64,000 nt of DNA from Martelella limonii. Lineage in GTDB: Bacteria; Pseudomonadota; Alphaproteobacteria; Rhizobiales; Rhizobiaceae. Below, piece by piece: positions 1 to 64,000 of the stretch (its first letter is position 1; each line of letters begins with the position of its first letter). The notes beneath the pieces were generated by a model. That model was not told the DNA's origin. It made no database searches and saw only the letters and a list, made by a program, of their open reading frames with translations. Made by a program: the position numbers and the translations under genes. The stretch covers positions 1-64,000 of the forward strand of contig NZ_JABUOU010000005.1 in assembly GCF_013344475.1 (NCBI RefSeq), written 5' to 3'.

Positions 1-739
1 AGTCGAACAGACGCACGAGGCTCCATTCATGGCGACGGGCGTCTGCGACCTCCAGCTCGTTTCTCGAGATATAGAAAGGCGTGCGCTCCCATCCATTCGT
101 CGTTTTCACCTCGATCAGTCGTGGCAATCCATCGGGTGCGAAACTGGCAATATCATAGCCTGCGCCATCACCGTCTTCCTGGGACACCCAGCGGACCTTC
201 GCCGCCAGATCTCTCCGCCCCGAGGCCGCAAGATGGGCGCGTTCGTGATGGAAAACGCGCTCTTCGCCGGCTTTGCCAAGCGACCGGTTTCGCTCATCCC
301 TTCCCGCCACGTCAAATCTGCGCGCGATCGCTTCGATCTGTGACAGTTCGGCCGGAGGCGGCGCATTCTGCATCGTCGGCGGCACGCCGAAAAACAGGGG
401 CGGGGCTTCAGCGAAACCTGGATGCATTTTCGCCGCGCTCGCCGTTTCGAACGACGGGTTCCTGGCAAGCCATCGCGAAACGGCCTCCGCCAGTGCCATC
501 TGAAAATTGAACCTGGGTCGGTAACCGTTGACGTAGGGCAGACCGAACCCGATCAGCGCTGCCGAGATGTTGCAGTTCTTGAACTCGATCGAGCCTTTGG
601 ACCGGCCAAGGGACTGCTGCAGGCTTCGGTTGTTCATCGCCTTGTTATAGGCGCGACCCGCCAGCTCATCCTTCAGCATGTCGAAGTAGACGGCGACGAT
701 CGCGTCGTTTTCCGGATCGGACCAATGCTCAGCGTTCAT
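1..739 (-). CDS. DUF3883 nuclease-like protein, partial (3' end outside window)
   Basis: The minus frame is open from an ATG at 739 to the window edge (246 codons) and has no stop, so the C-terminus is missing. The N-terminal half is an uncharacterised region with an FKNCNISAAL stretch typical of proteins that carry a C-terminal DUF3883 domain. From about residue 190 it reads GYDI, then RLIEVKTT, then ISRNELEVADAR. The spaced Asp and ExK are the PD-(D/E)XK nuclease-like signature of DUF3883. Family members often sit in restriction or defence islands, but whether this one cuts DNA cannot be said. It is followed upstream by a toxin-antitoxin locus on the same strand. Confidence 0.75.
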   Translation of the reverse strand, partial: MNAEHWSDPENDAIVAVYFDMLKDELAGRAYNKAMNNRSLQQSLGRSKGSIEFKNCNISAALIGFGLPYVNGYRPRFNFQMALAEAVSRWLARNPSFETASAAKMHPGFAEAPPLFFGVPPTMQNAPPPAELSQIEAIARRFDVAGRDERNRSLGKAGEERVFHHERAHLAASGRRDLAAKVRWVSQEDGDGAGYDIASFAPDGLPRLIEVKTTNGWERTPFYISRNELEVADARRHEWSLVRLFD

Positions 740-784
740 AGCGCCAGGCTATGATGGCAAAATTGCTTTGTCACGGGAAACCCG

Positions 785-1108
785 TCAGCCGAGCATCTGC
801 AGCCCATGCTTCTGTACCAGCGACAGGAGCTTGAGCGCCGGCCCGCTTGGCCGTTTGGCGCCGGTTTCCCATTTCTGCACCGTCGACGGGCTCGTGTTGA
901 GATAACGCGCGAAGACCGGTTGGCTGACGTGATTGTGTTCGCGCAGAGCCTTGATCGCGTCAGGCGTCAGTTCCTGCGGGATTACAAGGCAGTCTTCATC
1001 GAATGTCCGCATTGTTTCCTTGTCGATGGTCCCGGCTGCATGCATACCTTCAACCGCACTATGGATCGCCTCGAAGGCGTCGCTCTTGAACCTGCGCTTA
1101 GTCGCCAT
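785..1108 (-). CDS. HTH antitoxin of a type II toxin-antitoxin pair (COG2944-like)
   Basis: This 107-residue protein has an XRE-type helix-turn-helix in its C-terminal half (VSQPVFARYLNTSPSTVQKWETG, about residues 61-83) after an acidic N-terminal part. That is the architecture of HigA/MqsA-like antitoxins found downstream of COG4737 RelE-type toxins. Its ATG overlaps the end of the toxin reading frame by 11 nt, so the pair is translationally coupled with the toxin first. The antitoxin should bind the toxin and repress the shared promoter, where a perfect palindrome lies at 1465-1485. It is intact although its toxin is not. Confidence 0.8.
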   Translation of the reverse strand: MATKRRFKSDAFEAIHSAVEGMHAAGTIDKETMRTFDEDCLVIPQELTPDAIKALREHNHVSQPVFARYLNTSPSTVQKWETGAKRPSGPALKLLSLVQKHGLQMLG

Positions 1109-1458
1109 GATCTATCTCCAGCAGGGCGCCGATCCCAAGTTCCGCCTCGAGGTCGGCAGTCGTCTTGCGACGGTAAAGCTCCGCGAGCTTCCGGAAGGCC
1201 GCAAGCTCGTCGTCGTCAATGTTCGCCCGGTCCTTCTTGGCGAAGAGATAGGCGAATACGTGAGAACTCACCGGCCTTTGCCAGAACGATGGACCGATGC
1301 ATGTTTTCGTTGAGCCGCTTCTTGAAGACGCCGCCGCCGAGATCATCGGCTTGACCAAGGGCAACCTGATGGATTGCCTTCGACAGAGCCTTGTCGGATA
1401 TCCGCGCCTTCTTTGCCGCTTTTGCGAACCACGCTGTTTTGAACACGCGTTCTGACAT
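1098..1458 (-). pseudogene. RelE/HigB-like toxin (COG4737 type), frameshifted
   Basis: Two minus-strand frames together make one recognisable toxin of about 119 residues. The first, from ATG 1458, gives the N-terminal MSERVFKTAWFAKAAKKA and LGGGVFKKRLNENMHRSIVLAK. The second gives VFAYLFAKKDRANIDDDELAAFR and ends at 1098. Skipping one base near 1267-1272 (CTCACC on the plus strand) joins LAKAG to SSHVFAYLF with the spacing usual in the family. As read, the first frame runs off into a nonsense tail and stops at 1216. The toxin is therefore predicted inactive unless a sequencing error or recoding restores the frame. No clear ribosome-binding site precedes ATG 1458, which sits 7 nt from the operator. 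Confidence 0.72.
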
Positions 1459-1464
1459 TTATCT

Positions 1465-1485
1465 ATATAGCACTAAGTGCTATAT
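1465..1485. promoter_or_regulatory. Perfect palindromic operator of the toxin-antitoxin locus
   Basis: ATATAGCACT and AGTGCTATAT form a perfect 10-bp inverted repeat around a single base, directly upstream of the toxin ATG. The TATA-rich arms could include the -10 element. Position and symmetry fit autoregulation by the HTH antitoxin. Confidence 0.7.
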
Positions 1486-1506
1486 TCCTCAAGGTTGAAA
1501 AGGGCG

Positions 1507-2442
1507 TTATGCCGCCTCCCATACCTGATTCAGAATCCGGGCGGCAAGTGCCGCCTTGTCCTGCGGCAGGAAGCGGCCATAGTGCTCTTGAACGACATCC
1601 GGCGTGTCCTGGATCGCGTAGCTTGCCTGTTCGTAAGACCCGGTCTGCTTGAGGATATGGGTTGCCAGAATGTCGCGAAGATTGTGAGGGCCGTGCGGCA
1701 GCAGACCCTTGATGGCGCCACGACCGGTATAGGGATTGTAGATCCCATAGCGTTGTATCACCGTGCGCCAGGCTTCATAGAACGTTGTGGAGCCGTATGC
1801 TGCCTGCTTGCTGGTCTCCTTCACCGTTTTGACGAACAGGGTACCGGGATCGTCTGCCGGTCCGAACAATACGCCGCGGTGACGATCGATATAGGCCTCG
1901 AGGTATTTGCAGAGATCGAGCAGGTCCGGCAGGATCAGGCGGAATGGCTTTTGCCCGAAGAAGGACGAACCGGAGTTCTTGAAGGCTACGGAGGGGATGA
2001 GCACTTCCCATCCGCGATCACGCTCGCTCCAGCGTAGCTCGCCGCATTTCATGTCTTCCAGCCGCCGTTCGGATGTCGGGAACTGGCCGCGCGGGCAGAC
2101 GCGAAGCTGGCGAAGGTTCTTCTGCCGAAGCCCCAGATGCAGACCGAGCCGAAGCAGCAGGAACGACCGCACCGCCTCTGCCGCCGCGCGCGGATAGCGG
2201 TCTTCGTCCGGCATGCGATTCAATATCTCGTCGGTGATCTCGGCGCGTTCCGTCCGCATCTGGCCATTGCCGGGAAAGGCTGAAGCAGGGCCGGAGGAGA
2301 ATTCTCGCATCCAACGCCGCAAAACGCTCTCCGCAACATCCAGGTCGCGAGCAGCCTGCCCAACCGCAACGCCCCTTACCGTCACCAGCCGCACCGCTTC
2401 CGTTTTGAATTCCCGGCTGAACTTACGTCTCGTCATTTCCAT
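1507..2442 (-). CDS. IS3 OrfA N-terminus fused in frame to a tyrosine recombinase C-terminal domain
   Basis: Residues 1 to about 67 match the IS3-family OrfA helix-turn-helix protein (RRKFSREFKTEAVRLV, AARDLDVAESVLRRWM, GQMRTERAEI). From about residue 68 the protein switches without a stop to a tyrosine-recombinase catalytic domain: GLRQKNLRQLRV (first Arg), HNLRDILATH (His-x-x-Arg) and EHYGRF (Tyr nucleophile). The second conserved His position appears to be replaced (YAIQDTPD). The normal SAM-like N-terminal DNA-binding domain of an integrase is absent. The ORF starts with an ATG after CTGGAG. This looks like a chimera left by an IS3 insertion followed by a deletion. Whether it makes a functional protein is unknown, and it may be a pseudogene. 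Confidence 0.7.
   Translation of the reverse strand: MEMTRRKFSREFKTEAVRLVTVRGVAVGQAARDLDVAESVLRRWMREFSSGPASAFPGNGQMRTERAEITDEILNRMPDEDRYPRAAAEAVRSFLLLRLGLHLGLRQKNLRQLRVCPRGQFPTSERRLEDMKCGELRWSERDRGWEVLIPSVAFKNSGSSFFGQKPFRLILPDLLDLCKYLEAYIDRHRGVLFGPADDPGTLFVKTVKETSKQAAYGSTTFYEAWRTVIQRYGIYNPYTGRGAIKGLLPHGPHNLRDILATHILKQTGSYEQASYAIQDTPDVVQEHYGRFLPQDKAALAARILNQVWEAA
2239..2442 (-). mobile_element. IS3-family OrfA fragment
   Basis: This is the IS3 OrfA-coding part of the chimera. The OrfA leucine zipper and all of OrfB are missing, so it is only a remnant. I could not identify either terminal inverted repeat in the flanking sequence. Confidence 0.65.
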
Positions 2443-2686
2443 GCTCCAGTTTCTTGGTCACGATCTTATCTTCATGTCCACGAAACCAGCAGCAGCTCAC
2501 ATCTGCCGAAAGCTCTGACGCCTGCCGGAACGCAAGCTGGCACATAAGCTCGGCGGATGCGTGCGAAACGTTGAAGGATTGGAGTAAGCTCCAAGCGAAG
2601 ATGGTTGTATTTCGGCGATCGGATAAAGCGTCCCGATCGCGTTGCGCAATTCCGGCGGCGCTGTCAGTCCCAAGCGAAAAGGTTGC
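2443..2686. other. Intergenic stretch without recognisable gene
   Basis: These 244 bases separate the IS3/integrase chimera from the acyl-CoA synthetase stop codon. Short open frames exist on both strands, but none shows a ribosome-binding site or a family motif. It may include the lost IS3 end. Confidence 0.4.
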
Positions 2687-4843
2687 TCAAGTCCGCTGCA
2701 GCACAATCAGAGCATCCGCCGCGACGATGTCGCTGCCATTGCAGATAACGGGATTAATATCCAGTTCCGCGATCTTGTCAGCGTGGTCGGTGGCAAATTC
2801 AGAGACGCGGACGATGATCCGCGCCAATGCATCGCGATCCACCCGCGGCATGTTGCGAAAGCCGTCGAGCAATGGCGCGGCGCGTAGTTTTGAAAGCATA
2901 TCGAGCGCTTGGGACTGACTGACAGGGGCCGGCGCGGTAACACTATCGGCCATCAGCTCGACAAGCACGCCGCCGAGACCAACCAGGACGAGCGGTCCGA
3001 AGGCGGGGTCAATGCGCGCGCCAATGACGATCTCGAGGCCTTCGGGCACCATGCGCTGGATGATGACCCCATTGATTCGGGCATCAGGAGCGGCTTTGGC
3101 GACCGCGTCGATCATCCGCTCATAGGCGGAAACGGCAGCGTCGGGTGTTTCAAGGCCAAGGGCGATGCCGCCGACTTCGGTCTTGTGGGCGATGTCGGGG
3201 CTGTCGATCTTCATCACCAGCCGGCCGCCCATCTCGCTCGCGCAATGACGCACTGCCTCGCTGGTCGCCGCGCGTCGATCTTCGGTCACCGGCACGCCAT
3301 AGGTTGCGAGCAGCGCCTTGGCCTCCCGTTCGGCAACTACGGCGCCGTCTGACTTCGACAGGACATCCGCCGCCCGGCTGCGGACACGCGCGTCTGTAAG
3401 GGGGATGGGGGGATCCTGTTCGATAGCAGCGCGGCGGCGATCCCAGTCGATCCATGTGGAGATCGCGCTGAAGCAGCCGTCCATCGAACGGAACATCGCC
3501 AGATTGCGGGCCGTTTCGATCTCGCTAGAGCCGGGGCCTTCGAGCCATCCGGAAAGCCAGACCATGGAGATGACCTTCCCGGCCTCGCCGGCCAGCCGGT
3601 CAAGCAGGGCAATGCGCGGATAGGCGGTGTCATAGGCGAGCGGATGCGGAATAACCAGCGCAGCGAAGTCATCTCTGGCGAGCACGGCCTCCACGCAGGC
3701 GGTAAGCGACTCGATATTGTTCACGACTTCCGCGGTCACATCGGCAGGATTCCGGACGCTGCCGAAGGCGGGGATATGCGCCCCGAGCGTTTCCAGCACG
3801 GAGCCGTCAGGCTGGGGTAGGGGAACGTGCTGGGCTTCGGCGGCGTCGGCCGCGAGAATAGCCGCGCCGCCGGAGGTGGCGATCACCATGGCGCCGTTGC
3901 CGCTAGGCTTCCCGGCCTTTGAGAGAAAGGTGGCGGTTTCGATCAACTCCTCGAACCGCTCGATCACGATGCCGCCCGCGCGTTCGATCATGGTTTTGTA
4001 GGCGGCATGCGAACCGGCGAGGCTGCCTGTGTGGGAGGCGGCCGCCTGCGCGCCATGGTCGCCGCGGGCCATCTTGCACAGAATGATCGGTTTGCCGGCA
4101 AGGGTTGCGCGACGCGCGACCTGCTCCAGGCGGCGCGGATCACGCAGCCCTTCCAGCAGACAGACGATCACCCGGCAATGCGGGTCGTCAACGAGGTAGT
4201 TGGCGCAATCCGCCAGATCGATATCGGCGGAATTTCCGCAGGACAGGACATGGCTGAAATAGACTTCGCGGTTCATCGATTGCGCCAGCGAAAGGCCAAG
4301 CGCGCCGGACTGGCTGACCAGGCCGATCGTGCGGCGCTCGGCCAAGCAATCGTAACCGCGTTCAAGGTCGAGACCGGTGAGGAATGTGGCGCCGGCGCGC
4401 GTTGCAAAATTCACAAAGCCGATCGTGTTCGGGCCGACCAGCGGCACGCCGCTCTCTTTCGCCCGCGCGGCAAGCCTGTCTTGAACTGCAGCTGTTTCAC
4501 TGTCGCCGGTTTCGGCGAAGCCGGACGCAATCAGGACAACCCCGCCGGCGCCGAGCGCAACCGCCTCCTCGAAGATGGCCTCTACGGTTTTTAGGCCGCT
4601 GGCCACCAACACGCAATCGGGCACTTCTGGCAGGGCCGAAAGCGATGGTGCGCAGGGTTTCCCCTCAATCTCCTCATAGCGCGGGTTCACGAAGTATATC
4701 TTCCCCTCGAAACCAGCAAGATTTGTCATGAACCGGCCGCCGAAGGAGTTCGGATTGGCGGAAGCGCCTACAATTGCGATGGAGCGCGGGTTGAATAGCC
4801 TCGCCAGCTCATCTGCCGGACGCGGTGCGTGCATGCTCGTCAT
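2687..4843 (-). CDS. NDP-forming acyl-CoA synthetase (acetate--CoA ligase family)
   Basis: This 718-residue fusion of both ADP-forming acyl-CoA synthetase subunits would activate a carboxylic acid to its CoA thioester. In order it has a CoA-binding Rossmann domain (NPRSIAIVGASANPNSFGG, about 18-36), succinyl-CoA-ligase-like domains with SQSGALG near 177 and SHTGSLAG near 270-277 (the His phosphorylated in this family is H271), and a C-terminal ATP-grasp domain from about 500 (GGRLVMKIDSPDIAHKTEVGG). Length is normal for the fused type. It lies downstream of tctC on the same strand, 73 nt away with a strong hairpin between. The neighbouring TctCBA transporter and CoA enzymes suggest it activates the imported acid. 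Its substrate cannot be read from sequence. Confidence 0.85.
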   Translation of the reverse strand: MTSMHAPRPADELARLFNPRSIAIVGASANPNSFGGRFMTNLAGFEGKIYFVNPRYEEIEGKPCAPSLSALPEVPDCVLVASGLKTVEAIFEEAVALGAGGVVLIASGFAETGDSETAAVQDRLAARAKESGVPLVGPNTIGFVNFATRAGATFLTGLDLERGYDCLAERRTIGLVSQSGALGLSLAQSMNREVYFSHVLSCGNSADIDLADCANYLVDDPHCRVIVCLLEGLRDPRRLEQVARRATLAGKPIILCKMARGDHGAQAAASHTGSLAGSHAAYKTMIERAGGIVIERFEELIETATFLSKAGKPSGNGAMVIATSGGAAILAADAAEAQHVPLPQPDGSVLETLGAHIPAFGSVRNPADVTAEVVNNIESLTACVEAVLARDDFAALVIPHPLAYDTAYPRIALLDRLAGEAGKVISMVWLSGWLEGPGSSEIETARNLAMFRSMDGCFSAISTWIDWDRRRAAIEQDPPIPLTDARVRSRAADVLSKSDGAVVAEREAKALLATYGVPVTEDRRAATSEAVRHCASEMGGRLVMKIDSPDIAHKTEVGGIALGLETPDAAVSAYERMIDAVAKAAPDARINGVIIQRMVPEGLEIVIGARIDPAFGPLVLVGLGGVLVELMADSVTAPAPVSQSQALDMLSKLRAAPLLDGFRNMPRVDRDALARIIVRVSEFATDHADKIAELDINPVICNGSDIVAADALIVLQRT

Positions 4844-4873
4844 GGGATGTCCTGTGAAATGCGCGATCAGGTG

Positions 4874-4907
4874 CTGCCCGGCATGAGAGGAGAAGCATGC
4901 CGGGCAG
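4874..4907. terminator. Intercistronic stem-loop between tctC and the acyl-CoA synthetase
   Basis: CTGCCCGGCATG and CATGCCGGGCAG form a perfect 12-bp stem with a 10-nt loop. No T-tract follows on the minus strand, so it is more likely an attenuator or an mRNA-stabilising hairpin that favours the binding-protein message than a full terminator. Confidence 0.5.
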
Positions 4908-4916
4908 GACGTCGTG

Positions 4917-5897
4917 TTACTGGGAGATCACGATGCCGGCAGCATCGATCGTCTCGGCCGCCGTGGCGGTTTCCTGTTCGATTTCAGCACGGAACTGTTC
5001 CGGCGTCGGCACGACCGGCCGCCCCTGAAGCTCGAGCTTGGCGCGGGTTGCCGGATCTTCAGTTGCGGCAACGATGGCCTCGTAGAATGTATCCACGATC
5101 TCTGGATCGGTGCCCGCGGGCATGAACACACCGGTCCAGAAGGTAACGTCGAACGCTTCAATGCCCGCTTCCATCATCGTCGGCGTATCGGGCAGGGCTG
5201 GCCAGCGCTCGGCGCCGGAAACCGCAAGGGCCGTCAATTTGCCGGCCTCGATCTGAGGCATGCCGGACGGGGTATCGAAGGCAAGGTCGATCTCGCCGCT
5301 CAGCAGGCCCACTTCCATGGGCGCCGCTCCCTTGTAGGGAATATGGGTCATTTCCACGTCGGTCTTCTGGGACAGAAGCTCCGTTGCGATATGGATGAGG
5401 TTGCCGATCCCGGCGGAACCATACGACAGATCGCCCGGGTTCGCGCGCGCAACCTCGATAAGCGAGGCGACATCCGTCACGTTTTCGGTTCGCTCGTTGT
5501 CGGGGTTGGTTACCAGAATGAACGGCGTGGCGACGACCTTGGTGATCGGGGCGAAGTCCTCAAGCGGCTGATACTGGATATCCTTGAACAGGGTCGGATT
5601 GACCGTGATCGAACTCGAGTTCGAGAAAAGGACGGTGTAGCCGTTCGGATCAGCCTGCGCGACTGCGGTTGCTGCCAGCATGCCGTTCGCGCCGGTGCGA
5701 TTTTCAACGATCACGGGTTGGCCCAGCGATTTGGTCAAATTCTCCGATATGATCCGCGCCACGGTGTCGATCGAGCTTCCTGCGCTGAAGCCGACGATGA
5801 TCTTGATCGGTTCGCTCGGATAGTCCGCTGCGCTTGCGAGTGGTCCCATGGCCAGACCCATAGCTACGCCCACCGCCAGCGATTTAGCATTGATCAT
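4917..5897 (-). CDS. tctC: Tripartite tricarboxylate transporter substrate-binding protein (TctC/Bug family)
   Basis: This periplasmic solute receptor would deliver a carboxylate to the TctA/TctB membrane pair encoded divergently at 9474-11471. I chose ATG 5897 (MINAKSLAVG) because GGGAGG lies just upstream; an in-frame ATG at 5912 lacks this. The signal peptide ends near ASA-ADYP. The mature part has the Bug-family features YPSEPIKIIVGFSAGSSIDTVAR, GQPVIVENRTGANG and, later, YGSAGIGNLIHIATELL. Length, about 326 residues, is typical. The distance from tctBA is bridged by a divergent regulatory region with a palindrome at 6062-6075. Confidence 0.9.
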   Translation of the reverse strand: MINAKSLAVGVAMGLAMGPLASAADYPSEPIKIIVGFSAGSSIDTVARIISENLTKSLGQPVIVENRTGANGMLAATAVAQADPNGYTVLFSNSSSITVNPTLFKDIQYQPLEDFAPITKVVATPFILVTNPDNERTENVTDVASLIEVARANPGDLSYGSAGIGNLIHIATELLSQKTDVEMTHIPYKGAAPMEVGLLSGEIDLAFDTPSGMPQIEAGKLTALAVSGAERWPALPDTPTMMEAGIEAFDVTFWTGVFMPAGTDPEIVDTFYEAIVAATEDPATRAKLELQGRPVVPTPEQFRAEIEQETATAAETIDAAGIVISQ

Positions 5898-6061
5898 TCT
5901 CTGTCCTCCCAAAGATTCGGCTGCCGTTCGGTCTGTTCAGCAGTCCATAAGTTCTATTTTTACGGAAGATTGTTATCTTGGCAAGCCTTTCTTGGTGGCC
6001 GGCGCCCTCGCCTGGTCCGCCGCAAGCGTGGGATTGTAAAAAAAGTCCTTGATTAATAATC

Positions 6062-6075
6062 AGAACATATGTTCT
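6062..6075. promoter_or_regulatory. Perfect palindrome AGAACATATGTTCT in the divergent tctC/carboxylase promoter region
   Basis: This 14-bp palindrome lies between tctC (start 5897, minus) and the carboxylase operon (plus). A half-site GTTCTAT recurs at 5951-5957, at 6071-6077 within this element, and at 27879-27885 upstream of the IclR gene. An IclR operator is plausible but not proven. Confidence 0.5.
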
Positions 6076-6104
6076 ATCAAGAAGAACAGTCGAGGAGGGC
6101 TGAC

Positions 6105-6155
6105 ATGACCAAAAATACGTTCCCCTGGCCCGAAGAGCGGTGGGGCGCGCAGTGA
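6105..6155 (+). CDS. Short leader ORF (16 codons) coupled to the acyl-CoA carboxylase
   Basis: ATG 6105 follows a strong ribosome-binding site (GAGGAGGG, 6093-6099) and encodes MTKNTFPWPEERWGAQ. Its TGA at 6153 overlaps a GTG at 6152 as GTGA, the usual geometry of translational coupling. The carboxylase itself has no other good ribosome-binding site. The peptide resembles nothing I recognise. It may be a leader peptide, or the remains of a longer gene whose end has been lost. Confidence 0.4.
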   Translation: MTKNTFPWPEERWGAQ

Positions 6156-9100
6156 TCAGCGCATTTGCAGAGCATAAGCTTCTCATCGCCAATCGCGGTG
6201 AGATATCGATACGCATTGCCCGCGCTTGCGCAGAACTGGGCCTGACATCAGTCGCGATCTATCCCGATGACGATGTGTCTGGCCGTCATGTCGTGAGCGC
6301 GAGCGAGGCGCTGGAAATTCCCGGTCGTGGTCCGGCGGCCTATCTTGACATCGAGGCGGTGCTGACGGCAGCCAAATCGGCTGGCTGTTCAATGATACAT
6401 CCTGGCTATGGGTTCCTGTCGGAAAACGCTGCCTTTGCGGCGCGATGCGCGGAACAAGGGATCCTCTTTATAGGGCCTGACGCCGACGCATTGACCACGC
6501 TTGGCGACAAGGCGCGCGCTCGCTCGCTCGCAAAGAAGCTCGGCGTTCCCGTTGTCGAGGGACTTGAGGAACTGACTTCAGATGCGGCGGCACAGGCGTT
6601 TTTCGAGGCGCAGCCTGCGGGCGCGGCAGTCATGGTGAAGGCTGTAGCGGGCGGCGGCGGGCGCGGCATCCGCATCGTGCGCGGCGTGGACGAACTGCCG
6701 GCTGCGATCGAAAGCTGCCGCAACGAGGCGCGCGCCGCCTTCGGCGATGACGCGCTTTATATCGAGCGGATGATCGAGCGTGCCCGGCATGTGGAAGTGC
6801 AGGTGCTGGGCGACGGACAGGGCGGCGTCATTCACCTCTGGAACCGGGAGTGCACGCTTCAACGGCGCAATCAGAAATTGATCGAAATCGCGCCAAGCCC
6901 GTGGATCGACGACGCGTTGCGCGATGCCATGCTTGCCGATGCGATCGCCCTTGCCGCCGATGTCGGCTATCGCGGTCTGGCGACGATGGAGTTTTTGGTC
7001 GACATCGATCGCGGCGATTATGCCTTTATCGAGGTCAACCCACGCGTTCAGGTCGAGCATACTGTCACCGAGGAGGTCACTGGCATTGATCTCGTCGCGA
7101 CACAGATCAGGCTCTGCGCGGGAGAAACGCTTGCCGAACTGGGGCTTTCTCAGGAGAAGATACCGTCGCCCGCCGGCTTTGCTGTGCAGGCGCGCGTCAA
7201 TGCCGAGATCATGGAGGCCGACGGCAGCGCGCGTATGGCGTCAGGCCGGATCACTGCCTACGAGGTGCCGACCGGGCCGCGTTTGCGCGTGGATGGCGCC
7301 GGCTATGCGGGGCTCACTCTGTCCCCTTATTATGATTCGCTGCTGGCGAAGGTCATTTTGCGCGGCGATGGCGGGTGGCCGAAACTGTGTGAAGGGCTTG
7401 ATCGCGCGCTCTCGGAGTTTAGAATTGACGGCCCGGCGACAAATATCGGGTTCCTTCGAAAGCTGCTTGGCCGCGACGAAGTCAAGCGGGGCGAGATCAC
7501 GACGCGCTTTGTCGATCAGCATATCAGCGCTCTTGTTGAGGCAGAGGCGCCGGCGCAGCGTTATGCCGCTGACGGAGGGTCGCAGGAGGCCGCTGCCGGC
7601 GGAGGCGCGGATATTGCCGAGGGCATGATGGCCGTTGCCGCGCCCATGAGTGGCGTGTTGATCAAGCTCCTCGTTTGCAAGGGCGATGCCGTGGCCGAGG
7701 GCGCGGCGGTCGCGATACTGGAGGCCATGAAGATGGAGCATGTGGTCAAGGCGGAAACCGCCGGCCATGTGCGCGCCATTGCCGAGGAAGGCTCTGTCGT
7801 GGGCGAGGGAGACGCGCTTGTCGTTCTCGAGCCCGCAGAAATCGCGGCCCGGGCGGACACCGAAGAAGACGTGTTCGACCCTGATCGTATTCGCCCCGAT
7901 CTTGCCGAAGCGCTTGAAAGACGCAATGAAGGTCTCGATGCGGCCAGACCCGATGCGGTGGCGCGCCGACACGCTAAAGGCAAACGAACGGCGCGTGAAA
8001 ATATCGCTGACCTCTGCGACCCAGACAGTTTCGTCGAATACGGCGCGCTTGGCGTTGCTGCCCAGCGCAGCCGTCACCCGGAGGAGCATCTGCGCAAGAT
8101 CAGCCCGGCCGATGGTCTGGTCGCCGGACTTGGCAGCATAAACGGCGCGGAGTTCGGCCCGGACAAGGCCCGCGCAGCGGTGATGTCTTATGACTACACC
8201 GTCTTTGCCGGCACGCAGGGCAATATCGGCCACCGCAAGACCGACAGGCTTCTCAGGGTCGCGGAGCGCGCAAGCCTGCCTGTCGTTATCTATGCTGAAG
8301 GCGGCGGCGGCCGGCCCGGCGATACCGACAACCGACCCGGCGTGAACCTTGCCAATCCGACCTTCTGGCAGCTTGCGCGCATGTCGGGCGTCGCCCCGAT
8401 GGTGGGCATTGTCTCAGGGCGTTGTTTCGCCGGAAACGCGGCCGTTCTCGGCGTTTGCGATGTCGTGATCGCAACCGAGGATGCCAATATCGGAATGGGC
8501 GGGCCCGCGATGATTGAGGGGGCCGGTCTCGGCGTGTTTCGCCCCGAGGATGTCGGGCCGACTTCAGTGCAGGGCCGCAACGGCGTCATCGACGTTCTCG
8601 TCGCTAATGAGACCGAGGCGACCAGGGCCGCGCGCAAATACCTGTCCTATTTCCAGGGCACGACCAGCGCGTGGAAAGCGCCCGATCAGAGAGCATTGCG
8701 TGGGTGTGTGCCGGAAGACCGCAAGCGCGCCTATGACGTTCGGCCCCTGATCGAAACGCTTGCCGACGAGGACAGCGTGCTGGAACTGCGGGCCGGCTTT
8801 GGACCGGCGCTGGTGACGGCGTTGATCCGCCTTGAGGGTCGCGCCTGCGGCGTGATGGCCAATGTTGCGGCGGTCAACGGCGGCGCGCTTGATCGCGATG
8901 AGGCCGACAAGGCCGCCCGCTTCATGCAATTGTGCGATGCCTACGATCTGCCGATCATAAGCCTGATCGACACGCCCGGCTTCATGGTCGGGCCGGATGC
9001 AGAAACGCGCGCGAACGTCCGCCATTTCAGCCGGATGTTTCTTGTCGGTGCGAGCCTCACCACGCCCTATCTCTCAGTGATCCTGCGCAAGGCCTACGGG

Positions 9101-9448
9101 CTGGGCGCGATGGCGATGGCTGGTGGAAGCTTCCATGAAAGTAGCCAGATGACGCTGAGTTGGCCTTCGGGCGAATTCGGTGCCATGGGACTTGAAGGCG
9201 CGGCGCGTCTGGGCTTTCGAAAGGAGCTAGAGGCGATCGAGGATCTGGACGCGCGTGAGGTGCGCTACCGCGAGATCGTCGACGGCATGTATGAGGCGGG
9301 CAAGGCGGTCAATATCGCGCCGTACCTGAGCATCGATTCCGTGATCGATCCGGCCGAGACCCGGGCCATGCTCGTTGCGGGACTTTCCGCAATCCCGCAG
9401 GCGCATCTTCCGAAGAGTTCAAAGCGACCGATGATAGACGCCTGGTAA
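6152..9448 (+). CDS. Single-chain biotin-dependent acyl-CoA carboxylase
   Basis: One 1098-residue chain carries all three activities of an acetyl/propionyl-type carboxylase. The biotin carboxylase spans about residues 1-450 (LLIANRGEISIRIARAC, GGGGRGIRIV, RDCSLQRR-like RECTLQRRNQK, EVNPRVQVEHTVTEE). The biotinyl domain is near 495-570, with the biotin Lys at about 527 in EAMKMEH. The carboxyltransferase spans about 590-1098 (KGKRTARENIADL, GGGGRPGD, DTPGFMVG). GTG 6152 is preferred for its overlap with the leader ORF; GTG 6140 in the same frame is an alternative. It starts the operon that continues with tctB, tctA and beta-oxidation genes, so it probably carboxylates a CoA ester made from the imported acid. 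The acyl substrate is unknown. Confidence 0.88.
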   Translation: MISAFAEHKLLIANRGEISIRIARACAELGLTSVAIYPDDDVSGRHVVSASEALEIPGRGPAAYLDIEAVLTAAKSAGCSMIHPGYGFLSENAAFAARCAEQGILFIGPDADALTTLGDKARARSLAKKLGVPVVEGLEELTSDAAAQAFFEAQPAGAAVMVKAVAGGGGRGIRIVRGVDELPAAIESCRNEARAAFGDDALYIERMIERARHVEVQVLGDGQGGVIHLWNRECTLQRRNQKLIEIAPSPWIDDALRDAMLADAIALAADVGYRGLATMEFLVDIDRGDYAFIEVNPRVQVEHTVTEEVTGIDLVATQIRLCAGETLAELGLSQEKIPSPAGFAVQARVNAEIMEADGSARMASGRITAYEVPTGPRLRVDGAGYAGLTLSPYYDSLLAKVILRGDGGWPKLCEGLDRALSEFRIDGPATNIGFLRKLLGRDEVKRGEITTRFVDQHISALVEAEAPAQRYAADGGSQEAAAGGGADIAEGMMAVAAPMSGVLIKLLVCKGDAVAEGAAVAILEAMKMEHVVKAETAGHVRAIAEEGSVVGEGDALVVLEPAEIAARADTEEDVFDPDRIRPDLAEALERRNEGLDAARPDAVARRHAKGKRTARENIADLCDPDSFVEYGALGVAAQRSRHPEEHLRKISPADGLVAGLGSINGAEFGPDKARAAVMSYDYTVFAGTQGNIGHRKTDRLLRVAERASLPVVIYAEGGGGRPGDTDNRPGVNLANPTFWQLARMSGVAPMVGIVSGRCFAGNAAVLGVCDVVIATEDANIGMGGPAMIEGAGLGVFRPEDVGPTSVQGRNGVIDVLVANETEATRAARKYLSYFQGTTSAWKAPDQRALRGCVPEDRKRAYDVRPLIETLADEDSVLELRAGFGPALVTALIRLEGRACGVMANVAAVNGGALDRDEADKAARFMQLCDAYDLPIISLIDTPGFMVGPDAETRANVRHFSRMFLVGASLTTPYLSVILRKAYGLGAMAMAGGSFHESSQMTLSWPSGEFGAMGLEGAARLGFRKELEAIEDLDAREVRYREIVDGMYEAGKAVNIAPYLSIDSVIDPAETRAMLVAGLSAIPQAHLPKSSKRPMIDAW

Positions 9449-9473
9449 CGTTGAAATCGCAGGGGAGGGCGAT

Positions 9474-9920
9474 ATGGAATCCAGAGAAATAAATCGGGCC
9501 GAAACCTGTGCGGCCCTGGCGGTAATGGCCGTCGGTGCATTCCTCGCCTTTGAGGGCAGCGATTATCCGATGGGGTCGCTGCGCCGAATGGGCGCGGGAT
9601 TCATGCCCGTCGCTATCGGGGTCATCCTGATGCTGTTTTCGGTGGGACTGCTGTTTGAGAACATGTTTGCGGAGCGCGAAGCGCTTCCGCTGCGGTTGCG
9701 CCCGATCCTCGCTGTCAGCGCTTCGATCCTGTTCTTCGCCGTCACCGTGCGCTCTGCGGGTCTGATCCCGTCGACGGTGGGAACGATCATGCTCGCCGCC
9801 ATCGCGGATGCGCCGTTTCGTCCCCTGCGCGCCGCGATTACCGGCGTGGTGATCGGCGTACTTGGCTATCTGGTGTTCGTGTCGGGTCTCGGGCTGTCGC
9901 TCGACCCGTTCTGGTGGTGA
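9474..9920 (+). CDS. tctB: Tripartite tricarboxylate transporter small membrane subunit TctB
   Basis: This 148-residue protein has four predicted membrane segments: AALAVMAVGAFLAF, FMPVAIGVILMLFSVGLLF, LAVSASILFFAVTV with the following SAGLIPSTVGTIMLAAI, and the C-terminal AAITGVVIGVLGYLVFV. The loop GSLRRMGAGFMPVAIG is the TctB family signature. It sits between the carboxylase and tctA, with its stop 3 nt before the tctA GTG. It should form the membrane complex with TctA, driven by the ion gradient. Confidence 0.88.
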   Translation: MESREINRAETCAALAVMAVGAFLAFEGSDYPMGSLRRMGAGFMPVAIGVILMLFSVGLLFENMFAEREALPLRLRPILAVSASILFFAVTVRSAGLIPSTVGTIMLAAIADAPFRPLRAAITGVVIGVLGYLVFVSGLGLSLDPFWW

Positions 9921-9923
9921 CGC

Positions 9924-11471
9924 GTGGACATGCTTTCCAATCTTGCAAACGGTTTCTCGGCGGCGCTGAGCCTACAAGCCCTGATGTTCTGCTTCATCGG
10001 CGTTTCGGTTGGCACCTTTGTCGGCGTTCTGCCGGGCATCGGTGCCCTTGCGGCAATCTCGATGCTACTGCCTTTGACATATTATCTCGACCCGATGGTC
10101 GGGCTGATCATGCTGGCGGGTATCTTCTACGGCGCGCAATATGGCAGTTCCACCGCAGCGATCCTCTTGAACATTCCCGGCACAGCAACGGCCGCGGTCA
10201 CCTGCCTCGATGGCTATCCGATGGCAAAGAACGGCCGGGCGGGCGTTGCCCTGTTCATGACCTCGATCGCAAGCTTCGCCGGCGGCATCTTCGCAATCTG
10301 CATGCTGATGTTCTTCACGCCGGCGCTGGCAAGCCTTGCCCTGAGCTTCAATTCGGCGGAGTATTTTTCGGCAATGTTCCTTGGGCTGATTGCCGCCTCG
10401 ACGCTGAGCGTCGGCTCGCCTCTCAAGGGTATGGCCATGGTCGTTCTTGGCCTCGCCCTCGCCATCCCCGGCACGGATATCAATTCCGGCCTGATGCGCT
10501 TTACCTATGGTCATTACGAGATGGCGGAAGGGTTTCAGCTTGTTGCAATTGCCATGGGCCTGTTCGGGATATCGGAGATCCTGACGATGCTGGTGCGGCG
10601 CGAGACGCCGCGCGTGCTGGCGCGTGACATCACCTTCCGCTCCATGCTGCCGACGCGCGATGACTGGAGCCGGTTTTCATGGCCCGCCGCGCGCGGTGCG
10701 GTGATCGGCTCGATTGTCGGCGCGCTGCCTGGTTCCGGCCCCTCGATGGCGACCTTCGTTTCCTACGCTGTCGAGCGCCGGGTGGCCAAAGACCCTTCCC
10801 GCTTTGGCAAAGGCGCTGTCGAAGGGATCGTAGCACCGGAATCGGCAAATAACGCATCGGTCCAGGCGGCGTTCATTCCGACATTGAGCCTCGGTGTGCC
10901 CGGCGATGCGGTGATGGCGATCCTGCTTGGTGCGCTGATGATCCATGGCATCATCCCGGGACCGGAATTCATCCAGCAGCAGCCGACCCTGTTCTGGGGG
11001 CTGGTGGCCAGTTTCTGGATCGGCAATGTCGTTCTGCTGATCCTGAACGTGCCGCTGATCGGGCTTTGGGTGCGGCTGCTGACGGTGCCATACCGGGTGC
11101 TCTATCCGACCATGCTGTTCCTGATCTGCATCGGCGTCTATTCGGTGCGCTCCAACGGTTTCGATGTCGGCGTTGCCCTGGCGTTCGGCCTGCTCGGCAT
11201 GTTGATGAACCTGTTGCGCTATCCGACCGCGCCGGTACTGCTCGGCTTCATCCTCGGGCCGCTCATCGAAGAGCATTTCAAGCGCGCGTTGCTGGTGTCG
11301 CGCGGGGACATGATGATCTTCATCGACCGGCCAATCAGCGCCGGCCTGCTCGGCGTCGCGGGCCTGCTGCTCCTTCTGTCGATCTGGCAAACGATGCACA
11401 CGCGGCGCAAGGCGCGTCGCGAAGCAGCTGCAGGTGAAACGGCTGCGACCCAGGAGTTACTTGATGAATAG
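9924..11471 (+). CDS. tctA: Tripartite tricarboxylate transporter large membrane subunit TctA
   Basis: This is the 515-residue permease of the Tct system. It shows the conserved N-terminal motif FVGVLPGIGALAAISMLLPLTYYLDP and FYGAQYGSSTAAILLNIPG, and the second-half repeat VIGSIVGALPGSGPSMATFVSYAVE. These two glycine-rich repeats define TctA. About a dozen membrane segments follow the pattern expected for the family. Translation can start at GTG 9924 or at ATG 9930. The gene ends in an 8-nt overlap with the following FadB-like gene, so transport and CoA metabolism are co-expressed. Confidence 0.9.
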   Translation: MDMLSNLANGFSAALSLQALMFCFIGVSVGTFVGVLPGIGALAAISMLLPLTYYLDPMVGLIMLAGIFYGAQYGSSTAAILLNIPGTATAAVTCLDGYPMAKNGRAGVALFMTSIASFAGGIFAICMLMFFTPALASLALSFNSAEYFSAMFLGLIAASTLSVGSPLKGMAMVVLGLALAIPGTDINSGLMRFTYGHYEMAEGFQLVAIAMGLFGISEILTMLVRRETPRVLARDITFRSMLPTRDDWSRFSWPAARGAVIGSIVGALPGSGPSMATFVSYAVERRVAKDPSRFGKGAVEGIVAPESANNASVQAAFIPTLSLGVPGDAVMAILLGALMIHGIIPGPEFIQQQPTLFWGLVASFWIGNVVLLILNVPLIGLWVRLLTVPYRVLYPTMLFLICIGVYSVRSNGFDVGVALAFGLLGMLMNLLRYPTAPVLLGFILGPLIEEHFKRALLVSRGDMMIFIDRPISAGLLGVAGLLLLLSIWQTMHTRRKARREAAAGETAATQELLDE

Positions 11472-13533
11472 TACCACCGTTACTTTAACGCGAGACGGCG
11501 AAGTCGCCGTTCTCGTGATCGACAATCCTCCGGTCAATGCGCTGAGCGAGCATATGCGTGTTGCCCTCAAGGATTGCCTGGACCGTGCGGATAGCGACGA
11601 CACCATCCGCGCCGTGGTGCTGGCCGGCGAGGGACGCACGCTTTGCGCTGGTGCCGATATTCGACAATTCGGCGCCCCGCCGAAGGGTCCCTTGTCGCCC
11701 GACATTTTCATGCAGATCGCCGCTATGAAAAAGCCCGTGGTTGCCGCAATCCATGGCCCGACGCTCGGCGGCGGTTTCGAAATGACGCTTGCCTGTCACG
11801 CACGCGTGGCTTCTCCGGACGCGGAGATGGGCCTGCCGGAACTCAAGCTTGGTCTGATACCAGGCGCGGGCGGCACCTACCGTCTGCCGCGTCTGATCGG
11901 CGCTGTCCCCGCGCTGGACCTTATAGCGTCATCGCAGCGACTGAGCGCCGCTGAGGCGCTGGAACTCGGCGTCATCGATGCCGTCGCCGAAGACGTCCGC
12001 GCCAAGGCTGTCGATCTGGCCCGCGAACTGGCTGATCGAGAGCAGGCGAGATCGGGAGCTGGTCTGGGCGCATGGGCGGATTTCGATGCCGCCGCGAAGA
12101 AGCGGCTTCGCCGCGCGCGCGGTGCCCAGGCCCCGCGCGTCCTCGTGAAGGCAATCGGCAATGCCTTCGATATGGAAGATACTGAAGCGCAGCGCGCCGA
12201 GCAGGCGATGTTCCAGGAACTGCGCACCGGCCCGCAATCGGCGGCAATGCGGCATCTCTTCTTTGCTGAACGTGCGGCCGGACGTCTGGCCGATGGTCTG
12301 GCGGGCACCGCCCGTCCGCTTCGCCGTGCCGCTGTCATCGGGGCGGGAACGATGGGCGGAGGCATCGCCATGTGCTTTGCCGATGCCGGTCTGCCGGTGA
12401 CATTGATTGATGCCAGTGCTGACGGGCTTGAAGCGGGGTTGGCGCGCATCCGCAAGAACTACGAGATCTCGGTGTCCCGCGGCCGGATCGATGCGGCAGA
12501 GCTGGAACAACGGATGGCGCTGATCACCCCGGCGACGGCGCTTTCCGCCGCATCCGGCGCGGATATCGCGATCGAGGCGGTCTTCGAGGACATGGCGCTC
12601 AAGCGCAAGCTCTTTGCCGAACTGGATCAGCTTTTGCCTCATCATACGGTGCTCGCCACCAACACATCCTCGCTCGATATCGACGAGATGGCGGCGGCAA
12701 CGAAGCGGCCGTCCCAGGTGGTCGGTCTGCATTTCTTCTCACCCGCGAACGTGATGAAGCTTCTGGAGATCGTCCGCGGCGCTGAGACAGACGGCGACAC
12801 GCTTGCGACCGCACTGATGCTTTCGAAATGTCTTGGAAAACAGCCTGCGATCGTGGGCAATTGTCCCGGTTTTGTCGGAAACCGCATTCTGCGGCAACGT
12901 CACCACCAGGCGGAACTGCTTCTCGAACAGGGCGCAAGTCCGCAGGATGTCGATCGCGCGGTCACGGATTTCGGGATGGCGATGGGACCGTTCCAGATGA
13001 ACGATCTGGCCGGGCTGGATGTTTCCGCGCTGGTGCGCAAGAGCCAGGGCTATCAGCTACCGGTCGCCGATGCGCTTTGCGCGATGGGCCGCCTCGGTCA
13101 AAAGACCGGCAAGGGCTATTATCGCTATGAAGACGGACGCACGCCGATCCCGGATCCGGCGGTCGATGCCGTGATTGCAAACGTTGCGGAAAGGCTTGGC
13201 GTGCGTCAGCGCAGCTTCAGCCAGGACGAAATTCGCGAGCGCCTGTTCTATCCGATGGTCAACGAAGGCGCGCGTATTCTTGAAGAGGGCATTGCCGGCC
13301 GCTCTTCGGATATCGACGTCATCTATGTGCATGGCTACGGTTTTCCGGCCTGGCGCGGCGGGTTGATGTACTGGGCCGACGCCGAGGGGCTCGGCCGGAT
13401 CGTTGCCGCGCTCAAGGGTTTTGCGGATGAAACCGGCGAAAGCCGCCTGGAGCCTGCGCCATTGCTGCGGCGACTGGCAGAGGCCGGAGAGAGCTTCGCC
13501 GACCTTCAATCGAACGGAAAAACGGAGGGCTGA
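11464..13533 (+). CDS. Bifunctional enoyl-CoA hydratase/3-hydroxyacyl-CoA dehydrogenase (FadB/FadJ-like)
   Basis: This 689-residue beta-oxidation enzyme starts at ATG 11464 behind CAGGAG, inside the tctA stop region. The N-terminal crotonase domain (about 1-190) has AGADIRQFG, GGGFEMTLACH and MGLPELKLGLIPGAGG, with the catalytic Glu residues in place. The NAD-binding dehydrogenase domain begins near 285 (AAVIGAGTMGGGIAMCFADAG) and has HFFSPANVMKLLEIV, followed by two C-terminal 3HCDH domains. It should hydrate a 2-enoyl-CoA and oxidise the 3-hydroxy product. It stands directly before a thiolase gene, completing a beta-oxidation turn. Confidence 0.9.
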   Translation: MNSTTVTLTRDGEVAVLVIDNPPVNALSEHMRVALKDCLDRADSDDTIRAVVLAGEGRTLCAGADIRQFGAPPKGPLSPDIFMQIAAMKKPVVAAIHGPTLGGGFEMTLACHARVASPDAEMGLPELKLGLIPGAGGTYRLPRLIGAVPALDLIASSQRLSAAEALELGVIDAVAEDVRAKAVDLARELADREQARSGAGLGAWADFDAAAKKRLRRARGAQAPRVLVKAIGNAFDMEDTEAQRAEQAMFQELRTGPQSAAMRHLFFAERAAGRLADGLAGTARPLRRAAVIGAGTMGGGIAMCFADAGLPVTLIDASADGLEAGLARIRKNYEISVSRGRIDAAELEQRMALITPATALSAASGADIAIEAVFEDMALKRKLFAELDQLLPHHTVLATNTSSLDIDEMAAATKRPSQVVGLHFFSPANVMKLLEIVRGAETDGDTLATALMLSKCLGKQPAIVGNCPGFVGNRILRQRHHQAELLLEQGASPQDVDRAVTDFGMAMGPFQMNDLAGLDVSALVRKSQGYQLPVADALCAMGRLGQKTGKGYYRYEDGRTPIPDPAVDAVIANVAERLGVRQRSFSQDEIRERLFYPMVNEGARILEEGIAGRSSDIDVIYVHGYGFPAWRGGLMYWADAEGLGRIVAALKGFADETGESRLEPAPLLRRLAEAGESFADLQSNGKTEG

Positions 13534-13538
13534 CCAAG

Positions 13539-14705
13539 GTGAAAGCCAATTTCAGAGATGCGGTGGCGATTGCGGGGGTCGCCGAAAGCGAAGTCGGCAT
13601 ATTGCCGCATCGCACCGAAATGCAATTGCATGCACAGGCAGCCAAACGGGCTCTGGACGATGCCGGCATCGCTCTGGCTGAAGTTGACGGCGTTTTGTCG
13701 ATCGGCTCCTCACGGGGCACGCGCATGCCGTCTGTTCAGGTCGCGGAATATCTCGGTATCATGCCGAGCTACAGCGACTCCACCTCGTTGGGCGGTTGCT
13801 CATTCGAGGCCTATGTGCAGCATGCAGCACTCGCGATTGATGCGGGGCTTTGCAACACCTGCCTGATTACCTACGGCTCGACCCAGCGCAGCGGCGGCGC
13901 CGGATTTGGCGGCGGCACTGATCCGTGGCTTGCCGCCTCGCAGTTCGAGACACCCTTCGGGCTGCCGATGATGACGGGTGCCTATGCGCTTGCGGCTTCG
14001 CGGCACATGCATCTTTACGGCACAACGCGCGCGCAACTGGCCGAGATCGCCGTGGCAGCGCGCAAATGGGCGCAACTGAACCCCGCCGCGCCGCGGCACG
14101 AGGACCTCACCGTCGAGGACGTTCTGTCCGCCCCGCTGATCGCGAGCCCTCTCGGCAAGTTCGATTGCTGCCTCGTGACCGATGGCGGCGGCGCGGTTGT
14201 CGTCACGCGGGCCGACCGGGCGCGCGATGCCCGAAAGCCGCCAGTCTGGCTGTGGGGGTCGGCGGAGACCCATACCCATTCATCCATCGCCAATATGCCC
14301 GATCTTACTGTAACGCCCGCTGCCCGCACGGGGCCGGCCGCGTTGAAAAGCGCGGGGCTCAAGCCCAGCGACATGGATCTGGCCATGATCTATGACAGCT
14401 TCACCATCACAGCCTTGATGACGCTCGAGGATCTCGGCTTTTGCGCCAAGGGCGAAGGTGGGGATTTCGTGTCGGGCGGGCGCATAGCGCCGAAGGGCGA
14501 TTTCCCGATGAATACGCAAGGCGGCGGCCTCAGCTATACCCATCCCGGCATGTACGGCATATTCCTGATCGTCGAGGCCGTCCGGCAGCTTCGGGGCGAG
14601 GCGGATGCGCGTCAGGTGAGCGCCGATCTGGCGCTTGTGCACGGAACCGGCGGGGCGCTCTCTGCCGGGTCGACCTTAATCCTTGGAAAGGAGCCGCGTC
14701 GATGA
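13539..14705 (+). CDS. SCP2-type thiolase / acetyl-CoA acetyltransferase-like protein
   Basis: This 388-residue protein starts with GTG and belongs to the thiolase-like lipid-transfer group. The nucleophile position is C87 in LGGCSFEAYVQ. C-terminal elements include NTQGGGLSYTHPGMYG (His) and LVHGTGGALSAGSTLIL. This subgroup often works together with a small DUF35/OB-fold Zn-ribbon protein, and such a gene follows with an ATGA overlap. The role is probably thiolytic or retro-aldol C-C cleavage of the CoA intermediate produced by the preceding FadB-like enzyme. Confidence 0.82.
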   Translation: MKANFRDAVAIAGVAESEVGILPHRTEMQLHAQAAKRALDDAGIALAEVDGVLSIGSSRGTRMPSVQVAEYLGIMPSYSDSTSLGGCSFEAYVQHAALAIDAGLCNTCLITYGSTQRSGGAGFGGGTDPWLAASQFETPFGLPMMTGAYALAASRHMHLYGTTRAQLAEIAVAARKWAQLNPAAPRHEDLTVEDVLSAPLIASPLGKFDCCLVTDGGGAVVVTRADRARDARKPPVWLWGSAETHTHSSIANMPDLTVTPAARTGPAALKSAGLKPSDMDLAMIYDSFTITALMTLEDLGFCAKGEGGDFVSGGRIAPKGDFPMNTQGGGLSYTHPGMYGIFLIVEAVRQLRGEADARQVSADLALVHGTGGALSAGSTLILGKEPRR

Positions 14706-15100
14706 GCAGCAAGCCAGTCCCCACCCCCGACGCCGAAACCGCTCCCTTCTGGGACGCGGCCGCCAAGGGCGTTCTGAAAATCCAGAAATGCGCCGGATGC
14801 AACGAGCACGTCTTCTATCCGCGCCTGATCTGTCCGCATTGCATGTCGGACGAACTTGACTGGGTCTGCGTTTCCGGTCGTGCGCGCATTCATGCATTGA
14901 CCGTCGTCCATCGCTCGACCGCGCCATTTCGCGACGACCTGCCGTTCGCGGTTGCCATCGTGGAGCTGGAGGAGGGCCCCCGCATGATGACGCGGGTGCT
15001 GACAGATGCGCCGGAGGCCTTGCGGATCGATGATCCGGTCAAGGTGCACTTCGCACAGCAGGCAGACGGCCCGCCCTTGCCGTTCTTTCAGCCGGAATAG
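14702..15100 (+). CDS. Zn-ribbon OB-fold protein (DUF35), thiolase partner
   Basis: This protein of 132 residues overlaps the thiolase stop by ATGA. A rubredoxin-like zinc ribbon (IQKCAGCNEHVFYPRLICPHC, two CxxC pairs) precedes an OB-fold segment (DWVCVSGRARIHALTVVHR to PVKVHF). Proteins of this family form complexes with SCP2-type thiolases and aldolases, contacting acyl-CoA. It is the last gene of the plus-strand operon and is followed by a good terminator. Confidence 0.85.
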   Translation: MSSKPVPTPDAETAPFWDAAAKGVLKIQKCAGCNEHVFYPRLICPHCMSDELDWVCVSGRARIHALTVVHRSTAPFRDDLPFAVAIVELEEGPRMMTRVLTDAPEALRIDDPVKVHFAQQADGPPLPFFQPE

Positions 15101-15123
15101 TCTTCCTTGAGAAGGAAATTCAG

Positions 15124-15154
15124 CAGGGACGGGCTTTGCCCGCCCCTGTTTTTT
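15124..15154 (+). terminator. Rho-independent terminator of the carboxylase-tct-thiolase operon
   Basis: CAGGGACGGGC and GCCCGCCCCTG form an 11-bp stem with one mismatch and a TTT loop, followed directly by TTTTTT. It lies between the convergent DUF35 and tcuB-like genes. Confidence 0.85.
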
Positions 15155-15161
15155 GTTGTCT

Positions 15162-16262
15162 TCAGCCGAGACCGATTTCCCGCTTGTCGCGCGCGAAGCG
15201 CGAAAGCGCGAGATAGCGGTAGAGCCCGTGGACGAATTTGCCATAGGGCATTGTCAGGAAGAAGGTCAGCACCGCACCGAGATGAAGGGCCAGTAGCACG
15301 CCGAGAAGTGGCGTTTCTCCAAGGAACCTGAGCGCGAGCCCTGTTGCGCCGGTCACTAGGAGGATGACGATGAAGCCGTATTCCATGCTCTTGAAGCCGG
15401 GCGTGCGCAGTGCCTCCAGCCGGGTCAGCTTGGCATGGATCAGGCCGATCGGCCCGATCATCAGGCCAATGCCGCCGGCAATGCCGAGCAGGGCAGGGAT
15501 GTCGTACCAGACATAGGGCGCCTCGCGGCCCAGCAGGTAATGATAGAGCGTCGCTAGCGAGGTAGAGGCAAAACACAGCAGGAAGCCGTAAAAAGTGAAA
15601 TGATGCCAGAGCCTGCGGCGATCGGTTGGTTGGTCGTCCTCGTTGAAGCAGCCCTGTCCGCCGCCATCGAGATATGTGAGCCTTGCCGCGTTCACAGACG
15701 CTTCCAGATGATCACCGGCATGAAGTTCAGGCGCTCCGGCATCGCGCCAGAAGGCCCGCGCGCCCATGAAGACTGCGAACAGCATGTACACGAAGGCCGC
15801 GCCGAACAGCGCGACCATCGCATTATGCGGCATCAGCGCATAAAAGCGACTGTCTTCCAGATGGGCCGTCCACAGTGCGCCCGGATTGTTGGCGGCGACG
15901 AAGCCGAGGAGGAACAAGGCAAAGCTCAGCGTAAGCCCCAACGCCAGCGCCAGTCCATGGCGCTCAAACAGCGGTCGGGCTGCGGGTGGCCAAGCGTAAT
16001 GGGCATAGCTTTCGGTGCGCACCTGCGCCAGCACCTTCGGAACATTGACATCGAATTCGTGCGGCGGAGAGAACTGGCAATCATGAAAGCAGGCGCCGCA
16101 GCCATGGCACAGATTGGCCAGATGGTTGAGGTCGCCATCACTGAAGGCGCGCTTCATTTCCATCGCCGGAAAAACCGCACATAGCCCCTCGCAATAGCGG
16201 CAGGAATTGCAGACGGTCATCAGCCTGTCGGCTTCAGTGAGCGCAGGGGTTTCATGCGACAT
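15162..16262 (-). CDS. tcuB: TcuB-like iron-sulfur/cytochrome b membrane protein
   Basis: This 366-residue protein reoxidises the flavin of the partner dehydrogenase and passes electrons to the membrane. The N-terminal part carries two cysteine clusters, CNSCRYCEGLC and CHGCGACFHDC, for Fe-S centres. Several membrane helices with conserved His residues follow (LWHHFTFYGFLLCF, HLGAVLTFFL), as in CitB/TcuB/CobZ proteins. ATG 16262 was chosen because it overlaps the end of the tcuA-like gene by 11 nt and gives the usual N-terminus MSHETPALTEADRLM. In Salmonella TcuB serves tricarballylate oxidation; here the substrate may differ. Confidence 0.85.
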   Translation of the reverse strand: MSHETPALTEADRLMTVCNSCRYCEGLCAVFPAMEMKRAFSDGDLNHLANLCHGCGACFHDCQFSPPHEFDVNVPKVLAQVRTESYAHYAWPPAARPLFERHGLALALGLTLSFALFLLGFVAANNPGALWTAHLEDSRFYALMPHNAMVALFGAAFVYMLFAVFMGARAFWRDAGAPELHAGDHLEASVNAARLTYLDGGGQGCFNEDDQPTDRRRLWHHFTFYGFLLCFASTSLATLYHYLLGREAPYVWYDIPALLGIAGGIGLMIGPIGLIHAKLTRLEALRTPGFKSMEYGFIVILLVTGATGLALRFLGETPLLGVLLALHLGAVLTFFLTMPYGKFVHGLYRYLALSRFARDKREIGLG

Positions 16263-17637
16263 GTGATGCGGCCTCCTCGCCCGCAATGCGTCCGAAGACC
16301 GAGCCGATGGTCATGCCAATACCTGCGGCATAGCCCTGGCCGAGCACATTGCCCGCCATGATTTCGCCGGCGGCAAACAGGTTGTCGGAAGGCACGCCAT
16401 CGGCCATCAGCATGCGCGCGTCATGGCCAACCTTCACGCCGAGATAGGTGAAGGTAATGCCCGGGCGCACCGGATAGGCATAATAGGGCGGGGTCTCGAT
16501 CCGCTGCGCCCAGTTGGTCTTGTTGATCGCCAGCCCTTGGGTGGTATTGCCATCCTTGGCGTTGGTATCAAAGGGTTTGCCGCCGACGACGGCGCTGTTG
16601 AAATCGGTGATGGTCCGCTCGAAGACATCCGGATCGAGCTCAAGCTTCGAGGCCAGTTCCCGAAGTGTCGGCGCTGAAATCGGCGGATAGAGCGAAGGCA
16701 TGAACCTTGGGATGTTCGGCGCATCGAAGATGATGAACGCCTTCTGGTCTGGCTGGTTGGCCACCAATCGGCCCCAGATCGCGTAGCGCTTCGGCCAGAT
16801 ATCCTCGCCCTCGTCGTAGAAGCGCTCGGCGGCCGTGTTGACCACGACCCCGAGCACCACGCAATCGAGCCGGGTGATGATGCCGCCATCATAGCGAGGC
16901 GCGCGCGCATCAATGGCAACGGCATGGCACTGGCTGGCATCGCCGATCTGCATCACCCCGTTGTCGATCAGCATCCGCGTGACCGTGCCGCGATTATAGG
17001 GCGTGCCGCGAATGAGAAAATTCTCTGCCTTTTCGCCCCAGCCCTGCTTGAGCCAGTCGATATCGGCCTGAAACCCGCCACAGGCTGCAATGAAGGCTTG
17101 AGCGCCAATGGTTTCTTCGCCATCGGGGGTGCGAACGGTTGCCGCATGAAAGCGCCGGTCGCGGATGTCGAGAGCGATGACCTCGTGCTCGTACCGGATC
17201 TCGACGCCCAGACCTTCGGCAGTGCGATAGAGCGCATTCAGCATCGACCGGCCGCCGCCCAGAAAGAACGAATTGGTGCGCCCAAGGCTGATGGTTCCGC
17301 CAAGTGATGGCTGGAACCGGACGCCCTGCTGCTGGATCCAGTCGAGCATGGGCTTCGACTTTGCGATCATCATCCGTGACAACGCTTCATCGGTGTTGCC
17401 ATCGGTCACCCGCATCAGGTCTTCGAAGAATTCGTCTTCGGTATAGGGGCCCGTCAGCGTGCTGGTCGCCTCGTCATGGGCGCAGCGCATGTTTCGGGTG
17501 TGGCGCGTGTTGCCGCCACGGTAAAATTTCGGGGCGGCCTCCACCACCAGCACGCGGCGGCCTTGCCTTGCCGCAGCGATAGCCGCACAAAGCGCAGCAT
17601 TGCCGCCGCCCACGACAAGGATATCCCAGTCTTCCAT
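16252..17637 (-). CDS. tcuA: TcuA-like FAD-dependent dehydrogenase (tricarballylate dehydrogenase family)
   Basis: This 461-residue FAD-binding enzyme has an N-terminal dinucleotide-binding motif (DILVVGGGNAALCAAIAAARQG). Further family blocks are RGGNTRHTRNMRCAHDE, FIAACGGFQADIDWL and, near the C-terminus, YPVRPGITFTYLGVKVG and ENLFAAGEIMAGN-like NLFAAGEIMAGNVLGQGYAAG. These are characteristic of TcuA, which dehydrogenates tricarballylate to cis-aconitate. It pairs with the TcuB-like gene downstream. The operon also holds a 3-hydroxyacid dehydrogenase and a lactonase, and lacks the usual TcuC carrier, so the real substrate may be another polycarboxylate or a related saturated acid. Confidence 0.82.
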   Translation of the reverse strand: MEDWDILVVGGGNAALCAAIAAARQGRRVLVVEAAPKFYRGGNTRHTRNMRCAHDEATSTLTGPYTEDEFFEDLMRVTDGNTDEALSRMMIAKSKPMLDWIQQQGVRFQPSLGGTISLGRTNSFFLGGGRSMLNALYRTAEGLGVEIRYEHEVIALDIRDRRFHAATVRTPDGEETIGAQAFIAACGGFQADIDWLKQGWGEKAENFLIRGTPYNRGTVTRMLIDNGVMQIGDASQCHAVAIDARAPRYDGGIITRLDCVVLGVVVNTAAERFYDEGEDIWPKRYAIWGRLVANQPDQKAFIIFDAPNIPRFMPSLYPPISAPTLRELASKLELDPDVFERTITDFNSAVVGGKPFDTNAKDGNTTQGLAINKTNWAQRIETPPYYAYPVRPGITFTYLGVKVGHDARMLMADGVPSDNLFAAGEIMAGNVLGQGYAAGIGMTIGSVFGRIAGEEAASHVA

Positions 17638-17641
17638 CGTC

Positions 17642-18523
17642 TCAGACCTTGTCCGTCAGGCGCGAAAGGACGGGGAAATATTCCTGCGCGAAACCGGCGT
17701 CGCGGGCCTTTTCCATCCGCGTCTGCGCCAGTTCCGCGCCATGGGCCCGAAAGCCGGTTAACGCGGCGAGATCGAGTGCGTAGCTGACGTCCTTCAAAGC
17801 ATAGTCGGTCGGGAATGCGCCCTTGGGAAAGGCGTCCTTCAGCATCGCCTTCATGCCGTGATTGCGCAGAGCAAAACTGTCCGCGGAGCCTTTTGACATG
17901 GTGTCGAACAGAAGGTCCGGATCGACACCGGCGGCCTTTCCGAGGGAGAGCGCTTCGGAAAGGGCGACGACGGTTTCGAACAGTACCATGTTGTTGAGGA
18001 TCTTCACCACCTGCCCGCAGCCCACGGGGCCGCAATGGGTGATGTCGGTGGCGGCGTGGGCGAGAAGCGGGCGTATTCTCTCGAACACAGCGTCGCTGCC
18101 GCCGACCATGATCGAAAGCGTTCCGTCTACCGCCGCCTGGCGCGTGCGGGCGACCGGCGCATCGGCGAAATCAATCCCGCGCTCGGCAAGCTTGCTGTCG
18201 ATCGTTCGTGTCAGGCTCACCGGCGCGGTCGACATGTCAACGACCGTCAGACCCTTTCGGCCGTTTGCCAGAACACCGTCCTTGCCCAGAATGACCGATT
18301 CGACCTGCGGGCCGCCGGGAAGAGAGAGAAACAGGATATCCACTTCGCGGGCCAGTGCCGCCACGCTTTCCGACTTTTTGGCGCCAAGTGCGACAAGCCT
18401 TTCAACAGGCTCGGCGGAGAGGTCGAAGACTTGGACCTCCGCGCCGGATTTTTGAAGCATGTTGCGGCAGATGGGTTCACCCATCACGCCGAGCCCGGCG
18501 AAGCCGATCAGGGGCGCAGTCAT
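17642..18523 (-). CDS. NAD(P)-dependent 3-hydroxyisobutyrate dehydrogenase-like beta-hydroxyacid dehydrogenase
   Basis: The 293-residue chain starts at ATG 18523, which overlaps the stop of the upstream gene as TAATG. It has the Rossmann motif GFAGLGVMGEPICRN, the conserved substrate-binding segment DAPVARTRQAAVDGTLSIMVGG, and GCGQVVKILNNM with the catalytic Lys. These define the beta-hydroxyacid dehydrogenase family, which oxidises small 3-hydroxy acids. Neighbours in the same minus-strand operon are an SMP-30 lactonase and the TcuAB pair, so it may oxidise the acid released by lactone opening. Confidence 0.82.
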   Translation of the reverse strand: MTAPLIGFAGLGVMGEPICRNMLQKSGAEVQVFDLSAEPVERLVALGAKKSESVAALAREVDILFLSLPGGPQVESVILGKDGVLANGRKGLTVVDMSTAPVSLTRTIDSKLAERGIDFADAPVARTRQAAVDGTLSIMVGGSDAVFERIRPLLAHAATDITHCGPVGCGQVVKILNNMVLFETVVALSEALSLGKAAGVDPDLLFDTMSKGSADSFALRNHGMKAMLKDAFPKGAFPTDYALKDVSYALDLAALTGFRAHGAELAQTRMEKARDAGFAQEYFPVLSRLTDKV

Positions 18524-19479
18524 TATCGGGATCCTTGTCTTGTCGGTATTGAAATGATCGATGTTCCGCAAAGCGAACCGAGATAGGCGGTGTCGCCATC
18601 GGCGGAAAAATCGATGCTGGCAATATTGCCGAGACGGCTGTTGCCGGCCTCGTAGAAGTGTTCGCGGCCCATCCGGCCTTCCGAAAGCGCGGTCTCGACG
18701 GTATCGACCCAATCCGCATCGCAGTCTTCGAGAACAAGCGTCTTCTGCCCATCCGGCGCGATCTTCCAAAGGCGGTTGCTGACGATGCATGTGACCCAGA
18801 GATTGCCTGCCGAATCGAAGCGGATGCCATCGGGAAAATCGCCGCGTCCGAACGTGGCGAAGGTTCTGCGGTTGCTCAGCCCGTCAGGCCCGAGATCGAA
18901 TTGCGTAATCGTCCGGGAGAAGGTTTCCGACACCATCAGGCCGCTGCCGTCGGGCGTCAGCCGGCATTCATTGGAAAAACAGATATCGTCGGCGAGAATT
19001 CGGGCGCCGTGTTCGTCTTTGATGATGACGAGTCCGTCGCGCACCTTGTCGGTATAGGCGGCGAAGCGCGGGCGGCTGACCGTACTGACGGTGATGAAGC
19101 ATCGGCCCTTTTCGTCCGTCATCACAAAATTTGCGGCCGCGAGAAAAACACCATCGACCTCCGTCAGATATGGGGTCAATTCGCCATTATCGGACAGCTT
19201 CCAGATGCCGCCGCCCTCGCCGATATTGGCGATCAGGAAACTGCCATCTGACTGGGGAGCAATGCCGTTGGGAATCAGCTCCTCGCCGCCAGCCAGCGCA
19301 GGCTCGGGACCGCGCGTGGCGACCTGTCCATCCGGGTTGATGAAGCTGACGCCCCTGCCGCGATGCGAAACAGCAAGGCGTCCATCATCAAGCATGTGAA
19401 CCGATTCCGGACGGTTGAGCCCGCTGCCGATATGGCGGACGTCATTGAAGGTCAGTTGCGGCGAATAGGCAGGGTCCAT
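18523..19479 (-). CDS. SMP-30/gluconolactonase family protein
   Basis: ATG 19479 is preceded by GAGGAG; a longer frame to 19533 adds an unlikely N-terminus. The 318-residue protein is a six-bladed beta-propeller of the SMP-30/gluconolactonase/LRE type. Metal-ligand positions are visible as LNRPESVH (Glu), LIPNGIAP (Asn), FSNECRL (Asn) and FPDGIRFDSAGNLWVT (Asp). A lactone-hydrolysing role at the head of the operon is likely; the lactone is not identifiable. Confidence 0.8.
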   Translation of the reverse strand: MDPAYSPQLTFNDVRHIGSGLNRPESVHMLDDGRLAVSHRGRGVSFINPDGQVATRGPEPALAGGEELIPNGIAPQSDGSFLIANIGEGGGIWKLSDNGELTPYLTEVDGVFLAAANFVMTDEKGRCFITVSTVSRPRFAAYTDKVRDGLVIIKDEHGARILADDICFSNECRLTPDGSGLMVSETFSRTITQFDLGPDGLSNRRTFATFGRGDFPDGIRFDSAGNLWVTCIVSNRLWKIAPDGQKTLVLEDCDADWVDTVETALSEGRMGREHFYEAGNSRLGNIASIDFSADGDTAYLGSLCGTSIISIPTRQGSR

Positions 19480-19598
19480 TGTTATCTCCTCTTTCTCAAT
19501 AAAATAGACCGAAAGTTCTGTCCAGCGCAACAAAAATGTCTTGACAATCGGTCTCTCTAATGGACTTATCGGTCTGTCCAGTGGAATTTGGAGGAGGC
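19480..19598. promoter_or_regulatory. Divergent promoter with three AGACCGA/TCGGTCT boxes
   Basis: This region separates the minus SMP-30-tcuAB operon from the plus hydrolase-Liv-ALDH operon. It holds AGACCGA (19506-19512) and two direct copies of ATCGGTCT (19547-19554 and 19568-19575, 21 bp apart, so on the same DNA face). TTGACA at 19541-19546, with a weaker -10 around 19565-19570, can serve the plus-strand operon. The boxes are candidate sites for the locus regulator. Confidence 0.5.
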
Positions 19599-19973
19599 AT
19601 GGGCAATATCGCTGACATCATCGAGAGGCTTCCGGCGCTGTTTGCAGCCGAACCAGATCTGGTTCGGCGCGCGGCGCGGGCCGAGATCACAATCCTGCTG
19701 CAGGCGGGCGATCAGGCGCGCCGTCTGATCCTGGATCGCGGAACGCTGCTCGTGGCGTCGGCTGACGGCCCAATGGCTGGCTGGGATATCGGGTTCAAGG
19801 GCGCGGCGGCTGTCTTTTGGGATCACTGGCAGAAAGTGCCCGGTCCCGATGCCGCCGATATATTCGGCATGCGGCGTCACGGACGTCTGGTCATCGAGGG
19901 AAATTTCCTGCCGCTGATGCGGCATCTGCAGGTGGTGAAAGACATTCTGGCGCTGCCGAGGAGCGTCTCGTGA
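19599..19973 (+). CDS. SCP2-like small protein of unknown function
   Basis: ATG 19599 follows GGAGGAGG and gives 124 residues; the frame extends upstream to 19560 without a better start. The C-terminal part, MRRHGRLVIEGNFLPLMRHLQVVKDILALPR, resembles the end of SCP2 sterol-carrier-like domains, which bind hydrophobic or acyl ligands. No catalytic motif is visible. It overlaps the next gene as GTGA and may handle the substrate of the alpha/beta hydrolase. Confidence 0.55.
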   Translation: MGNIADIIERLPALFAAEPDLVRRAARAEITILLQAGDQARRLILDRGTLLVASADGPMAGWDIGFKGAAAVFWDHWQKVPGPDAADIFGMRRHGRLVIEGNFLPLMRHLQVVKDILALPRSVS

Positions 19974-20827
19974 CGGCCGCTTTCGATCCCATCACCGGGC
20001 GTTATCTCCGGCTCGAAATCGGCGGGCGCTCGCACCGCGTCTATATCGAAGAGGCGGGGGAGGGCATTCCGTTGCTCTGCCTGCATACGGCAGGCGCCGA
20101 TGGACGCCAGTACCGCGACATGCTGCTCGACAGGAAAGTGACCGACAGGTTCCGCGTCATCGCCTTCGACATGCCTTGGCATGGCAAATCAAGCCCGCCC
20201 GAAGGCTTCCAGAATGAGGAATACCAGCTTTCCACCCGTGCCTATGTCGAACTCATCCTCGCCGTTTCCGAAGCGCTCGAACTCGACCAACCGGTCGTGC
20301 TCGGTTGCTCGATCGGCGGGCGGATCGTGCTGCAGCTTGCGGCCGAGTGTCCGGAGCGGTTTCGTGGTCTGATCGGCGCGCAGGGCGCGGCTTGGCAGGA
20401 CCCCTGGTATGACACCGACTGGCTCCACCGCGCCGATGTGCATGGCGGCGAAGTCTGCGCCGCGCTGATTTCGGGGCTGATCGCGGCCGGCGGGCCGGAA
20501 GCCGCCCGGCATGAGACCTTGTGGCACTACATGCAGGGTGGGCCGGGCGTCTTCAAGGGCGACCTGTGGTTCTACCGGGTCGATGGCGATCTGCGCGACA
20601 CGATCGCGAAGATCGATACCGAAAAATGCCCGCTATGGCTGCTGTCGGGCGAGTACGACTATTCCTGCCGTCCCGAGGATACACTTGCCACCGCCGACGC
20701 CATTCCCGGCTGCAAGGCCGTGGTGATGGAGCGGCTGGGGCATTTTCCGATGAGCGAGAATTACGAGCAGTTCGCCGCCTATCTGCGGCCTGTTCTGGAT
20801 GAGATTGCAATGCCGGCAAGCCGGTAA
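19970..20827 (+). CDS. Alpha/beta hydrolase
   Basis: GTG 19970 overlaps the previous stop (GTGA) and follows GAGGAG, giving 285 residues. The fold is clear from LLCLHTAGADGRQYRD (oxyanion region), the nucleophile Ser in VLGCSIGGRIVLQ, the acid Asp in LLSGEYDYSCRP and the His in MERLGHFPMSEN. It may be an esterase, lactonase or C-C bond hydrolase. Its position at the head of a Liv transporter operon suggests that it acts on the imported compound. Confidence 0.82.
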   Translation: MTAAFDPITGRYLRLEIGGRSHRVYIEEAGEGIPLLCLHTAGADGRQYRDMLLDRKVTDRFRVIAFDMPWHGKSSPPEGFQNEEYQLSTRAYVELILAVSEALELDQPVVLGCSIGGRIVLQLAAECPERFRGLIGAQGAAWQDPWYDTDWLHRADVHGGEVCAALISGLIAAGGPEAARHETLWHYMQGGPGVFKGDLWFYRVDGDLRDTIAKIDTEKCPLWLLSGEYDYSCRPEDTLATADAIPGCKAVVMERLGHFPMSENYEQFAAYLRPVLDEIAMPASR

Positions 20828-20860
20828 TGACCACGGGATGATTAACAGGGAGGTTCAATC

Positions 20861-22030
20861 ATGAGACTGACAGGAATTCTGGCCACCGTATCGGTGCTTG
20901 CCATGGTCGCATCACCGGCGATGGCTGAGGAGCAGACGCTGAAGATCGGCGCGCTGGTGACTCAGTCGGGCGCGGGCGCAAGCTGGGGCAACGGCATGCT
21001 GCGCGCGGCCGAACTGGCTGCCGAGGACGTCAACAAGGATGGCGGGCTCGATGTCGGCGGCACAAGATATCATGTCGAGGTGATCGCCTATGACGACGCC
21101 TACAAGGCGAACGAAGCCGTCACCGCCGCAAACCGTCTCGTGTTCGAAGACAAGGTGAAATACATCATCGGCACGGTCGGTTCCGCGCCGATCCTGGCGA
21201 TCCAGCCGATCACCGAGGAAAACAAGGTCATCACCATGACGCTTGGCTTCACGGCCCAGGCCCTGTCGCCCGAAAAGCCCTATACATTCCGGCCGAACCC
21301 GACGACGGCCGAAGTCGCACAGCCGCAGATCGACTGGCTGGTCGAAAACCAGAACATCAAGACCGTTGGCGCACTGTTCCCGAACGATGAGACCGGCGAG
21401 GCGATCGCCGAGGATATCGCCGAAGCCTATAAGAAGGCGGGCGCCGAACTGACGGCCAAGGAATTCTTCGAGCGCGACCGCGTGGACTTCATTCCGCTTC
21501 TGACCCGCATCGTCGCCCAGGGCGTGGATGCGATCGAACTGGATGGCAACTCGCCGGTGACCGCCGGCCAGATCGTGCAGCAGGCCCGCGATATCGGCTT
21601 TGACGGCGTGATCATCCGCACCGGCGGTCCCGCGACGCAGGAGATCGTGAATGTTGCCGGCGTGGCTGCCACCAACGGCATGTTCGTGCACTCGGCCTTC
21701 AATCCGGCAATCGAGACCGCCACCGCCTATCAGCAGCGCTACGTCGATACCTATGGCGATCAAATGAACGGCTTCTCGCCATTCTTCTATGACGGCACGA
21801 AAATGCTGTTCAAGGCGATGCAGGATGCAGGCACCGTCGAAGACACCGAGGCCGTCAAAACCGCGCTCGAGAACATCTCCGACTATGAGGGCGTGCTCGG
21901 CACGATGAACTGGACCGGCGAGGACAGCTACGGCATCGCCCACCAGCTCGATTCGCCCTTCTATATCGCGCGCGTCGAGAATGGCAACGAAGAGATCGTT
22001 GCCTCCTGCACCACGTCCGGTTGCGAATAG
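20861..22030 (+). CDS. Liv-type ABC transporter substrate-binding protein
   Basis: This 389-residue periplasmic binding protein has a signal peptide ending at SPAMA-EE. The mature sequence follows the branched-chain amino acid/amide receptor pattern: KIGALVTQSGAGASWGNGMLRAAELAAEDVN, YDDAYKANEAVTAANRLV and GTVGSAPILAIQPITEENKV. The C-terminal Cys-containing tail CTTSGCE is unusual. This family binds amino acids, aromatic acids, ureas and other amides or acids, so the ligand is probably the compound degraded by the surrounding enzymes. Confidence 0.87.
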   Translation: MRLTGILATVSVLAMVASPAMAEEQTLKIGALVTQSGAGASWGNGMLRAAELAAEDVNKDGGLDVGGTRYHVEVIAYDDAYKANEAVTAANRLVFEDKVKYIIGTVGSAPILAIQPITEENKVITMTLGFTAQALSPEKPYTFRPNPTTAEVAQPQIDWLVENQNIKTVGALFPNDETGEAIAEDIAEAYKKAGAELTAKEFFERDRVDFIPLLTRIVAQGVDAIELDGNSPVTAGQIVQQARDIGFDGVIIRTGGPATQEIVNVAGVAATNGMFVHSAFNPAIETATAYQQRYVDTYGDQMNGFSPFFYDGTKMLFKAMQDAGTVEDTEAVKTALENISDYEGVLGTMNWTGEDSYGIAHQLDSPFYIARVENGNEEIVASCTTSGCE

Positions 22031-22039
22031 CAAAAGCGT

Positions 22040-22065
22040 TCCGTGCGGCGGGATCGCCGCACGGA
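22040..22065 (+). terminator. Stem-loop between the binding protein and permease genes
   Basis: TCCGTGCGGCG and CGCCGCACGGA form a perfect 11-bp stem with a GGAT loop, followed by TTTCTT. Such a partial terminator would raise the binding-protein message relative to the membrane components. Confidence 0.65.
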
Positions 22066-22088
22066 TTTCTTGACGAAAGGCCGCTTCC

Positions 22089-22952
22089 TTGAGCTTTCTT
22101 ATTGCGCAATCGCTGATCAACGGCATCATCCTGGGTACGCTTTACCTAATGATGGCCATCGGCTTTACACTGGTTTTCGGTGTGATGCGGGTCGTGAATT
22201 TCGCCCATGGCGAATTCTACATGATCGGCGCCTTCATGGCGTTGATCGGAGTAACCTGGCTCGGTCTGCCCTATGCCGTGACCCTCGCCCTGACGGTCGG
22301 GTTCGCCATTCTCCTTGGCGCGCTCACCGAGCGGCTGGTGTTCCGGCCGTTCCGTTCCGACGAATTGTCGGGCATGATCGCCTCGCTCGGGCTTGCCATG
22401 ATCCTTCAGAACGGTGCGCTTCTGTTCTTTGGTCCGGACCCGCAGGCCTTTCCGTCGATGGTGTCGGGCGTGTTCCGCTGGGGCGCGCTGATTGTTCCGA
22501 AATCGCGCGCTCTGACCCTTGGCGTCGGCGTGGTGATCCTGATCGGATTCTATTTCCTGCTGATGCACACAAGGTTCGGTCGCGGTCTGAGGGCGCTGGT
22601 CCAGGACCAGCAGGTGGCAACCCTTTACGGCGTGCGGCTGGAACTGATGTATCCGCTCGGCCTCGGTCTCGGCGTGGCGCTTGCCGCCGTTGCCGGCGGG
22701 CTTATGGCGCCGCTCTTCGGCGTGTCGCCCTTCATCGGGGCAACGCCGCTCCTGAAGGCCTTCATTGTCGTCATTCTGGGCGGCCTCGGCTCGATCCCGG
22801 GCGCTGCACTCGCCGCCATGCTGCTGGGCCTGATCGAAAGCTTCGTCAGTTCATTCATCAGCGCGTCCGCCGCCGACATCGTGACATTCGCGCTTGTGGT
22901 CGGCGTCCTGCTGCTGCGCCCCTCGGGCATTCTCGGACGGGGTGAAGCGTGA
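22089..22952 (+). CDS. livH: Liv-type ABC transporter permease (LivH family)
   Basis: This 287-residue inner-membrane protein starts with TTG 22089 (MSFLIAQSLINGIILGTLY). It has the LivH hallmarks GFTLVFGVMRVVNFAHGEFYMIGAF and the cytoplasmic coupling segment LRALVQDQQVATLYGVR, with hydrophobic segments throughout. It overlaps the next permease gene by four bases (GTGA). It forms the channel with the LivM-type subunit. Confidence 0.88.
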   Translation: MSFLIAQSLINGIILGTLYLMMAIGFTLVFGVMRVVNFAHGEFYMIGAFMALIGVTWLGLPYAVTLALTVGFAILLGALTERLVFRPFRSDELSGMIASLGLAMILQNGALLFFGPDPQAFPSMVSGVFRWGALIVPKSRALTLGVGVVILIGFYFLLMHTRFGRGLRALVQDQQVATLYGVRLELMYPLGLGLGVALAAVAGGLMAPLFGVSPFIGATPLLKAFIVVILGGLGSIPGAALAAMLLGLIESFVSSFISASAADIVTFALVVGVLLLRPSGILGRGEA

Positions 22953-23923
22953 TGGATATTGCTACTTCAAAACCCCAGGCAGCATGGGATGCGCGCGGCA
23001 TCGCCTTTGCTGTTGCCGTGATCGCGCTGGCGTTGATCCCGTGGTTCACGGGCAGCGTTTTCCACTTCCACATCGCCATCATGATCTGTCTCGGCGCCAT
23101 GGCTGCAGCGGGTCTTGGAACCATCGCGTGGGTGGGGCAGCTTTCGCTTGCGCATGGTGCTTTCGTCGGCATCGGCGCCTATAGCTGCGTGCTGATGGTC
23201 ATGCGGCTTGGCGTGCCCTTCGTGGTCGGCCTGCCGCTTGCGGCGCTGGTCACGGGCGCAATCGCCTATGTCATCGGAACCCCGCTGCTGCGTCTGCGCG
23301 GCGTCTATTTCGTCCTGATCACCTTCGCCTTGAACGAGCTTTTCCGCCTGGTGATGCTGGAATTCCCGTCCGTCTCGGGCGGCTCGAGCGGCATTGCCGC
23401 CATTCCGAAGATCTCGCTTTTCGGCCTGGTCCTGCGCGATCAGCAGTCCGTCTATGTCTTCACGCTCGCCATGCTGGCGCTGGTGATGGCGTTTGTGTGG
23501 AGCATCAGGCGCGGGCCGCTCGGACGGCGCTTCGCCGCCGTCGAGGAAAATCTCGAACTTGCGGAGGCTTCCGGCATTCCAACCGCGCGCACCCAGAATA
23601 CCGCCTTCGTCATCGGCAGCGCGATTGCCGGCTTCACCGGCGCGATCATGGCGCATTATATCGGCTTCATTTCGCCCGAAAGCTTCGGCTTTCAGCTGTC
23701 GGTCTCCTACGTGATCATTCTGGTGACCGGCGGACGGCTGGCGCTTGCCGGCCCGCTTGTCGGCGCGATCTTCCTCACGCCCTTGCCGGAATTTCTGCGC
23801 AGCGCCCAGGAATACCAGCACATCATCTATGGCGTTGTCCTGATCGTCGTGCTGCGCTTCCTGCCTGAAGGGCTTGCAGGCCTGCCCAAGAGGCTCGCGG
23901 GAAAGGGGAGGAGCCAGTCATGA
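22949..23923 (+). CDS. livM: Liv-type ABC transporter permease (LivM family)
   Basis: This 324-residue second permease can start at GTG 22949 (overlap) or ATG 22952. LivM features include GQLSLAHGAFVGIGAYSC, YFVLITFALNELFRLVMLEFPSVSGGSSGIAAIP and the coupling helix ENLELAEASGIPTARTQNTAF. Multiple membrane spans cover most of the chain. It overlaps the ATPase gene that follows. Confidence 0.88.
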   Translation: MMDIATSKPQAAWDARGIAFAVAVIALALIPWFTGSVFHFHIAIMICLGAMAAAGLGTIAWVGQLSLAHGAFVGIGAYSCVLMVMRLGVPFVVGLPLAALVTGAIAYVIGTPLLRLRGVYFVLITFALNELFRLVMLEFPSVSGGSSGIAAIPKISLFGLVLRDQQSVYVFTLAMLALVMAFVWSIRRGPLGRRFAAVEENLELAEASGIPTARTQNTAFVIGSAIAGFTGAIMAHYIGFISPESFGFQLSVSYVIILVTGGRLALAGPLVGAIFLTPLPEFLRSAQEYQHIIYGVVLIVVLRFLPEGLAGLPKRLAGKGRSQS

Positions 23924-24696
23924 CTCCGATCCTGAAACTTGAAAACCTGTCCAAGCGCTTCGGCGGCCTGGCCGCGCTCACCGACGTTAATTTCGAGGCG
24001 GCGAAAGGCGAGATCACCGGACTGATCGGCCCCAATGGCGCGGGCAAGACAACCTGCTTCAACCTGATCACCGGTACGTTTCCCGCGACCTCCGGCGCGG
24101 TGCTGTTCGAGGGCAAGAATGTCACCGGTCTGGCACCGCACAAGCTGGTCGAACTGGGCCTTGCGCGAACATTCCAGTCGGCCACCACCTTTCCGAAGGC
24201 GACGGTGCGCGAGAACATTCTTCGAAGCGCCCTGCTTCGCTATCCGCTCGGCGTCGTGCCGATGCTGTTTGGCGGCGCGCCGGCGCGCCGTGCGCTGGAA
24301 TCCGCCGAGGCGGTCGTAACAGACGTCATGGACGCGCTCGAACTCAGCCCGCATGCCGATCGCATTGCCGGCACGCTGGCCTACGGTCATCAAAAGCGGC
24401 TCGGCGTAGCGATCGGGCTTGCGACCCGCCCGGCGCTGCTGCTGCTGGATGAGCCGGCCGCGGGCCTCAACCCCGAGGAGGTTGACCGTTTCGGCGGTAT
24501 GCTCGGCACGCTCACCGAGCGCTTCGGGGTCTCGGTTCTGATCGTGGAGCATCACATGCGCCTGATCATGCGGGTCTGCAACCACATCGTCGTGCTGGAT
24601 CACGGCGAGAAGATTGCGGAGGGCGCGCCGAACGCGGTGCAGAACGATCCGCGCGTCATCGAAGCATATCTGGGGGCTGAAGAACATGTCGGGTGA
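23920..24696 (+). CDS. livG: Liv-type ABC transporter ATP-binding protein (LivG family)
   Basis: This 258-residue ATPase has Walker A GPNGAGKTT, a Q-loop in ARTFQSATTFPKATVRENI, Walker B LLLLDEPAAGLNPEEV and a switch His in IVEHHMRLIM. The signature region is degenerate (LAYGHQKRLGVA), as usual for LivG. It overlaps livM at its start and livF at its end. Confidence 0.88.
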   Translation: MTPILKLENLSKRFGGLAALTDVNFEAAKGEITGLIGPNGAGKTTCFNLITGTFPATSGAVLFEGKNVTGLAPHKLVELGLARTFQSATTFPKATVRENILRSALLRYPLGVVPMLFGGAPARRALESAEAVVTDVMDALELSPHADRIAGTLAYGHQKRLGVAIGLATRPALLLLDEPAAGLNPEEVDRFGGMLGTLTERFGVSVLIVEHHMRLIMRVCNHIVVLDHGEKIAEGAPNAVQNDPRVIEAYLGAEEHVG

Positions 24697-25399
24697 GCTC
24701 TCCATCAAGGGTCTCAATGTCAGCTACGGACCGGTCGAGGCCCTGCACGACGTCAGTTTCGATGTGCCTGGCGGGCAGATCGCAGCACTTGTCGGCTCCA
24801 ATGGCGCTGGCAAGAGCACCGTTCTGAAATCGATCTGTGGTCTTGTGACACCAACGGATGGAACTATCCGTGTTGGCGGCGAGACCGTCGGCCCGCGTCC
24901 CGGTGACGCGCTCAGGCGCGGCGTTGCCATGTCGCCCGAGGGGCGTCGGCTGTTTCCACGTCTGAGCGTTGAGGAAAACCTGCAAATGGGCGCCTACACG
25001 ATCTCGGATTCCAAGGCGAGCCGCGAGATGCTTGAGCGTGTCTATGGCTATTTCCCACGGCTTCGCGAGCGTCATCGCCAGATGGCGGGTTCGCTTTCGG
25101 GCGGGGAACAGCAGATGGCGGCGATCGGCCGGGCGCTGATGGCGCAGCCGAAACTGCTGCTGCTCGACGAGCCCTCGCTCGGGATCGCGCCGATCATCGT
25201 TGCCGAACTCGGCAAGATCATCACCGAAATCAACCGCGATCTCGGCATGACTGTGCTGCTGGTCGAACAAAACGCCAATATGGCGCTGTCGCTCGCAGAA
25301 ACCGGAATTGTTCTGGAAACCGGTCAGGTGACCATGACCGGAACCGGGCGCGAACTGCTCGACAGTCCTGCCATCCGCTCTGCCTATCTGGGCATCTGA
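24686..25399 (+). CDS. livF: Liv-type ABC transporter ATP-binding protein (LivF family)
   Basis: This 237-residue second ATPase starts at ATG 24686 inside the end of livG. Walker A is GSNGAGKST, the signature is LSGGEQQMAAIGRALM, Walker B is LLLLDEPSLGIAPII and the switch His position reads VEQNANMAL (Gln/Asn, common in LivF). It completes a five-gene importer cassette and is followed by the aldehyde dehydrogenase 15 nt downstream. Confidence 0.88.
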   Translation: MSGELSIKGLNVSYGPVEALHDVSFDVPGGQIAALVGSNGAGKSTVLKSICGLVTPTDGTIRVGGETVGPRPGDALRRGVAMSPEGRRLFPRLSVEENLQMGAYTISDSKASREMLERVYGYFPRLRERHRQMAGSLSGGEQQMAAIGRALMAQPKLLLLDEPSLGIAPIIVAELGKIITEINRDLGMTVLLVEQNANMALSLAETGIVLETGQVTMTGTGRELLDSPAIRSAYLGI

Positions 25400-25414
25400 G
25401 AAAGGGAAAACCTC

Positions 25415-26890
25415 ATGCCGTTGCTGGATACCCCGGCCCGCCTGCCGATCACCGATAAAATCGAACCCCTGCTGATTGGCGGCAAGGCCGTGATGGGAGA
25501 CGGGCCTGTGCTGGACGTGATCAACCCGGCCGATGGCAGTGTCATCGGGCGCGTTGCGACATCAAGTCCCGCACAGGTGCGCCAGACTGTCGCAGATGCG
25601 CAAGACGCGCTCCGCGCCAGCGGCTGGGGGGGGCGGATGCCGCATGAACGCGCGCGGATCCTGTCGCGCGCCGCGGACGAGATCGAACGTCAGGCCGATC
25701 ATCTGGCCGAACTGCAGATGATGGAAAACGGCAAGACTCGCAGCGAAAGCCGGGGCCAGGCGATAATGGCGGCAGGCATCTTCCGCTATTTCGCGGCCGT
25801 CTGCGAATGTAGCGAAGACACGATGCCACCGGCGAGGGGCGACTATTTCACGATGACGGTGCAGGAGCCGGTCGGCGTGGTCGCGGCCCTGACGCCGTGG
25901 AACTCGCCGCTGACCATGGGCGCGCAGAAGATCGCGCCCGCGCTTGCGGCCGGCAATGCCGTGGTGCTGAAGGCGGCCGAGACCACCTCTTTCGTCTCGC
26001 TGGCGCTTGGCCAGTGCGTGATCGCCGCAGGGCTTCCTGACGGGCTTTTGTCGGTGATTGCCGGCAAGGTCGAAACCGCCGTCGCGCTGGTCGAGGATCC
26101 CGGCATCGGGCTCATCTCGTTTACCGGCGGTACATCCACGGGACAGAGCATCGCCCGCGGCGCGGCCGACCGCCTCGTGCCGCTGATCCTGGAACTTGGC
26201 GGAAAATCGCCGCATATCGTCTTTGCCGATTCCGATCTGAAGGCTGCCGCCAAGTCTGTCGCATCTGGCATTTTCGGCGGGACCGGACAATCCTGCGTGG
26301 CGGGGTCGCGGCTGTTCGTGGAAAGCAGCGTGGCCGATGAGTTCAAACAGATTCTGATCGCCGAAGCCGCGACGATGCGGGTCGGACGGCCATCCGACCC
26401 CGACAGCGTTCTCGGGCCGCTGGCCTCGTTCCCGCACCGCGAGCGGGTGGAAAGTTTCGTCAGGCGAGGGGTCGAGGCCGGCGGCGAAATCCTCCTCGGC
26501 GGAGCCCGCCCGGAAGGCGAAGCCTTTGAAAGCGGCGCCTACTACCTGCCGACGATCATCGGCGGCATCGACAACAGCGCGGCCATCGCGCAGGAGGAAA
26601 TCTTCGGCCCGGTGCTCTGCTTCATGATCTTCGAGGATGAGGCAGCCCTGATCGCTGCCGCCAATGACAGTGTCTACGGGCTGGCGGCCGGCATCTGGAC
26701 TGGCGATTACAAGCGCGCCTGGCGCGTGGCGCGGGCGCTTGAAGCCGGAACTGTCTGGATCAATACCTACAAGCAGCTTTCCGTCGCAGCGCCATTCGGC
26801 GGCTACAAGCTGTCGGGGCTGGGTCGCGAGAAGGGCCTTCAGGGCATGCGCGCCTATCAGCAGAGCAAAAGCCTTTACTGGGCAGCCTGA
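25415..26890 (+). CDS. NAD(P)-dependent aldehyde dehydrogenase
   Basis: This 491-residue protein has the full ALDH set: PWNSPLTMGAQKIAPALAAGNAVVLK, SFTGGTSTGQSIA, the general-base Glu in LELGGKSPHIVFAD, and the catalytic Cys at about residue 294 in GTGQSCVAGSRLF. EEIFGPVLCFM is also present. It oxidises an aldehyde to the acid. As the last gene of the Liv operon it probably acts on an aldehyde formed during breakdown of the transported compound; substrate unknown. Confidence 0.88.
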   Translation: MPLLDTPARLPITDKIEPLLIGGKAVMGDGPVLDVINPADGSVIGRVATSSPAQVRQTVADAQDALRASGWGGRMPHERARILSRAADEIERQADHLAELQMMENGKTRSESRGQAIMAAGIFRYFAAVCECSEDTMPPARGDYFTMTVQEPVGVVAALTPWNSPLTMGAQKIAPALAAGNAVVLKAAETTSFVSLALGQCVIAAGLPDGLLSVIAGKVETAVALVEDPGIGLISFTGGTSTGQSIARGAADRLVPLILELGGKSPHIVFADSDLKAAAKSVASGIFGGTGQSCVAGSRLFVESSVADEFKQILIAEAATMRVGRPSDPDSVLGPLASFPHRERVESFVRRGVEAGGEILLGGARPEGEAFESGAYYLPTIIGGIDNSAAIAQEEIFGPVLCFMIFEDEAALIAAANDSVYGLAAGIWTGDYKRAWRVARALEAGTVWINTYKQLSVAAPFGGYKLSGLGREKGLQGMRAYQQSKSLYWAA

Positions 26891-26905
26891 GGCGGCAAGC
26901 ACAAA

Positions 26906-26924
26906 CCCGCCGTCAGTCGGCGGG
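26906..26924 (+). terminator. GC hairpin after the aldehyde dehydrogenase
   Basis: CCCGCCG and CGGCGGG form a 7-bp stem with a TCAGT loop just after the operon end. No T-tract follows, so this is a weak call. The remaining bases to 27079 hold nothing recognisable. Confidence 0.4.
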
Positions 26925-27079
26925 AGCCAGCTTATGTCTCCTCGAATGTGGCAAGGTAAAGAGATAGAGCCGATCTGTTTCCCTGAAACGAGGAACGGTT
27001 CCAAGCCACCTGGCCCGCTTCTGAATGTGTCGAGCCGGTCGCTGAAAGATGAGCGGACCCTGCGTTCAGGAAATCGTTC

Positions 27080-27838
27080 TTATGCCGGGTAATGACCGCC
27101 GAGCGCTTCGGAGATTTCCCGGGCGGCGTCCAGCATCTGCGGACGCATGCGGGCGATGTCGTCCTCCTGAAACCGCTCCTTCGGCCCTGAAAACGAGAGC
27201 GCCCCGATCATGCGGTTCGACCCGGTGAACACCGGCGCGGCGACACCGGCACAGAGCTTGTCGCGCTCGCCCAGCGATACGGCGAAGCATTCCGCGCGCA
27301 CCTTGTCCATCTCAGCGCCCGGCTCTGGGGGATCACCGAAGGCGCGCAGCACCTTGCCCGCCGCGCCGCGGGTCAGGGGAAGGCGATCGCCGGTATTGAC
27401 GCGATCGAGCGTTGAGTGGTTGGAGTTCAGCCTGAACAGACAAAGGCGCTCCTCAGCCGTCTGGCGCACGTGAAAGGACGGGCTTTCCGTACCCATGGCA
27501 ACAAGCCGCTCGAACACCGGCAGGATTTGATGGCGCAAGGGATTGGTCTGCTCATAGGCGATGCCGAGCTGCATGATCGTCGGGCCGAGGGCATATTTGG
27601 AATCGTCCACCCGCACGACATAGCCGGCGTCCTGGAGGGATTCGAGAAGGCGAAGGATGGTGCTTTTGTAAAGCCCAGTCGCGCGCGAAATCTCGGACAG
27701 GTTTCGCGGCATCGTACTTGCTTCCAGCGCCGCCACAATCTTCAGAGCACGGTCTACGGCGGCAACGCCGCGCGAGGTTTTTTGCTTTTCTCCGTCAACG
27801 TCGCTATGCGTTTCCAACGAGACCTCTATTTCATGCAC
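27080..27838 (-). CDS. IclR family transcriptional regulator
   Basis: This 252-residue protein has the IclR N-terminal winged helix (RALKIVAALEASTMPRNLSEISRATGLYKSTILRLLESL, about 29-67) and the C-terminal effector domain (VRQTAEERLCLFRLN, LPLTRGAAGKVLRAF, CAGVAAPVF, IGALSFSGPKERF). It sits at the right end of the catabolic locus, convergent with the Liv-ALDH operon, and is the only regulator there. It is therefore the natural candidate to control the divergent promoters at 5898-6151 and 19480-19598. A GTTCTAT half-site upstream (27879-27885) matches one near tctC. Confidence 0.88.
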   Translation of the reverse strand: MHEIEVSLETHSDVDGEKQKTSRGVAAVDRALKIVAALEASTMPRNLSEISRATGLYKSTILRLLESLQDAGYVVRVDDSKYALGPTIMQLGIAYEQTNPLRHQILPVFERLVAMGTESPSFHVRQTAEERLCLFRLNSNHSTLDRVNTGDRLPLTRGAAGKVLRAFGDPPEPGAEMDKVRAECFAVSLGERDKLCAGVAAPVFTGSNRMIGALSFSGPKERFQEDDIARMRPQMLDAAREISEALGGHYPA

Positions 27839-27941
27839 CCAATCAGATAAGCCGCCCGTTCCGGCAACCGGAGCAAACGTTCTATATTCCTAATCTAATC
27901 AATCTCGGGAGATATTAAAAGCGGATATTTGTCTCTAACGC

Positions 27942-28337
27942 TCATACGAAGACTCTTGAAGCATGAACTGGAGTAGAATCTGTTTGCCAGCGGTGAAGCC
28001 CGAACGCTGATCCGAAGGCGATGTCGCGAGAGGGAACGCGGTCCTGATCCATATCCCGCTCGGGACCGAGCGCACGCCTTATGGTGGACATCTGCGTTTG
28101 CAGGTTGTTCTCTTCGACGACGACGCCGGACCAGACTGTTTTCAGGATATAGTCTTTCGGGACAAGCTCGACGCTCGCCTTCACGAGGAGCCACGAAATA
28201 TCGATCGCTCGCGCACCGATCTCGATCCTGGTCCCGTTGCGCGTCAGCATGCGCGGAAAGATCCTGTAGCGACCAAAATCAGTGCCCTCGTCATCCCGGC
28301 CAATGCCCTGCGTATAACGGGGTTCCTTTGCGTTCAT
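27942..28337 (-). pseudogene. OmpR/CadC-type winged-helix DNA-binding domain, degenerate C-terminus
   Basis: ATG 28337 follows AGGAGGAAAGCCT and gives 131 residues. The middle is a clear Trans_reg_C winged helix: FGRYRIFPRMLTRNGTRIEIG, then LLVKASVELVPKDYILKTVW and VVEENNLQTQMSTIRRALG. In intact relatives this is followed by an IRTVxGRGYxF strand. Here the frame instead reads DMDQDRVPSRDIAF, while IRT and GFTAG appear in a different frame over the same bases. I infer frameshift or indel decay of the wing, and loss of the ATPase part that large relatives carry. Confidence 0.6.
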
Positions 28338-28469
28338 AGGCTTTCCTCCTGCGCCGATCGCGACATCCCTGTTGCCACCGCCCATCCCTTCCTGTTGGTA
28401 ATCCACCCGAAAGGGGTCGGAACAAGAGGAGTTCAAAATCCTGCGCTAAGTGCGAACGAAATGTGAATT

Positions 28470-29020
28470 TTATGCAGCAAGCGCGCGACCGTTCGGAAGT
28501 CGCAAGGGTCTGAACTCTCCTGGCATGTGCTGTTCAGAGTCCCAGGAGTATATACCGGTGAGATTTATGTGCTCCCAACTGAGTGGCGAGACGTGCCTCA
28601 ACAGTTCATCGGGAATGTAGCGCCCCCTTTGACGCAGATGAGCAACCGCGCAGCTGAGATAAACTGTGTTCCACTGAACAATGGCGCTGACAACAAGATT
28701 GAGACCGGATGCTCGGAGGAACGATCGCGGATTTCACCGCGTTCATGGAAAAAGACTGCGCGCTTCAGTTTGTGAGCAGCCTCCCCTTTGTTCAGGCCAG
28801 CTTGGCAGCGTCTACGCAACGAAGGGCTCGAATACCATTCAATCATGAGCAGCGTTCGCTCAATGCGGCCGATTTCTCGTAATGCTTTGGCCAGGTTGCT
28901 TGATTTCGAAGAAGCCGAAAACCTCTTGAGGATCATCGAGGGTGCGACTCTAACAATCGATACTTTCTTATCTCGTTCTTAGGCACGAAGGCGTCTGCAA
29001 TTCGTGGGGCTATTCATGCC
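28470..29020 (-). mobile_element. Tn3-family transposase C-terminal remnant (frameshifted)
   Basis: Three minus-strand frames give consecutive pieces of one Tn3-type TnpA C-terminus. Near 28980-29016 is PRIADAFVPKNEIRKYR. From about 28978 down to 28718 is ERDKKVSIVRVAPSMILKR, GRIERTLLMIEWYSSPSLRR, AGLNKGEAAHKLKRAVFF and GEIRDRSSEH. Then, in another frame, come ASGLNLVVSAIVQWNTVYL, LRHVSPLSWEHINLTGIYSW and GEFRPLRLP, ending in TAA at 28470. At least two frame changes and the missing N-terminal two thirds make it inactive. No terminal inverted repeats were recognised. Confidence 0.85.
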
Positions 29021-29153
29021 GCGCCAGTTCGGAACTAATCCGAAGAAGCCGAAACTTAAACCGATCGCCAGGCGCAGAGGGTAGCTTGATCTACGCCAGA
29101 TCCTGCCCCGCAATCGGGGAGTGGCTCAATGTCGCTGAACCCCGGCTGCGTCC

Positions 29154-30020
29154 TCAATCGCTGCCCGGTGGAATTCTGGCGACCAGTCGCGTCAGGACAT
29201 CGCCGGGTCCAGCCTCGATGAATTCCTTGGCACCCTCCGCCTTCAGGCGGGCGATGCCCGGCGCCCACAGCACTCTGGACGACAACTGATCCACCAGCAG
29301 GCTGCGGACCGAAGGTCCCGGATCGCTCGTGGCGGGATAGGCTCGGGCGGTCACGTTCGCCACCACCGGCAGACGTGCTTGCCGGAACGCGATGGTTTTG
29401 AGATGCTCCTGGAAACCGGCCGCCGCAGGCCTCATGAAGCGAGAGTGAAAGGCCGCTCCCACGGTCAGGGGAATGAAGGCGCGCGCGCCCGCCTTCATCA
29501 TTTCCGCTTCCGCAGCGTCGATGGCCTGGAGCGAACCGGAGATCACCAACTGGTCGGGCGCGTTGACATTCGCGATGTCCACGTCCGCGATGGCCGCGAG
29601 GCATTGCGTAACCGTCGCTTCATCGAGGCCGATCACGGCGGCCATGCCGCCCTCGCGCTGGCGCGCCATCAACTGGCCGCGATGCGTCACCATGGAGAGC
29701 CCGGTGAGGAGGTCGAAGGCGCCGGCGGCCTGCAACGCATTGTATTCGCCGAGACTGTGGCCGATGAACCGGCTCGGCCGCTTTCCCGTTGCCAGAAGCT
29801 GCTCGCAGGTGAGAGCGTTGACGATATAGAGGCACGGCTGGGTGATGTCGGTCCGTCGCAGGGTTTCCTCATCGCCATTGAGGCAGGTTTCCCGGACGCT
29901 GAAACCGGCGATCCGGTCTATCCGGCTTTCGAGCGGACCGAACATCCGGCTTGTGTCGAACAGTTCCTTGCCCATTCCGGGAAATTGTGATCCTTGTCCT
30001 GGAAACATGAATACGAGCAT
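29154..30020 (-). CDS. Free-standing malonyl-CoA:ACP acyltransferase (trans-acting AT)
   Basis: This 288-residue FabD-type acyltransferase has FPGQGSQFPGMG at the N-terminus, the nucleophile S89 in GHSLGEYNAL, an Arg in THRGQLMARQ and the catalytic H192 in AFHSRFM. The AFHS form is the malonyl-type specificity motif. None of the PKS proteins in the window contains an AT domain, so this protein is the likely supplier of extender units in trans. It reads in the same direction as the NRPS gene but is separated from it by the oppositely oriented PPTase gene. Its ATG is only 29 bp from the divergent PPTase ATG. Confidence 0.85.
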   Translation of the reverse strand: MLVFMFPGQGSQFPGMGKELFDTSRMFGPLESRIDRIAGFSVRETCLNGDEETLRRTDITQPCLYIVNALTCEQLLATGKRPSRFIGHSLGEYNALQAAGAFDLLTGLSMVTHRGQLMARQREGGMAAVIGLDEATVTQCLAAIADVDIANVNAPDQLVISGSLQAIDAAEAEMMKAGARAFIPLTVGAAFHSRFMRPAAAGFQEHLKTIAFRQARLPVVANVTARAYPATSDPGPSVRSLLVDQLSSRVLWAPGIARLKAEGAKEFIEAGPGDVLTRLVARIPPGSD

Positions 30021-30049
30021 GGATTGGCTCTTTCTTGGATGGAATTGTT

Positions 30050-30820
30050 ATGTCCGACCCCGTAGAGAAGGAAGCGGGCCGCCTGCTGCCAGCGGCTTCC
30101 GGCACGGGGCCTGCAGCGGATACCGTCGATGTCTGGTGGATGGACCTCGGCCAATTCGGCCCTGAGAGGCAAGTGGCGGCGCTCAGCCTTCTCGACCCTG
30201 CGGAACGTGTCCGTCACGCCGCCTTTATATCCGAGCCGGCGCGCCAGCAGTTTCTCGCCGGCCGGACGCTGGTGCGCACCTGCCTTTCCCGCTACGGCGG
30301 CATGTCTCCGCACGAGTGGCGCTTTCGCGCGAACCGCTATGGGCGGCCCTTTGTCGATGAGCGCTGCGGGCCAAGCGGGCTCTATTTCAATCTTTCGCAT
30401 ACCGAGGGCATGGCGGTCTGCGCCATTGCGGGATTTGGCGAAATCGGCGTCGACGTTGAACGTTGCGACCGCCATGCGGCGATCGAGGAGCTCGGCGAAA
30501 CCGTGCTCGCACCTGCGGAACTGGCGCAGCTGTCGGCCCTGACGGGGGCCGAGCGACAAGAGCGGTTCTATCGGTTCTGGACCCTCAAGGAAGCCTATCT
30601 GAAGGCCCGCGGTATCGGCCTGTCGCTGCCGATGAATGACATAAGGTTCGATCTTTCCGGGATGCTGCCTTCGGTCGCCTTTGCCGGGGTCGTTGACGAT
30701 GCTGCGGCACGCTGGAGCTTTCGGATGATTGCTCCCGGCGCCGGACACATGGTGGCCGTGGCCGCTGCGGTGCAGGATGCGGCGCTGACGCTGCGCGTGT
30801 TCGAGGCCGCATTGCCTTGA
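30050..30820 (+). CDS. Sfp-type 4'-phosphopantetheinyl transferase
   Basis: This 256-residue enzyme converts apo carrier proteins to their holo form with CoA as donor. It has the Sfp motifs FLAGRTLVRTCLSRY, FNLSHTEGMAVCAIA, GVDVER (Mg-binding Asp) and RFYRFWTLKEAYLKARGIGL. ATG 30050 was chosen; an in-frame TTG at 30035 is less likely. It should activate the six carrier domains counted in this cluster. The gene lies between the AT and NRPS genes in the opposite orientation, with an imperfect hairpin (30822-30844) at its convergent end. Confidence 0.88.
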   Translation: MSDPVEKEAGRLLPAASGTGPAADTVDVWWMDLGQFGPERQVAALSLLDPAERVRHAAFISEPARQQFLAGRTLVRTCLSRYGGMSPHEWRFRANRYGRPFVDERCGPSGLYFNLSHTEGMAVCAIAGFGEIGVDVERCDRHAAIEELGETVLAPAELAQLSALTGAERQERFYRFWTLKEAYLKARGIGLSLPMNDIRFDLSGMLPSVAFAGVVDDAAARWSFRMIAPGAGHMVAVAAAVQDAALTLRVFEAALP

Positions 30821-30821
30821 G

Positions 30822-30844
30822 GGAGCGCCCTCGAAGCGCGCTCC
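30822..30844. terminator. Hairpin between convergent PPTase and NRPS genes
   Basis: GGAGCGC and GCGCTCC form a 7-bp stem with a 9-nt loop two bases after the PPTase stop. No T-tract is present on either strand. Confidence 0.35.
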
Positions 30845-30873
30845 GGCAAGGAGAATCGGCCGTCCTGCGCGCA

Positions 30874-33800
30874 TCAGCGGTCACTCGCGGTCGACGTCGC
30901 GCCGGCGATAGGACCGGGCGAGCGGTCGCGCCGGTTGCCGGCCGCCTCCATGGCATCCGCCTTATCCTTTTGCTCCATAACCTGTGCAATGCGGCGCGCG
31001 ATCGCTTCGATGCAGGGTTGGCGCATGATCGAATAGTGATCGCCGTCGAGGCCGACGATTTCCATTTGCGGCATCAGTTCGCGCCATTCCCGACAGACGC
31101 GGTCGAAGCCCTCCTGAAGGCGAGCGGCAAACAGCAGGGCGGGAGCGCTGGAATGCGACGGGCGGTGGCGCTCCAGGGCTGTGCTCCCGGCCTCGAAGAC
31201 GCGGTAGACGGTCTCGAGCCGGGCTGCCTCGGAGGCGACTCCGGCCTCCTCCAGCCGGTCCGATAGAACAGCGATACGGTCGCCGAGCGGAAAGGCGATC
31301 TCGCTTTCGTTCCATCGGTGCGGGCTCAGACCGGCGATCGCCTCGATATCGGCGGCGAAATGGAGAAAGCGCTTCCGATCGCAGACTGGCGCGGTGTCCG
31401 GGACGACGCTGTCGATCATGGCCAAAAGACCGGGCGACCCGTCGAGGCGACGCGCCATCTCCTGCGCGACCAGTCCGCCGAGCGACCAGCCGGCCAGATG
31501 AAAGCGACCATCGGGCCGGATCGCTCTGATCTCATCGAGATAGCGTTCGGCCATGGCAGCGATCGAGGAGAGCGGCGTTTCTTCCCTGGATGTGAGACCC
31601 GGCGCGCGCACGCCGTAGATCGCGCGCTCGCCCGGCAGAAATTGCGCGAGCAGGGCATAGCACATCACATTGCCGCCGATCGGGTGGATGCAGAACAGCG
31701 GCGGGATAGCATCGTTTCCACTGCGGATCGGAACGATCAACGCGTCGTCCGCCGCGCCGCCGTCGCCGGTGGCGATCGCGCCGGCGAGGGCCGCGATGGT
31801 CGGGTGGCTCATCAGCATCGCGAAAGAAACGGGCGTGCCGCACCGCTTTTCCAGCCGCGCCATCAGGCGCATTCCTGCAAACGAGGAGCCGCCGAGCGCG
31901 AAGAAATTGTCGTCCCTGCCGATCGGTCCGGCAATCGCCAGCAGGTCCTGCCACAGGGCGGCAATTTCGGTCTCGAGCCCCGCGTGCGGGGCCGCGTATG
32001 GGCGCGTGTTGCGGATGGTCGCGGCGAAATCGGGCGCGGGCAGGGCGGTTCGAATGACCTTGCCGTTGTCGCTCAGCGGCAGCCTGTCGAGGATCATAAA
32101 AAATGCGGGGACCATATAGGCCGGCAAGGTCGCGCGCAGTCTTTCCCTCAGGGCTTTGATGTCGGGCGTTGCGCTGCGGGCCACGATATAGGCCACGAGG
32201 TGGCGGGTTCCGGTACTGTCGCTGGCAGCCGAGACGATCGCGCCTGCAACCTCCGGCATGGCAAGCAGGGCGGCCTCGACCTCTGCGCATTCCACGCGAT
32301 AGCCCTGGATCTTGACCTGGAAATCGGTCCTGCCGAGAAACTCGATTTCGCCATCGGCGAGATAGCGGCCCATGTCGCCGGTGCGGTAGAGGCGTTCCCC
32401 GGTTCTTGGATGGATAATAAAATTCGCTGCGGTTTTTTCCGGATCCTGCCAGTAGCCGAGCGCCACGCCGATGCCGCCTATGTAGAGATCGCCGGAAACC
32501 CAGGGTGGGCAGAGCCGCAGCTCCTTGTCCAGCACATGAATCGACTGGTAGTCCATGGCATGTCCATAAGGGATCGACCGCCATTCCGGGTCCATGTTTG
32601 TGATCGGGTAGAGCACAGACCAGATCGATGCTTCCGTCGCGCCGCCAAGGCTGCAGATGTCCGCGGCGGGCGCGGCGATCCGGATCTGCGGCGGCAGCGA
32701 AAGCGGAATCCAGTCGCCGCTCAGCATGACGAGCCGCAACGAGGAAAGGGCTGGTTCGCGGGCGTCCTCGCCGGCCAGCTGCATCAGGGCGGGAACGGAA
32801 TTCCAGATCGTCACGGCGTGGTCGCGCACGAGCTTTTGCCAGTGCGCCGGGTCGCGGGTGCCGTCCCGATCGGGCATGACGATCGTCGCCCCGGCCGCAA
32901 GCGTGCCGAAGATGTCGTAAACGGAAAGATCGAAGCTGAGCGAGGAGAGGGCCAGCACCCGGTCGCTTGCCTTCAGCGCGAAGCGGTCGTTGAGATCGAT
33001 GATCGTGTTCCAGGCGCCGCGATGGTCGATCATGACGCCCTTCGGTATGCCGGTGGAGCCGGATGTGAAGATGACATAGGCGAGGTCCGTCGCCTTGAAG
33101 GCCGTCGTTGTTTGGACCGGGGCTGCTTCGGCAGGCTCATCGAGCCCGTCGACCGGGATCGTCTGAAGGGCCTCCGGCCAAAGCAGGCGGGCCTCCAGTT
33201 CCTTGCGGGTGAGGGCGATCCGGGCGCCGCTACTCTTCATGAGAAGCGCGCGCCTTTCATCGGGCAGGTCGGGATCGACCGGCACATAGGCGGCGCCGGC
33301 ATAAAGAATGCCCAGCACGGCCGCGACCTGTTCCCACCCCTTGTCGAGCACCACGGCAACGAGCGTCCCCGGCGCGGTTCGACTGTCACTCAGTGCACGG
33401 GCGACCGCCAGCGCGCGGCCGCGTAACCTCGCGTAGCTGATGCTGCCTGTCGGCGAGATGATTGCGGTCTTCTCGGGATGGGAAACGGCCTGATGCTCGA
33501 ACATCGCTTCCAGACGTTGTGGCTCCAGGGCGGGTGGTGCCGCCGGCGCGGGGTCGGGGCGGGTCCTGGCCAGGGGATCGTCCTGGTCCCAGAGCGCCTC
33601 ATCTTCAGCAAGAGCCGTCATCAGTGCGAGATGGGCTTCGCTCAGTTTTTCGACAAAGCCGGTGGGGAAGATTTCCGCCGCATAGTCCCAATTGAAGATC
33701 GCCGAACCGTCGGGACCGAAATGGAGCTGATGGTCCAGATGGACCTGCGGCACCTGCAGGTGCGACACCTGGTGGCGGATTGCGGCGGGTGCCGGTTCGG

Positions 33801-34908
33801 TTGCGGAAGGGCGGGGGGCGCTGACAGCCGTGAACGTGACGGGAACGCCGATGGTTGCCCCTGCGCCGGATCGTTGCTGCAGCGCCCGGGTTATGTCAAT
33901 GCCGCTAACTTCCATATGTTCGACATCGCGCAGGAATTGCGACTGGAGCGCCCGCGCCCGGCCGGCGAAGCCCGCGTCGGCGGACCGATCCACTTCAAGC
34001 AGGATCGTCGTGCCGAAATTGCCGATCGTGCGCTCGGCATCGGGAAGACACTGGAACCGGCCGGAATGCAGCAGGGTGATCGCGAAATCCTCGCTTCCCG
34101 AGGCGCGCGCAAGCACTTCGGAATAAGCCGCGCAGGCGAGCAGGCTTGGCGTGAGCCGGCGGGCCGCGCAGATGCGCATCAGCTTTTGCCACTGAGCCTT
34201 CGGAAGGGTGTGGGCGATATGGCGGAATGTCGGCCGTGCACCCGGCTGAAGCCGAGGGCTCAGTGGCAAAGCGGGCGGGCCGGGGAAGGTTTGAAGGCGC
34301 TGATGCCAGTAGGACCATGCGCGTTCCCGGCGCGCGCCGGCGCGCCGTTCGCGCTGATCTTCGACATAGGCGGGAAAGCGCAGCGCGATCTCCGGCAGGT
34401 CCGTCTCGGGTTCACGGATCAGCGCGGTCAGTTCCTGCAGCAGGATGTGAAAGCTCCACCCGTCCATCATCCACAGCGCGAATGAAATATGCAGGCGCAG
34501 GCCGGCGTCGTCGCGGGTGGCGCGGATATCGAATTGCGGCCAGCGGTCCGGTGGCAGATCGCGCGCCTGCATCGCCGCGCGAAGTTGGCCGCGTCGCGCT
34601 TCGGCCTGTTCGGCGCCAAGGCCGCGCAGATCGATGCATTCGGGCCGATAGAAGGGTACGCTCGCCAGAATGCGCTGTTCGCCATTGTCGCAGATGACCG
34701 CGCGCAGCATTTCATGGCGCCTGATCAGGGCGTTGAGCGCAGTTTCGAGGGCCTGTGGGTCGTCGCCGGGCAGATCTGCTTCGCCGCAATAGCGCGCTGG
34801 TACGCTTAGTTCGAGCGAGCCGGATTGCCCGACCCAGTAGGCCTGCTGAATGCCCTCAAGCAGGAACTGCGCATCGACCCGTTCCCTCATGTTTTCGCGC
34901 TGGCCCAT
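30874..34908 (-). CDS. Non-ribosomal peptide synthetase Cy-A-PCP-TE, predicted cysteine-specific
   Basis: This 1344-residue NRPS starts at ATG 34908 behind GGGGAGG. Residues 15-445 form a heterocyclisation-type condensation domain (QQAYWVGQ, MMDGWSF, PVTFTAV, PQVHLDHQ, NWDYAAEIFP). The DxxxxDxxS motif reads A144xxxxD149xxS152, so the first Asp is replaced. The adenylation domain (about 470-985) has IFTSGSTGIPKG. The ten pocket residues I align are D660 L661 Y664 N703 M728 S730 L754 I762 W763 K950, one change from the known cysteine code DLYNLSLIWK. The PCP has S1009 in LGGSSF. The thioesterase has S1142 (GWSLGG), D1166 and H1291. It should load cysteine, couple it to an upstream acyl chain and release the product. 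Confidence 0.88.
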   Translation of the reverse strand: MGQRENMRERVDAQFLLEGIQQAYWVGQSGSLELSVPARYCGEADLPGDDPQALETALNALIRRHEMLRAVICDNGEQRILASVPFYRPECIDLRGLGAEQAEARRGQLRAAMQARDLPPDRWPQFDIRATRDDAGLRLHISFALWMMDGWSFHILLQELTALIREPETDLPEIALRFPAYVEDQRERRAGARRERAWSYWHQRLQTFPGPPALPLSPRLQPGARPTFRHIAHTLPKAQWQKLMRICAARRLTPSLLACAAYSEVLARASGSEDFAITLLHSGRFQCLPDAERTIGNFGTTILLEVDRSADAGFAGRARALQSQFLRDVEHMEVSGIDITRALQQRSGAGATIGVPVTFTAVSAPRPSATEPAPAAIRHQVSHLQVPQVHLDHQLHFGPDGSAIFNWDYAAEIFPTGFVEKLSEAHLALMTALAEDEALWDQDDPLARTRPDPAPAAPPALEPQRLEAMFEHQAVSHPEKTAIISPTGSISYARLRGRALAVARALSDSRTAPGTLVAVVLDKGWEQVAAVLGILYAGAAYVPVDPDLPDERRALLMKSSGARIALTRKELEARLLWPEALQTIPVDGLDEPAEAAPVQTTTAFKATDLAYVIFTSGSTGIPKGVMIDHRGAWNTIIDLNDRFALKASDRVLALSSLSFDLSVYDIFGTLAAGATIVMPDRDGTRDPAHWQKLVRDHAVTIWNSVPALMQLAGEDAREPALSSLRLVMLSGDWIPLSLPPQIRIAAPAADICSLGGATEASIWSVLYPITNMDPEWRSIPYGHAMDYQSIHVLDKELRLCPPWVSGDLYIGGIGVALGYWQDPEKTAANFIIHPRTGERLYRTGDMGRYLADGEIEFLGRTDFQVKIQGYRVECAEVEAALLAMPEVAGAIVSAASDSTGTRHLVAYIVARSATPDIKALRERLRATLPAYMVPAFFMILDRLPLSDNGKVIRTALPAPDFAATIRNTRPYAAPHAGLETEIAALWQDLLAIAGPIGRDDNFFALGGSSFAGMRLMARLEKRCGTPVSFAMLMSHPTIAALAGAIATGDGGAADDALIVPIRSGNDAIPPLFCIHPIGGNVMCYALLAQFLPGERAIYGVRAPGLTSREETPLSSIAAMAERYLDEIRAIRPDGRFHLAGWSLGGLVAQEMARRLDGSPGLLAMIDSVVPDTAPVCDRKRFLHFAADIEAIAGLSPHRWNESEIAFPLGDRIAVLSDRLEEAGVASEAARLETVYRVFEAGSTALERHRPSHSSAPALLFAARLQEGFDRVCREWRELMPQMEIVGLDGDHYSIMRQPCIEAIARRIAQVMEQKDKADAMEAAGNRRDRSPGPIAGATSTASDR

Positions 34909-34970
34909 GCGTCCTCCCCATGTGCGCCCGCCCTGGCTTGCCGGATCGGAGCCTAGACTTGCCTTGTATT

Positions 34971-34986
34971 AATATACTAGTGTAAT
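34971..34986. promoter_or_regulatory. Operator copy 1 (AATATACTAGTGTAAT), NRPS/monooxygenase divergent promoter
   Basis: This is a member of the eight-copy ATTATAYTARTRTAAY family, with central palindrome ACTAGT. It lies 63 bp upstream of the NRPS ATG and 50 bp upstream of the monooxygenase ATG, so it can control both. Confidence 0.7.
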
Positions 34987-35035
34987 TTAGCTTTCAAGTT
35001 TAAGCGAGTTTGCCGTTCAACGGGAGGATAGGCGG

Positions 35036-36550
35036 ATGAACGACGATATCGGCAATGACGGCTGGAGTGCCGGGCCGGCCTCCTCGCGACAGGGTGCGCA
35101 GGCCCATGATGCGGCGGTGCGGTCAGCGCTGGCGCTTCGGGGCGGGTTTCCGGATGACTGGGTCGTACCCCGGAAAGGCATCGATCACGACGTCGTCATC
35201 GTCGGGGGCGGCCAATCGGGCGTGGCGATCGCCCTTGCGCTCAAGCGGGCGGGGATCACACGCGTGAGCGTCATCGACGCCGCGCGCAGCGGCGAGGAGG
35301 GGATTTGGCGCACGACGGCGCGCATGAAATCTCTCCGCTCTCCCAAGCAGCTCCCCGGGCCGGAACTGGATGTGCCTGAAATGAGCTTCCGTGCCTGGTA
35401 CGCCGCCCGCACCGGCGATGAGGCCTATGATGCGCTGCAATCCATACCGCGGCTGGTATGGGCGCAGTATCTCGACTGGTTCAGGATTATCGCGGGCGTG
35501 ACGGTGCGTTATCAAACGCGGCTTGATAGGGTCGAAAGCAGCGAAAACGGCCTGCGTCTCGCCTTGTCGGTTGAAGGCGAAGAACGCATCGAGACGTGCC
35601 GAAAAGTGGTCCTCGCCACCGGCTTTCTGGGCGGCGGTTGCGCGCGCATTCCCGACTGGATCAAAAATGAGCTTTCGCCCGAACGGTATGCCCATGCCGA
35701 TAATGTGATCGATTTCACTGCTTTGAAAGGGCGCAGGCTGGCCGTTTTCGGCGCCGCCTCTTCGGCCTTCGACGCCGCTGCGGTAGCGCTTGAGACCGGC
35801 GTCCATTCGGTGCACATGTTCTGCCGGCAGGATGATCTGGAGCGCTATTCGCGCATGCGGGTTCTCTATTATCCAGGATCGGTCGAGCACTTTCCGCGCC
35901 TGCCCGACCGACACCGGTGGCACATCATGAATGCGCTCTGCTGCCGTGCCCAAGGCCCGGTACCAGAAACGGTGCGCCGCGCCGCGCAGTTTCAGAATTT
36001 TCATCTCCATCTGGGCGCTCGCGATGCCGTGCCGGTGTTTGACGGCCGTTCAATCGCGATCGGGGACCTCACATTCGACTATGTCATTGCGGGCACGGGT
36101 TATGGCGTTGATCTCGCCGCGCGACCGGAACTCGCCAGCGTTTCTGACGGGATTGCCTTGTGGGGGGATCGCTATCAGCCGCCCAAGGAGGAACGGAACG
36201 AGGAGCTCGCGCGGTATCCTTATCTCACGCCGGGATTCGGCCTGACGGCGAAAGGGCCGGACCGGCGCGTCGAGGACATTCACCTCTTCAACGCGGCGGC
36301 GATGCTGAGCAACGGCCGCAATCCCGCGGAGGTCAGCGGGTTCCGGCACGGGATACCGCAATTGGTGTCGGCGATCGGCGCTGATCTTTACACGACCGAC
36401 GCCGAAATGCACGTGAAGCGGGCGTTGACGCCGGTCGAGCCTATCCTGAGCGCAGACGAATACAGGCACAGCATCTGGACCGAGCGCGCGCCGGCGGTCT
36501 CGCGGAAAGACCGCGCCATGCAGCCCGTCCGGCAAGATGACGCCTGTTGA
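35036..36550 (+). CDS. FAD/NAD(P)H-dependent monooxygenase (CzcO/SidA-like)
   Basis: ATG 35036 follows GGGAGGATAGGCGG. The 504-residue protein has an FAD Rossmann motif (DVVIVGGGQSGVAIALALKRAG, about 53-74) and a second dinucleotide motif, LAVFGAASSAFDAAAVALETG, for NAD(P)H. CRKVVLATGFLGGG and FDYVIAGTGYGVDLA are the usual ATG-type FMO motifs. An N- or S-oxygenation, or a carbon hydroxylation, is possible. It diverges from the cysteine-specific NRPS across a shared operator and is followed by a free-standing PCP gene, so a carrier-bound aminoacyl group is a reasonable substrate. Confidence 0.82.
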   Translation: MNDDIGNDGWSAGPASSRQGAQAHDAAVRSALALRGGFPDDWVVPRKGIDHDVVIVGGGQSGVAIALALKRAGITRVSVIDAARSGEEGIWRTTARMKSLRSPKQLPGPELDVPEMSFRAWYAARTGDEAYDALQSIPRLVWAQYLDWFRIIAGVTVRYQTRLDRVESSENGLRLALSVEGEERIETCRKVVLATGFLGGGCARIPDWIKNELSPERYAHADNVIDFTALKGRRLAVFGAASSAFDAAAVALETGVHSVHMFCRQDDLERYSRMRVLYYPGSVEHFPRLPDRHRWHIMNALCCRAQGPVPETVRRAAQFQNFHLHLGARDAVPVFDGRSIAIGDLTFDYVIAGTGYGVDLAARPELASVSDGIALWGDRYQPPKEERNEELARYPYLTPGFGLTAKGPDRRVEDIHLFNAAAMLSNGRNPAEVSGFRHGIPQLVSAIGADLYTTDAEMHVKRALTPVEPILSADEYRHSIWTERAPAVSRKDRAMQPVRQDDAC

Positions 36551-36639
36551 TATCGGAAGTCCGGAAAGGACGCGCGCCGGTTGTTCTCGGACGGGTGAAC
36601 CAGGGCTGGGTTTTGTTTTAGATTCAAGAAAGGGAGACT

Positions 36640-36906
36640 ATGATGAGCGAACCAACGGTGATTGACGAGGCCGGCCTTCAGGCGCGGATACGCGACATCG
36701 CCGGCGTTCTTCTGCGGGCCGAAACGCCTGCCGCCGAAGACCATTTTCTGGCGCTTGGGGGCGATTCCCTGCTCGCGACGGTCTTTGCCCGCAAGGTCGA
36801 GGTCGAATGCGGGCCGCGCCCGTCGCTTGAGGAGATATTCACGCTGTCCTTTGCCGAAATGGCCGAGGCGCTTGCGGGGCGCCAGGACGGCGCCGCGCGG
36901 CCGTAG
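36640..36906 (+). CDS. Free-standing peptidyl/acyl carrier protein
   Basis: An 88-residue single carrier domain starts at ATG 36640 (or 36643) after AAGGGAG. The phosphopantetheine site is S43 in FLALGGDSLLATVFA, with the GGDS form typical of peptidyl carriers. It follows the flavin monooxygenase by 89 nt on the same strand. No dedicated adenylation enzyme lies beside it, so it must be charged by the NRPS A domain, by the FAAL, or by transfer from another carrier. Confidence 0.85.
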   Translation: MMSEPTVIDEAGLQARIRDIAGVLLRAETPAAEDHFLALGGDSLLATVFARKVEVECGPRPSLEEIFTLSFAEMAEALAGRQDGAARP

Positions 36907-36907
36907 C

Positions 36908-36927
36908 GGCCCGGCAGCAGCCGGGCC
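36908..36927. terminator. Perfect hairpin between the PCP and FAH genes
   Basis: GGCCCGGC and GCCGGGCC form an 8-bp stem with an AGCA loop right after the PCP stop codon, between convergent genes. It is symmetric, so it could serve both strands, but has no T-tract. Confidence 0.45.
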
Positions 36928-36947
36928 TCGGTAACTGGCGGTCTTTA

Positions 36948-37787
36948 TCAGGTGTCGGCGCGCACCTGCTGGCGCTGGCCGCCGAGGCCCTCGATGCCGA
37001 GTTCGACCGTGTCGCCGGCTTTCAGATAGCGCGGCGGCTTCAGTCCCTGACCCACGCCGGGCGGAGTGCCGGTCGAAATGATGTCGCCCGGGTGCAGCGT
37101 CATGAAGTCGGACAGATAGCTCACCACATGGGCGACGCCGTAGACCATCGTGGCCGACGAGCCATCCTGCATCGTCTCGCCATTGACCTTCAGCCACATC
37201 TTCAGGTTCTGCGGGTCGGCAATCTCGTCGCGCGTGACCAGCCAGGGACCGACAGGGCCGAACGTGTCGCAGGACTTGCCCTTGGTCCACTGGCCGGACC
37301 GCCGGGTCTGGAAGTCGCGCTCGGAGACGTCGTTGATCACGCAGTAGCCGGCAACGTGTTCGAGCGCCTCATCGCGGGAGACGTGCTTGGCGCGCTTGCC
37401 GATGACGACGCCGAGTTCGACCTCCCAATCCGTCGCGGTGGCGTTGCGCGGGATGACGATGTCATCATCGGGCCCGACGATCGCCGAGGTGGCCTTCATA
37501 AAGATCACCGGCTCCGGCGGTACCTCCATGCCGGATTCGGCGGCGTGGTCGGCGAAATTAAGGCCGATGCAGATGAATTTGCCGGTGCCCGAAACACAGG
37601 GGCCGAGGCGTGATGCTGCCTCCGCCATGGGCAGCGCCTCGGGATCAAGGTCTTTCGTCCATGAAAGGTCTTCAAGCCATTTGCCGGCAATGTCATCGAC
37701 GATCCCCGAAAGGTCGCGAATGTTTCCGTCCTTGTCGAGCAGCCCGGGGCGTTCCTCGCCAGCGGGTCCATAACGCAGCAGTTTCAA
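36948..37787 (-). CDS. Fumarylacetoacetate hydrolase family protein, probable 2,4-diketo-3-deoxy-L-fuconate hydrolase
   Basis: TTG 37787 with upstream GCGGAG gives the standard N-terminus (KLLRYGPAGEERPGLLD) and 279 residues. FAH-family metal ligands appear in DWEVELGVVIGKRA and CVINDVSERDFQ. The segment TFGPVGPWLVTRDEI and the C-terminal GDIISTGTPPGVG are typical of the subgroup acting on 2,4-diketo-3-deoxy sugar acids. In non-phosphorylative fucose or rhamnose breakdown this enzyme splits the diketo acid into pyruvate and lactate. It forms an operon with the SDR gene upstream (17 nt gap). Substrate assignment rests on the neighbouring pathway genes. Confidence 0.8.
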   Translation of the reverse strand: MKLLRYGPAGEERPGLLDKDGNIRDLSGIVDDIAGKWLEDLSWTKDLDPEALPMAEAASRLGPCVSGTGKFICIGLNFADHAAESGMEVPPEPVIFMKATSAIVGPDDDIVIPRNATATDWEVELGVVIGKRAKHVSRDEALEHVAGYCVINDVSERDFQTRRSGQWTKGKSCDTFGPVGPWLVTRDEIADPQNLKMWLKVNGETMQDGSSATMVYGVAHVVSYLSDFMTLHPGDIISTGTPPGVGQGLKPPRYLKAGDTVELGIEGLGGQRQQVRADT

Positions 37788-37804
37788 TAGAGTATCTCCG
37801 CAAA

Positions 37805-38551
37805 TCAGTAGGTGGTTCGACCGCCGGAAAGATCGAAGGCGGCGGCAGTGGTGAAGCTGTTTTCGCGCGAAACCAGCCATGCGACCATCGCTGCGGCCTC
37901 GTCGACCTCCAACAGGCGGCCACGGGGGATGCGCGAGCGCATATATTCGATATGCTCTTCGGTGAGCTGTTCGAGAATGCGGGTCTGTGCCGTCGCCGGC
38001 GTAATGCAGTTGACCGCAATATCGTATTGCGCAAGCTCCTTGCCGAGCGACTTCGTCATCCCCATTACCGCGGCTTTCGAGGCGGAATAGGCGGCAGCGT
38101 TGGGGTTGCCTTCCTTGCCAGCGACGGAGGCGATATTGACGATCCGTCCGTAATTGCGTGCCTTCATGCCCGGTACCACCGCGCGGTTGACGTAGAAGGT
38201 GCCGTTGACATTGATGTCGATGACTTTCTTCCACATCTCGATGTCATAATTGTCGAGAGGTGCGGCGGCGCCCGCGATGCCTGCGGAATTGACGAGGATC
38301 GATATCTTGCCGCTTGCCTTCTCAGTGGCGGCAGCAGCGGCTTCCACCGATGACCAGTCCGAAATGTCCGCGATCTGGACGGTTGCCGCCTCGCCTATTT
38401 CGGCGCGAGCCTGTTCCAGCCTGTCTTTATCGATATCCCACAGGGTGACCGTCGCACCGGATGCGACGATGCGTCGGGCCATGGCGAAGCCCAATCCCTG
38501 GGCGCCTCCGGTGACGACGGCGTGTTCGCCTTCAAGGTCGATCTTGTTCAT
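37805..38551 (-). CDS. SDR dehydrogenase, probable 2-keto-3-deoxy-L-fuconate dehydrogenase
   Basis: This 248-residue classical short-chain dehydrogenase has the NAD motif TGGAQGLGFAMA near residue 14, NSAGIAG, and the catalytic Ser-Tyr-Lys set in IASVAGKEGNPNAAAYSASKAA. The aspartate in LWDIDKDR after the second strand indicates NAD preference. Together with the FAH protein downstream it fits the oxidation of 2-keto-3-deoxy-L-fuconate to the diketo acid. An alternative is L-fucose dehydrogenase, but the aldo-keto reductase opposite fits that step better. The shared promoter carries operator copy 2. Confidence 0.8.
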   Translation of the reverse strand: MNKIDLEGEHAVVTGGAQGLGFAMARRIVASGATVTLWDIDKDRLEQARAEIGEAATVQIADISDWSSVEAAAAATEKASGKISILVNSAGIAGAAAPLDNYDIEMWKKVIDINVNGTFYVNRAVVPGMKARNYGRIVNIASVAGKEGNPNAAAYSASKAAVMGMTKSLGKELAQYDIAVNCITPATAQTRILEQLTEEHIEYMRSRIPRGRLLEVDEAAAMVAWLVSRENSFTTAAAFDLSGGRTTY

Positions 38552-38652
38552 AGGTTCGCTTCCTCCTCATTGTGTGCGCGACCGCCTCGAGACGCCATGT
38601 CCCGGCATTTTCCTGCATGGCGGATACGCTGATATATCCCTTGAATAGTCTA

Positions 38653-38668
38653 ATTATATTAGTGTAAC
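38653..38668. promoter_or_regulatory. Operator copy 2 (ATTATATTAGTGTAAC), SDR/AKR divergent promoter
   Basis: This copy lies between the divergently transcribed SDR (start 38551) and aldo-keto reductase (start 38720). It matches the 16-bp consensus at 15 of 16 positions of the copy at 42745. Confidence 0.72.
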
Positions 38669-38719
38669 AGTTTGGGCAAGGCCTGGTTTCACCGGGCGAA
38701 TTTCGCAAGGGAGGCGGCT

Positions 38720-39745
38720 TTGAAGGCGACTGACGAACGGAAGGTGGGACGGACGGATCTTAACATGACCAGGCTCGGCATGGGGTGCGCCTCGCTCGGC
38801 GGGCTGTTCGCCCCGGTGGATGCGCCGACATGTCTTGCGACGCTGCAGGCCGCCTGGGATTGCGGCATTCGTTATTTCGATGCCGCTCCGATGTACGGGC
38901 TCGGCCGGGCGGAACATATGCTCGGCTATTTCCTGCGCGAGCAAATCGGCGCGCGCCCGAGCATCGTCAGCACCAAGGTCGGGCGCCTGATGGCGCGGGA
39001 CCGCCCTGGCCGGGAACTGCCGCCCGAGGCCGACAAGAACCCCCTCGATCCGGGCTGGTGGAACGGGCTGCCCCTTCGGGAAGTGTTCGACTATTCCTAT
39101 GACGGCCTGATGCGCAGTTTCGACGACAGCCTCCAGCGCATGGGGCGCGCGGGCGTTGATATCCTTTACGTGCACGATATCGGCAAGCTGACCCATGCCG
39201 AGCTTGCGGAGCATCACTGGAGCGCATTGACCAAGGGCGGCGGCTTCCGTGCATTGTCCGATCTGCGTGACGCCGGCATCATCAAGGGCTTCGGTCTCGG
39301 CGTCAACGAGGCCGAGGTCGTGATGGCGGCCATGGATGAGGCGGAGCTGGATTGCACCCTGCTTGCAGGTCGCCATACCCTGCTCGACCAGAGCGCCGAT
39401 GCTCTGCTCGAACGCGCCGCCCGCGAGAATATGGCAATCGTGATCGGCGGCGTATTCAACTCGGGCATTCTCGCCTCGGCAGCCGGCGGCAATCTCAAAT
39501 TCGATTATCAGGATGCGCCCGAGGCGATCGTCAGAAAGGTCGGCGAGTTGCGGGCGGTGTGCGACGAGTTCGACGTCCCGCTTGCCGCCGCGGCCATACA
39601 GTATCCGTTCCGCCATGAAGCCGTAACCTCGGTGCTGATCGGCGCCAAGCACCCCGACAGGGTGAAGCAGAATGTCGACTGGTTCGAAATGGCATTGCCG
39701 GAGGAGCTGTGGCAGACGCTCGCGGCGCACGGATTGGCAGGGTAG
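38720..39745 (+). CDS. Aldo-keto reductase, probable L-fucose dehydrogenase (D-threo-aldose 1-dehydrogenase type)
   Basis: TTG 38720 is preceded by AAGGGAGG at a good distance and gives 341 residues. The AKR tetrad is visible: Asp and Tyr in YFDAAPMYGLG, Lys in VSTKVGR, His in DILYVHDIGK. Sequence blocks such as LPPEADKNPLDPGWWNGLP and RHTLLDQSADALL are typical of bacterial L-fucose/D-threo-aldose and pyridoxal 4-dehydrogenases. With the mutarotase and lactonase in this locus, oxidation of the sugar to its lactone is the likely reaction. The stop codon lies inside a perfect hairpin shared with the convergent dehydratase gene. Confidence 0.82.
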   Translation: MKATDERKVGRTDLNMTRLGMGCASLGGLFAPVDAPTCLATLQAAWDCGIRYFDAAPMYGLGRAEHMLGYFLREQIGARPSIVSTKVGRLMARDRPGRELPPEADKNPLDPGWWNGLPLREVFDYSYDGLMRSFDDSLQRMGRAGVDILYVHDIGKLTHAELAEHHWSALTKGGGFRALSDLRDAGIIKGFGLGVNEAEVVMAAMDEAELDCTLLAGRHTLLDQSADALLERAARENMAIVIGGVFNSGILASAAGGNLKFDYQDAPEAIVRKVGELRAVCDEFDVPLAAAAIQYPFRHEAVTSVLIGAKHPDRVKQNVDWFEMALPEELWQTLAAHGLAG

Positions 39746-39766
39746 GGGCGGCTGAGGCGCCCCTAC
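39742..39766. terminator. Perfect hairpin spanning both stop codons of convergent genes
   Basis: GTAGGGGCG and CGCCCCTAC form a 9-bp stem with a 7-nt loop. The arms contain the TAG of the aldo-keto reductase and, on the other strand, the TAG of the dehydratase. There is no T-tract. Confidence 0.45.
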
Positions 39767-41274
39767 ATGGTGGCGCCCAGGCTCCAAGGCACGAATTCAT
39801 TGTCGCCATAACCGAGCGTTTCCGATTTCGTCCTGCCGCCTGAGGCCACTCTGAGAATCTCGTTGAAGATCTCCTCGCCCTTGGCAGCGAGCGAGACGCC
39901 TTCCAGCACATCGCCGCAATTGACGTCCATATCGTCGTTCATCTGTTCGTAGATGAAGGAGTTGGAGGCGAGCTTGATCGACGGCGTCGGCTTGCAGCCA
40001 AAGGCGGAGCCCCGGCCGGTGGTGAAGCAGAGCACATTGGCGCCGCCGGCCACCTGGCCGGTCGCCGAAACCGGATCGTATCCGGGGGTGTCCATGAACA
40101 CCAGCCCGCGCTCGAGGATCGGCTCGGCATATTCGAGAACAGCGCGAAGATTGGTGCTGCCGCCCTTGGCCGCGGCGCCGAGCGATTTCTCGAGGATCGT
40201 GGTCAGGCCGCCGAGCTTGTTTCCGGGCGATGGATTGTTGTTCATTTCCATATCGTGGCGGGCCGTGTAGTCTTCCCACCAGCGGATCCGCTCGATCAGC
40301 TTTTCCCCGACCTCGCGGTTTTCCGCGCGCCGGGTCAAAAGGTGTTCCGCACCGTAAATTTCGGGCGTTTCGGAAAGAACGGCCGTACCGCCATGGGCAA
40401 CCAGCATGTCGACCGCCGCGCCCAGTGCCGGGTTTGCGCTGATGCCGGAATAGCCATCCGAGCCGCCGCATTGCAGCGCCAGAACGAGTTCGGAAACCGG
40501 TTGGGTAGTCCGCCGGGCGGCATTGACGGTCGGCAGCATGTCGATGATCGCCTTGACGCCGGCATCGACGGTTTTGCGCGTGCCTCCGGTTTCCTGGATG
40601 GTCATGGTGCGGAAGGTCTCGCTCTCCGTGATATCGTAGGATTTCATCCAGCGCGGAATCTGGAACGCCTCGCAGCCCAGTCCCACCATCAGCACGCCGC
40701 CGACATTCGGGTTGGTTGCAAAGCCCCATTGGGTGCGCTTGAGCACGTCGTAGGCCGGACCCTTCACATCGATGCCACAGCCCGTGCCGTGGACGAGTGA
40801 GATCACGCCGTCGACATTGGGATATTCATCGAGCACGCCGGACCGGTTGATTTCATCGGCTATGAAACGGGCGACGCTCGCCGAACAGTTCACCGAGGTC
40901 AGCGTCGCAATGTAATTGCGGGTGCCGACCCTGCCGTTGGCCCTCTGAAATCCCTCGAAGGTCGCGCGGGCGCTGTCATCGACAAAGCGTGTGGGATGCG
41001 TATTGGTGCCGAACTCATAACTGCGCTCGAAGGAATGGAGGTAGACATTGTGCTCGTGAACCCATGCGCCGGGGAGGATATCCTCGCGTGCAAAGCCGAT
41101 GGTCTGGCCGTATTTCACGATCGGTTCGTCCTTGCCGATCTTGCGTATGGCCATCTTGTGGCCGCGGGGAATATTGGCCAGCGCCGTAACGGCATGGGCC
41201 TCCTCTCCCTTCTTGAGCGGGTCCACGACCAGCAGGATATTGTCTGTGTCGGATAGTTTTATGAAACGTGTCAT
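39763..41274 (-). CDS. UxaA-family dehydratase, probable L-fuconate dehydratase
   Basis: This 503-residue protein has an N-terminal SAF domain (about 1-90) followed by the altronate/galactarate dehydratase core: GRVGTRNYIATLTSVNCSASVA, SLVHGTGCGIDVKGPAYDVL, GLGCEAFQIP, LQCGGSDGYSGISANPALGAAVD and MDTPGYDPVSATGQVAGGANVLCFTTGRGS. These Cys residues fit an iron-dependent hydro-lyase. In this neighbourhood dehydration of L-fuconate (or an isosteric acid) to the 2-keto-3-deoxy acid is most likely, replacing the enolase-superfamily fuconate dehydratase used by some other bacteria. Operator copy 3 lies upstream. Confidence 0.83.
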   Translation of the reverse strand: MTRFIKLSDTDNILLVVDPLKKGEEAHAVTALANIPRGHKMAIRKIGKDEPIVKYGQTIGFAREDILPGAWVHEHNVYLHSFERSYEFGTNTHPTRFVDDSARATFEGFQRANGRVGTRNYIATLTSVNCSASVARFIADEINRSGVLDEYPNVDGVISLVHGTGCGIDVKGPAYDVLKRTQWGFATNPNVGGVLMVGLGCEAFQIPRWMKSYDITESETFRTMTIQETGGTRKTVDAGVKAIIDMLPTVNAARRTTQPVSELVLALQCGGSDGYSGISANPALGAAVDMLVAHGGTAVLSETPEIYGAEHLLTRRAENREVGEKLIERIRWWEDYTARHDMEMNNNPSPGNKLGGLTTILEKSLGAAAKGGSTNLRAVLEYAEPILERGLVFMDTPGYDPVSATGQVAGGANVLCFTTGRGSAFGCKPTPSIKLASNSFIYEQMNDDMDVNCGDVLEGVSLAAKGEEIFNEILRVASGGRTKSETLGYGDNEFVPWSLGATM

Positions 41275-41322
41275 TTGCCAACTCTGAAAGACCGCGGATT
41301 CGTCATCCGGTAAAATCGAATT

Positions 41323-41338
41323 TGTATACTAATATAAC
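41323..41338. promoter_or_regulatory. Operator copy 3 (TGTATACTAATATAAC), dehydratase promoter
   Basis: This copy lies about 50 bp upstream of the dehydratase ATG and reads as the consensus on the opposite strand. The rest of the 41339-41555 spacer contains no recognised element. Confidence 0.65.
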
Positions 41339-41555
41339 AATGGCATCCTAAGCAAGTGCGAGCCTTGTCGCATCAGCAAATCACGCCGAGATACAACGGA
41401 GAGGAGCGGATGCGGAGTCCGCTGGCGCGGTGGGCGCAATGGCGCGCCGGAGCATTCTCCGCTGATGTGGAGGTTATCTATCTGTTTGTTTTTGCGCCTT
41501 TAGCGGAGGGTGGCGTTTCGGCCTGACCGCTGAAAGCCTGCGTGGCTGGATCGGT

Positions 41556-41885
41556 TCAGGAGAGGTGGAAGACTTCTTCCATGGACGCCCACCACTCGCC
41601 GGAGGCGCGGGTAGCAAGCGGCGCCTGCATCGGGTCGCACAGTTCCCACCATTTCTTCATGGCGGCCGATTCGGCCATTCGGGCCGCATCGGCGGCGAAG
41701 TCGTTGCCATGATATTCCCAGTAGGCGAACAGAAGGTTCTCGGGCTCGCGCAGGAAGATCGAATAGTTGCGGATATTGGCCTTGCCGAGCAAGTCGAGAA
41801 TTTCCGGCCAGACGGCGGCGTGAACGCGCTTGTATTCCGCGATCGCCTCGGGTTTCACGCCGATGCAGTGAGCCATTCTTTGCAT
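41556..41885 (-). CDS. L-fucose/L-rhamnose mutarotase (RhaM/FucU-like)
   Basis: This 109-residue dimeric ferredoxin-like-fold protein has the family signature YKRVHAAVWPEILDLLGKANIRNYSIFLR and the C-terminal WWELCDPMQAPL with EEVFHL. It interconverts alpha and beta anomers of 6-deoxyhexoses so that the dehydrogenase receives the right form. It is downstream of the GntR gene on the same strand with a 26-nt gap, so regulator and mutarotase are probably co-transcribed. Confidence 0.85.
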   Translation of the reverse strand: MQRMAHCIGVKPEAIAEYKRVHAAVWPEILDLLGKANIRNYSIFLREPENLLFAYWEYHGNDFAADAARMAESAAMKKWWELCDPMQAPLATRASGEWWASMEEVFHLS

Positions 41886-41911
41886 ACGGTCGCTCCTCTT
41901 CGCTGTAGGAA

Positions 41912-42586
41912 TCAGTCGGTAAGATCGCCCGCGACTTCCAGCGTATTGAGGAGCGATGTGTTGAGGTGGCTCTCCATGGCGCGCGCCGCGCCCTCCGCAT
42001 CGTTACGGGAGAGCGCCTCCAGAATGGCCTCGTGCTGCTCGATCGTCTGGGCGCCATAGCCCGGTCTCGGGATCGCCAGATAGCGGCCGCGGTCCATCTG
42101 GGCCTTGGAAATATCCACCGCGCGCCAGATCGACGGGAAACCGCTGATTTCGGTAATGGTGCGGTGAAAAACATCGTCGAGCTGGATAGCGTTGGCATAT
42201 CGGCCGCGGGAAATCGCCAGCCGGTGGGCGGCGATATTGTCTTCCAGCAGTTCGGCGGTGGCGGGCGTGAAATTGGCTGCGGCGTGGCGCGCGCTTTCCA
42301 TCTCGAGCGCGCGGCGGATCACATAGGCCTCTTCTAAGTCCTTGCGACTGATCGGCGCGACATAGGTGCCGGTCTGGGCGAGGATCTTCACCATCCCTTC
42401 ATCGCTGATGCGCTTCACCGCTTCGCGAACGGGTGTGCGCGATACGCCGAGCGCTTCGGCAATCGCGATCTCGTTGATCGGCTCGCCCGGTTTCAGCTTT
42501 CCGCCCACGATCATGGTGCGGATCATCTGGTAAATCTGGTCCCTCAAAGGCAGGGATCTGTTCAATGTCGAGGGATCGAAATCCAT
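41912..42586 (-). CDS. GntR/FCD transcriptional regulator, candidate master regulator of the sugar-NRPS/PKS regulon
   Basis: This 224-residue protein has an N-terminal winged helix (LPLRDQIYQMIRTMIVGGKL, INEIAIAEALGVSRTPVREAVKRISDEG, about 14-64) and a C-terminal FCD effector domain with the metal-binding DDVFHRTITEIS and a later His-rich helix (QTIEQHEAILEAL). FCD proteins respond to sugar acids and other carboxylates. Operator copy 4 lies 37 bp upstream of its ATG, consistent with autoregulation. Its location amid the fucose-type genes and the presence of the same operator at the NRPS, PKS and glycosyltransferase promoters make it the best candidate ligand-responsive repressor. Confidence 0.85.
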   Translation of the reverse strand: MDFDPSTLNRSLPLRDQIYQMIRTMIVGGKLKPGEPINEIAIAEALGVSRTPVREAVKRISDEGMVKILAQTGTYVAPISRKDLEEAYVIRRALEMESARHAAANFTPATAELLEDNIAAHRLAISRGRYANAIQLDDVFHRTITEISGFPSIWRAVDISKAQMDRGRYLAIPRPGYGAQTIEQHEAILEALSRNDAEGAARAMESHLNTSLLNTLEVAGDLTD

Positions 42587-42622
42587 AGGTTCGTTCCAGT
42601 TTGCGGCTCGCCTACGGCCATT

Positions 42623-42638
42623 ATTATATTAGCATGTC
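42623..42638. promoter_or_regulatory. Operator copy 4 (ATTATATTAGCATGTC), upstream of the GntR gene
   Basis: The left half matches the consensus fully and the right half is degenerate, so this is a weaker site. It lies in the divergent region between the GntR gene and the sugar ABC operon. Confidence 0.55.
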
Positions 42639-42744
42639 AAACACTTAAGGGCATGTCAAATATTATCTGGATTGTCAAAACCCGGTATCCCACATGCTGT
42701 CCTCATTTCCGGCAGAATGGCCTCAAACCGCGCTTGTCAGCATT

Positions 42745-42760
42745 ATTATATTAGTGTAAT
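42745..42760. promoter_or_regulatory. Operator copy 5 (ATTATATTAGTGTAAT), best-conserved copy
   Basis: This copy matches the consensus at nearly every position. It lies midway between the GntR gene and the sugar ABC operon, about 120 bp from copy 6. Confidence 0.72.
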
Positions 42761-42864
42761 AGACATTGAAGACGGCTTCTCCCAGTCGTTTGCTGGCTTC
42801 CTTTCCGGGAAGGGATCGGTGCGGGAGAGGGCTTCGAGCGTGCGAAATCTCGCTTGAATAAACT

Positions 42865-42880
42865 GTTATACTAACATAAC
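42865..42880. promoter_or_regulatory. Operator copy 6 (GTTATACTAACATAAC), just before the sugar ABC operon
   Basis: GTTATACT and AACATAAC form an almost symmetric site ending directly before ATG 42881. Binding here would block the leader of the transporter message. Copies 5 and 6 could hold a repression loop. Confidence 0.7.
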
Positions 42881-42938
42881 ATGGAGGTGGACATTGTTTG
42901 GAGGCGATGTCCCTTTCCGGAGGAGGACGCAGGCCGAT

Positions 42939-44438
42939 ATGACCGAAGCTCAGTTCGCGCTGGACATGAGGGGCATCACCAAGACGTTCCCGGGCGTCAA
43001 GGCGCTTTCCAATGTCAATTTCAGGGTCAAGTTCGGTACCGTTCACGCGGTCGTCGGCGAAAACGGCGCGGGCAAGTCCACGTTGATGAAGGTGCTGAAC
43101 GGGTCCTACGCCCCCACCAGCGGTACGATCCGCGTTGCCGACAAGGAGGTGCGGATGCGCCGTCCGGCCGATGCGCAGGCGCTCGGTATCCGCATGGTTC
43201 ATCAGGAAATCAATCTGGTGCCGGATCTCAGCGTGGCGGAAAACGTGTTTCTTGGGCGCATGCCCGGGCGCTGGGGCTATCTGCGCCGCGGCGAACTGGT
43301 CTCGCGCACCCAGGCGATCCTTGCCGAACTCGGCGCCATCGTGAACCCGCGCGATCGACTGGGCGATCTTTCGATCAGCCAGCAGCAGCTTGTCGAAATC
43401 GCCAAGGCTTATGCCGCCAACCCGCGCATCATCGTTCTGGACGAACCGACGTCCAGTCTGAGCGAACACGAAACGGCGGCGCTGTTCAGGATCCTGCGCA
43501 AGATGCGCGATGACGGCATCGCGATCGTCTATATCAGCCACCGTGTCAAGGAAGTCCTGCAGATCGCCGATGAGGTGACGGTTCTGCGCGACGGCGCCAT
43601 GATCGAGACCCGGCCGATCTCCGGCATTACCGCCGGCGAGATGATCCGCCTTATGGTCGGACGGGAAGTCGGCAATGTCTTTCCCAAAAGTCCGGCGACG
43701 ATCGGCGCGCCGGTTCTCAGCGTCGAAAATATCGGCGACGGCACCCATTTCCACAATGTCAGCTTCGAGGTGCGGGCCGGTGAAATTCTTGGTCTAACGG
43801 GGCTTGTCGGCGCCGGGCGGACGGAGTTGGCTCAAGCGATCTTCGGTCTCTCTCGCCTTGTCGAGGGCACGGTGACGCTGAACGGCCGGCCGCTTTTGAT
43901 CGAGACGCCGGCCGATGCGGTGCGCGCCGGCATTGCCTATGTGCCGGAAGACCGCAAGGGCGACGGCATCATTCCCGAAATGTGCATCCGGGAAAACATC
44001 AGCCTGCCGGTCTTGAGGAAGCTCAGCCGGATGGGGCGCATCAGCCGCAGCGCGGACCGCGCGCTGGCCAGCGAATATGTGAGGCAGTTCGCCATCTCAC
44101 CACCTGACGGGGAACGGCGCATCAACCTGCTTTCCGGCGGCAATCAGCAAAAGGCGGTTATCGCGAAATGGCTGGCGGCAAAGCCTAGCGTGCTGATTCT
44201 GGACGAGCCGACGCGCGGCGTCGATGTCGGCGCCAAGGCGGAAATTCATAACATCATCGGCAGGCTTGTCGGAGAGGGCATGGCGGTGGTGATGATCTCT
44301 TCCGAACTCCCTGAAGTCCTGGGCGTGTGCGACCGCGTCGTAGTCATGCGGGGCGGTCGCGCATCGGCGCCGCTCCTCAGGGAAGAACTGAGCGAGGAAC
44401 GGATCATGACACTGGCGACGGACGAGGAGGCGGCATGA
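42939..44438 (+). CDS. Sugar ABC transporter ATPase (RbsA/MglA type, two ATP-binding cassettes)
   Basis: ATG 42939 (MTEAQFALDMRGITKTFPG) gives 499 residues; GGAGGAGG lies somewhat far upstream, and TTG 42894 in frame is an alternative start. The first cassette has GENGAGKST and VLDEPTSSLSEHE. The second has the degenerate Walker A GLVGAGRTE, the signature LLSGGNQQKAVIAKWL and ILDEPTRGVDVGAK. This duplicated form serves pentose and hexose importers. It overlaps the first permease gene (ATGA). The locus predicts an L-fucose-like ligand. Confidence 0.87.
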   Translation: MTEAQFALDMRGITKTFPGVKALSNVNFRVKFGTVHAVVGENGAGKSTLMKVLNGSYAPTSGTIRVADKEVRMRRPADAQALGIRMVHQEINLVPDLSVAENVFLGRMPGRWGYLRRGELVSRTQAILAELGAIVNPRDRLGDLSISQQQLVEIAKAYAANPRIIVLDEPTSSLSEHETAALFRILRKMRDDGIAIVYISHRVKEVLQIADEVTVLRDGAMIETRPISGITAGEMIRLMVGREVGNVFPKSPATIGAPVLSVENIGDGTHFHNVSFEVRAGEILGLTGLVGAGRTELAQAIFGLSRLVEGTVTLNGRPLLIETPADAVRAGIAYVPEDRKGDGIIPEMCIRENISLPVLRKLSRMGRISRSADRALASEYVRQFAISPPDGERRINLLSGGNQQKAVIAKWLAAKPSVLILDEPTRGVDVGAKAEIHNIIGRLVGEGMAVVMISSELPEVLGVCDRVVVMRGGRASAPLLREELSEERIMTLATDEEAA

Positions 44439-45427
44439 GCGATCTGACCGCTGGCAGCATGAAAAAGACCGAACGATTTACACGCGCCCACTGGCTTGTC
44501 GAGATTGCCTCGCGCGCCGGGCTGCTGTTCGCAATTCTGGCAGTGATCCTCTACGGCTCGTTCGCCAGCCCCGCATTCTTTTCCACGGGCAACTTCGTCA
44601 ATGTCCTGACCTCGATGTCGATCGTGGGTATTGTCGTGGTCGGCATGACATTTGTGCTCGTCGTTGGCGGGCTTGCCGATCTTTCGGTACCGGCGACGAT
44701 TGCCTGCGGGGCCATCCTGTCGCTCGGGCTGCAGCCAATGATCGGGCCGGTTCCGGCCTTCGTCGTGGCGATCGCGCTTGCGGGCGTCATCGGCTCTCTC
44801 AACGGAGCGTTGGTCGGCTATGCCGGCATCAATCCCATCATCGCGACGCTCGGCGTCGGCACAGTCGGTCTCGGCATCGTCCAGGCGGCGGTCGGCGGCG
44901 TCATCGTCTATGGGACCAATCCGGCTTCAGCCGAACTGGTCAAGGGCCGTTTGTTCGGCATACCGGTCGTGGTCATCATCTTCGCCGTCATTGCCGTGAT
45001 TGGCCATCTCATCTTGTCCCGTTCCTATTGGGGGCGCTGGACCACGGCAACCGGCGGGAATTACTCCGCCGCCAGGGCAAGCGCGGTTCCCGTGCGCGCG
45101 GTCAAGGCCGGAGCCTTCGTCATCACCGGCGTTGCCGCGGGAATCAGCGGCGGGCTTCTCGGGCTGACGCTGCAGAGCGCGCGACCACTGGTGGGCACTG
45201 GCTATGAGTTCAGCGCGATCACGGCCGTCGTGGTCGGCGGGGTTTCGATCATGGGCGGATTCGGTTCTGTTCCGCGCGCGATTGCCGGCCTCGTCTTCGT
45301 GCAATTGCTGACCAATGTCATGGTGCTCGAGGGCGTGCGCACGCCGGTTCAGGGCTTCGTTCTAGGCATTCTGATCGCGGGCGCCGTCGGCATGGATGCC
45401 GCGTTGCGCAGAAGAGGAGGCGTCTGA
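44435..45427 (+). CDS. Sugar ABC transporter permease (RbsC type)
   Basis: This 330-residue protein has multiple membrane segments, starting with AGLLFAILAVILYGSFASPAFFS. RbsC-type motifs are MTFVLVVGGLADLSV, GYAGINPIIATLGVGTVG and the C-terminal TAVVVGGVSIMGGFGSV. ATG 44435 overlaps the ATPase stop, and its own stop overlaps the next permease start (TGATG). It forms a heteromeric channel with the next permease. Confidence 0.86.
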   Translation: MSDLTAGSMKKTERFTRAHWLVEIASRAGLLFAILAVILYGSFASPAFFSTGNFVNVLTSMSIVGIVVVGMTFVLVVGGLADLSVPATIACGAILSLGLQPMIGPVPAFVVAIALAGVIGSLNGALVGYAGINPIIATLGVGTVGLGIVQAAVGGVIVYGTNPASAELVKGRLFGIPVVVIIFAVIAVIGHLILSRSYWGRWTTATGGNYSAARASAVPVRAVKAGAFVITGVAAGISGGLLGLTLQSARPLVGTGYEFSAITAVVVGGVSIMGGFGSVPRAIAGLVFVQLLTNVMVLEGVRTPVQGFVLGILIAGAVGMDAALRRRGGV

Positions 45428-46410
45428 TGCGCATGCTCGCACTGGCTCTTCAATACCGGGTCACAATCATTCTCGGCCTGACGCTTCTGGTGTCCGCGCT
45501 CGTCGTTCCGGGGTTTCTCAACCTGACGACGCTCAGCCTCGGCTTCGACCGCGCCGCGACCATCGGTCTGATTGCGATCGGGCTGACGGTGCTGTTGATC
45601 GCCGGCCAGATCGACCTTTCGGCCGGGTCCGTGTTTGCCTTGTCCGGCATCGTTTCGGTGATGCTGCAGCCGCAGCTGGGCATTCTGCCCGCCGCGGTGG
45701 TGGGGATCGTGGTCGGCATGCTCTGCGGCGCCATCAACGGACTTCTGGTTGTCGGGCTGAAGGTCAATGCGCTCGTGCTGACGCTGGCGACAATGCTGAT
45801 CTTCCGTTCCGTCGCGCACTGGCTCACCAACAGCCAGCCGGTCAGCGGCGTCGACATCATGTTCTCGCTGAAGATGTCACAGCTCTATTTCGATATCTTC
45901 ACCATCCGCAGCGCATTGTTCCTGCTCGCGATTCTGGTTCTCCATTTCTGGCTGACCCGCACCATTCCGGGGCGCAACCTTTTCGCCGTAGGCTCGAATG
46001 CGGTCGCTGCGAAGGAGAGTGGTATCGCTTCCGGACGCATCATCTTCATGAGCTTCGTCTTTGCCGGCGCCATGGCCGGAATTGCCGGCGTCCTGCAGAG
46101 CCTCGTGACCAATACCGGCTCGCCGGTGTTCGGATCAGAGCTGATTGTCGTGGTGATTGCGGCGGTCGTCGTCGGCGGAACGCGGCTCGAGGGCGGCAAG
46201 GGATCGGCGCTCGGCACGCTTGGCGGGGTGCTGACCATAGGCGCTCTTACGATCGCAATGGAGTTCCAGTCGGTGCCCGCCTACATCCAGCAGGTCGTCT
46301 CAGGTTGCATCCTGATCCTGCTGGTCGTGCTGGACCGCACCGTGAGCATAAGGCGCCCTGCGGCGCCGTTTATCGAAGGCAAGTTTATCACTGAAGGAGG
46401 AAACGCATGA
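45427..46410 (+). CDS. Sugar ABC transporter permease (RbsC type), second copy
   Basis: This 327-residue second permease is diverged from the preceding one but has the same pattern: GLTVLLIAGQIDLSAGSVFALSG, GLLVVGLKVNALVLTLATMLIF and VVVIAAVVVGGTRLEGGKGSALG. Two different permeases are usual in this subfamily. It overlaps the binding-protein gene by ATGA. Confidence 0.86.
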   Translation: MRMLALALQYRVTIILGLTLLVSALVVPGFLNLTTLSLGFDRAATIGLIAIGLTVLLIAGQIDLSAGSVFALSGIVSVMLQPQLGILPAAVVGIVVGMLCGAINGLLVVGLKVNALVLTLATMLIFRSVAHWLTNSQPVSGVDIMFSLKMSQLYFDIFTIRSALFLLAILVLHFWLTRTIPGRNLFAVGSNAVAAKESGIASGRIIFMSFVFAGAMAGIAGVLQSLVTNTGSPVFGSELIVVVIAAVVVGGTRLEGGKGSALGTLGGVLTIGALTIAMEFQSVPAYIQQVVSGCILILLVVLDRTVSIRRPAAPFIEGKFITEGGNA

Positions 46411-47342
46411 CTGGGAAGAAAACGATATTGGGCTTGGCCGTTGCGGGCATGCTGGCCTCGGCCGGCTTCGCGCACGCCAAGACCGTCTGTTACGTAAACG
46501 CTGCGGATTCGCACGCTTATGCTACGCCGGCCAACGAGGCGCTCTTGGCGAGTGCCAAGGAACAGGGGCTCGAAATCCTGAGCCTGAGCCAGGACTTCGA
46601 CGTCCAGAAGGGGACGGAGCAGCTGAACACCTGCGTGGCGCGCGGCGTCGACGCCATCATCCTGTGGCCTCTTGATCCGCAGGCCTATATTCCGGGTCTT
46701 GCCCGCGCGCAGCAGGCCAATATTCCGGCGATCATAATCAACTCGCCGATGAGCGATGACGCCAAGCCGTTCCTCAAGTCCTTCACCGGGCCCGACGTCT
46801 ATGAGGAAGGTGAAATGGCTGCCGATGCGCTGAACGAAGCGCTGGGGGGAGAGGGCGCCGTGGTCGTGATCGCCGGCCAGGCCGGCAACGGCACCACGCT
46901 CGGCCGTGTCGGCGGCTTCACGGACCGTCTTGCCGAGATCGGTTCCAATATCGAGGTTCTCGATACGGTGAATGCCGACTTCGACCAGCAGAAGGCGCTG
47001 GTGATGAGCCGCGACTTGATCACCCGTTTCGGTGACAAGATCCAGGGCGTCTACGCCAATGACGACACCATGGCCCGCGGCTTCATTGATGCATGGAAGG
47101 AAGCGAAGCCTTCTGAGGACATGCCACCGATCGTTGGCATCAACGGCCAGAAGGACGCCTTCGAATCCATCCGCAGCGGCGACATGTACGCGACGATCGT
47201 CCAGTCGCCGGCCGAAGATGGCCGTCTGGCGGCCGAAACCGTCGGCAAGATCCTCAATGGCGAGGATGTCGCGGATCGCCTGCCCATTCCGCTGACCGTG
47301 GTCACGATCGACAATGTCGATTCCGTCGAACCGGCGTTCTGA
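46407..47342 (+). CDS. Sugar ABC transporter periplasmic substrate-binding protein
   Basis: This 311-residue receptor has a signal peptide ending at GFAHA-KT. The mature part follows the periplasmic-binding-protein-like I fold: VARGVDAIILWPLDPQAYIPGL, ANIPAIIINSP, GRVGGFTDRL and GVYANDDTMARGFIDAW. As part of the GntR-controlled operon it probably binds L-fucose or a related 6-deoxyhexose or pentose. It is the last transporter gene and is followed by a strong hairpin. Confidence 0.87.
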   Translation: MTGKKTILGLAVAGMLASAGFAHAKTVCYVNAADSHAYATPANEALLASAKEQGLEILSLSQDFDVQKGTEQLNTCVARGVDAIILWPLDPQAYIPGLARAQQANIPAIIINSPMSDDAKPFLKSFTGPDVYEEGEMAADALNEALGGEGAVVVIAGQAGNGTTLGRVGGFTDRLAEIGSNIEVLDTVNADFDQQKALVMSRDLITRFGDKIQGVYANDDTMARGFIDAWKEAKPSEDMPPIVGINGQKDAFESIRSGDMYATIVQSPAEDGRLAAETVGKILNGEDVADRLPIPLTVVTIDNVDSVEPAF

Positions 47343-47350
47343 TAATGACC

Positions 47351-47376
47351 GCCGGCCCGGATTAATCCGGGCCGGC
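47351..47376 (+). terminator. Strong hairpin after the sugar ABC operon
   Basis: GCCGGCCCGGA and TCCGGGCCGGC form a perfect 11-bp stem with a TTAA loop, followed by TTCCCCTT. It may terminate or attenuate transcription before the monooxygenase-KS pair 75 nt downstream. Confidence 0.65.
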
Positions 47377-47451
47377 TTCCCCTTGATGGGGCGGTGCCCA
47401 TTCAATTGGGAGGCCTGACGATCGATTGCGCAGCTCCGCTGGAGGGCAACG

Positions 47452-48504
47452 ATGAAATTCAGCCTTATCTTCTTTTCCAATTCCTACCCGGATGATGCCG
47501 GCGGAGCCTATGGCGCAATCTCCGAATTCGCGCGATTTGGCGACGATCACGGCTTCGAGGCGGTCTGGGTTCCCGAACGACATTTCCACAGCATGGGCGG
47601 AATCTACCCCAACCCGGCCGTGATGGCGGCCTATCTTGCCGCGATCACGAAAAAAATCCGCCTCAGGGCCGGCAGCATCGTCGTGCCTCTGCATCATCCG
47701 GCCAGCATCGTTGAATCTTGGTCGATGGTCGACAACATGTCACATGGGCGGGTCGACCTCGCGCTTGCCAGTGGCTGGAACGTCAATGACTTCGTGCTCG
47801 CCCCGGAGGCCTATGGCGATCTTCGCGGCATATGGCTCGCGCGTGTCGCGGAAATCCGCGCCTTATGGGCCGGCCGGCCGCAGACCTATCGCAACGGCGC
47901 TGGCAAGGATATTCAGATCACCACCCATCCGCGACCGGTGCAGCCTGAGCCCGATCTCTGGCTGACGGCAACGAAGCAGCCCGAAACCTTTCGCACGGCC
48001 GGCGAAATGGGCATGAACGTGCTGACCATGCTCGCCGGAATTTCGCTGGAGCAATTGGCGGAAAAAACCAGACTTTACAGGGCAGGGCGGGCCTCGGTAG
48101 GTCTCGATCCGGACGGCGGTACAGTATCGCTGATGCTGCATACCTATGTGCATGAAGACCCGGAAAGCGTCCATAACGCCGTGCGCGCGCCGTTCCTGCA
48201 ATACATCCGGACCAGCCTGCTCAGCCATCTCCAGGGCGGCGCGGTCGATGCCGGCCGCAGCCTATCCGATGAAGAGATCGACGAGATGGCGGAATACTCG
48301 TTCGAGCGCTATTTCGAAACGGCGGCATTGTTCGGCACGGTCGATCAGACGCGGCGGTTCGCGCTGGAAGCGCAGCGGGCCGGTGTTGACGAGATCGCCT
48401 GTCTTCTGGATTACGGTCCCTCGTTGAGCGACATCCGCGCCAACCTTCCCTATCTCGTCCAACTCAAGAAGAGCTTTGAAACAGCCGATGCCGGATATCA
48501 GTAA
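47452..48504 (+). CDS. MupA/Atu3671-type FMN-dependent luciferase-like monooxygenase
   Basis: ATG 47452 begins a 350-residue bacterial-luciferase-fold protein. Family blocks include FEAVWVPERHFHSMGGIYPNPAVMAAYLAAIT, RAGSIVVPLHHPASIVESWSMVDNMSHGRVDLALASGWN and PEPDLWLTATKQPETFRTAGEMGMNVLTMLAG. This subgroup is characteristically encoded beside or inside NRPS/PKS systems, where it hydroxylates carrier-bound acyl chains using reduced flavin. It overlaps the KS gene by 17 nt, so the two proteins are made together and may act on the same carrier-bound intermediate. Confidence 0.85.
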   Translation: MKFSLIFFSNSYPDDAGGAYGAISEFARFGDDHGFEAVWVPERHFHSMGGIYPNPAVMAAYLAAITKKIRLRAGSIVVPLHHPASIVESWSMVDNMSHGRVDLALASGWNVNDFVLAPEAYGDLRGIWLARVAEIRALWAGRPQTYRNGAGKDIQITTHPRPVQPEPDLWLTATKQPETFRTAGEMGMNVLTMLAGISLEQLAEKTRLYRAGRASVGLDPDGGTVSLMLHTYVHEDPESVHNAVRAPFLQYIRTSLLSHLQGGAVDAGRSLSDEEIDEMAEYSFERYFETAALFGTVDQTRRFALEAQRAGVDEIACLLDYGPSLSDIRANLPYLVQLKKSFETADAGYQ

Positions 48505-50215
48505 AGCCGCATCCCCGCGCGAAAATGCGGAAGGGATAGCGATCGTCGGCATGTCCTGCCGGTTTCCCGGCAGCATGGGGTGCGAGGCCTATTATCAATC
48601 GCTGCTGGGCGGGGCAGACCTGTTCGCACCGCCCCCGCGCGAGCGCTGGTCCTGGTGCGCCGATGATGCGGTCGTGGTTCGCAGGATGGGTGTGCTTGAA
48701 GATGTCTTCGGTTTTGACAACGCGCTTTTCCGCCTCTCTCCGCGCGAGGCCGAAACCATGGATCCGCACCAGCGGCTGTTGCTGGAGGAGGTCTGGCTGG
48801 CGATCGAGGATGCCGGCTACCATCCGGAAATCTTTGCGCGACGGAGCACGGGCGTGTTCGCGGCGATGTATAATCAGGACTTTCAGTTCTACACGCGGGC
48901 GGGCGATTGGGACGAAATCTCGCGCATGTATCTCGCCATGGGGGGCGCGCATTCGATTGTGCCGAACCGGGTCTCCTACGTCTTTGATCTTCACGGGCCG
49001 AGCGAGGTGGTCGATACCGCCTGTTCGAGCGCACTCGTCGCGCTCCACCGCGCCGTCGAGGCGATCCGCAACGGCGAGTGCGAACAGGCCGTGGTCGGCG
49101 GCGCCAGCCTGCTCCTGGAGCCGAGCCGGCTGGTGATGCTGCAGGATCTCGGTCTTCTGGCTGTTGACGGCGATTGTGCGCCTTTCGACAGGGATTCCGG
49201 CGGTCAGGTTCTGGGCGAAGGGGTCGCTGCGATCATCGTCAAGCCGCTGGCGCGCGCGCGGGAGGACCGGGATTTCGTCTATGCGGTCATCGACGGCACG
49301 GGCCTCAATCATCAGGGCGCGCGTTCGGGCGGTCTGACGAGGCCGAGCGCCGCCGCCCAGGCCGATCTCATGCGCCGGTCCTATGCCCGCCATCGGATCG
49401 ATCCGAAAACGATTCGCTACGTCGAGGCGCACGGCAATGGTGGTGGCGGCGACGTCAGCGAACTGCTCGCCTTTCAGGATGTGCTGCCTGCCGGCACGCC
49501 GGTCGGTTCCGTCAAGGGCAATATCGGTTTTCTGGAAGCTGCGGGCGGTCTTTCGCAGGTCATCAAGGTGGCGATGGCCATGCGCCATGGCGTGCTGCCC
49601 GGCACGCGCTCCCACCGGCACCTGCTGGAGGACGAGGCGCTCAGCGATGAGGCCTGCCGGATCCTGCAAGCCGATACCGCGCTGGATGCGCTTCGCGGAG
49701 AGGGGAACCAGCCGTTCACGGCCGCCGTTCATGCCTATGGCCTCGGAGGATGCAACGCCCATGCGGTGCTGACGGAGCCGTGCTCAAGCGGGCGTACCGG
49801 CATGACCGAGGCAGCCTTGCCGCTCCTGTTTTCAGGCGAGGACGTCACGCAGACGGCAGAACTGGTCGAACGATTTCTGCTCTGGCTTGTCGAAGATCCC
49901 GCCGTGTCGCTTTCAGATATGGCCTTCACGCTTGCAACAGGTCGCCCGGCGCGCCGGCATCGGTTGGCGATCATGGCGTCAACGCCTGCTGAGGCTGCGA
50001 CGCGCTGCCGGGCATGGCTCGCATCCGACCGGGCGGAGAGCGCCGAAGGTCGTCCCCTCGATGACATCGTGCGCCACTGGCTCGCCGGCGGCGCGCCGGA
50101 CTGGAACCTGCGCCTTTCCGGATCGAGGATTGGCATTCCGCTCACTGCCTGGCGGCGCCGGCGCTATCCGCTGCCGCCCCTGAAAGGCGTCGCCTCTGGC
50201 GAAGTCCCGGCTTGA
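48488..50215 (+). CDS. Ketosynthase-like protein lacking the second catalytic His (non-elongating KS?)
   Basis: ATG 48488 (MPDISKAASP) gives 575 residues: a PKS KS domain (about 15-430) and a C-terminal post-KS linker ending in a YPLPP-type motif. The nucleophile C179 is present in DTACSSALVALH. The first His, H315, is present, but its motif reads EAHGNGGGGD instead of EAHGTGTxLGD. The second His of the NIGHLE motif is F348 (KGNIGFLEAAGG). Without that His decarboxylative condensation is not expected, so the protein may be a KS0-like transacylase or gatekeeper. It overlaps the luciferase-like monooxygenase gene. Confidence 0.85.
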   Translation: MPDISKAASPRENAEGIAIVGMSCRFPGSMGCEAYYQSLLGGADLFAPPPRERWSWCADDAVVVRRMGVLEDVFGFDNALFRLSPREAETMDPHQRLLLEEVWLAIEDAGYHPEIFARRSTGVFAAMYNQDFQFYTRAGDWDEISRMYLAMGGAHSIVPNRVSYVFDLHGPSEVVDTACSSALVALHRAVEAIRNGECEQAVVGGASLLLEPSRLVMLQDLGLLAVDGDCAPFDRDSGGQVLGEGVAAIIVKPLARAREDRDFVYAVIDGTGLNHQGARSGGLTRPSAAAQADLMRRSYARHRIDPKTIRYVEAHGNGGGGDVSELLAFQDVLPAGTPVGSVKGNIGFLEAAGGLSQVIKVAMAMRHGVLPGTRSHRHLLEDEALSDEACRILQADTALDALRGEGNQPFTAAVHAYGLGGCNAHAVLTEPCSSGRTGMTEAALPLLFSGEDVTQTAELVERFLLWLVEDPAVSLSDMAFTLATGRPARRHRLAIMASTPAEAATRCRAWLASDRAESAEGRPLDDIVRHWLAGGAPDWNLRLSGSRIGIPLTAWRRRRYPLPPLKGVASGEVPA

Positions 50216-50240
50216 CCGGGCGAGACTGACCCGCCCGGTC
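50214..50240. terminator. Perfect inverted repeat between convergent KS and PKS genes
   Basis: GACCGGGCG and CGCCCGGTC form a 9-bp stem with a 9-nt loop that begins in the stop codon of the plus-strand KS gene and ends 4 bp before the stop of the minus-strand PKS gene. It has no T-tract. Confidence 0.45.
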
Positions 50241-50244
50241 GGCC

Positions 50245-53200
50245 TCAAACCTTGGCAGCCCTCTGGCTTTCAATCTCCTCGGCCATGCTTTCGATGGTCG
50301 GATGGCGGATAAACCAGCGCGGGGTGATCCCGACGCCGAACAGGCGGTTGAGTTGCGAGGAAAGCTTGACGGCCATGATCGAATCCACCCCCATGCTTGC
50401 AAATCGGGCCGTCCGGTCGACCTCGTCCGAACGCAGCATGGACGCAATCTCAGCGGTCAGAATGTCGGCGACGGTTTCCTGCTGCGATTGAGCGGTCGGG
50501 CCGGCATCAACCGCGACGTCCTGCGCCATGAATGCCGCGAGTTCCGCAATGGACTGGTGGCGCAGCAGTTCCTTCGGGGTCAGCCGCCGCCCGAGCGCCT
50601 TGTCAACGAGGACGATCAGCCGGACCGCCATCACGGAATCAAGACCGATCGCAGAGAAGCGCGTCTGTGGGTCGAGGTCGTTGATCTTCAGAAGGTCGCC
50701 GATGATGGCGGTCAATGTGGTTTCCAGCGGGGCGGATCGTTCCGAAACCGAAATTTCCGGACGCGCGCGAGGCGTATCGCCAGTATCCGGCTGTGTCGTG
50801 CTCCCGGCTTTTGCCGGAGGTCTCTTGGTGTCGGCTTCGGGCATGCTTGCCGGTGCGATGGCTGGTCCCCGGAGGAGCGCGTTTTCACGGTCAAGTGCAG
50901 TCCAGATCTCGTTACTCCGGCCGTAGAGCATGATCGTTTCCGGCGAGTCCTCAGCCATCGCGGACCGGAACGCCTGGAGGCCGATGTCAAGGTCGAGGAA
51001 GGCAAAGCCGAGGGATGCAAACCATGTGTCGAATTCCGGGGTGACGTATTTGTCCCATTTCCAGCGCGACCAGCAGATCGCCTTGCTCAGGCCGCGACGG
51101 CGGCCCGCCGCGACTTCGCCGGCACGCCATGCGGCGAAACTGTTCTGGAACGCGCAGCCATAGGCATAGTCCGATCCTCCGGCAAGCCCGAGCGAAGCCA
51201 GCGAGGAGAAGGCCACGAAGAAATCGAGATCGAGCGCCGCCGTCGCCCGGTCGAGATTGATCGTTCCCTGAACCTTCGTGGCCGAAACTTTGTCGAAAGT
51301 GTCCCAGTTCTTGCGGAAAATATAGGCGTCGTCATGGGCGGTGACCAGATTGACGATTCCGTCGATCTTCCCATGTTCTGTAAGGATCTGCCCGATGAGC
51401 TCGTCCGTCCGGGCGCTGTCGGTGATGTCGCACTGCCGGTAGAGCGCACGCCCGCGCATCGCGGAGGAGAGGGGCGCGATCGCGGTGTTTTGGTCGGCTT
51501 TGGCCAGCGATCGGCCGCAGGCGATGAAAGTCGCGTCAATGTCCTGGCCGAGCCTTGCGATGAGACGCCGTCCAAGCTCGCCGGCGCCACCGGGAACAAG
51601 ATAGACCCCGCCATCGCGGAACCAGACCGGGGCCGGTGTCCTTTCCGCTTCGCCCTCGCCGAGAACGCGCGTCGTCCGGTCCGGATTGAAGCGCAGACAG
51701 GCCGGCACGGCGGGCGGTTTGGACGTGACCTCGGCAAGCGTCAGCGACTGCCAGTCAGACGCCGCCTCCGGCCCGAAGAACAGGGTGTGGAACCGCAGAT
51801 GCGCATTCTCGAGAAAGGCGGATTTCGCAAAGGCGGTGATCGCGTCGATGGCCGGCCGTCGCGCAAAGTCTTCCACGGCCACATGGAATATATCGATCTC
51901 GCGGCCGAACGCGTCTTCCATCAGAGCGTTGGCGAGGCAGAAGGCCAGTTCCGGCTCCGTGCGAGACGGGTCCGGCGCGTCCGATGACGGAAGCACGATC
52001 ACCGCCTCGGGTTCGGCGCCCGAGCATTGCCAGACGTCGAGCGACGGCCGGAAGCAATGTTCCTCTTCCGAGAAGACCGACGAGATGACCGTCGCCGTTC
52101 CAGCCAATGCTCTTTCGAAGGCGGGCATATGGGCGGCAATCTGTTTCTCGCTCCGGCCGATTACCCAGAGGCATCTGCTGCTCCAGATGCGCGGCTCCGC
52201 CTGGGCGGGCCTCGTGCGCCAGCCGGGTCGCAGGCCGATGAGCTCGGGCTCGAAAGCGCTGGCGACCTCTTCGAGGCGTGGCTCGAACCAGCAGCTTCTG
52301 CTCCGCCATGGAACGATTGGCAGGGAAACGCGGCGTGCCTGATCGATCGCCGGCCAGTTGACATGCCCGCCCTCAAGCCAGACTGCGACGTGGTCGGGAA
52401 GCGACAATCTTCGAGCGGTCGCCGCGTCGGCTATGATGGTGTCGTCAGTCGCGATGCCCGATATGATGGTGTTGAGCCGATCGACAAGGGTCTCGGTATA
52501 GGCAACCTTGATGACCACGCGCACCGGCCGGCTTTCTCCGCGCTGCTGCAGCGTGAAGGCGATGTCCTTCAGAAGGTGCGCCGGGCCGGTTTGCACCTTC
52601 AGTGCAAGAATGGCTTCGGCGATGGCTGCCGCATGGTCCTGAAGATCGGTCTCGGTAGAGGCCGTCAGCGGAATGAACACGGGATCGACGCCGACAGGTG
52701 AACGGTCGGATGGCAGGTGTTGCGCCAGCGCGACCGATGCATTGGCCCCTCCGAAGCCGAACGAATTCACAAGCGCGGCGAGCGGGGTATCGGGCGTCTG
52801 CCACGGCCCGGTCTCGGCCTGAAGGCTGAGCCCGTCCTCGAAAACGATATGGGGATTAAGCGTTTTGAAATTTGAGAGACCCGGCAGCCTGCGGTCCCGT
52901 ATCGCCATGGCCACGTTGATGACGCCCGCGACGCCCGCCGCCGGCTCCAGATGACCGATATTGGTCTTGACCGATCCGACGGTGCAGGGGGAAGGCGGCA
53001 GATGCCGATCCGCGCGAACCTGCCGGAAGGCGCTCTTCACCGCCTCGATTTCGATCGGGTCGCCGAGTTCCGTGCCGGTTCCGTGCATTTCGATGTAGGA
53101 AATATCGTTCGGCGTCAGCCCCGCATCTTCCATGACGCTGATCATCAGCCTCGCCTGCGCGCGGCTGTTGGGCGCTGTGAGCGATGCGGCCTTGCCGCCG

Positions 53201-54302
53201 TGATTGACGGCGCTACCCTTGATCACGGCGTAGACGTGGTCGCGGTCGCGCTCGGCATCGGCGAGCGTCTTGAGCAGCAGCACGCCGACGCCTTCTCCCC
53301 GCACATAGCCGTCGGCCGCGGCATCAAAGGTGCGGCATTGGCCCGTTGGCGAAAGGACGCCCAACTGTCGGCCCATGATGAACATGTCAGGAGTCAGCAG
53401 CAGGTTGACCCCGCCGGCCACAGCCATCGTGCATTCGCCGCGACGTATGGCCTGCACGGCGCTGTGAATGGCAACCAGGCTGCTCGAGCAGGCCGTGTCG
53501 ATGGCCGCGCTCGGGCCATGGACGTCCAGCAAAAACGAGACGCGATTGGCGATCATGGCATGGGCATTGCCGGTGCAGGCCTGTGCGCTGGTCAGGCCGC
53601 GCTGATCGATAAGCCTCTGATAATCCTGAAACTGGACACCGGCGAAGACGCCGACCGATTGACCGGTGAGCGCACGGGGATCGTGGCCAGCATCCCATAT
53701 TGCTTCCCAGGCACCGGTCAGAAACAGGCGGTGCTGGGGATCCATGGATTCCGCCTCGTATTGCGAAATTCCGAAGAAATCAGGCGCGAACTGGTCCTCG
53801 CCCTCGATGAAGGCCCCCCATTTGACATCCGTGCGACCGCTTTCGCTGAAAGGGTCGCCCTCGATGCTTTTCCAGTTCCACCGCCGACGCGGAATTTCCG
53901 TGACGCCGTTCCGTGCTGCGATCTGGTTTTTCCAAAACTGTTCCTTTGAGCGCGCGCCGGGCAAGCGGCATGAAATCCCCACAATGGCAATGTCGTCGCC
54001 TTCGTGGTCGCCGTGGTGCCACGTGTCTTTTTCAGGAGTCGGGGTCTCGGAGGGGCTACCGCTCGCTGCCCAGTGCTCGTCGAGATGCTCAGCAAGCTCG
54101 TTCAGGGTCGGGAAGGTGAAGAGCGTGATGGTGTCGACGGGGTGGCCGAAACTGTCGGAGAGCCGGGCGGCGAAGAGTTTGAGCGATGCCGAATCGAAAC
54201 CCAGATTGCCCAGGGTCTCATCGGCATCGATCACGGTTTCGCTGATTTCGAGGATTGCGGCGGCGAGACCCTTCAGGGTCGGGAGGGTCGGGGTCGCGGA
54301 TC

Positions 54303-54306
<4 letters not shown>
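50245..54306 (-). CDS. AT-less polyketide synthase ACP-KS-KR-ACP-ACP
   Basis: This 1353-residue type I PKS starts at ATG 54306, overlapping the upstream KS gene by ATGA. An N-terminal ACP (S39 in LGFDSASL) probably completes the module of the separate upstream KS. The KS (about 104-530) has a full triad: C273 (DTACSSS), H408 (EMHGTGTELGDP), H452 (NIGHLE). A linker and KR structural half lead to the KR at about 895-1110, with VPGGAGELG, S1035 and Y1047; the usual following Asn is C1051. Two C-terminal ACPs carry S1224 and S1309. No AT, DH, ER or TE is present. It should add one malonyl unit and reduce the beta-keto group to a hydroxyl, with the free AT supplying malonyl. Confidence 0.88.
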
Positions 54307-56188
<1,882 letters not shown>

Positions 56189-56189
<1 letters not shown>

Positions 56190-58270
56190 CAGCTTTGGCT
56201 TTCCCGGCTGTTCGCGCCGAGCGCGGCCCTCAGGCTCGCGATCATGTCCTGGCGCGACGTGCCGGCGGGCTGTGGGTCCGGCGGGGCCTCGGCGGGTGCG
56301 GCCAGATGGGCGGCGAGCCGGGCAGGTGTCGGATGTTCCCAGATGACGGTCGGATCGAGCGAGAGCGAAAACCTCCGGTTCAGCGCCGCCACGAACTGCG
56401 CCGCCAGAACCGAATCCAGGCCGATCGCGCCGAAACTCTCGCCAGTGCGCAGCACCTTTTCTCCGACCAGCTTTTGCAACTCCTCCATCAGGCTTTGCAG
56501 TAGTTCACCCGCCTGCAGGCTGGCGTAGCTTTCTGTTCTGGGACGGCGTCCCGTCTCCAGCGGCTTGATATCGCCAGCCAGATAAAGGTCGCGGGTCAGG
56601 CGGCGCTGGACCTTTCCGCTTGTGGTCTTTGGAAGGGAAGCGGGCGGGATGAACACAACGTCCGCCAGCGTGATATCATGCTCCTGATAGACCGCTTCGC
56701 GCATGATGCTTTCGAGTTCGGCGAAATCCGTCGAGTGGCGGGCGGTGCGCTCGACCTCGTGCACCACCACGACCGCATCGCCGTTTTCGGTGTCGATTGC
56801 GAAGGCCGCGCCATTCACGGTGCGGAAGGCTGGGTGGCAATCCTTGGTGGTCAATTCGATATCCTGCGGATAGATGTTGCGCCCCCTGAGGATGATGACA
56901 TCCTTCAGCCGTCCGGCAATGAACAGCTCGCGGGCGTGCAGCACGCCGAGGTCGCCGGTGCGCAGGAAGCCGGAGCGGTTTGTCCCGCTCGGGCCCTGGC
57001 CGAATGCGTTGCCGCTTTCTCCGGGCGCCTGCCAGTAGCCTGATGTGATGCTGCCGCCGCGAACCCAGACCTCGCCGATCTCGCCTTCTGCGCAGGGGGA
57101 AAGGGTCTCGGGGTCGACAATCGCGATTTCCATGTCGTCGGCCGGGCGGCCCGAACTGACCAGCTCGACGGCGTCGCCGCCGTCCTGCGCCCTGGCAAAC
57201 CGGCCGGCGGCGAGGGCGCGCCTGTCGACGGACACGATGACGGGCGGCTCGCCGACCCGCGACGTGGTGCTGAGCAGTGTCGCTTCCGCCAGCCCATAGG
57301 CCGGGAAGAAGGCATCCGCGGCAAAGCCGTAGGGACCGAAGCGTTCCTCGAAGCTGCGCAGCGTCGAGGCGTGGATCGGTTCCGCGGCATTGAGGGCATT
57401 GCGCCACGCCCGCAGATCAACGCCGTCCATCTGGTCGTCGCGGATCGCCTTGACGCAGAGCCTGTACCCGAAATCAGAGGACATGCTGGTTGTGGCCCGA
57501 TAGCGGCTGATGGCCTGAAGCCAGAGCGCCGGATTGCCACTGAATGAGGCCGGGCTCATCATATAGCAGGTGGCGCCGACAAAAAGGGTCTGGATGACGA
57601 TGCCGATCAGGCCGAGATCGTGAAACAGCGGCAGCCAGCTCACGATCACGGTATCTTCATCATGGCCCATATGTCGCGCCGTGAGGTCTGCATTGTGCAT
57701 CAGGTTGCCGTGGCTGACCATGACCCCCTTCGGGTTGCTGGTCGAACCGGAGGTATATTGCAGGAAGGCGATGTCGGTGGATTTCGGCAAGGCCGCGTCC
57801 CAGGCCTCGGCCGCGCCCTCCTCGATCAGGTCCTCGATGCAGAGGAATTCCAGCGCGCTGATCGAAGGGTAGGGGCGGGACCAGGCCATGATCTTGTCGA
57901 AGAGCGCGCGACAGGTGAGGATCAGTCGCGGCCGGCAATCCGCCACGATCGCCTCGAATGTCATCCAGCTGCGCTTGCTGGGCTTCGGCGTGTGGGCCGG
58001 AACGGCGATCGCGCCGCCGAACAGGGTTCCGAGAAACCCGATGACGAATTCGCTGCCCTGCGGAAACAGCAGCAGCACGCGCTCGCCGCCGGCTTGCCTC
58101 CGCTGGAGCGCGCCGCCGATGCGCCTGCATGCCTCATCGAGGTGGGCGTAGCTGATGTGGCCCTGCTCTTCCGTACCGTTTCGGAGGTTCACATAGGCGA
58201 TCTTCGGCCCCAGCCGTTGGGCGTTGTCACGAACCACGTGAACGACGGATTCGGGTAGGGTGGTGGGCAT
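56189..58270 (-). CDS. Fatty acyl-AMP ligase fused to ACP (loading protein)
   Basis: ATG 58270 behind AGGAGGAG gives 693 residues. The FAAL part (about 1-575) has FLQYTSGSTSNPKGVMVSHGN, WLPLFHDLGLIG, FFPAYGLAEATLL, GFLRTGDLGVL and GRLKDVIILRGRNIYPQDIE, all typical of fatty acyl-AMP ligases rather than acyl-CoA synthetases. The ACP (about 590-665) carries S620 in GAIGLDSVLAAQF. It activates a free fatty acid as acyl-AMP and loads it on its own ACP as starter for the KS encoded next. It heads the PKS operon, and operator copy 7 lies 73 bp upstream. Confidence 0.88.
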
Positions 58271-58342
58271 GCGATCTCCTCCTGCGGCGCTTGCCGGTAT
58301 CCCTCCTCCGGGCCGGCGGCCTCGCGATGCTGCGCTCAGCCA

Positions 58343-58358
58343 ATAACACTAATATAAT
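58343..58358. promoter_or_regulatory. Operator copy 7 (ATAACACTAATATAAT), FAAL/PKS operon promoter
   Basis: On the minus strand it reads ATTATATTAGTGTTAT. It sits between the FAAL gene and the end of the lactonase gene, where only the FAAL-PKS operon starts, so it links the PKS operon to the sugar regulon. Confidence 0.7.
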
Positions 58359-58459
58359 AGTATTATTCTCGATGTTGTAAATGCGTGGCGGTCCTCAACA
58401 GGTGTCACAGCCATGATTCTGATACGTGACGAACGCGCGACGCCGCGCGCGTATACCTT

Positions 58460-59323
58460 TCACGCCGACAGGGCGGGGTCGCTTGGTGCGGGGTAGGCCG
58501 GAAGGCCGTAGAAACGGACTGCATTGCCGCCAAAAATTCCCGGATCGCGGACGAGATGCGCGGGCAGGGCCGCCATCGTCGCGGCCAGGACGTCGGCGTA
58601 GTTTCCGGCCAGACGGCAGACAGGCCAGTCGCTGCCAAAGATGAGGCGTGGCGGGCCGAAAACGTCGAGCGCGTGATTGATGGCGGGACCAAGGTCGTCC
58701 ACGCTCCACGCCGTGGCGTCGGCTTCGGTGATCAGTCCAGAAAGCTTGCAGAAGAGCGTGTCGAATTCCGCCAGACGGGCAAGGCCGTCGTTCCAGAAGC
58801 CGAGGTCTCCGGAAGCGATCGGCGGTTTGGCTAAGTGGTCGATAACCGCGCGCAGGCCCGGCACCAGGCGAAGAGCCTCCGCGACATGCGGAAGGTGGCG
58901 CGCGAGGACGAGAAAATCGAACGTAAGGTCCTGATTCGCCAATTCCTCCAGCGCCTTGAGGACGCGCGGGCGGACGATCCAGGCATCATCGGCGATATCC
59001 TGAAGCATCGGCCGCAGGCCCAGAAATTTCGGACGTTCGGCATATCTGGAAAGCGTGCTCGCAAACTGCGCGTCCTCCATATCAAGCCAGCCGACAACTC
59101 CGGCCACGAAATCCGTCTTTTCGGCGATATCCAGCAGGAAATCGGTCTCCGCCTGCGTCGGCGCGGCCTGGATCAGAACCGTGCGCCGGATGCCGAACCG
59201 CGAAAGAAGCGGGGCGAGGTCGCAGACGAGGTAATCCCGCTGCAGGATTTCCGGGGCGCCGGGCATCCAGGGATAGTCGCCGCGCGCGCGGTTCCAGAGA
59301 TGATGATGAGCATCGACAAGCAT
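58460..59323 (-). CDS. Amidohydrolase-family sugar lactonase, probable L-fuconolactonase
   Basis: This 287-residue amidohydrolase-2 TIM-barrel protein has the HxH metal motif in VDAHHHLWN, the conserved DYPWMPG segment, VIDHLAKPPI with a ligand His, CKLSGLITEA and the Asp in IFGSDWPVC. This exact pattern is that of L-fucono-1,5-lactonase and L-rhamnono-lactonase. It supplies the lactone-opening step missing from the sugar cluster 17 kb away. It is downstream of the glycosyltransferase gene on the same strand, 63 nt apart, under operator copy 8. Confidence 0.83.
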   Translation of the reverse strand: MLVDAHHHLWNRARGDYPWMPGAPEILQRDYLVCDLAPLLSRFGIRRTVLIQAAPTQAETDFLLDIAEKTDFVAGVVGWLDMEDAQFASTLSRYAERPKFLGLRPMLQDIADDAWIVRPRVLKALEELANQDLTFDFLVLARHLPHVAEALRLVPGLRAVIDHLAKPPIASGDLGFWNDGLARLAEFDTLFCKLSGLITEADATAWSVDDLGPAINHALDVFGPPRLIFGSDWPVCRLAGNYADVLAATMAALPAHLVRDPGIFGGNAVRFYGLPAYPAPSDPALSA

Positions 59324-59386
59324 GACGTGTCCGCATGGTTCGAAAGGCGGCGGCCGGTCGCAGGGCTTCTACGCCGGTCGCGCGCT

Positions 59387-60274
59387 TCAGGTCGTAAGAC
59401 GTTGATCGGCGAGGGCGTCGTTGAGGTCGAAGGACTGAACGTCGATCAGCATTTCGGTCTCCATGCGCTGGAACTTGCCATGGAGATAGATCTTGTTCGG
59501 ACGCGACGAGGCCGAATTGACTTCGTGGGACTTGCCGTGCGGGATATGGATCGAGCTTGCGTCCCGGCTGAGCTTGAACTCGACGCCCGAAAGGTAAAGG
59601 GCGAGGGCGAAATCCAGATCCTCGGCACCCCAGGTCGCGTAGTTCTCGTCATACAGGAAGCGTTCGCCCAGCGTTTCGCGACGAACCGAGAGGTTGCAGC
59701 CCCAGGATATCGCCCATGGCGCGGGCAGGTCCATCAGGTTTTCGCCGAACTTGCGGTAGGTCCGTTCGCGCATGTCGGCGAACCGGTCTTCAGCCCGGAA
59801 ACGTTCAAGCATGGCTTCGACATTGTCGAGATCCAGGGCCTCCAATGCCCGACCCAGCGCTTCGTCGTCATTGCCGGTATTGCTGAAGCCGAAAACATAG
59901 CCGATGACGAGGGCAGACGGCGACGAATGCGCCTCGACATGCGCGCGCACGCAGCCTTGCGAAACAACCACCCCGCAGTCGAGAAGGATGCAGACCTCGC
60001 CTTCCGCCAGTTCAAGGCCGAGGTTGCGCGCCCGCGCCAGGCGATAGCCCTTGTCCTTTTGGTAGATATAGCGGATCTGGCAATCGGCGGTGTCAATGAA
60101 GGTGCGCACCAGTTCATAGGTGGCGTCCGACGAGCCGTCATCGACAATGACGATCTCGAAAGCGTCTGCCGGCATGTCGCTGGCCACAAGGGACTGAAGG
60201 GTCTTGGCGAGCATCTTCTCCCTGTTGTAGGTCGGGACGATGACTGACGCCTTGAACCTGGTGTTGTTGCGCAT
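59387..60274 (-). CDS. GT2-family glycosyltransferase
   Basis: This 295-residue GT-A fold protein has KASVIVPTYNREKMLAKTLQSL at the N-terminus, IVIVDDGSSDATYELV and DKGYRLARARNLGLELA for nucleotide-sugar binding. The usual DxD position reads LLDCGVVV. WGAEDLDFALALYLSG is the WGxED motif of galactosyltransferase-7-type C-terminal domains (catalytic acid). No signal or membrane segment is seen. Its promoter has operator copy 8 and it is co-oriented with the lactonase gene. Decoration of the NRPS/PKS product is the attractive role; a surface polysaccharide role cannot be excluded. Confidence 0.78.
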   Translation of the reverse strand: MRNNTRFKASVIVPTYNREKMLAKTLQSLVASDMPADAFEIVIVDDGSSDATYELVRTFIDTADCQIRYIYQKDKGYRLARARNLGLELAEGEVCILLDCGVVVSQGCVRAHVEAHSSPSALVIGYVFGFSNTGNDDEALGRALEALDLDNVEAMLERFRAEDRFADMRERTYRKFGENLMDLPAPWAISWGCNLSVRRETLGERFLYDENYATWGAEDLDFALALYLSGVEFKLSRDASSIHIPHGKSHEVNSASSRPNKIYLHGKFQRMETEMLIDVQSFDLNDALADQRLTT

Positions 60275-60349
60275 GACTTGTGCCCCTCCCGAGCGCTATT
60301 CCAAAGCAAAATGACGCGGTGACCTTTTCACGTCTAACTTGAAAATGCT

Positions 60350-60365
60350 AATATATTAATGTAAT
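60350..60365. promoter_or_regulatory. Operator copy 8 (AATATATTAATGTAAT), glycosyltransferase-lactonase promoter
   Basis: This copy lies 76 bp upstream of the glycosyltransferase ATG and is the rightmost copy found in the window. Confidence 0.62.
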
Positions 60366-60449
60366 GACAGCTGTCAACGGCGGCTCTGCACCGCCTCCAT
60401 AGGGGGCAAAACAAGATCTGCTTCCGCAGACACCCGGTTTGAAGGGTAA

Positions 60450-60509
60450 CGCCGCACGAAGGCTCTGACGGCGGTGATCCAAGAGGCCTATATCCAGGGT
60501 GTATCTCGG
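60450..60509 (+). mobile_element. IS256-family transposase scrap
   Basis: The plus-strand frame reads RRTKALTAVIQEAYIQGVS, a highly conserved stretch of IS256-type transposases. The reading frame breaks on both sides, so only about 60 bases are recognisable. The rest of the 60366-60772 spacer shows no gene or regulatory element I can support. Confidence 0.65.
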
Positions 60510-60772
60510 TGGAACTATAAGGCCACGTCGTGTCAGCTTTCACTGGCAAACAACAGATTGCGTCCGGATCCTGATCCTTGTTCTATGTCCTCAGGTAACG
60601 CTGTGCCTGCTGCATGCAGGTTGAAGCGGCGACTGCACGGGGCGCGGCATTCCTTTTTTCCAAGAGAAGGCGACTAACGGGACAGCGCGCGGAAAATTGC
60701 CTTCCCAGCTCGAACGCTAGCTCCAAGCTTTGCGGACGCGGTGGCGAAGCGTTTCACTTGGGTTCCTCGCAA

Positions 60773-61444
60773 TCAGGCGATCGTGCCGCCCAAGGCGAGG
60801 GTCAGCGAATTGTCTAGATGCTGTTGCAAGGCGCCTTTGGCCGCCTCCGCATGTCCTTCACGCATGGGGATGAGGAAGGCGAGATGCTCGCTTCCGACGC
60901 GTTCGGCATTGAACGGGGTGACGCGCAGCCGGTATTGCACGGCCATCCGGATCTTGATCGCCGTCACCCGATAGACGTTGAGAAACAGCTCGTTATGCAT
61001 ACTCCCGATCACCGCGTTGTGCATCGACCAGTCCAGCTTCTGTAGCGCTTCGGCGTGTTCGTGCTCCTGACCGGGCGCGGCGTCCTCTGCCCGTTCAAAC
61101 TCTCTGATCCAGAATTCGAGCGTATCCTTTGGAATAGTCCGCATCGCAGCGTCGACGGCGGCCAGTTCCAGCACGCTGCGCAACTCGTAAGCTTCACGCA
61201 CGAACTGGATATCCATGCTCGGCACCATAAGGCGGCGCTTCGGCAGCGGAATCAGCAAGCCTTCAGTCTGAAACCTGGCAATCGCCTCACGAACCGAGCC
61301 AAGCGTGGTATCGGTGAGCTTTACCAGCTCGCGCTGGGAAACGAGTTGACCGGGCTTCGGTGCGCCGGAATTGAGCAACGCCTCGATCCTTGTCATCACC
61401 TTCTGGCCCCAGCTCACGCTCTGGCGGCCGTCGGTGGTCGGCAA
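60773..61444 (-). CDS. GntR/FCD family transcriptional regulator
   Basis: This 223-residue protein has an N-terminal winged helix (PKPGQLVSQRELVKLTDTTLGSVREAIARFQTEG) and an FCD domain (VREAYELRSVLELAAVDAAM, DWSMHNAVIGSMHNELFLNVYR). It is quite different from the GntR protein at 41912. No operator of the ATTATAYTARTRTAAY family lies directly upstream. It more likely controls the adjacent BASS transporter or the ABC genes to the right. The 270 bases to the next gene hold nothing recognisable. Confidence 0.82.
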   Translation of the reverse strand: MPTTDGRQSVSWGQKVMTRIEALLNSGAPKPGQLVSQRELVKLTDTTLGSVREAIARFQTEGLLIPLPKRRLMVPSMDIQFVREAYELRSVLELAAVDAAMRTIPKDTLEFWIREFERAEDAAPGQEHEHAEALQKLDWSMHNAVIGSMHNELFLNVYRVTAIKIRMAVQYRLRVTPFNAERVGSEHLAFLIPMREGHAEAAKGALQQHLDNSLTLALGGTIA

Positions 61445-61714
61445 CTAGCTAAAAAGCCTCAGAGGTTGCCCCTGTCGCCGCAGCCTTGGCGATAGCCGTC
61501 AGCGGGGTGAGTGTCGGCGCGCGCGCTCCGCAGTTGATCTTGCGCCTGTTTTTGGGGCCAGATCGTCCGCCGAGATGTTTGCCCCCGAGCTTTGATGGGG
61601 AAGCGGTGTCTCGGCTCGGCATTGCCAACTTGTTCAGCCACACTGAACTGGCTAAAGGGTGGTGGTGGGAATTCTCCGCCCGGTTGACGTTACGATGCCC
61701 CTCGGGCCGATCTG

Positions 61715-62689
61715 TCAGGTCTTCACCGGTTTGAGAGCGCTGCGGGCGTAATGCTGGGCGATGACCGCGCAGATCATCAGTTGCATCTGGTGAAACAGCA
61801 TCAATGGCAGAACGATCGCGCCAACGCTTTGTCCGGCAAAGATCGCGCCGGCCATCGGGACGCCGCTTGCAAGGCTTTTCTTCGATCCGCAAAACACGAT
61901 GGCGATCTCATCGGCACGCGTAAAGCCCAGTGCCCGGCTGCCGAACATGGTCAGCGTTAGTACCACAGCCAGCATGAACGCGTTGATGACCACGAGTTCG
62001 CCCAGATCGGCGAGCGAGAGCTGCAGCCAGAGCCCTTCGGCAACCGCCGTGGAAAAGGCGAGATAAACCACCATCAGGATCGAACCGCGATCCACCGGCG
62101 ACAGAATCTTCTTGTGGCCGCGCACCCATCCGCCGATCCACGGCATAAGGAGCTGGCCGACGATGAAGGGCACAAGCAATTGCAGCAGGATCTGGTAAAG
62201 CGCATCAAAGGAAAATCCGCCATGTCCGCCGGCAGTCAGCATGATGCCGATCAGCAGCGGGGTCGCGAACATGCCGACGATGTTGGAGGCGGTCGCCGCG
62301 CAGATCGCCGCCGGTACATTGCCGCCAGCCATCGAAGTAAAGGCGATGGAGGACTGCACGGTGGATGGCAGGACGGCGATGAACAGGATGCCGGCCAGCA
62401 TGCCATCTGGCAGCTCGAACGGCAAAAGATGGGCAATGCCGAAGCCCAGCAGCGGGAAGATGCCGAAAGTCGTCGCGAGAATGGCGAGGTGCAGACGCCA
62501 GTGCAAAAGACCGCCGAGCACCACCTGGCGCGACAATCGGGCGCCCTGGAGAAAAAACAGCAGTGCGATGGCGCATTTGGTGGCAATCGCGAACCAGCCC
62601 GCCGCCGCGCCGGTCACCGGCAGCAATGAGGCCAGAGCCACGGTGGCGAGCAGAAGAAGGGTGAACTGATCGGGCAGAAAACGACGCAT
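61715..62689 (-). CDS. Bile acid:sodium symporter (BASS) family transporter
   Basis: ATG 62689 (MRRFLPDQFTLLLLATVALAS) gives 324 residues; the frame continues upstream with an improbable basic extension. About ten hydrophobic segments are visible, with LFFLQGARLSRQVVLGGLLHWRLHL, VLPSTVQSSIAFTSMAGGNVPAAICAATASN and FCGSKKSLASGVPMAGAIF matching the YfeH/BASS subgroup. Substrates in this group vary (organic acids, sulfonates, arsenite-like anions). Function here is unknown. Confidence 0.83.
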   Translation of the reverse strand: MRRFLPDQFTLLLLATVALASLLPVTGAAAGWFAIATKCAIALLFFLQGARLSRQVVLGGLLHWRLHLAILATTFGIFPLLGFGIAHLLPFELPDGMLAGILFIAVLPSTVQSSIAFTSMAGGNVPAAICAATASNIVGMFATPLLIGIMLTAGGHGGFSFDALYQILLQLLVPFIVGQLLMPWIGGWVRGHKKILSPVDRGSILMVVYLAFSTAVAEGLWLQLSLADLGELVVINAFMLAVVLTLTMFGSRALGFTRADEIAIVFCGSKKSLASGVPMAGAIFAGQSVGAIVLPLMLFHQMQLMICAVIAQHYARSALKPVKT

Positions 62690-62721
62690 GTCTGTCCTTG
62701 GGAAATATTTGCCGTTCAGCC

Positions 62722-63606
62722 TCAGCGCGCGCGCGGATCGAGCGCGTCGCGCAGGCCGTCGCCGAGAAGGTTGAAGGCAAGGACTGTGGAGAAAATCGCG
62801 ATCCCGGGCCACATCGCCATCCACGGCGCACTGGAGATGAAGCGCTGCGCGGTATTCAGCATCGAACCCCAGGAAGGGTCAGGCGGTTGCAGGCCGAGAC
62901 CAAGGAATGAAAGGCTTGCCTCGGAGATAATGGCGGAGGCGATCGTCAACGTCGCCTGCACGGTGAGTTGCGGCAGGATATTGGGCAGGATGTGACGCAC
63001 CGCAATGCGCCAGCGCGGATTGCCGACGACGCTCGCCGCCTCGACATATTCCTCGTTCCGGATCGACAGCACCTGTCCGCGCGACAACCGGATGAACAGC
63101 GGCGTCGCGGTAATGCCGATGGCGATCATCGCATTGGTAAGGCTTGGCCCGAGGAACGAGGCGAGCGCGATGGCGAGAATCAGCGACGGGCAGGCGAGCA
63201 GCGCGTCCGTGAACCGGCTGATCAAACCGTCTATGACACCCCCGAGAAAACCAGCGGCAAGGCCGAGCGGCACGCCGATGGCGATCGCGATGGCGACCGA
63301 GGTGAGGCCGGCAAGAAGCGAAGCGCGCGTGCCCCATATGATGCGGGAGAGAATGTCCCGGCCGACCTCGTCCGTTCCCATCCAGTGGGCAAGCGAGGGC
63401 GCCTGACGCACCGCGGTCCAGCTCTGCGCGGTCGGATCGTAAGGGGCAAGCAGGGGGGCGAAGATGGCGACGAACAGCATGAACAGAACGACGCCGAGGC
63501 CGACCAGCGCGCTCTTGCGCTTCCGCAGACGCCGCCAGACGCGACTCTGAAAAAGGCCGAGAATAGGCGCGCGTGTGGCCTTCTCGGTTTCCGGGATCGC
63601 TGACAT
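62722..63606 (-). CDS. Peptide/opine-type ABC transporter permease (DppC family)
   Basis: ATG 63606 gives 294 residues. An N-terminal OppC_N-like segment (VWRRLRKRKSALVGLGVVLFMLFVAIFAPLLAPYDP) precedes HWMGTDEVGRDILSRIIWGTRASL and the EAA-loop region YVEAASVVGNPRWRIAVRHILPN. SEASLSFLGLGLQPPDPSWGSML is the classical DppC signature. It follows the DppB-type gene with a 2-nt gap. ATPase and binding-protein genes would lie outside the window or elsewhere. Confidence 0.87.
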   Translation of the reverse strand: MSAIPETEKATRAPILGLFQSRVWRRLRKRKSALVGLGVVLFMLFVAIFAPLLAPYDPTAQSWTAVRQAPSLAHWMGTDEVGRDILSRIIWGTRASLLAGLTSVAIAIAIGVPLGLAAGFLGGVIDGLISRFTDALLACPSLILAIALASFLGPSLTNAMIAIGITATPLFIRLSRGQVLSIRNEEYVEAASVVGNPRWRIAVRHILPNILPQLTVQATLTIASAIISEASLSFLGLGLQPPDPSWGSMLNTAQRFISSAPWMAMWPGIAIFSTVLAFNLLGDGLRDALDPRAR

Positions 63607-63608
63607 GG

Positions 63609-64000
63609 TTAGCCTCGCAGTCTCGGATTGACGAGTATATACCCGATATCCGCCAGAAGGTTGAGAAGGATGTAGAACACGGCCGTAACCAGCACCACGC
63701 CCTGCACCACCGGATAGTCGCGGGTAAACACCGCATCGACGATGAGCTTGCCGAAGCCGGGGATGGTGAATATCTGCTCGGTCAGCACGGCGCCACCGAG
63801 CAGGGTGCCGAATTCGAGTGCGCCGAGCGTGATGATCGGCGTCAGCGCGTTGCGCATCGCGTGCTTGAAGACGACTTTCCATTCGCTGAGGCCCTTGGCG
63901 CGTGCGGTGCGCACATAGTCGCTTTCCAGCGCCTGCAACATGGCCCCGCGGGTGTGGCGCATGATGATGCCGGCAATCGCCGTGCCGAGCACGAAGGCCG
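63609..64000 (-). CDS. Peptide-type ABC transporter permease (DppB family), partial (5' end outside window)
   Basis: The minus frame is open from the window edge to TAA at 63609, giving the C-terminal 129 residues. It includes MLQALESDYVRTARAKGLSEWKVVFKHAMRNALTPIITLG (EAA loop) and the conserved end VLVTAVFYILLNLLADIGYILVNPRLRG. It pairs with the DppC-type gene downstream. The start lies beyond position 64000; the GTG at 63992 is internal. Confidence 0.88.
   Translation of the reverse strand, partial: AFVLGTAIAGIIMRHTRGAMLQALESDYVRTARAKGLSEWKVVFKHAMRNALTPIITLGALEFGTLLGGAVLTEQIFTIPGFGKLIVDAVFTRDYPVVQGVVLVTAVFYILLNLLADIGYILVNPRLRG

What the first reader, a model, noticed from the sequence alone, without database searches (positions are those of the whole stretch)
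34971..60365. Eight copies of one palindromic operator tie a sugar pathway to an NRPS/PKS cluster
Seen: 16-bp elements at 34971, 38653, 41323, 42623, 42745, 42865, 58343 and 60350 share the symmetric consensus ATTATAYTARTRTAAY. They stand upstream of the NRPS/monooxygenase pair, SDR/AKR pair, dehydratase, GntR gene, sugar ABC operon, FAAL-PKS operon and the glycosyltransferase-lactonase pair. I saw no copy elsewhere in the window. Inference: one regulon, controlled by the GntR/FCD protein at 41912, in which a sugar acid or lactone induces both sugar use and metabolite production. I know of no described case of fucose-type catabolism and a lipopeptide-like pathway under one operator.
Basis: partly seen in the sequence, partly recalled or inferred. 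Interest (0 to 1): 0.88.

Follow-up and report, generated by a model that had tools for sequence, protein, structure and literature searches.

The report
Sugar-sensing switch for a metabolite cluster
In a Martelella-type bacterium one DNA switch, apparently the binding site of a sugar-catabolism regulator, sits in front of both the genes for eating a fucose-type sugar and the genes of a polyketide/peptide factory, and the pairing is kept in seven genomes, so these bacteria probably make the compound only when that sugar is around.

Summary
The eight palindromic sites are real. In the 4.54-Mb genome all 7 places with at most 2 mismatches lie in this cluster; the eighth, 42623 (3 mismatches), recurs before gntR in relatives. 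The cluster interleaves candidate genes for all six steps of a non-phosphorylating L-fucose-type pathway with a trans-AT PKS/NRPS line (FAAL, KSs, MupA-type oxygenase, cysteine-code NRPS). In all 7 genomes found with both modules (Martelella, Nitratireductor, Mesorhizobium) the operator precedes the sugar operons and the NRPS/FMO and FAAL (or KS2) operons, although gene order differs. In five of them all 26 places with at most 1 mismatch lie in the cluster. At the two biosynthetic promoters 13 of 16 operator columns are invariant, against 0-7 of 60 in the flanks. Of 33 loci with sugar genes only, 30 carry a site; 18 of 20 orphan GntR loci do not. One regulon under this GntR is thus well supported, with the sugar role probably ancestral. 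Binding, inducer, exact sugar and product are untested. DasR is the conceptual precedent; new here is a local FCD-type catabolic regulator with its operator directly on the biosynthetic genes.

The parts
34971..34986 (.). operator between NRPS (-) and FMO (+), with an overlapping half-site at 34963
   Evidence: kept in 7 of 7 cluster genomes
38653..38668 (.). operator between SDR (-) and AKR (+)
   Evidence: 16 of 16 columns invariant in 6 genomes
41323..41338 (.). operator upstream of the dehydratase
   Evidence: 3 mismatches in Root554
42623..42638 (.). degenerate operator upstream of gntR (autoregulation)
   Evidence: 3 mismatches; kept in G005, G101, G102, G104
42745..42760 (.). operator in the GntR/ABC intergenic region
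42865..42880 (.). operator upstream of the sugar ABC operon
58343..58358 (.). operator upstream of the FAAL-KS2-PKS operon, with an overlapping half-site at 58351
   Evidence: kept in 7 of 7 cluster genomes (in G103/G105 before KS2-PKS)
60350..60365 (.). operator upstream of the GT2-lactonase operon
   Evidence: also in G005; not seen at GT2 in the other five maps
41912..42586 (-). GntR/FCD regulator, proposed repressor
   Evidence: Pfam GntR + FCD; 99, 79 and 54% relatives; 52-91% (best segment) in the 58 loci
41556..41885 (-). mutarotase (its 96% counterpart in M. mediterranea is annotated L-rhamnose mutarotase), FucM-like
   Evidence: the Pfam try used a wrong frame and was not repeated
39763..41274 (-). 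UxaA/GarD-type sugar acid dehydratase (FucC role)
38780..39745 (+). aldo/keto reductase, candidate L-fucose 1-dehydrogenase (FucA role)
   Evidence: start taken from the M. mediterranea annotation
37805..38551 (-). SDR, candidate 2-keto-3-deoxyfuconate 4-dehydrogenase (FucF role)
36948..37790 (-). FAH-family hydrolase, candidate 2,4-diketo-3-deoxyfuconate hydrolase (FucG role)
42939..47342 (+). CUT2-type sugar ABC transporter (ATPase, 2 permeases, binding protein)
   Evidence: start taken
58460..59323 (-). L-fucono-1,5-lactonase-like amidohydrolase (FucB role)
   Evidence: FuconLaconase E 1.7e-63 (215 bits, cut-off 400)
59387..60274 (-). GT2 glycosyltransferase
29154..30020 (-). discrete acyltransferase (FabD-like)
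30035..30820 (+). phosphopantetheinyl transferase
30874..34908 (-). NRPS: Cy-like C, A with cysteine code DLYNMSLIW, T, TE
35036..36550 (+). FAD/NAD(P)-dependent monooxygenase
36628..36903 (+). standalone acyl/peptidyl carrier protein
47452..48504 (+). MupA/Atu3671-family luciferase-like monooxygenase
   Evidence: TIGR04020, 426 bits, cut-off 244
48476..50215 (+). ketosynthase lacking the second active-site His (NIGF): KS0-like
   Evidence: window sequence, read by eye
50245..54306 (-). trans-AT PKS: ACP-KS-KR-ACP-ACP
54303..56189 (-). KS
56189..58270 (-). fatty acyl-AMP ligase with ACP (loading)

Best explanation
The GntR/FCD protein at 41912 is the repressor of an old L-fucose-type catabolic regulon. 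Its 16-bp palindromic operator (RTTAYAYTARTRTAAY) overlaps the promoters of its own gene, of the sugar importer and of the catabolic operons. A trans-AT PKS/NRPS cluster sits inside this locus, and its NRPS/FMO and FAAL-PKS promoters and the glycosyltransferase-lactonase promoter carry the same operator. Without sugar the dimeric GntR would block RNA polymerase at all of them. A sugar acid intermediate (fuconate or 2-keto-3-deoxyfuconate) would bind the metal-type FCD pocket and release the protein, so sugar use and metabolite synthesis start together. Shown: operators, their genome-wide restriction, conservation and co-inheritance with this GntR. Inferred: binding, repression, ligand, sugar identity, product.
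For: Genome-wide restriction: 7 of 7 places with at most 2 mismatches lie in the cluster; in five relatives 26 of 26 places with at most 1 mismatch do; in G005 6 of 6 with at most 1 mismatch. Co-conservation: a site (at most 2 mismatches) in 5 of 5 BGC+sugar loci, 30 of 33 with sugar genes only, 2 of 20 with neither. Both biosynthetic promoters keep it in 7 of 7 genomes, with 0 or 1 mismatch to the symmetric consensus, despite rearrangement; operator pairwise identity 0.91 there against 0.30-0.38 in the flanks. FMO orthologues (63-100%) occur in 5 of 394 family genomes: G000, G005 and three whose coordinates match mapped clusters. In the mapped 40-60 kb GntR2 has no orthologue at the other five clusters beyond G005 (there partial, 86 aa) and IclR none at the other six; GntR1 is in all. 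CTTG stands 12-13 bp upstream of the operator in 33 of 58 oriented cases, which puts a -10 inside or at the edge of the operator (TTGTCA-N17-TAATAG at 42745). FCD Asp/His/His/His residues align with T. maritima 3fms (their metal role is recalled). 398 of 400 permuted palindromes give at most 3 sites in the five relatives against 26.
Against: No binding or expression data. 18 of 20 orphan GntR loci lack the operator although most have a nearly identical HTH, and 11 such genomes hold no site with at most 1 mismatch; decayed relics of the gntR-proximal site in several of them fit loss of the sugar operon but are not proof. At exactly 2 mismatches sites also occur outside the cluster: 6 places in G005 and 7 in the five named relatives; at 1 mismatch one place each lies outside the sugar locus in G099 (1 of 4) and G106 (1 of 3). 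Two near-copies among the permuted palindromes score 20 and 18 in the relatives, and at 2 mismatches in the window near-copies reach 7, as many as the motif. AT/PPTase lacks an operator in the window, and LLM-KS3 would rely on read-through past a hairpin present in all 7 genomes. NCBIfam lactonase and FAH hits are below the curated cut-offs.
Confidence: 0.8

Rival explanations
1. The sugar genes are part of the biosynthesis: the importer and oxidative enzymes supply or shape a sugar (acid) that the GT2 attaches to the product, so this is one biosynthetic cluster and not a catabolic regulon that captured a biosynthetic one.
For: GT2 and lactonase lie in one operon-like pair in the window; lactonase and GT2 change place inside the cluster along with biosynthetic genes; I annotated no exporter inside the cluster (not searched for further).
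Against: The regulator and sugar genes occur without PKS/NRPS in the stretch fetched in 33 of 58 loci, 30 of them with the operator (three loci rest on a single sugar gene); the set matches by family a degradative route to pyruvate and lactate (PMC11199699, passages).
Confidence: 0.12
2. Another transcription factor, not this GntR, binds the palindrome.
For: Only comparative evidence links GntR to the motif; orphan GntR loci mostly lack it.
Against: GntR2 (60773) and IclR (27080) are not kept at the other clusters; the motif stays by the GntR gene in families with different neighbours, such as Kaistia. Other regulators elsewhere in the genomes were not tested.
Confidence: 0.08
3. The regulon is real but the sugar is not L-fucose: L-rhamnose, L-galactose or D-arabinose.
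For: FAH hits a rhamnonate-route model first; the mutarotase counterpart is annotated for L-rhamnose; a UxaA/GarD relative prefers D-arabinonate (PMC6336799, passages).
Against: The lactonase's only NCBIfam hit is L-fucono-1,5-lactonase; in Rhizobiales the L-rhamnose operon is under a DeoR-family regulator (PMC3870299, passages).
Confidence: 0.35
4. The palindrome is an AT-rich promoter element and not a specific operator.
For: It overlaps putative -10 regions.
Against: Absent elsewhere in the genome at 2 or fewer mismatches; near-zero counts for 398 of 400 permuted palindromes; it is symmetric.
Confidence: 0.02

Closest known systems
DasR (GntR/HutC) regulon of Streptomyces
   Same: A GntR-family sensor of a nutrient sugar that links its metabolism to secondary metabolism (PMC4398421, abstract).
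   Different: DasR is of the HutC subfamily (PMC4918961, listing only), has a wide regulon, and per the abstract binds promoters of pathway-specific antibiotic regulators; here an FCD-type regulator has its near-perfect sites in one cluster, directly before biosynthetic genes.
Predicted FucR regulon for L-fucose/L-fuconate use (PMC5507952, section 12 read)
   Same: Predicted sites of a regulator at oxidative L-fucose loci in microbial-mat bacteria, among them a Rhodobacteraceae bin and Halomonas.
   Different: No biosynthetic genes mentioned in the section read; the family and motif of that FucR were not in the text I saw.
Non-phosphorylating L-fucose pathway, route 3 (FucM, A, B, C, F, G; PMC11199699, passages)
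   Same: Candidates for all six steps are in the cluster.
   Different: Dehydratase of the UxaA/GarD superfamily; interleaved with PKS/NRPS.
Mupirocin alpha-hydroxylation bimodule (MupA + KS0; PMC10952193, passages)
   Same: MupA-family LLM beside a KS of non-elongating type.
   Different: Freestanding LLM and KS genes behind a sugar transporter operon; product unknown.
Opine-catabolic repressor control of traR in Agrobacterium (recalled, not searched)
   Same: A catabolic repressor that also controls a non-catabolic trait.
   Different: Quorum sensing and plasmid transfer, not a natural product.

Membership tests
GntR family, FadR/FCD subfamily | N-terminal GntR wHTH and C-terminal FCD domain | tested here: met
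   PF00392 65.8 bits (cut-off 27), PF07729 93.4 bits (cut-off 24.3)
GntR family, FadR/FCD subfamily | Asp/His/His/His metal-site residues (role recalled) | tested here: met
   all four align with 3fms/3sxy
GntR family, FadR/FCD subfamily | Binds a palindromic operator and is released by a carboxylate ligand | not testable with these tools
   only comparative support
Non-phosphorylating L-fucose catabolism, route 3 | Genes for mutarotase, dehydrogenase, lactonase, dehydratase, KDF dehydrogenase and diketo hydrolase | tested here: inconclusive
   candidates for all six present, but at family level only; lactonase and FAH below NCBIfam cut-offs
trans-AT PKS/NRPS hybrid with FAAL loading | KS modules without integrated AT, discrete AT, FAAL loading | tested here: met
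Heterocyclising cysteine NRPS module | Cysteine A-domain code | tested here: met
   DLYNMSLIW in 7 of 7 genomes (positions recalled); code listed for Cys in PMC12283262 (passage)
Heterocyclising cysteine NRPS module | Cy motif DxxxxDxxS intact (motif recalled) | tested here: not met
   first Asp is Ala in 7 of 7 genomes (e.g. FALWMMDGWS, and 96 for G103), so ring formation is not claimed; solved full-length relatives include BmdB (7ly7) and dihydroaeruginoic acid synthetase (7emy), below linear gramicidin synthase
DasR-type nutrient control of secondary metabolism | One regulator at catabolic and secondary-metabolite promoters | tested here: inconclusive
   shared operator shown; binding not shown

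The most novel reading that the evidence does not exclude
A nutrient-gated natural product: bacteria that live on fucose-rich surfaces (algal or root mucilage is a guess from the genera) use the fucose-catabolic repressor as the main switch of an embedded PKS/NRPS cluster, so the compound is made only on that food source, for instance to defend it; the operator is a portable on-switch that stays while the assembly line is exchanged (FAAL start in Martelella, Nitratireductor B36 and Mesorhizobium; an extra large PKS and no FAAL found in N. alexandrii and N. arenosus).
Probability: 0.4. Interest if true: 0.85.

Novelty: new variant of a known kind. Interest (0 to 1): 0.74.

Why it matters
Many biosynthetic clusters stay silent in the laboratory because their trigger is unknown. 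Here the sequence itself points to the trigger (a fucose-type sugar) for compounds I found no description of in Martelella, Nitratireductor and Mesorhizobium, and gives a directly testable case of how a catabolic repressor takes over secondary metabolism. It also suggests a way to find others: look for catabolic operators in front of biosynthetic genes.

Tried and rejected
Rejected: AT-rich artefact. GntR2 or IclR as the regulator. A simple L-rhamnose regulon (the DeoR-type RhaR is the Rhizobiales rhamnose regulator, PMC3870299 passages), though L-rhamnose is not excluded as substrate. One fused locus inherited without change: the GntR tree puts the 7 PKS/NRPS-linked proteins in separate places among sugar-only ones (4 label changes, at least 3 forced by well supported branches; gains or losses not told apart). 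Led nowhere: papers on a Nitratireductor, Mesorhizobium or Martelella product (20 rows listed of 199, 48 and 4,599); the one listed paper with Martelella, polyketide and nonribosomal (PMC3827338) is a sponge-isolate survey whose 12 passages shown name no Martelella product. Papers on fucose with NRPS control: nothing in the rows, all listed. Neighbours of two orphan GntR genes (10 ORFs) gave no sugar link. The Azospirillum plasmid FMO relative (50%) lies among sarcosine oxidase, dipeptidase and transport genes, not in a PKS/NRPS cluster (one region read).

Counting notes: the permuted-palindrome control used 400 of 839 drawn permutations; the two high scorers in the relatives (20, 18) are near-copies that still match the same sites, and in the window at 2 mismatches near-copies reach 7 of the motif's 7 (mean of all 400: 0.23). 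One search leaves out G005 as a near-copy of the window; the 58 cases are picked sites in six genomes, divergent sites counted in both directions. In the tree L117 was dropped (fragment) and three proteins were added. In one search, 11 of 12 asked genomes were searched (L074 not held), out of 20 orphan loci. Class labels come from tblastn in stretches of at most 20.7 kb, so 'solo' can mean a cut contig (L106 and L117 are short); three 'sugar' loci rest on one gene (L065, L080, L102) and are the three without a site. 'No FAAL' in G103 and G105 means none by tblastn in the 60 kb mapped.
Full report
1. The observation. The eight sites are present at the stated coordinates. Two further 3-mismatch places (34963, 58351) are the same sites read 8 bp out of register, that is an extra overlapping half-site at the two main biosynthetic promoters. 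In shuffled windows the expectation is 0.12 matches. In the window's own genome (4,537,701 bases, 40 contigs) all 7 places with at most 2 mismatches are these sites; at 3 mismatches there is ordinary background. A control with 400 permuted palindromes of the same letters averaged 0.15 sites with at most 1 mismatch in the five relatives' stretches against 26 observed; 398 gave at most 3, and the two exceptions (20 and 18) are near-copies of the motif. In the window at 2 mismatches the permuted mean is 0.23, but near-copies reach 7, equal to the motif.

2. The genes. Sugar side: CUT2-type ABC importer, mutarotase, AKR, SDR, UxaA/GarD-type dehydratase, FAH hydrolase, L-fuconolactonase-like amidohydrolase. 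These match by family the six steps of the non-phosphorylating L-fucose route 3 described in PMC11199699 (passages). The lactonase and FAH hits are below NCBIfam's cut-offs and the dehydratase superfamily includes enzymes for other acids (PMC6336799, passages), so the sugar is 'L-fucose or a relative'. Biosynthetic side: FAAL-ACP, KS, ACP-KS-KR-ACP-ACP, a MupA/Atu3671-type LLM beside a KS whose second active-site His is replaced (NIGF), discrete AT, PPTase, standalone ACP, FMO, GT2, and an NRPS whose A domain reads DLYNMSLIW in 7 of 7 genomes. That code is listed for cysteine in PMC12283262 (passage); solved relatives aligned from the N-terminus include BmdB and dihydroaeruginoic acid synthetase. 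The Cy-type motif has Ala for its first Asp in 7 of 7, so ring formation is left open. LLM with KS0 recalls the alpha-hydroxylation bimodule of mupirocin (PMC10952193, passages). The likely product is a fatty-acyl polyketide, alpha-hydroxylated, ending in a cysteine-derived unit and perhaps glycosylated; the order of steps is inference.

3. Host and replicon. The window is another genome of the same genus; its contig carries a RepC gene, so it is probably also a repABC replicon.

4. Relatives. A scan of genome contigs (one genome for each of 84,980 species) with the GntR gave 58 loci (close relatives only). By tblastn, 5 carry sugar genes plus PKS/NRPS (Nitratireductor sp. B36, N. arenosus, N. 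alexandrii, Mesorhizobium sp. B2-3-4 and Root554), 33 sugar genes only, 20 neither. A site with at most 2 mismatches is present in 5 of 5, 30 of 33 and 2 of 20. Sugar-only carriers with a site include Shinella, Devosia, Kaistia, Stappia, Oceaniradius, Falsochrobactrum, Roseibacterium and an Oceanospirillaceae MAG, so the sugar role is the widespread and most likely ancestral one. The GntR tree (60 rows) is consistent: the 7 PKS/NRPS-linked proteins need 4 label changes, 3 forced by well supported branches.

5. The decisive comparison. In all seven genomes with both modules (window, G005, five named species) the operator lies between NRPS and FMO, between SDR and AKR, before the dehydratase (weak, 3 mismatches, in Root554), between GntR and ABC, and before the FAAL operon or, in N. 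arenosus and N. alexandrii, where no FAAL was found in the mapped 60 kb, before the KS2-PKS operon. Gene order has changed: the FAAL operon lies on the other side in Mesorhizobium, and GT2, lactonase and AT/PPTase move; in N. arenosus and N. alexandrii, which have an extra large PKS (domains read in N. alexandrii only), further sites precede lactonase/PPTase and AT. Genome-wide in the five named species, 26 of 26 places with at most 1 mismatch are in the cluster; 7 places with exactly 2 mismatches lie elsewhere. In G005, 6 of 6 places with at most 1 mismatch are in the cluster and 6 with 2 mismatches lie elsewhere. Of three sugar-type or distant genomes checked whole, IMCC20636 (G099) has 3 of 4 and Rhizobium setariae (G106) 2 of 3 such places at the sugar locus, Stappia (G107) 2 of 2; G075, with a 54% GntR, has none at 1 mismatch and one 2-mismatch site beside its GntR. 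Anchored on the operator in six genomes, invariant columns are 13/16 at NRPS|FMO and 13/16 at FAAL/KS2 against 7, 0, 2 and 3 of 60 in the four flanks; pairwise identity 0.91 against 0.30-0.38.

6. Which regulator. GntR1 is found in all seven clusters at 81-99% outside the window itself; GntR2 (60773) has a same-place relative only in G005 (86 aa matched) and IclR (27080) in none of the other six mapped stretches. The FMO occurs at 63% identity or more in 5 of 394 family genomes, two of them G000 and G005 and three whose coordinates match mapped clusters; the class-wide sample of 385 gave only 40-42% relatives in 4 genomes besides the own one; the LLM in 397 order genomes gave at most 50% in 10 genomes besides the own one. 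I found no biosynthetic cluster of this type without the GntR in these samples, which cover part of each group. Against a strict pairing: 18 of 20 orphan GntR loci have no site, and 11 such genomes have none with at most 1 mismatch, although most have almost the same HTH; several keep decayed forms of the gntR-proximal site, which fits orphaned regulators after loss of the operon but is not proven.

7. Mechanism. On the coding strand CTTG stands 12 or 13 bp before the operator in 33 of 58 oriented promoter cases in six genomes (cases are not independent), giving promoters such as TTGTCA-N17-TAATAG at 42745 in which the operator fills the spacer and reaches the -10. This suggests repression by occlusion. 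The FCD domain keeps the Asp/His/His/His set aligned with T. maritima 3fms, which by general knowledge of the subfamily points to a carboxylate ligand; a sugar acid of the pathway is the natural candidate. LLM-KS3 have no operator and would be read through from the ABC operon past a GC-rich hairpin seen in all seven genomes (read by eye); AT/PPTase have no operator in the window. Shown: sites, specificity, conservation. Inferred: binding, polarity, ligand, sugar, product.

8. Known or new. DasR shows the principle of a sugar-sensing GntR regulator tied to antibiotic synthesis (PMC4398421, abstract). A predicted FucR regulon for L-fucose is in print (PMC5507952, section 12 read). Searches for the combination or for products of these genera found nothing (searches listed in full; 37, 54, 67 only the first 20 rows; open-licence papers only; PMC3827338 passages). 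I file it as a new variant of a known kind: a local FCD-type catabolic regulator whose operator sits directly on an embedded PKS/NRPS cluster, kept across at least three genera while the assembly line varies.

Noticed in passing
window contig G000:C35; pMM593: The cluster lies on a plasmid (pMM593) in M. mediterranea, and the window's contig carries repC near its end, so both copies are probably on repABC-type replicons.
   Followed up: partly
L152 11802-13788 (pMM593 14019-16005): In M. mediterranea a 2-amino-thiazoline-4-carboxylate hydrolase and a second FMO (38% to the cluster FMO) lie directly beside the cluster, whose NRPS uses cysteine.
   Followed up: no
G001-G004, G006-G012: The other 11 genomes of the genus searched carry a 54-60% dehydratase at other loci, in nine of them within about 10 kb of a 36-39% GntR: probably a different sugar acid locus and regulator.
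   Followed up: no
L130 2606-12214; L124/L125: N. alexandrii (and by ORF map N. arenosus) has a further very large PKS (KS, DH, KR, methyltransferase, ACPs, ER) and no FAAL found nearby under the same operator, so the assembly line has changed while the switch stayed.
   Followed up: partly
window 34963 and 58351: The two main biosynthetic promoters have an overlapping third half-site 8 bp from the main operator, which might bind two dimers.
   Followed up: no
L062, L066, L069, L070, L074-L077, L079, L081, L083-L085, L092, L095, L114: These 16 Mesorhizobium loci keep the GntR at 80-84% identity without the sugar genes or operators nearby; relic sites in several suggest an orphaned regulator.
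   Followed up: partly
window 47343-47451: A GC-rich hairpin without a T-run between the sugar-binding protein and the LLM gene is seen in all seven clusters.
   Followed up: no
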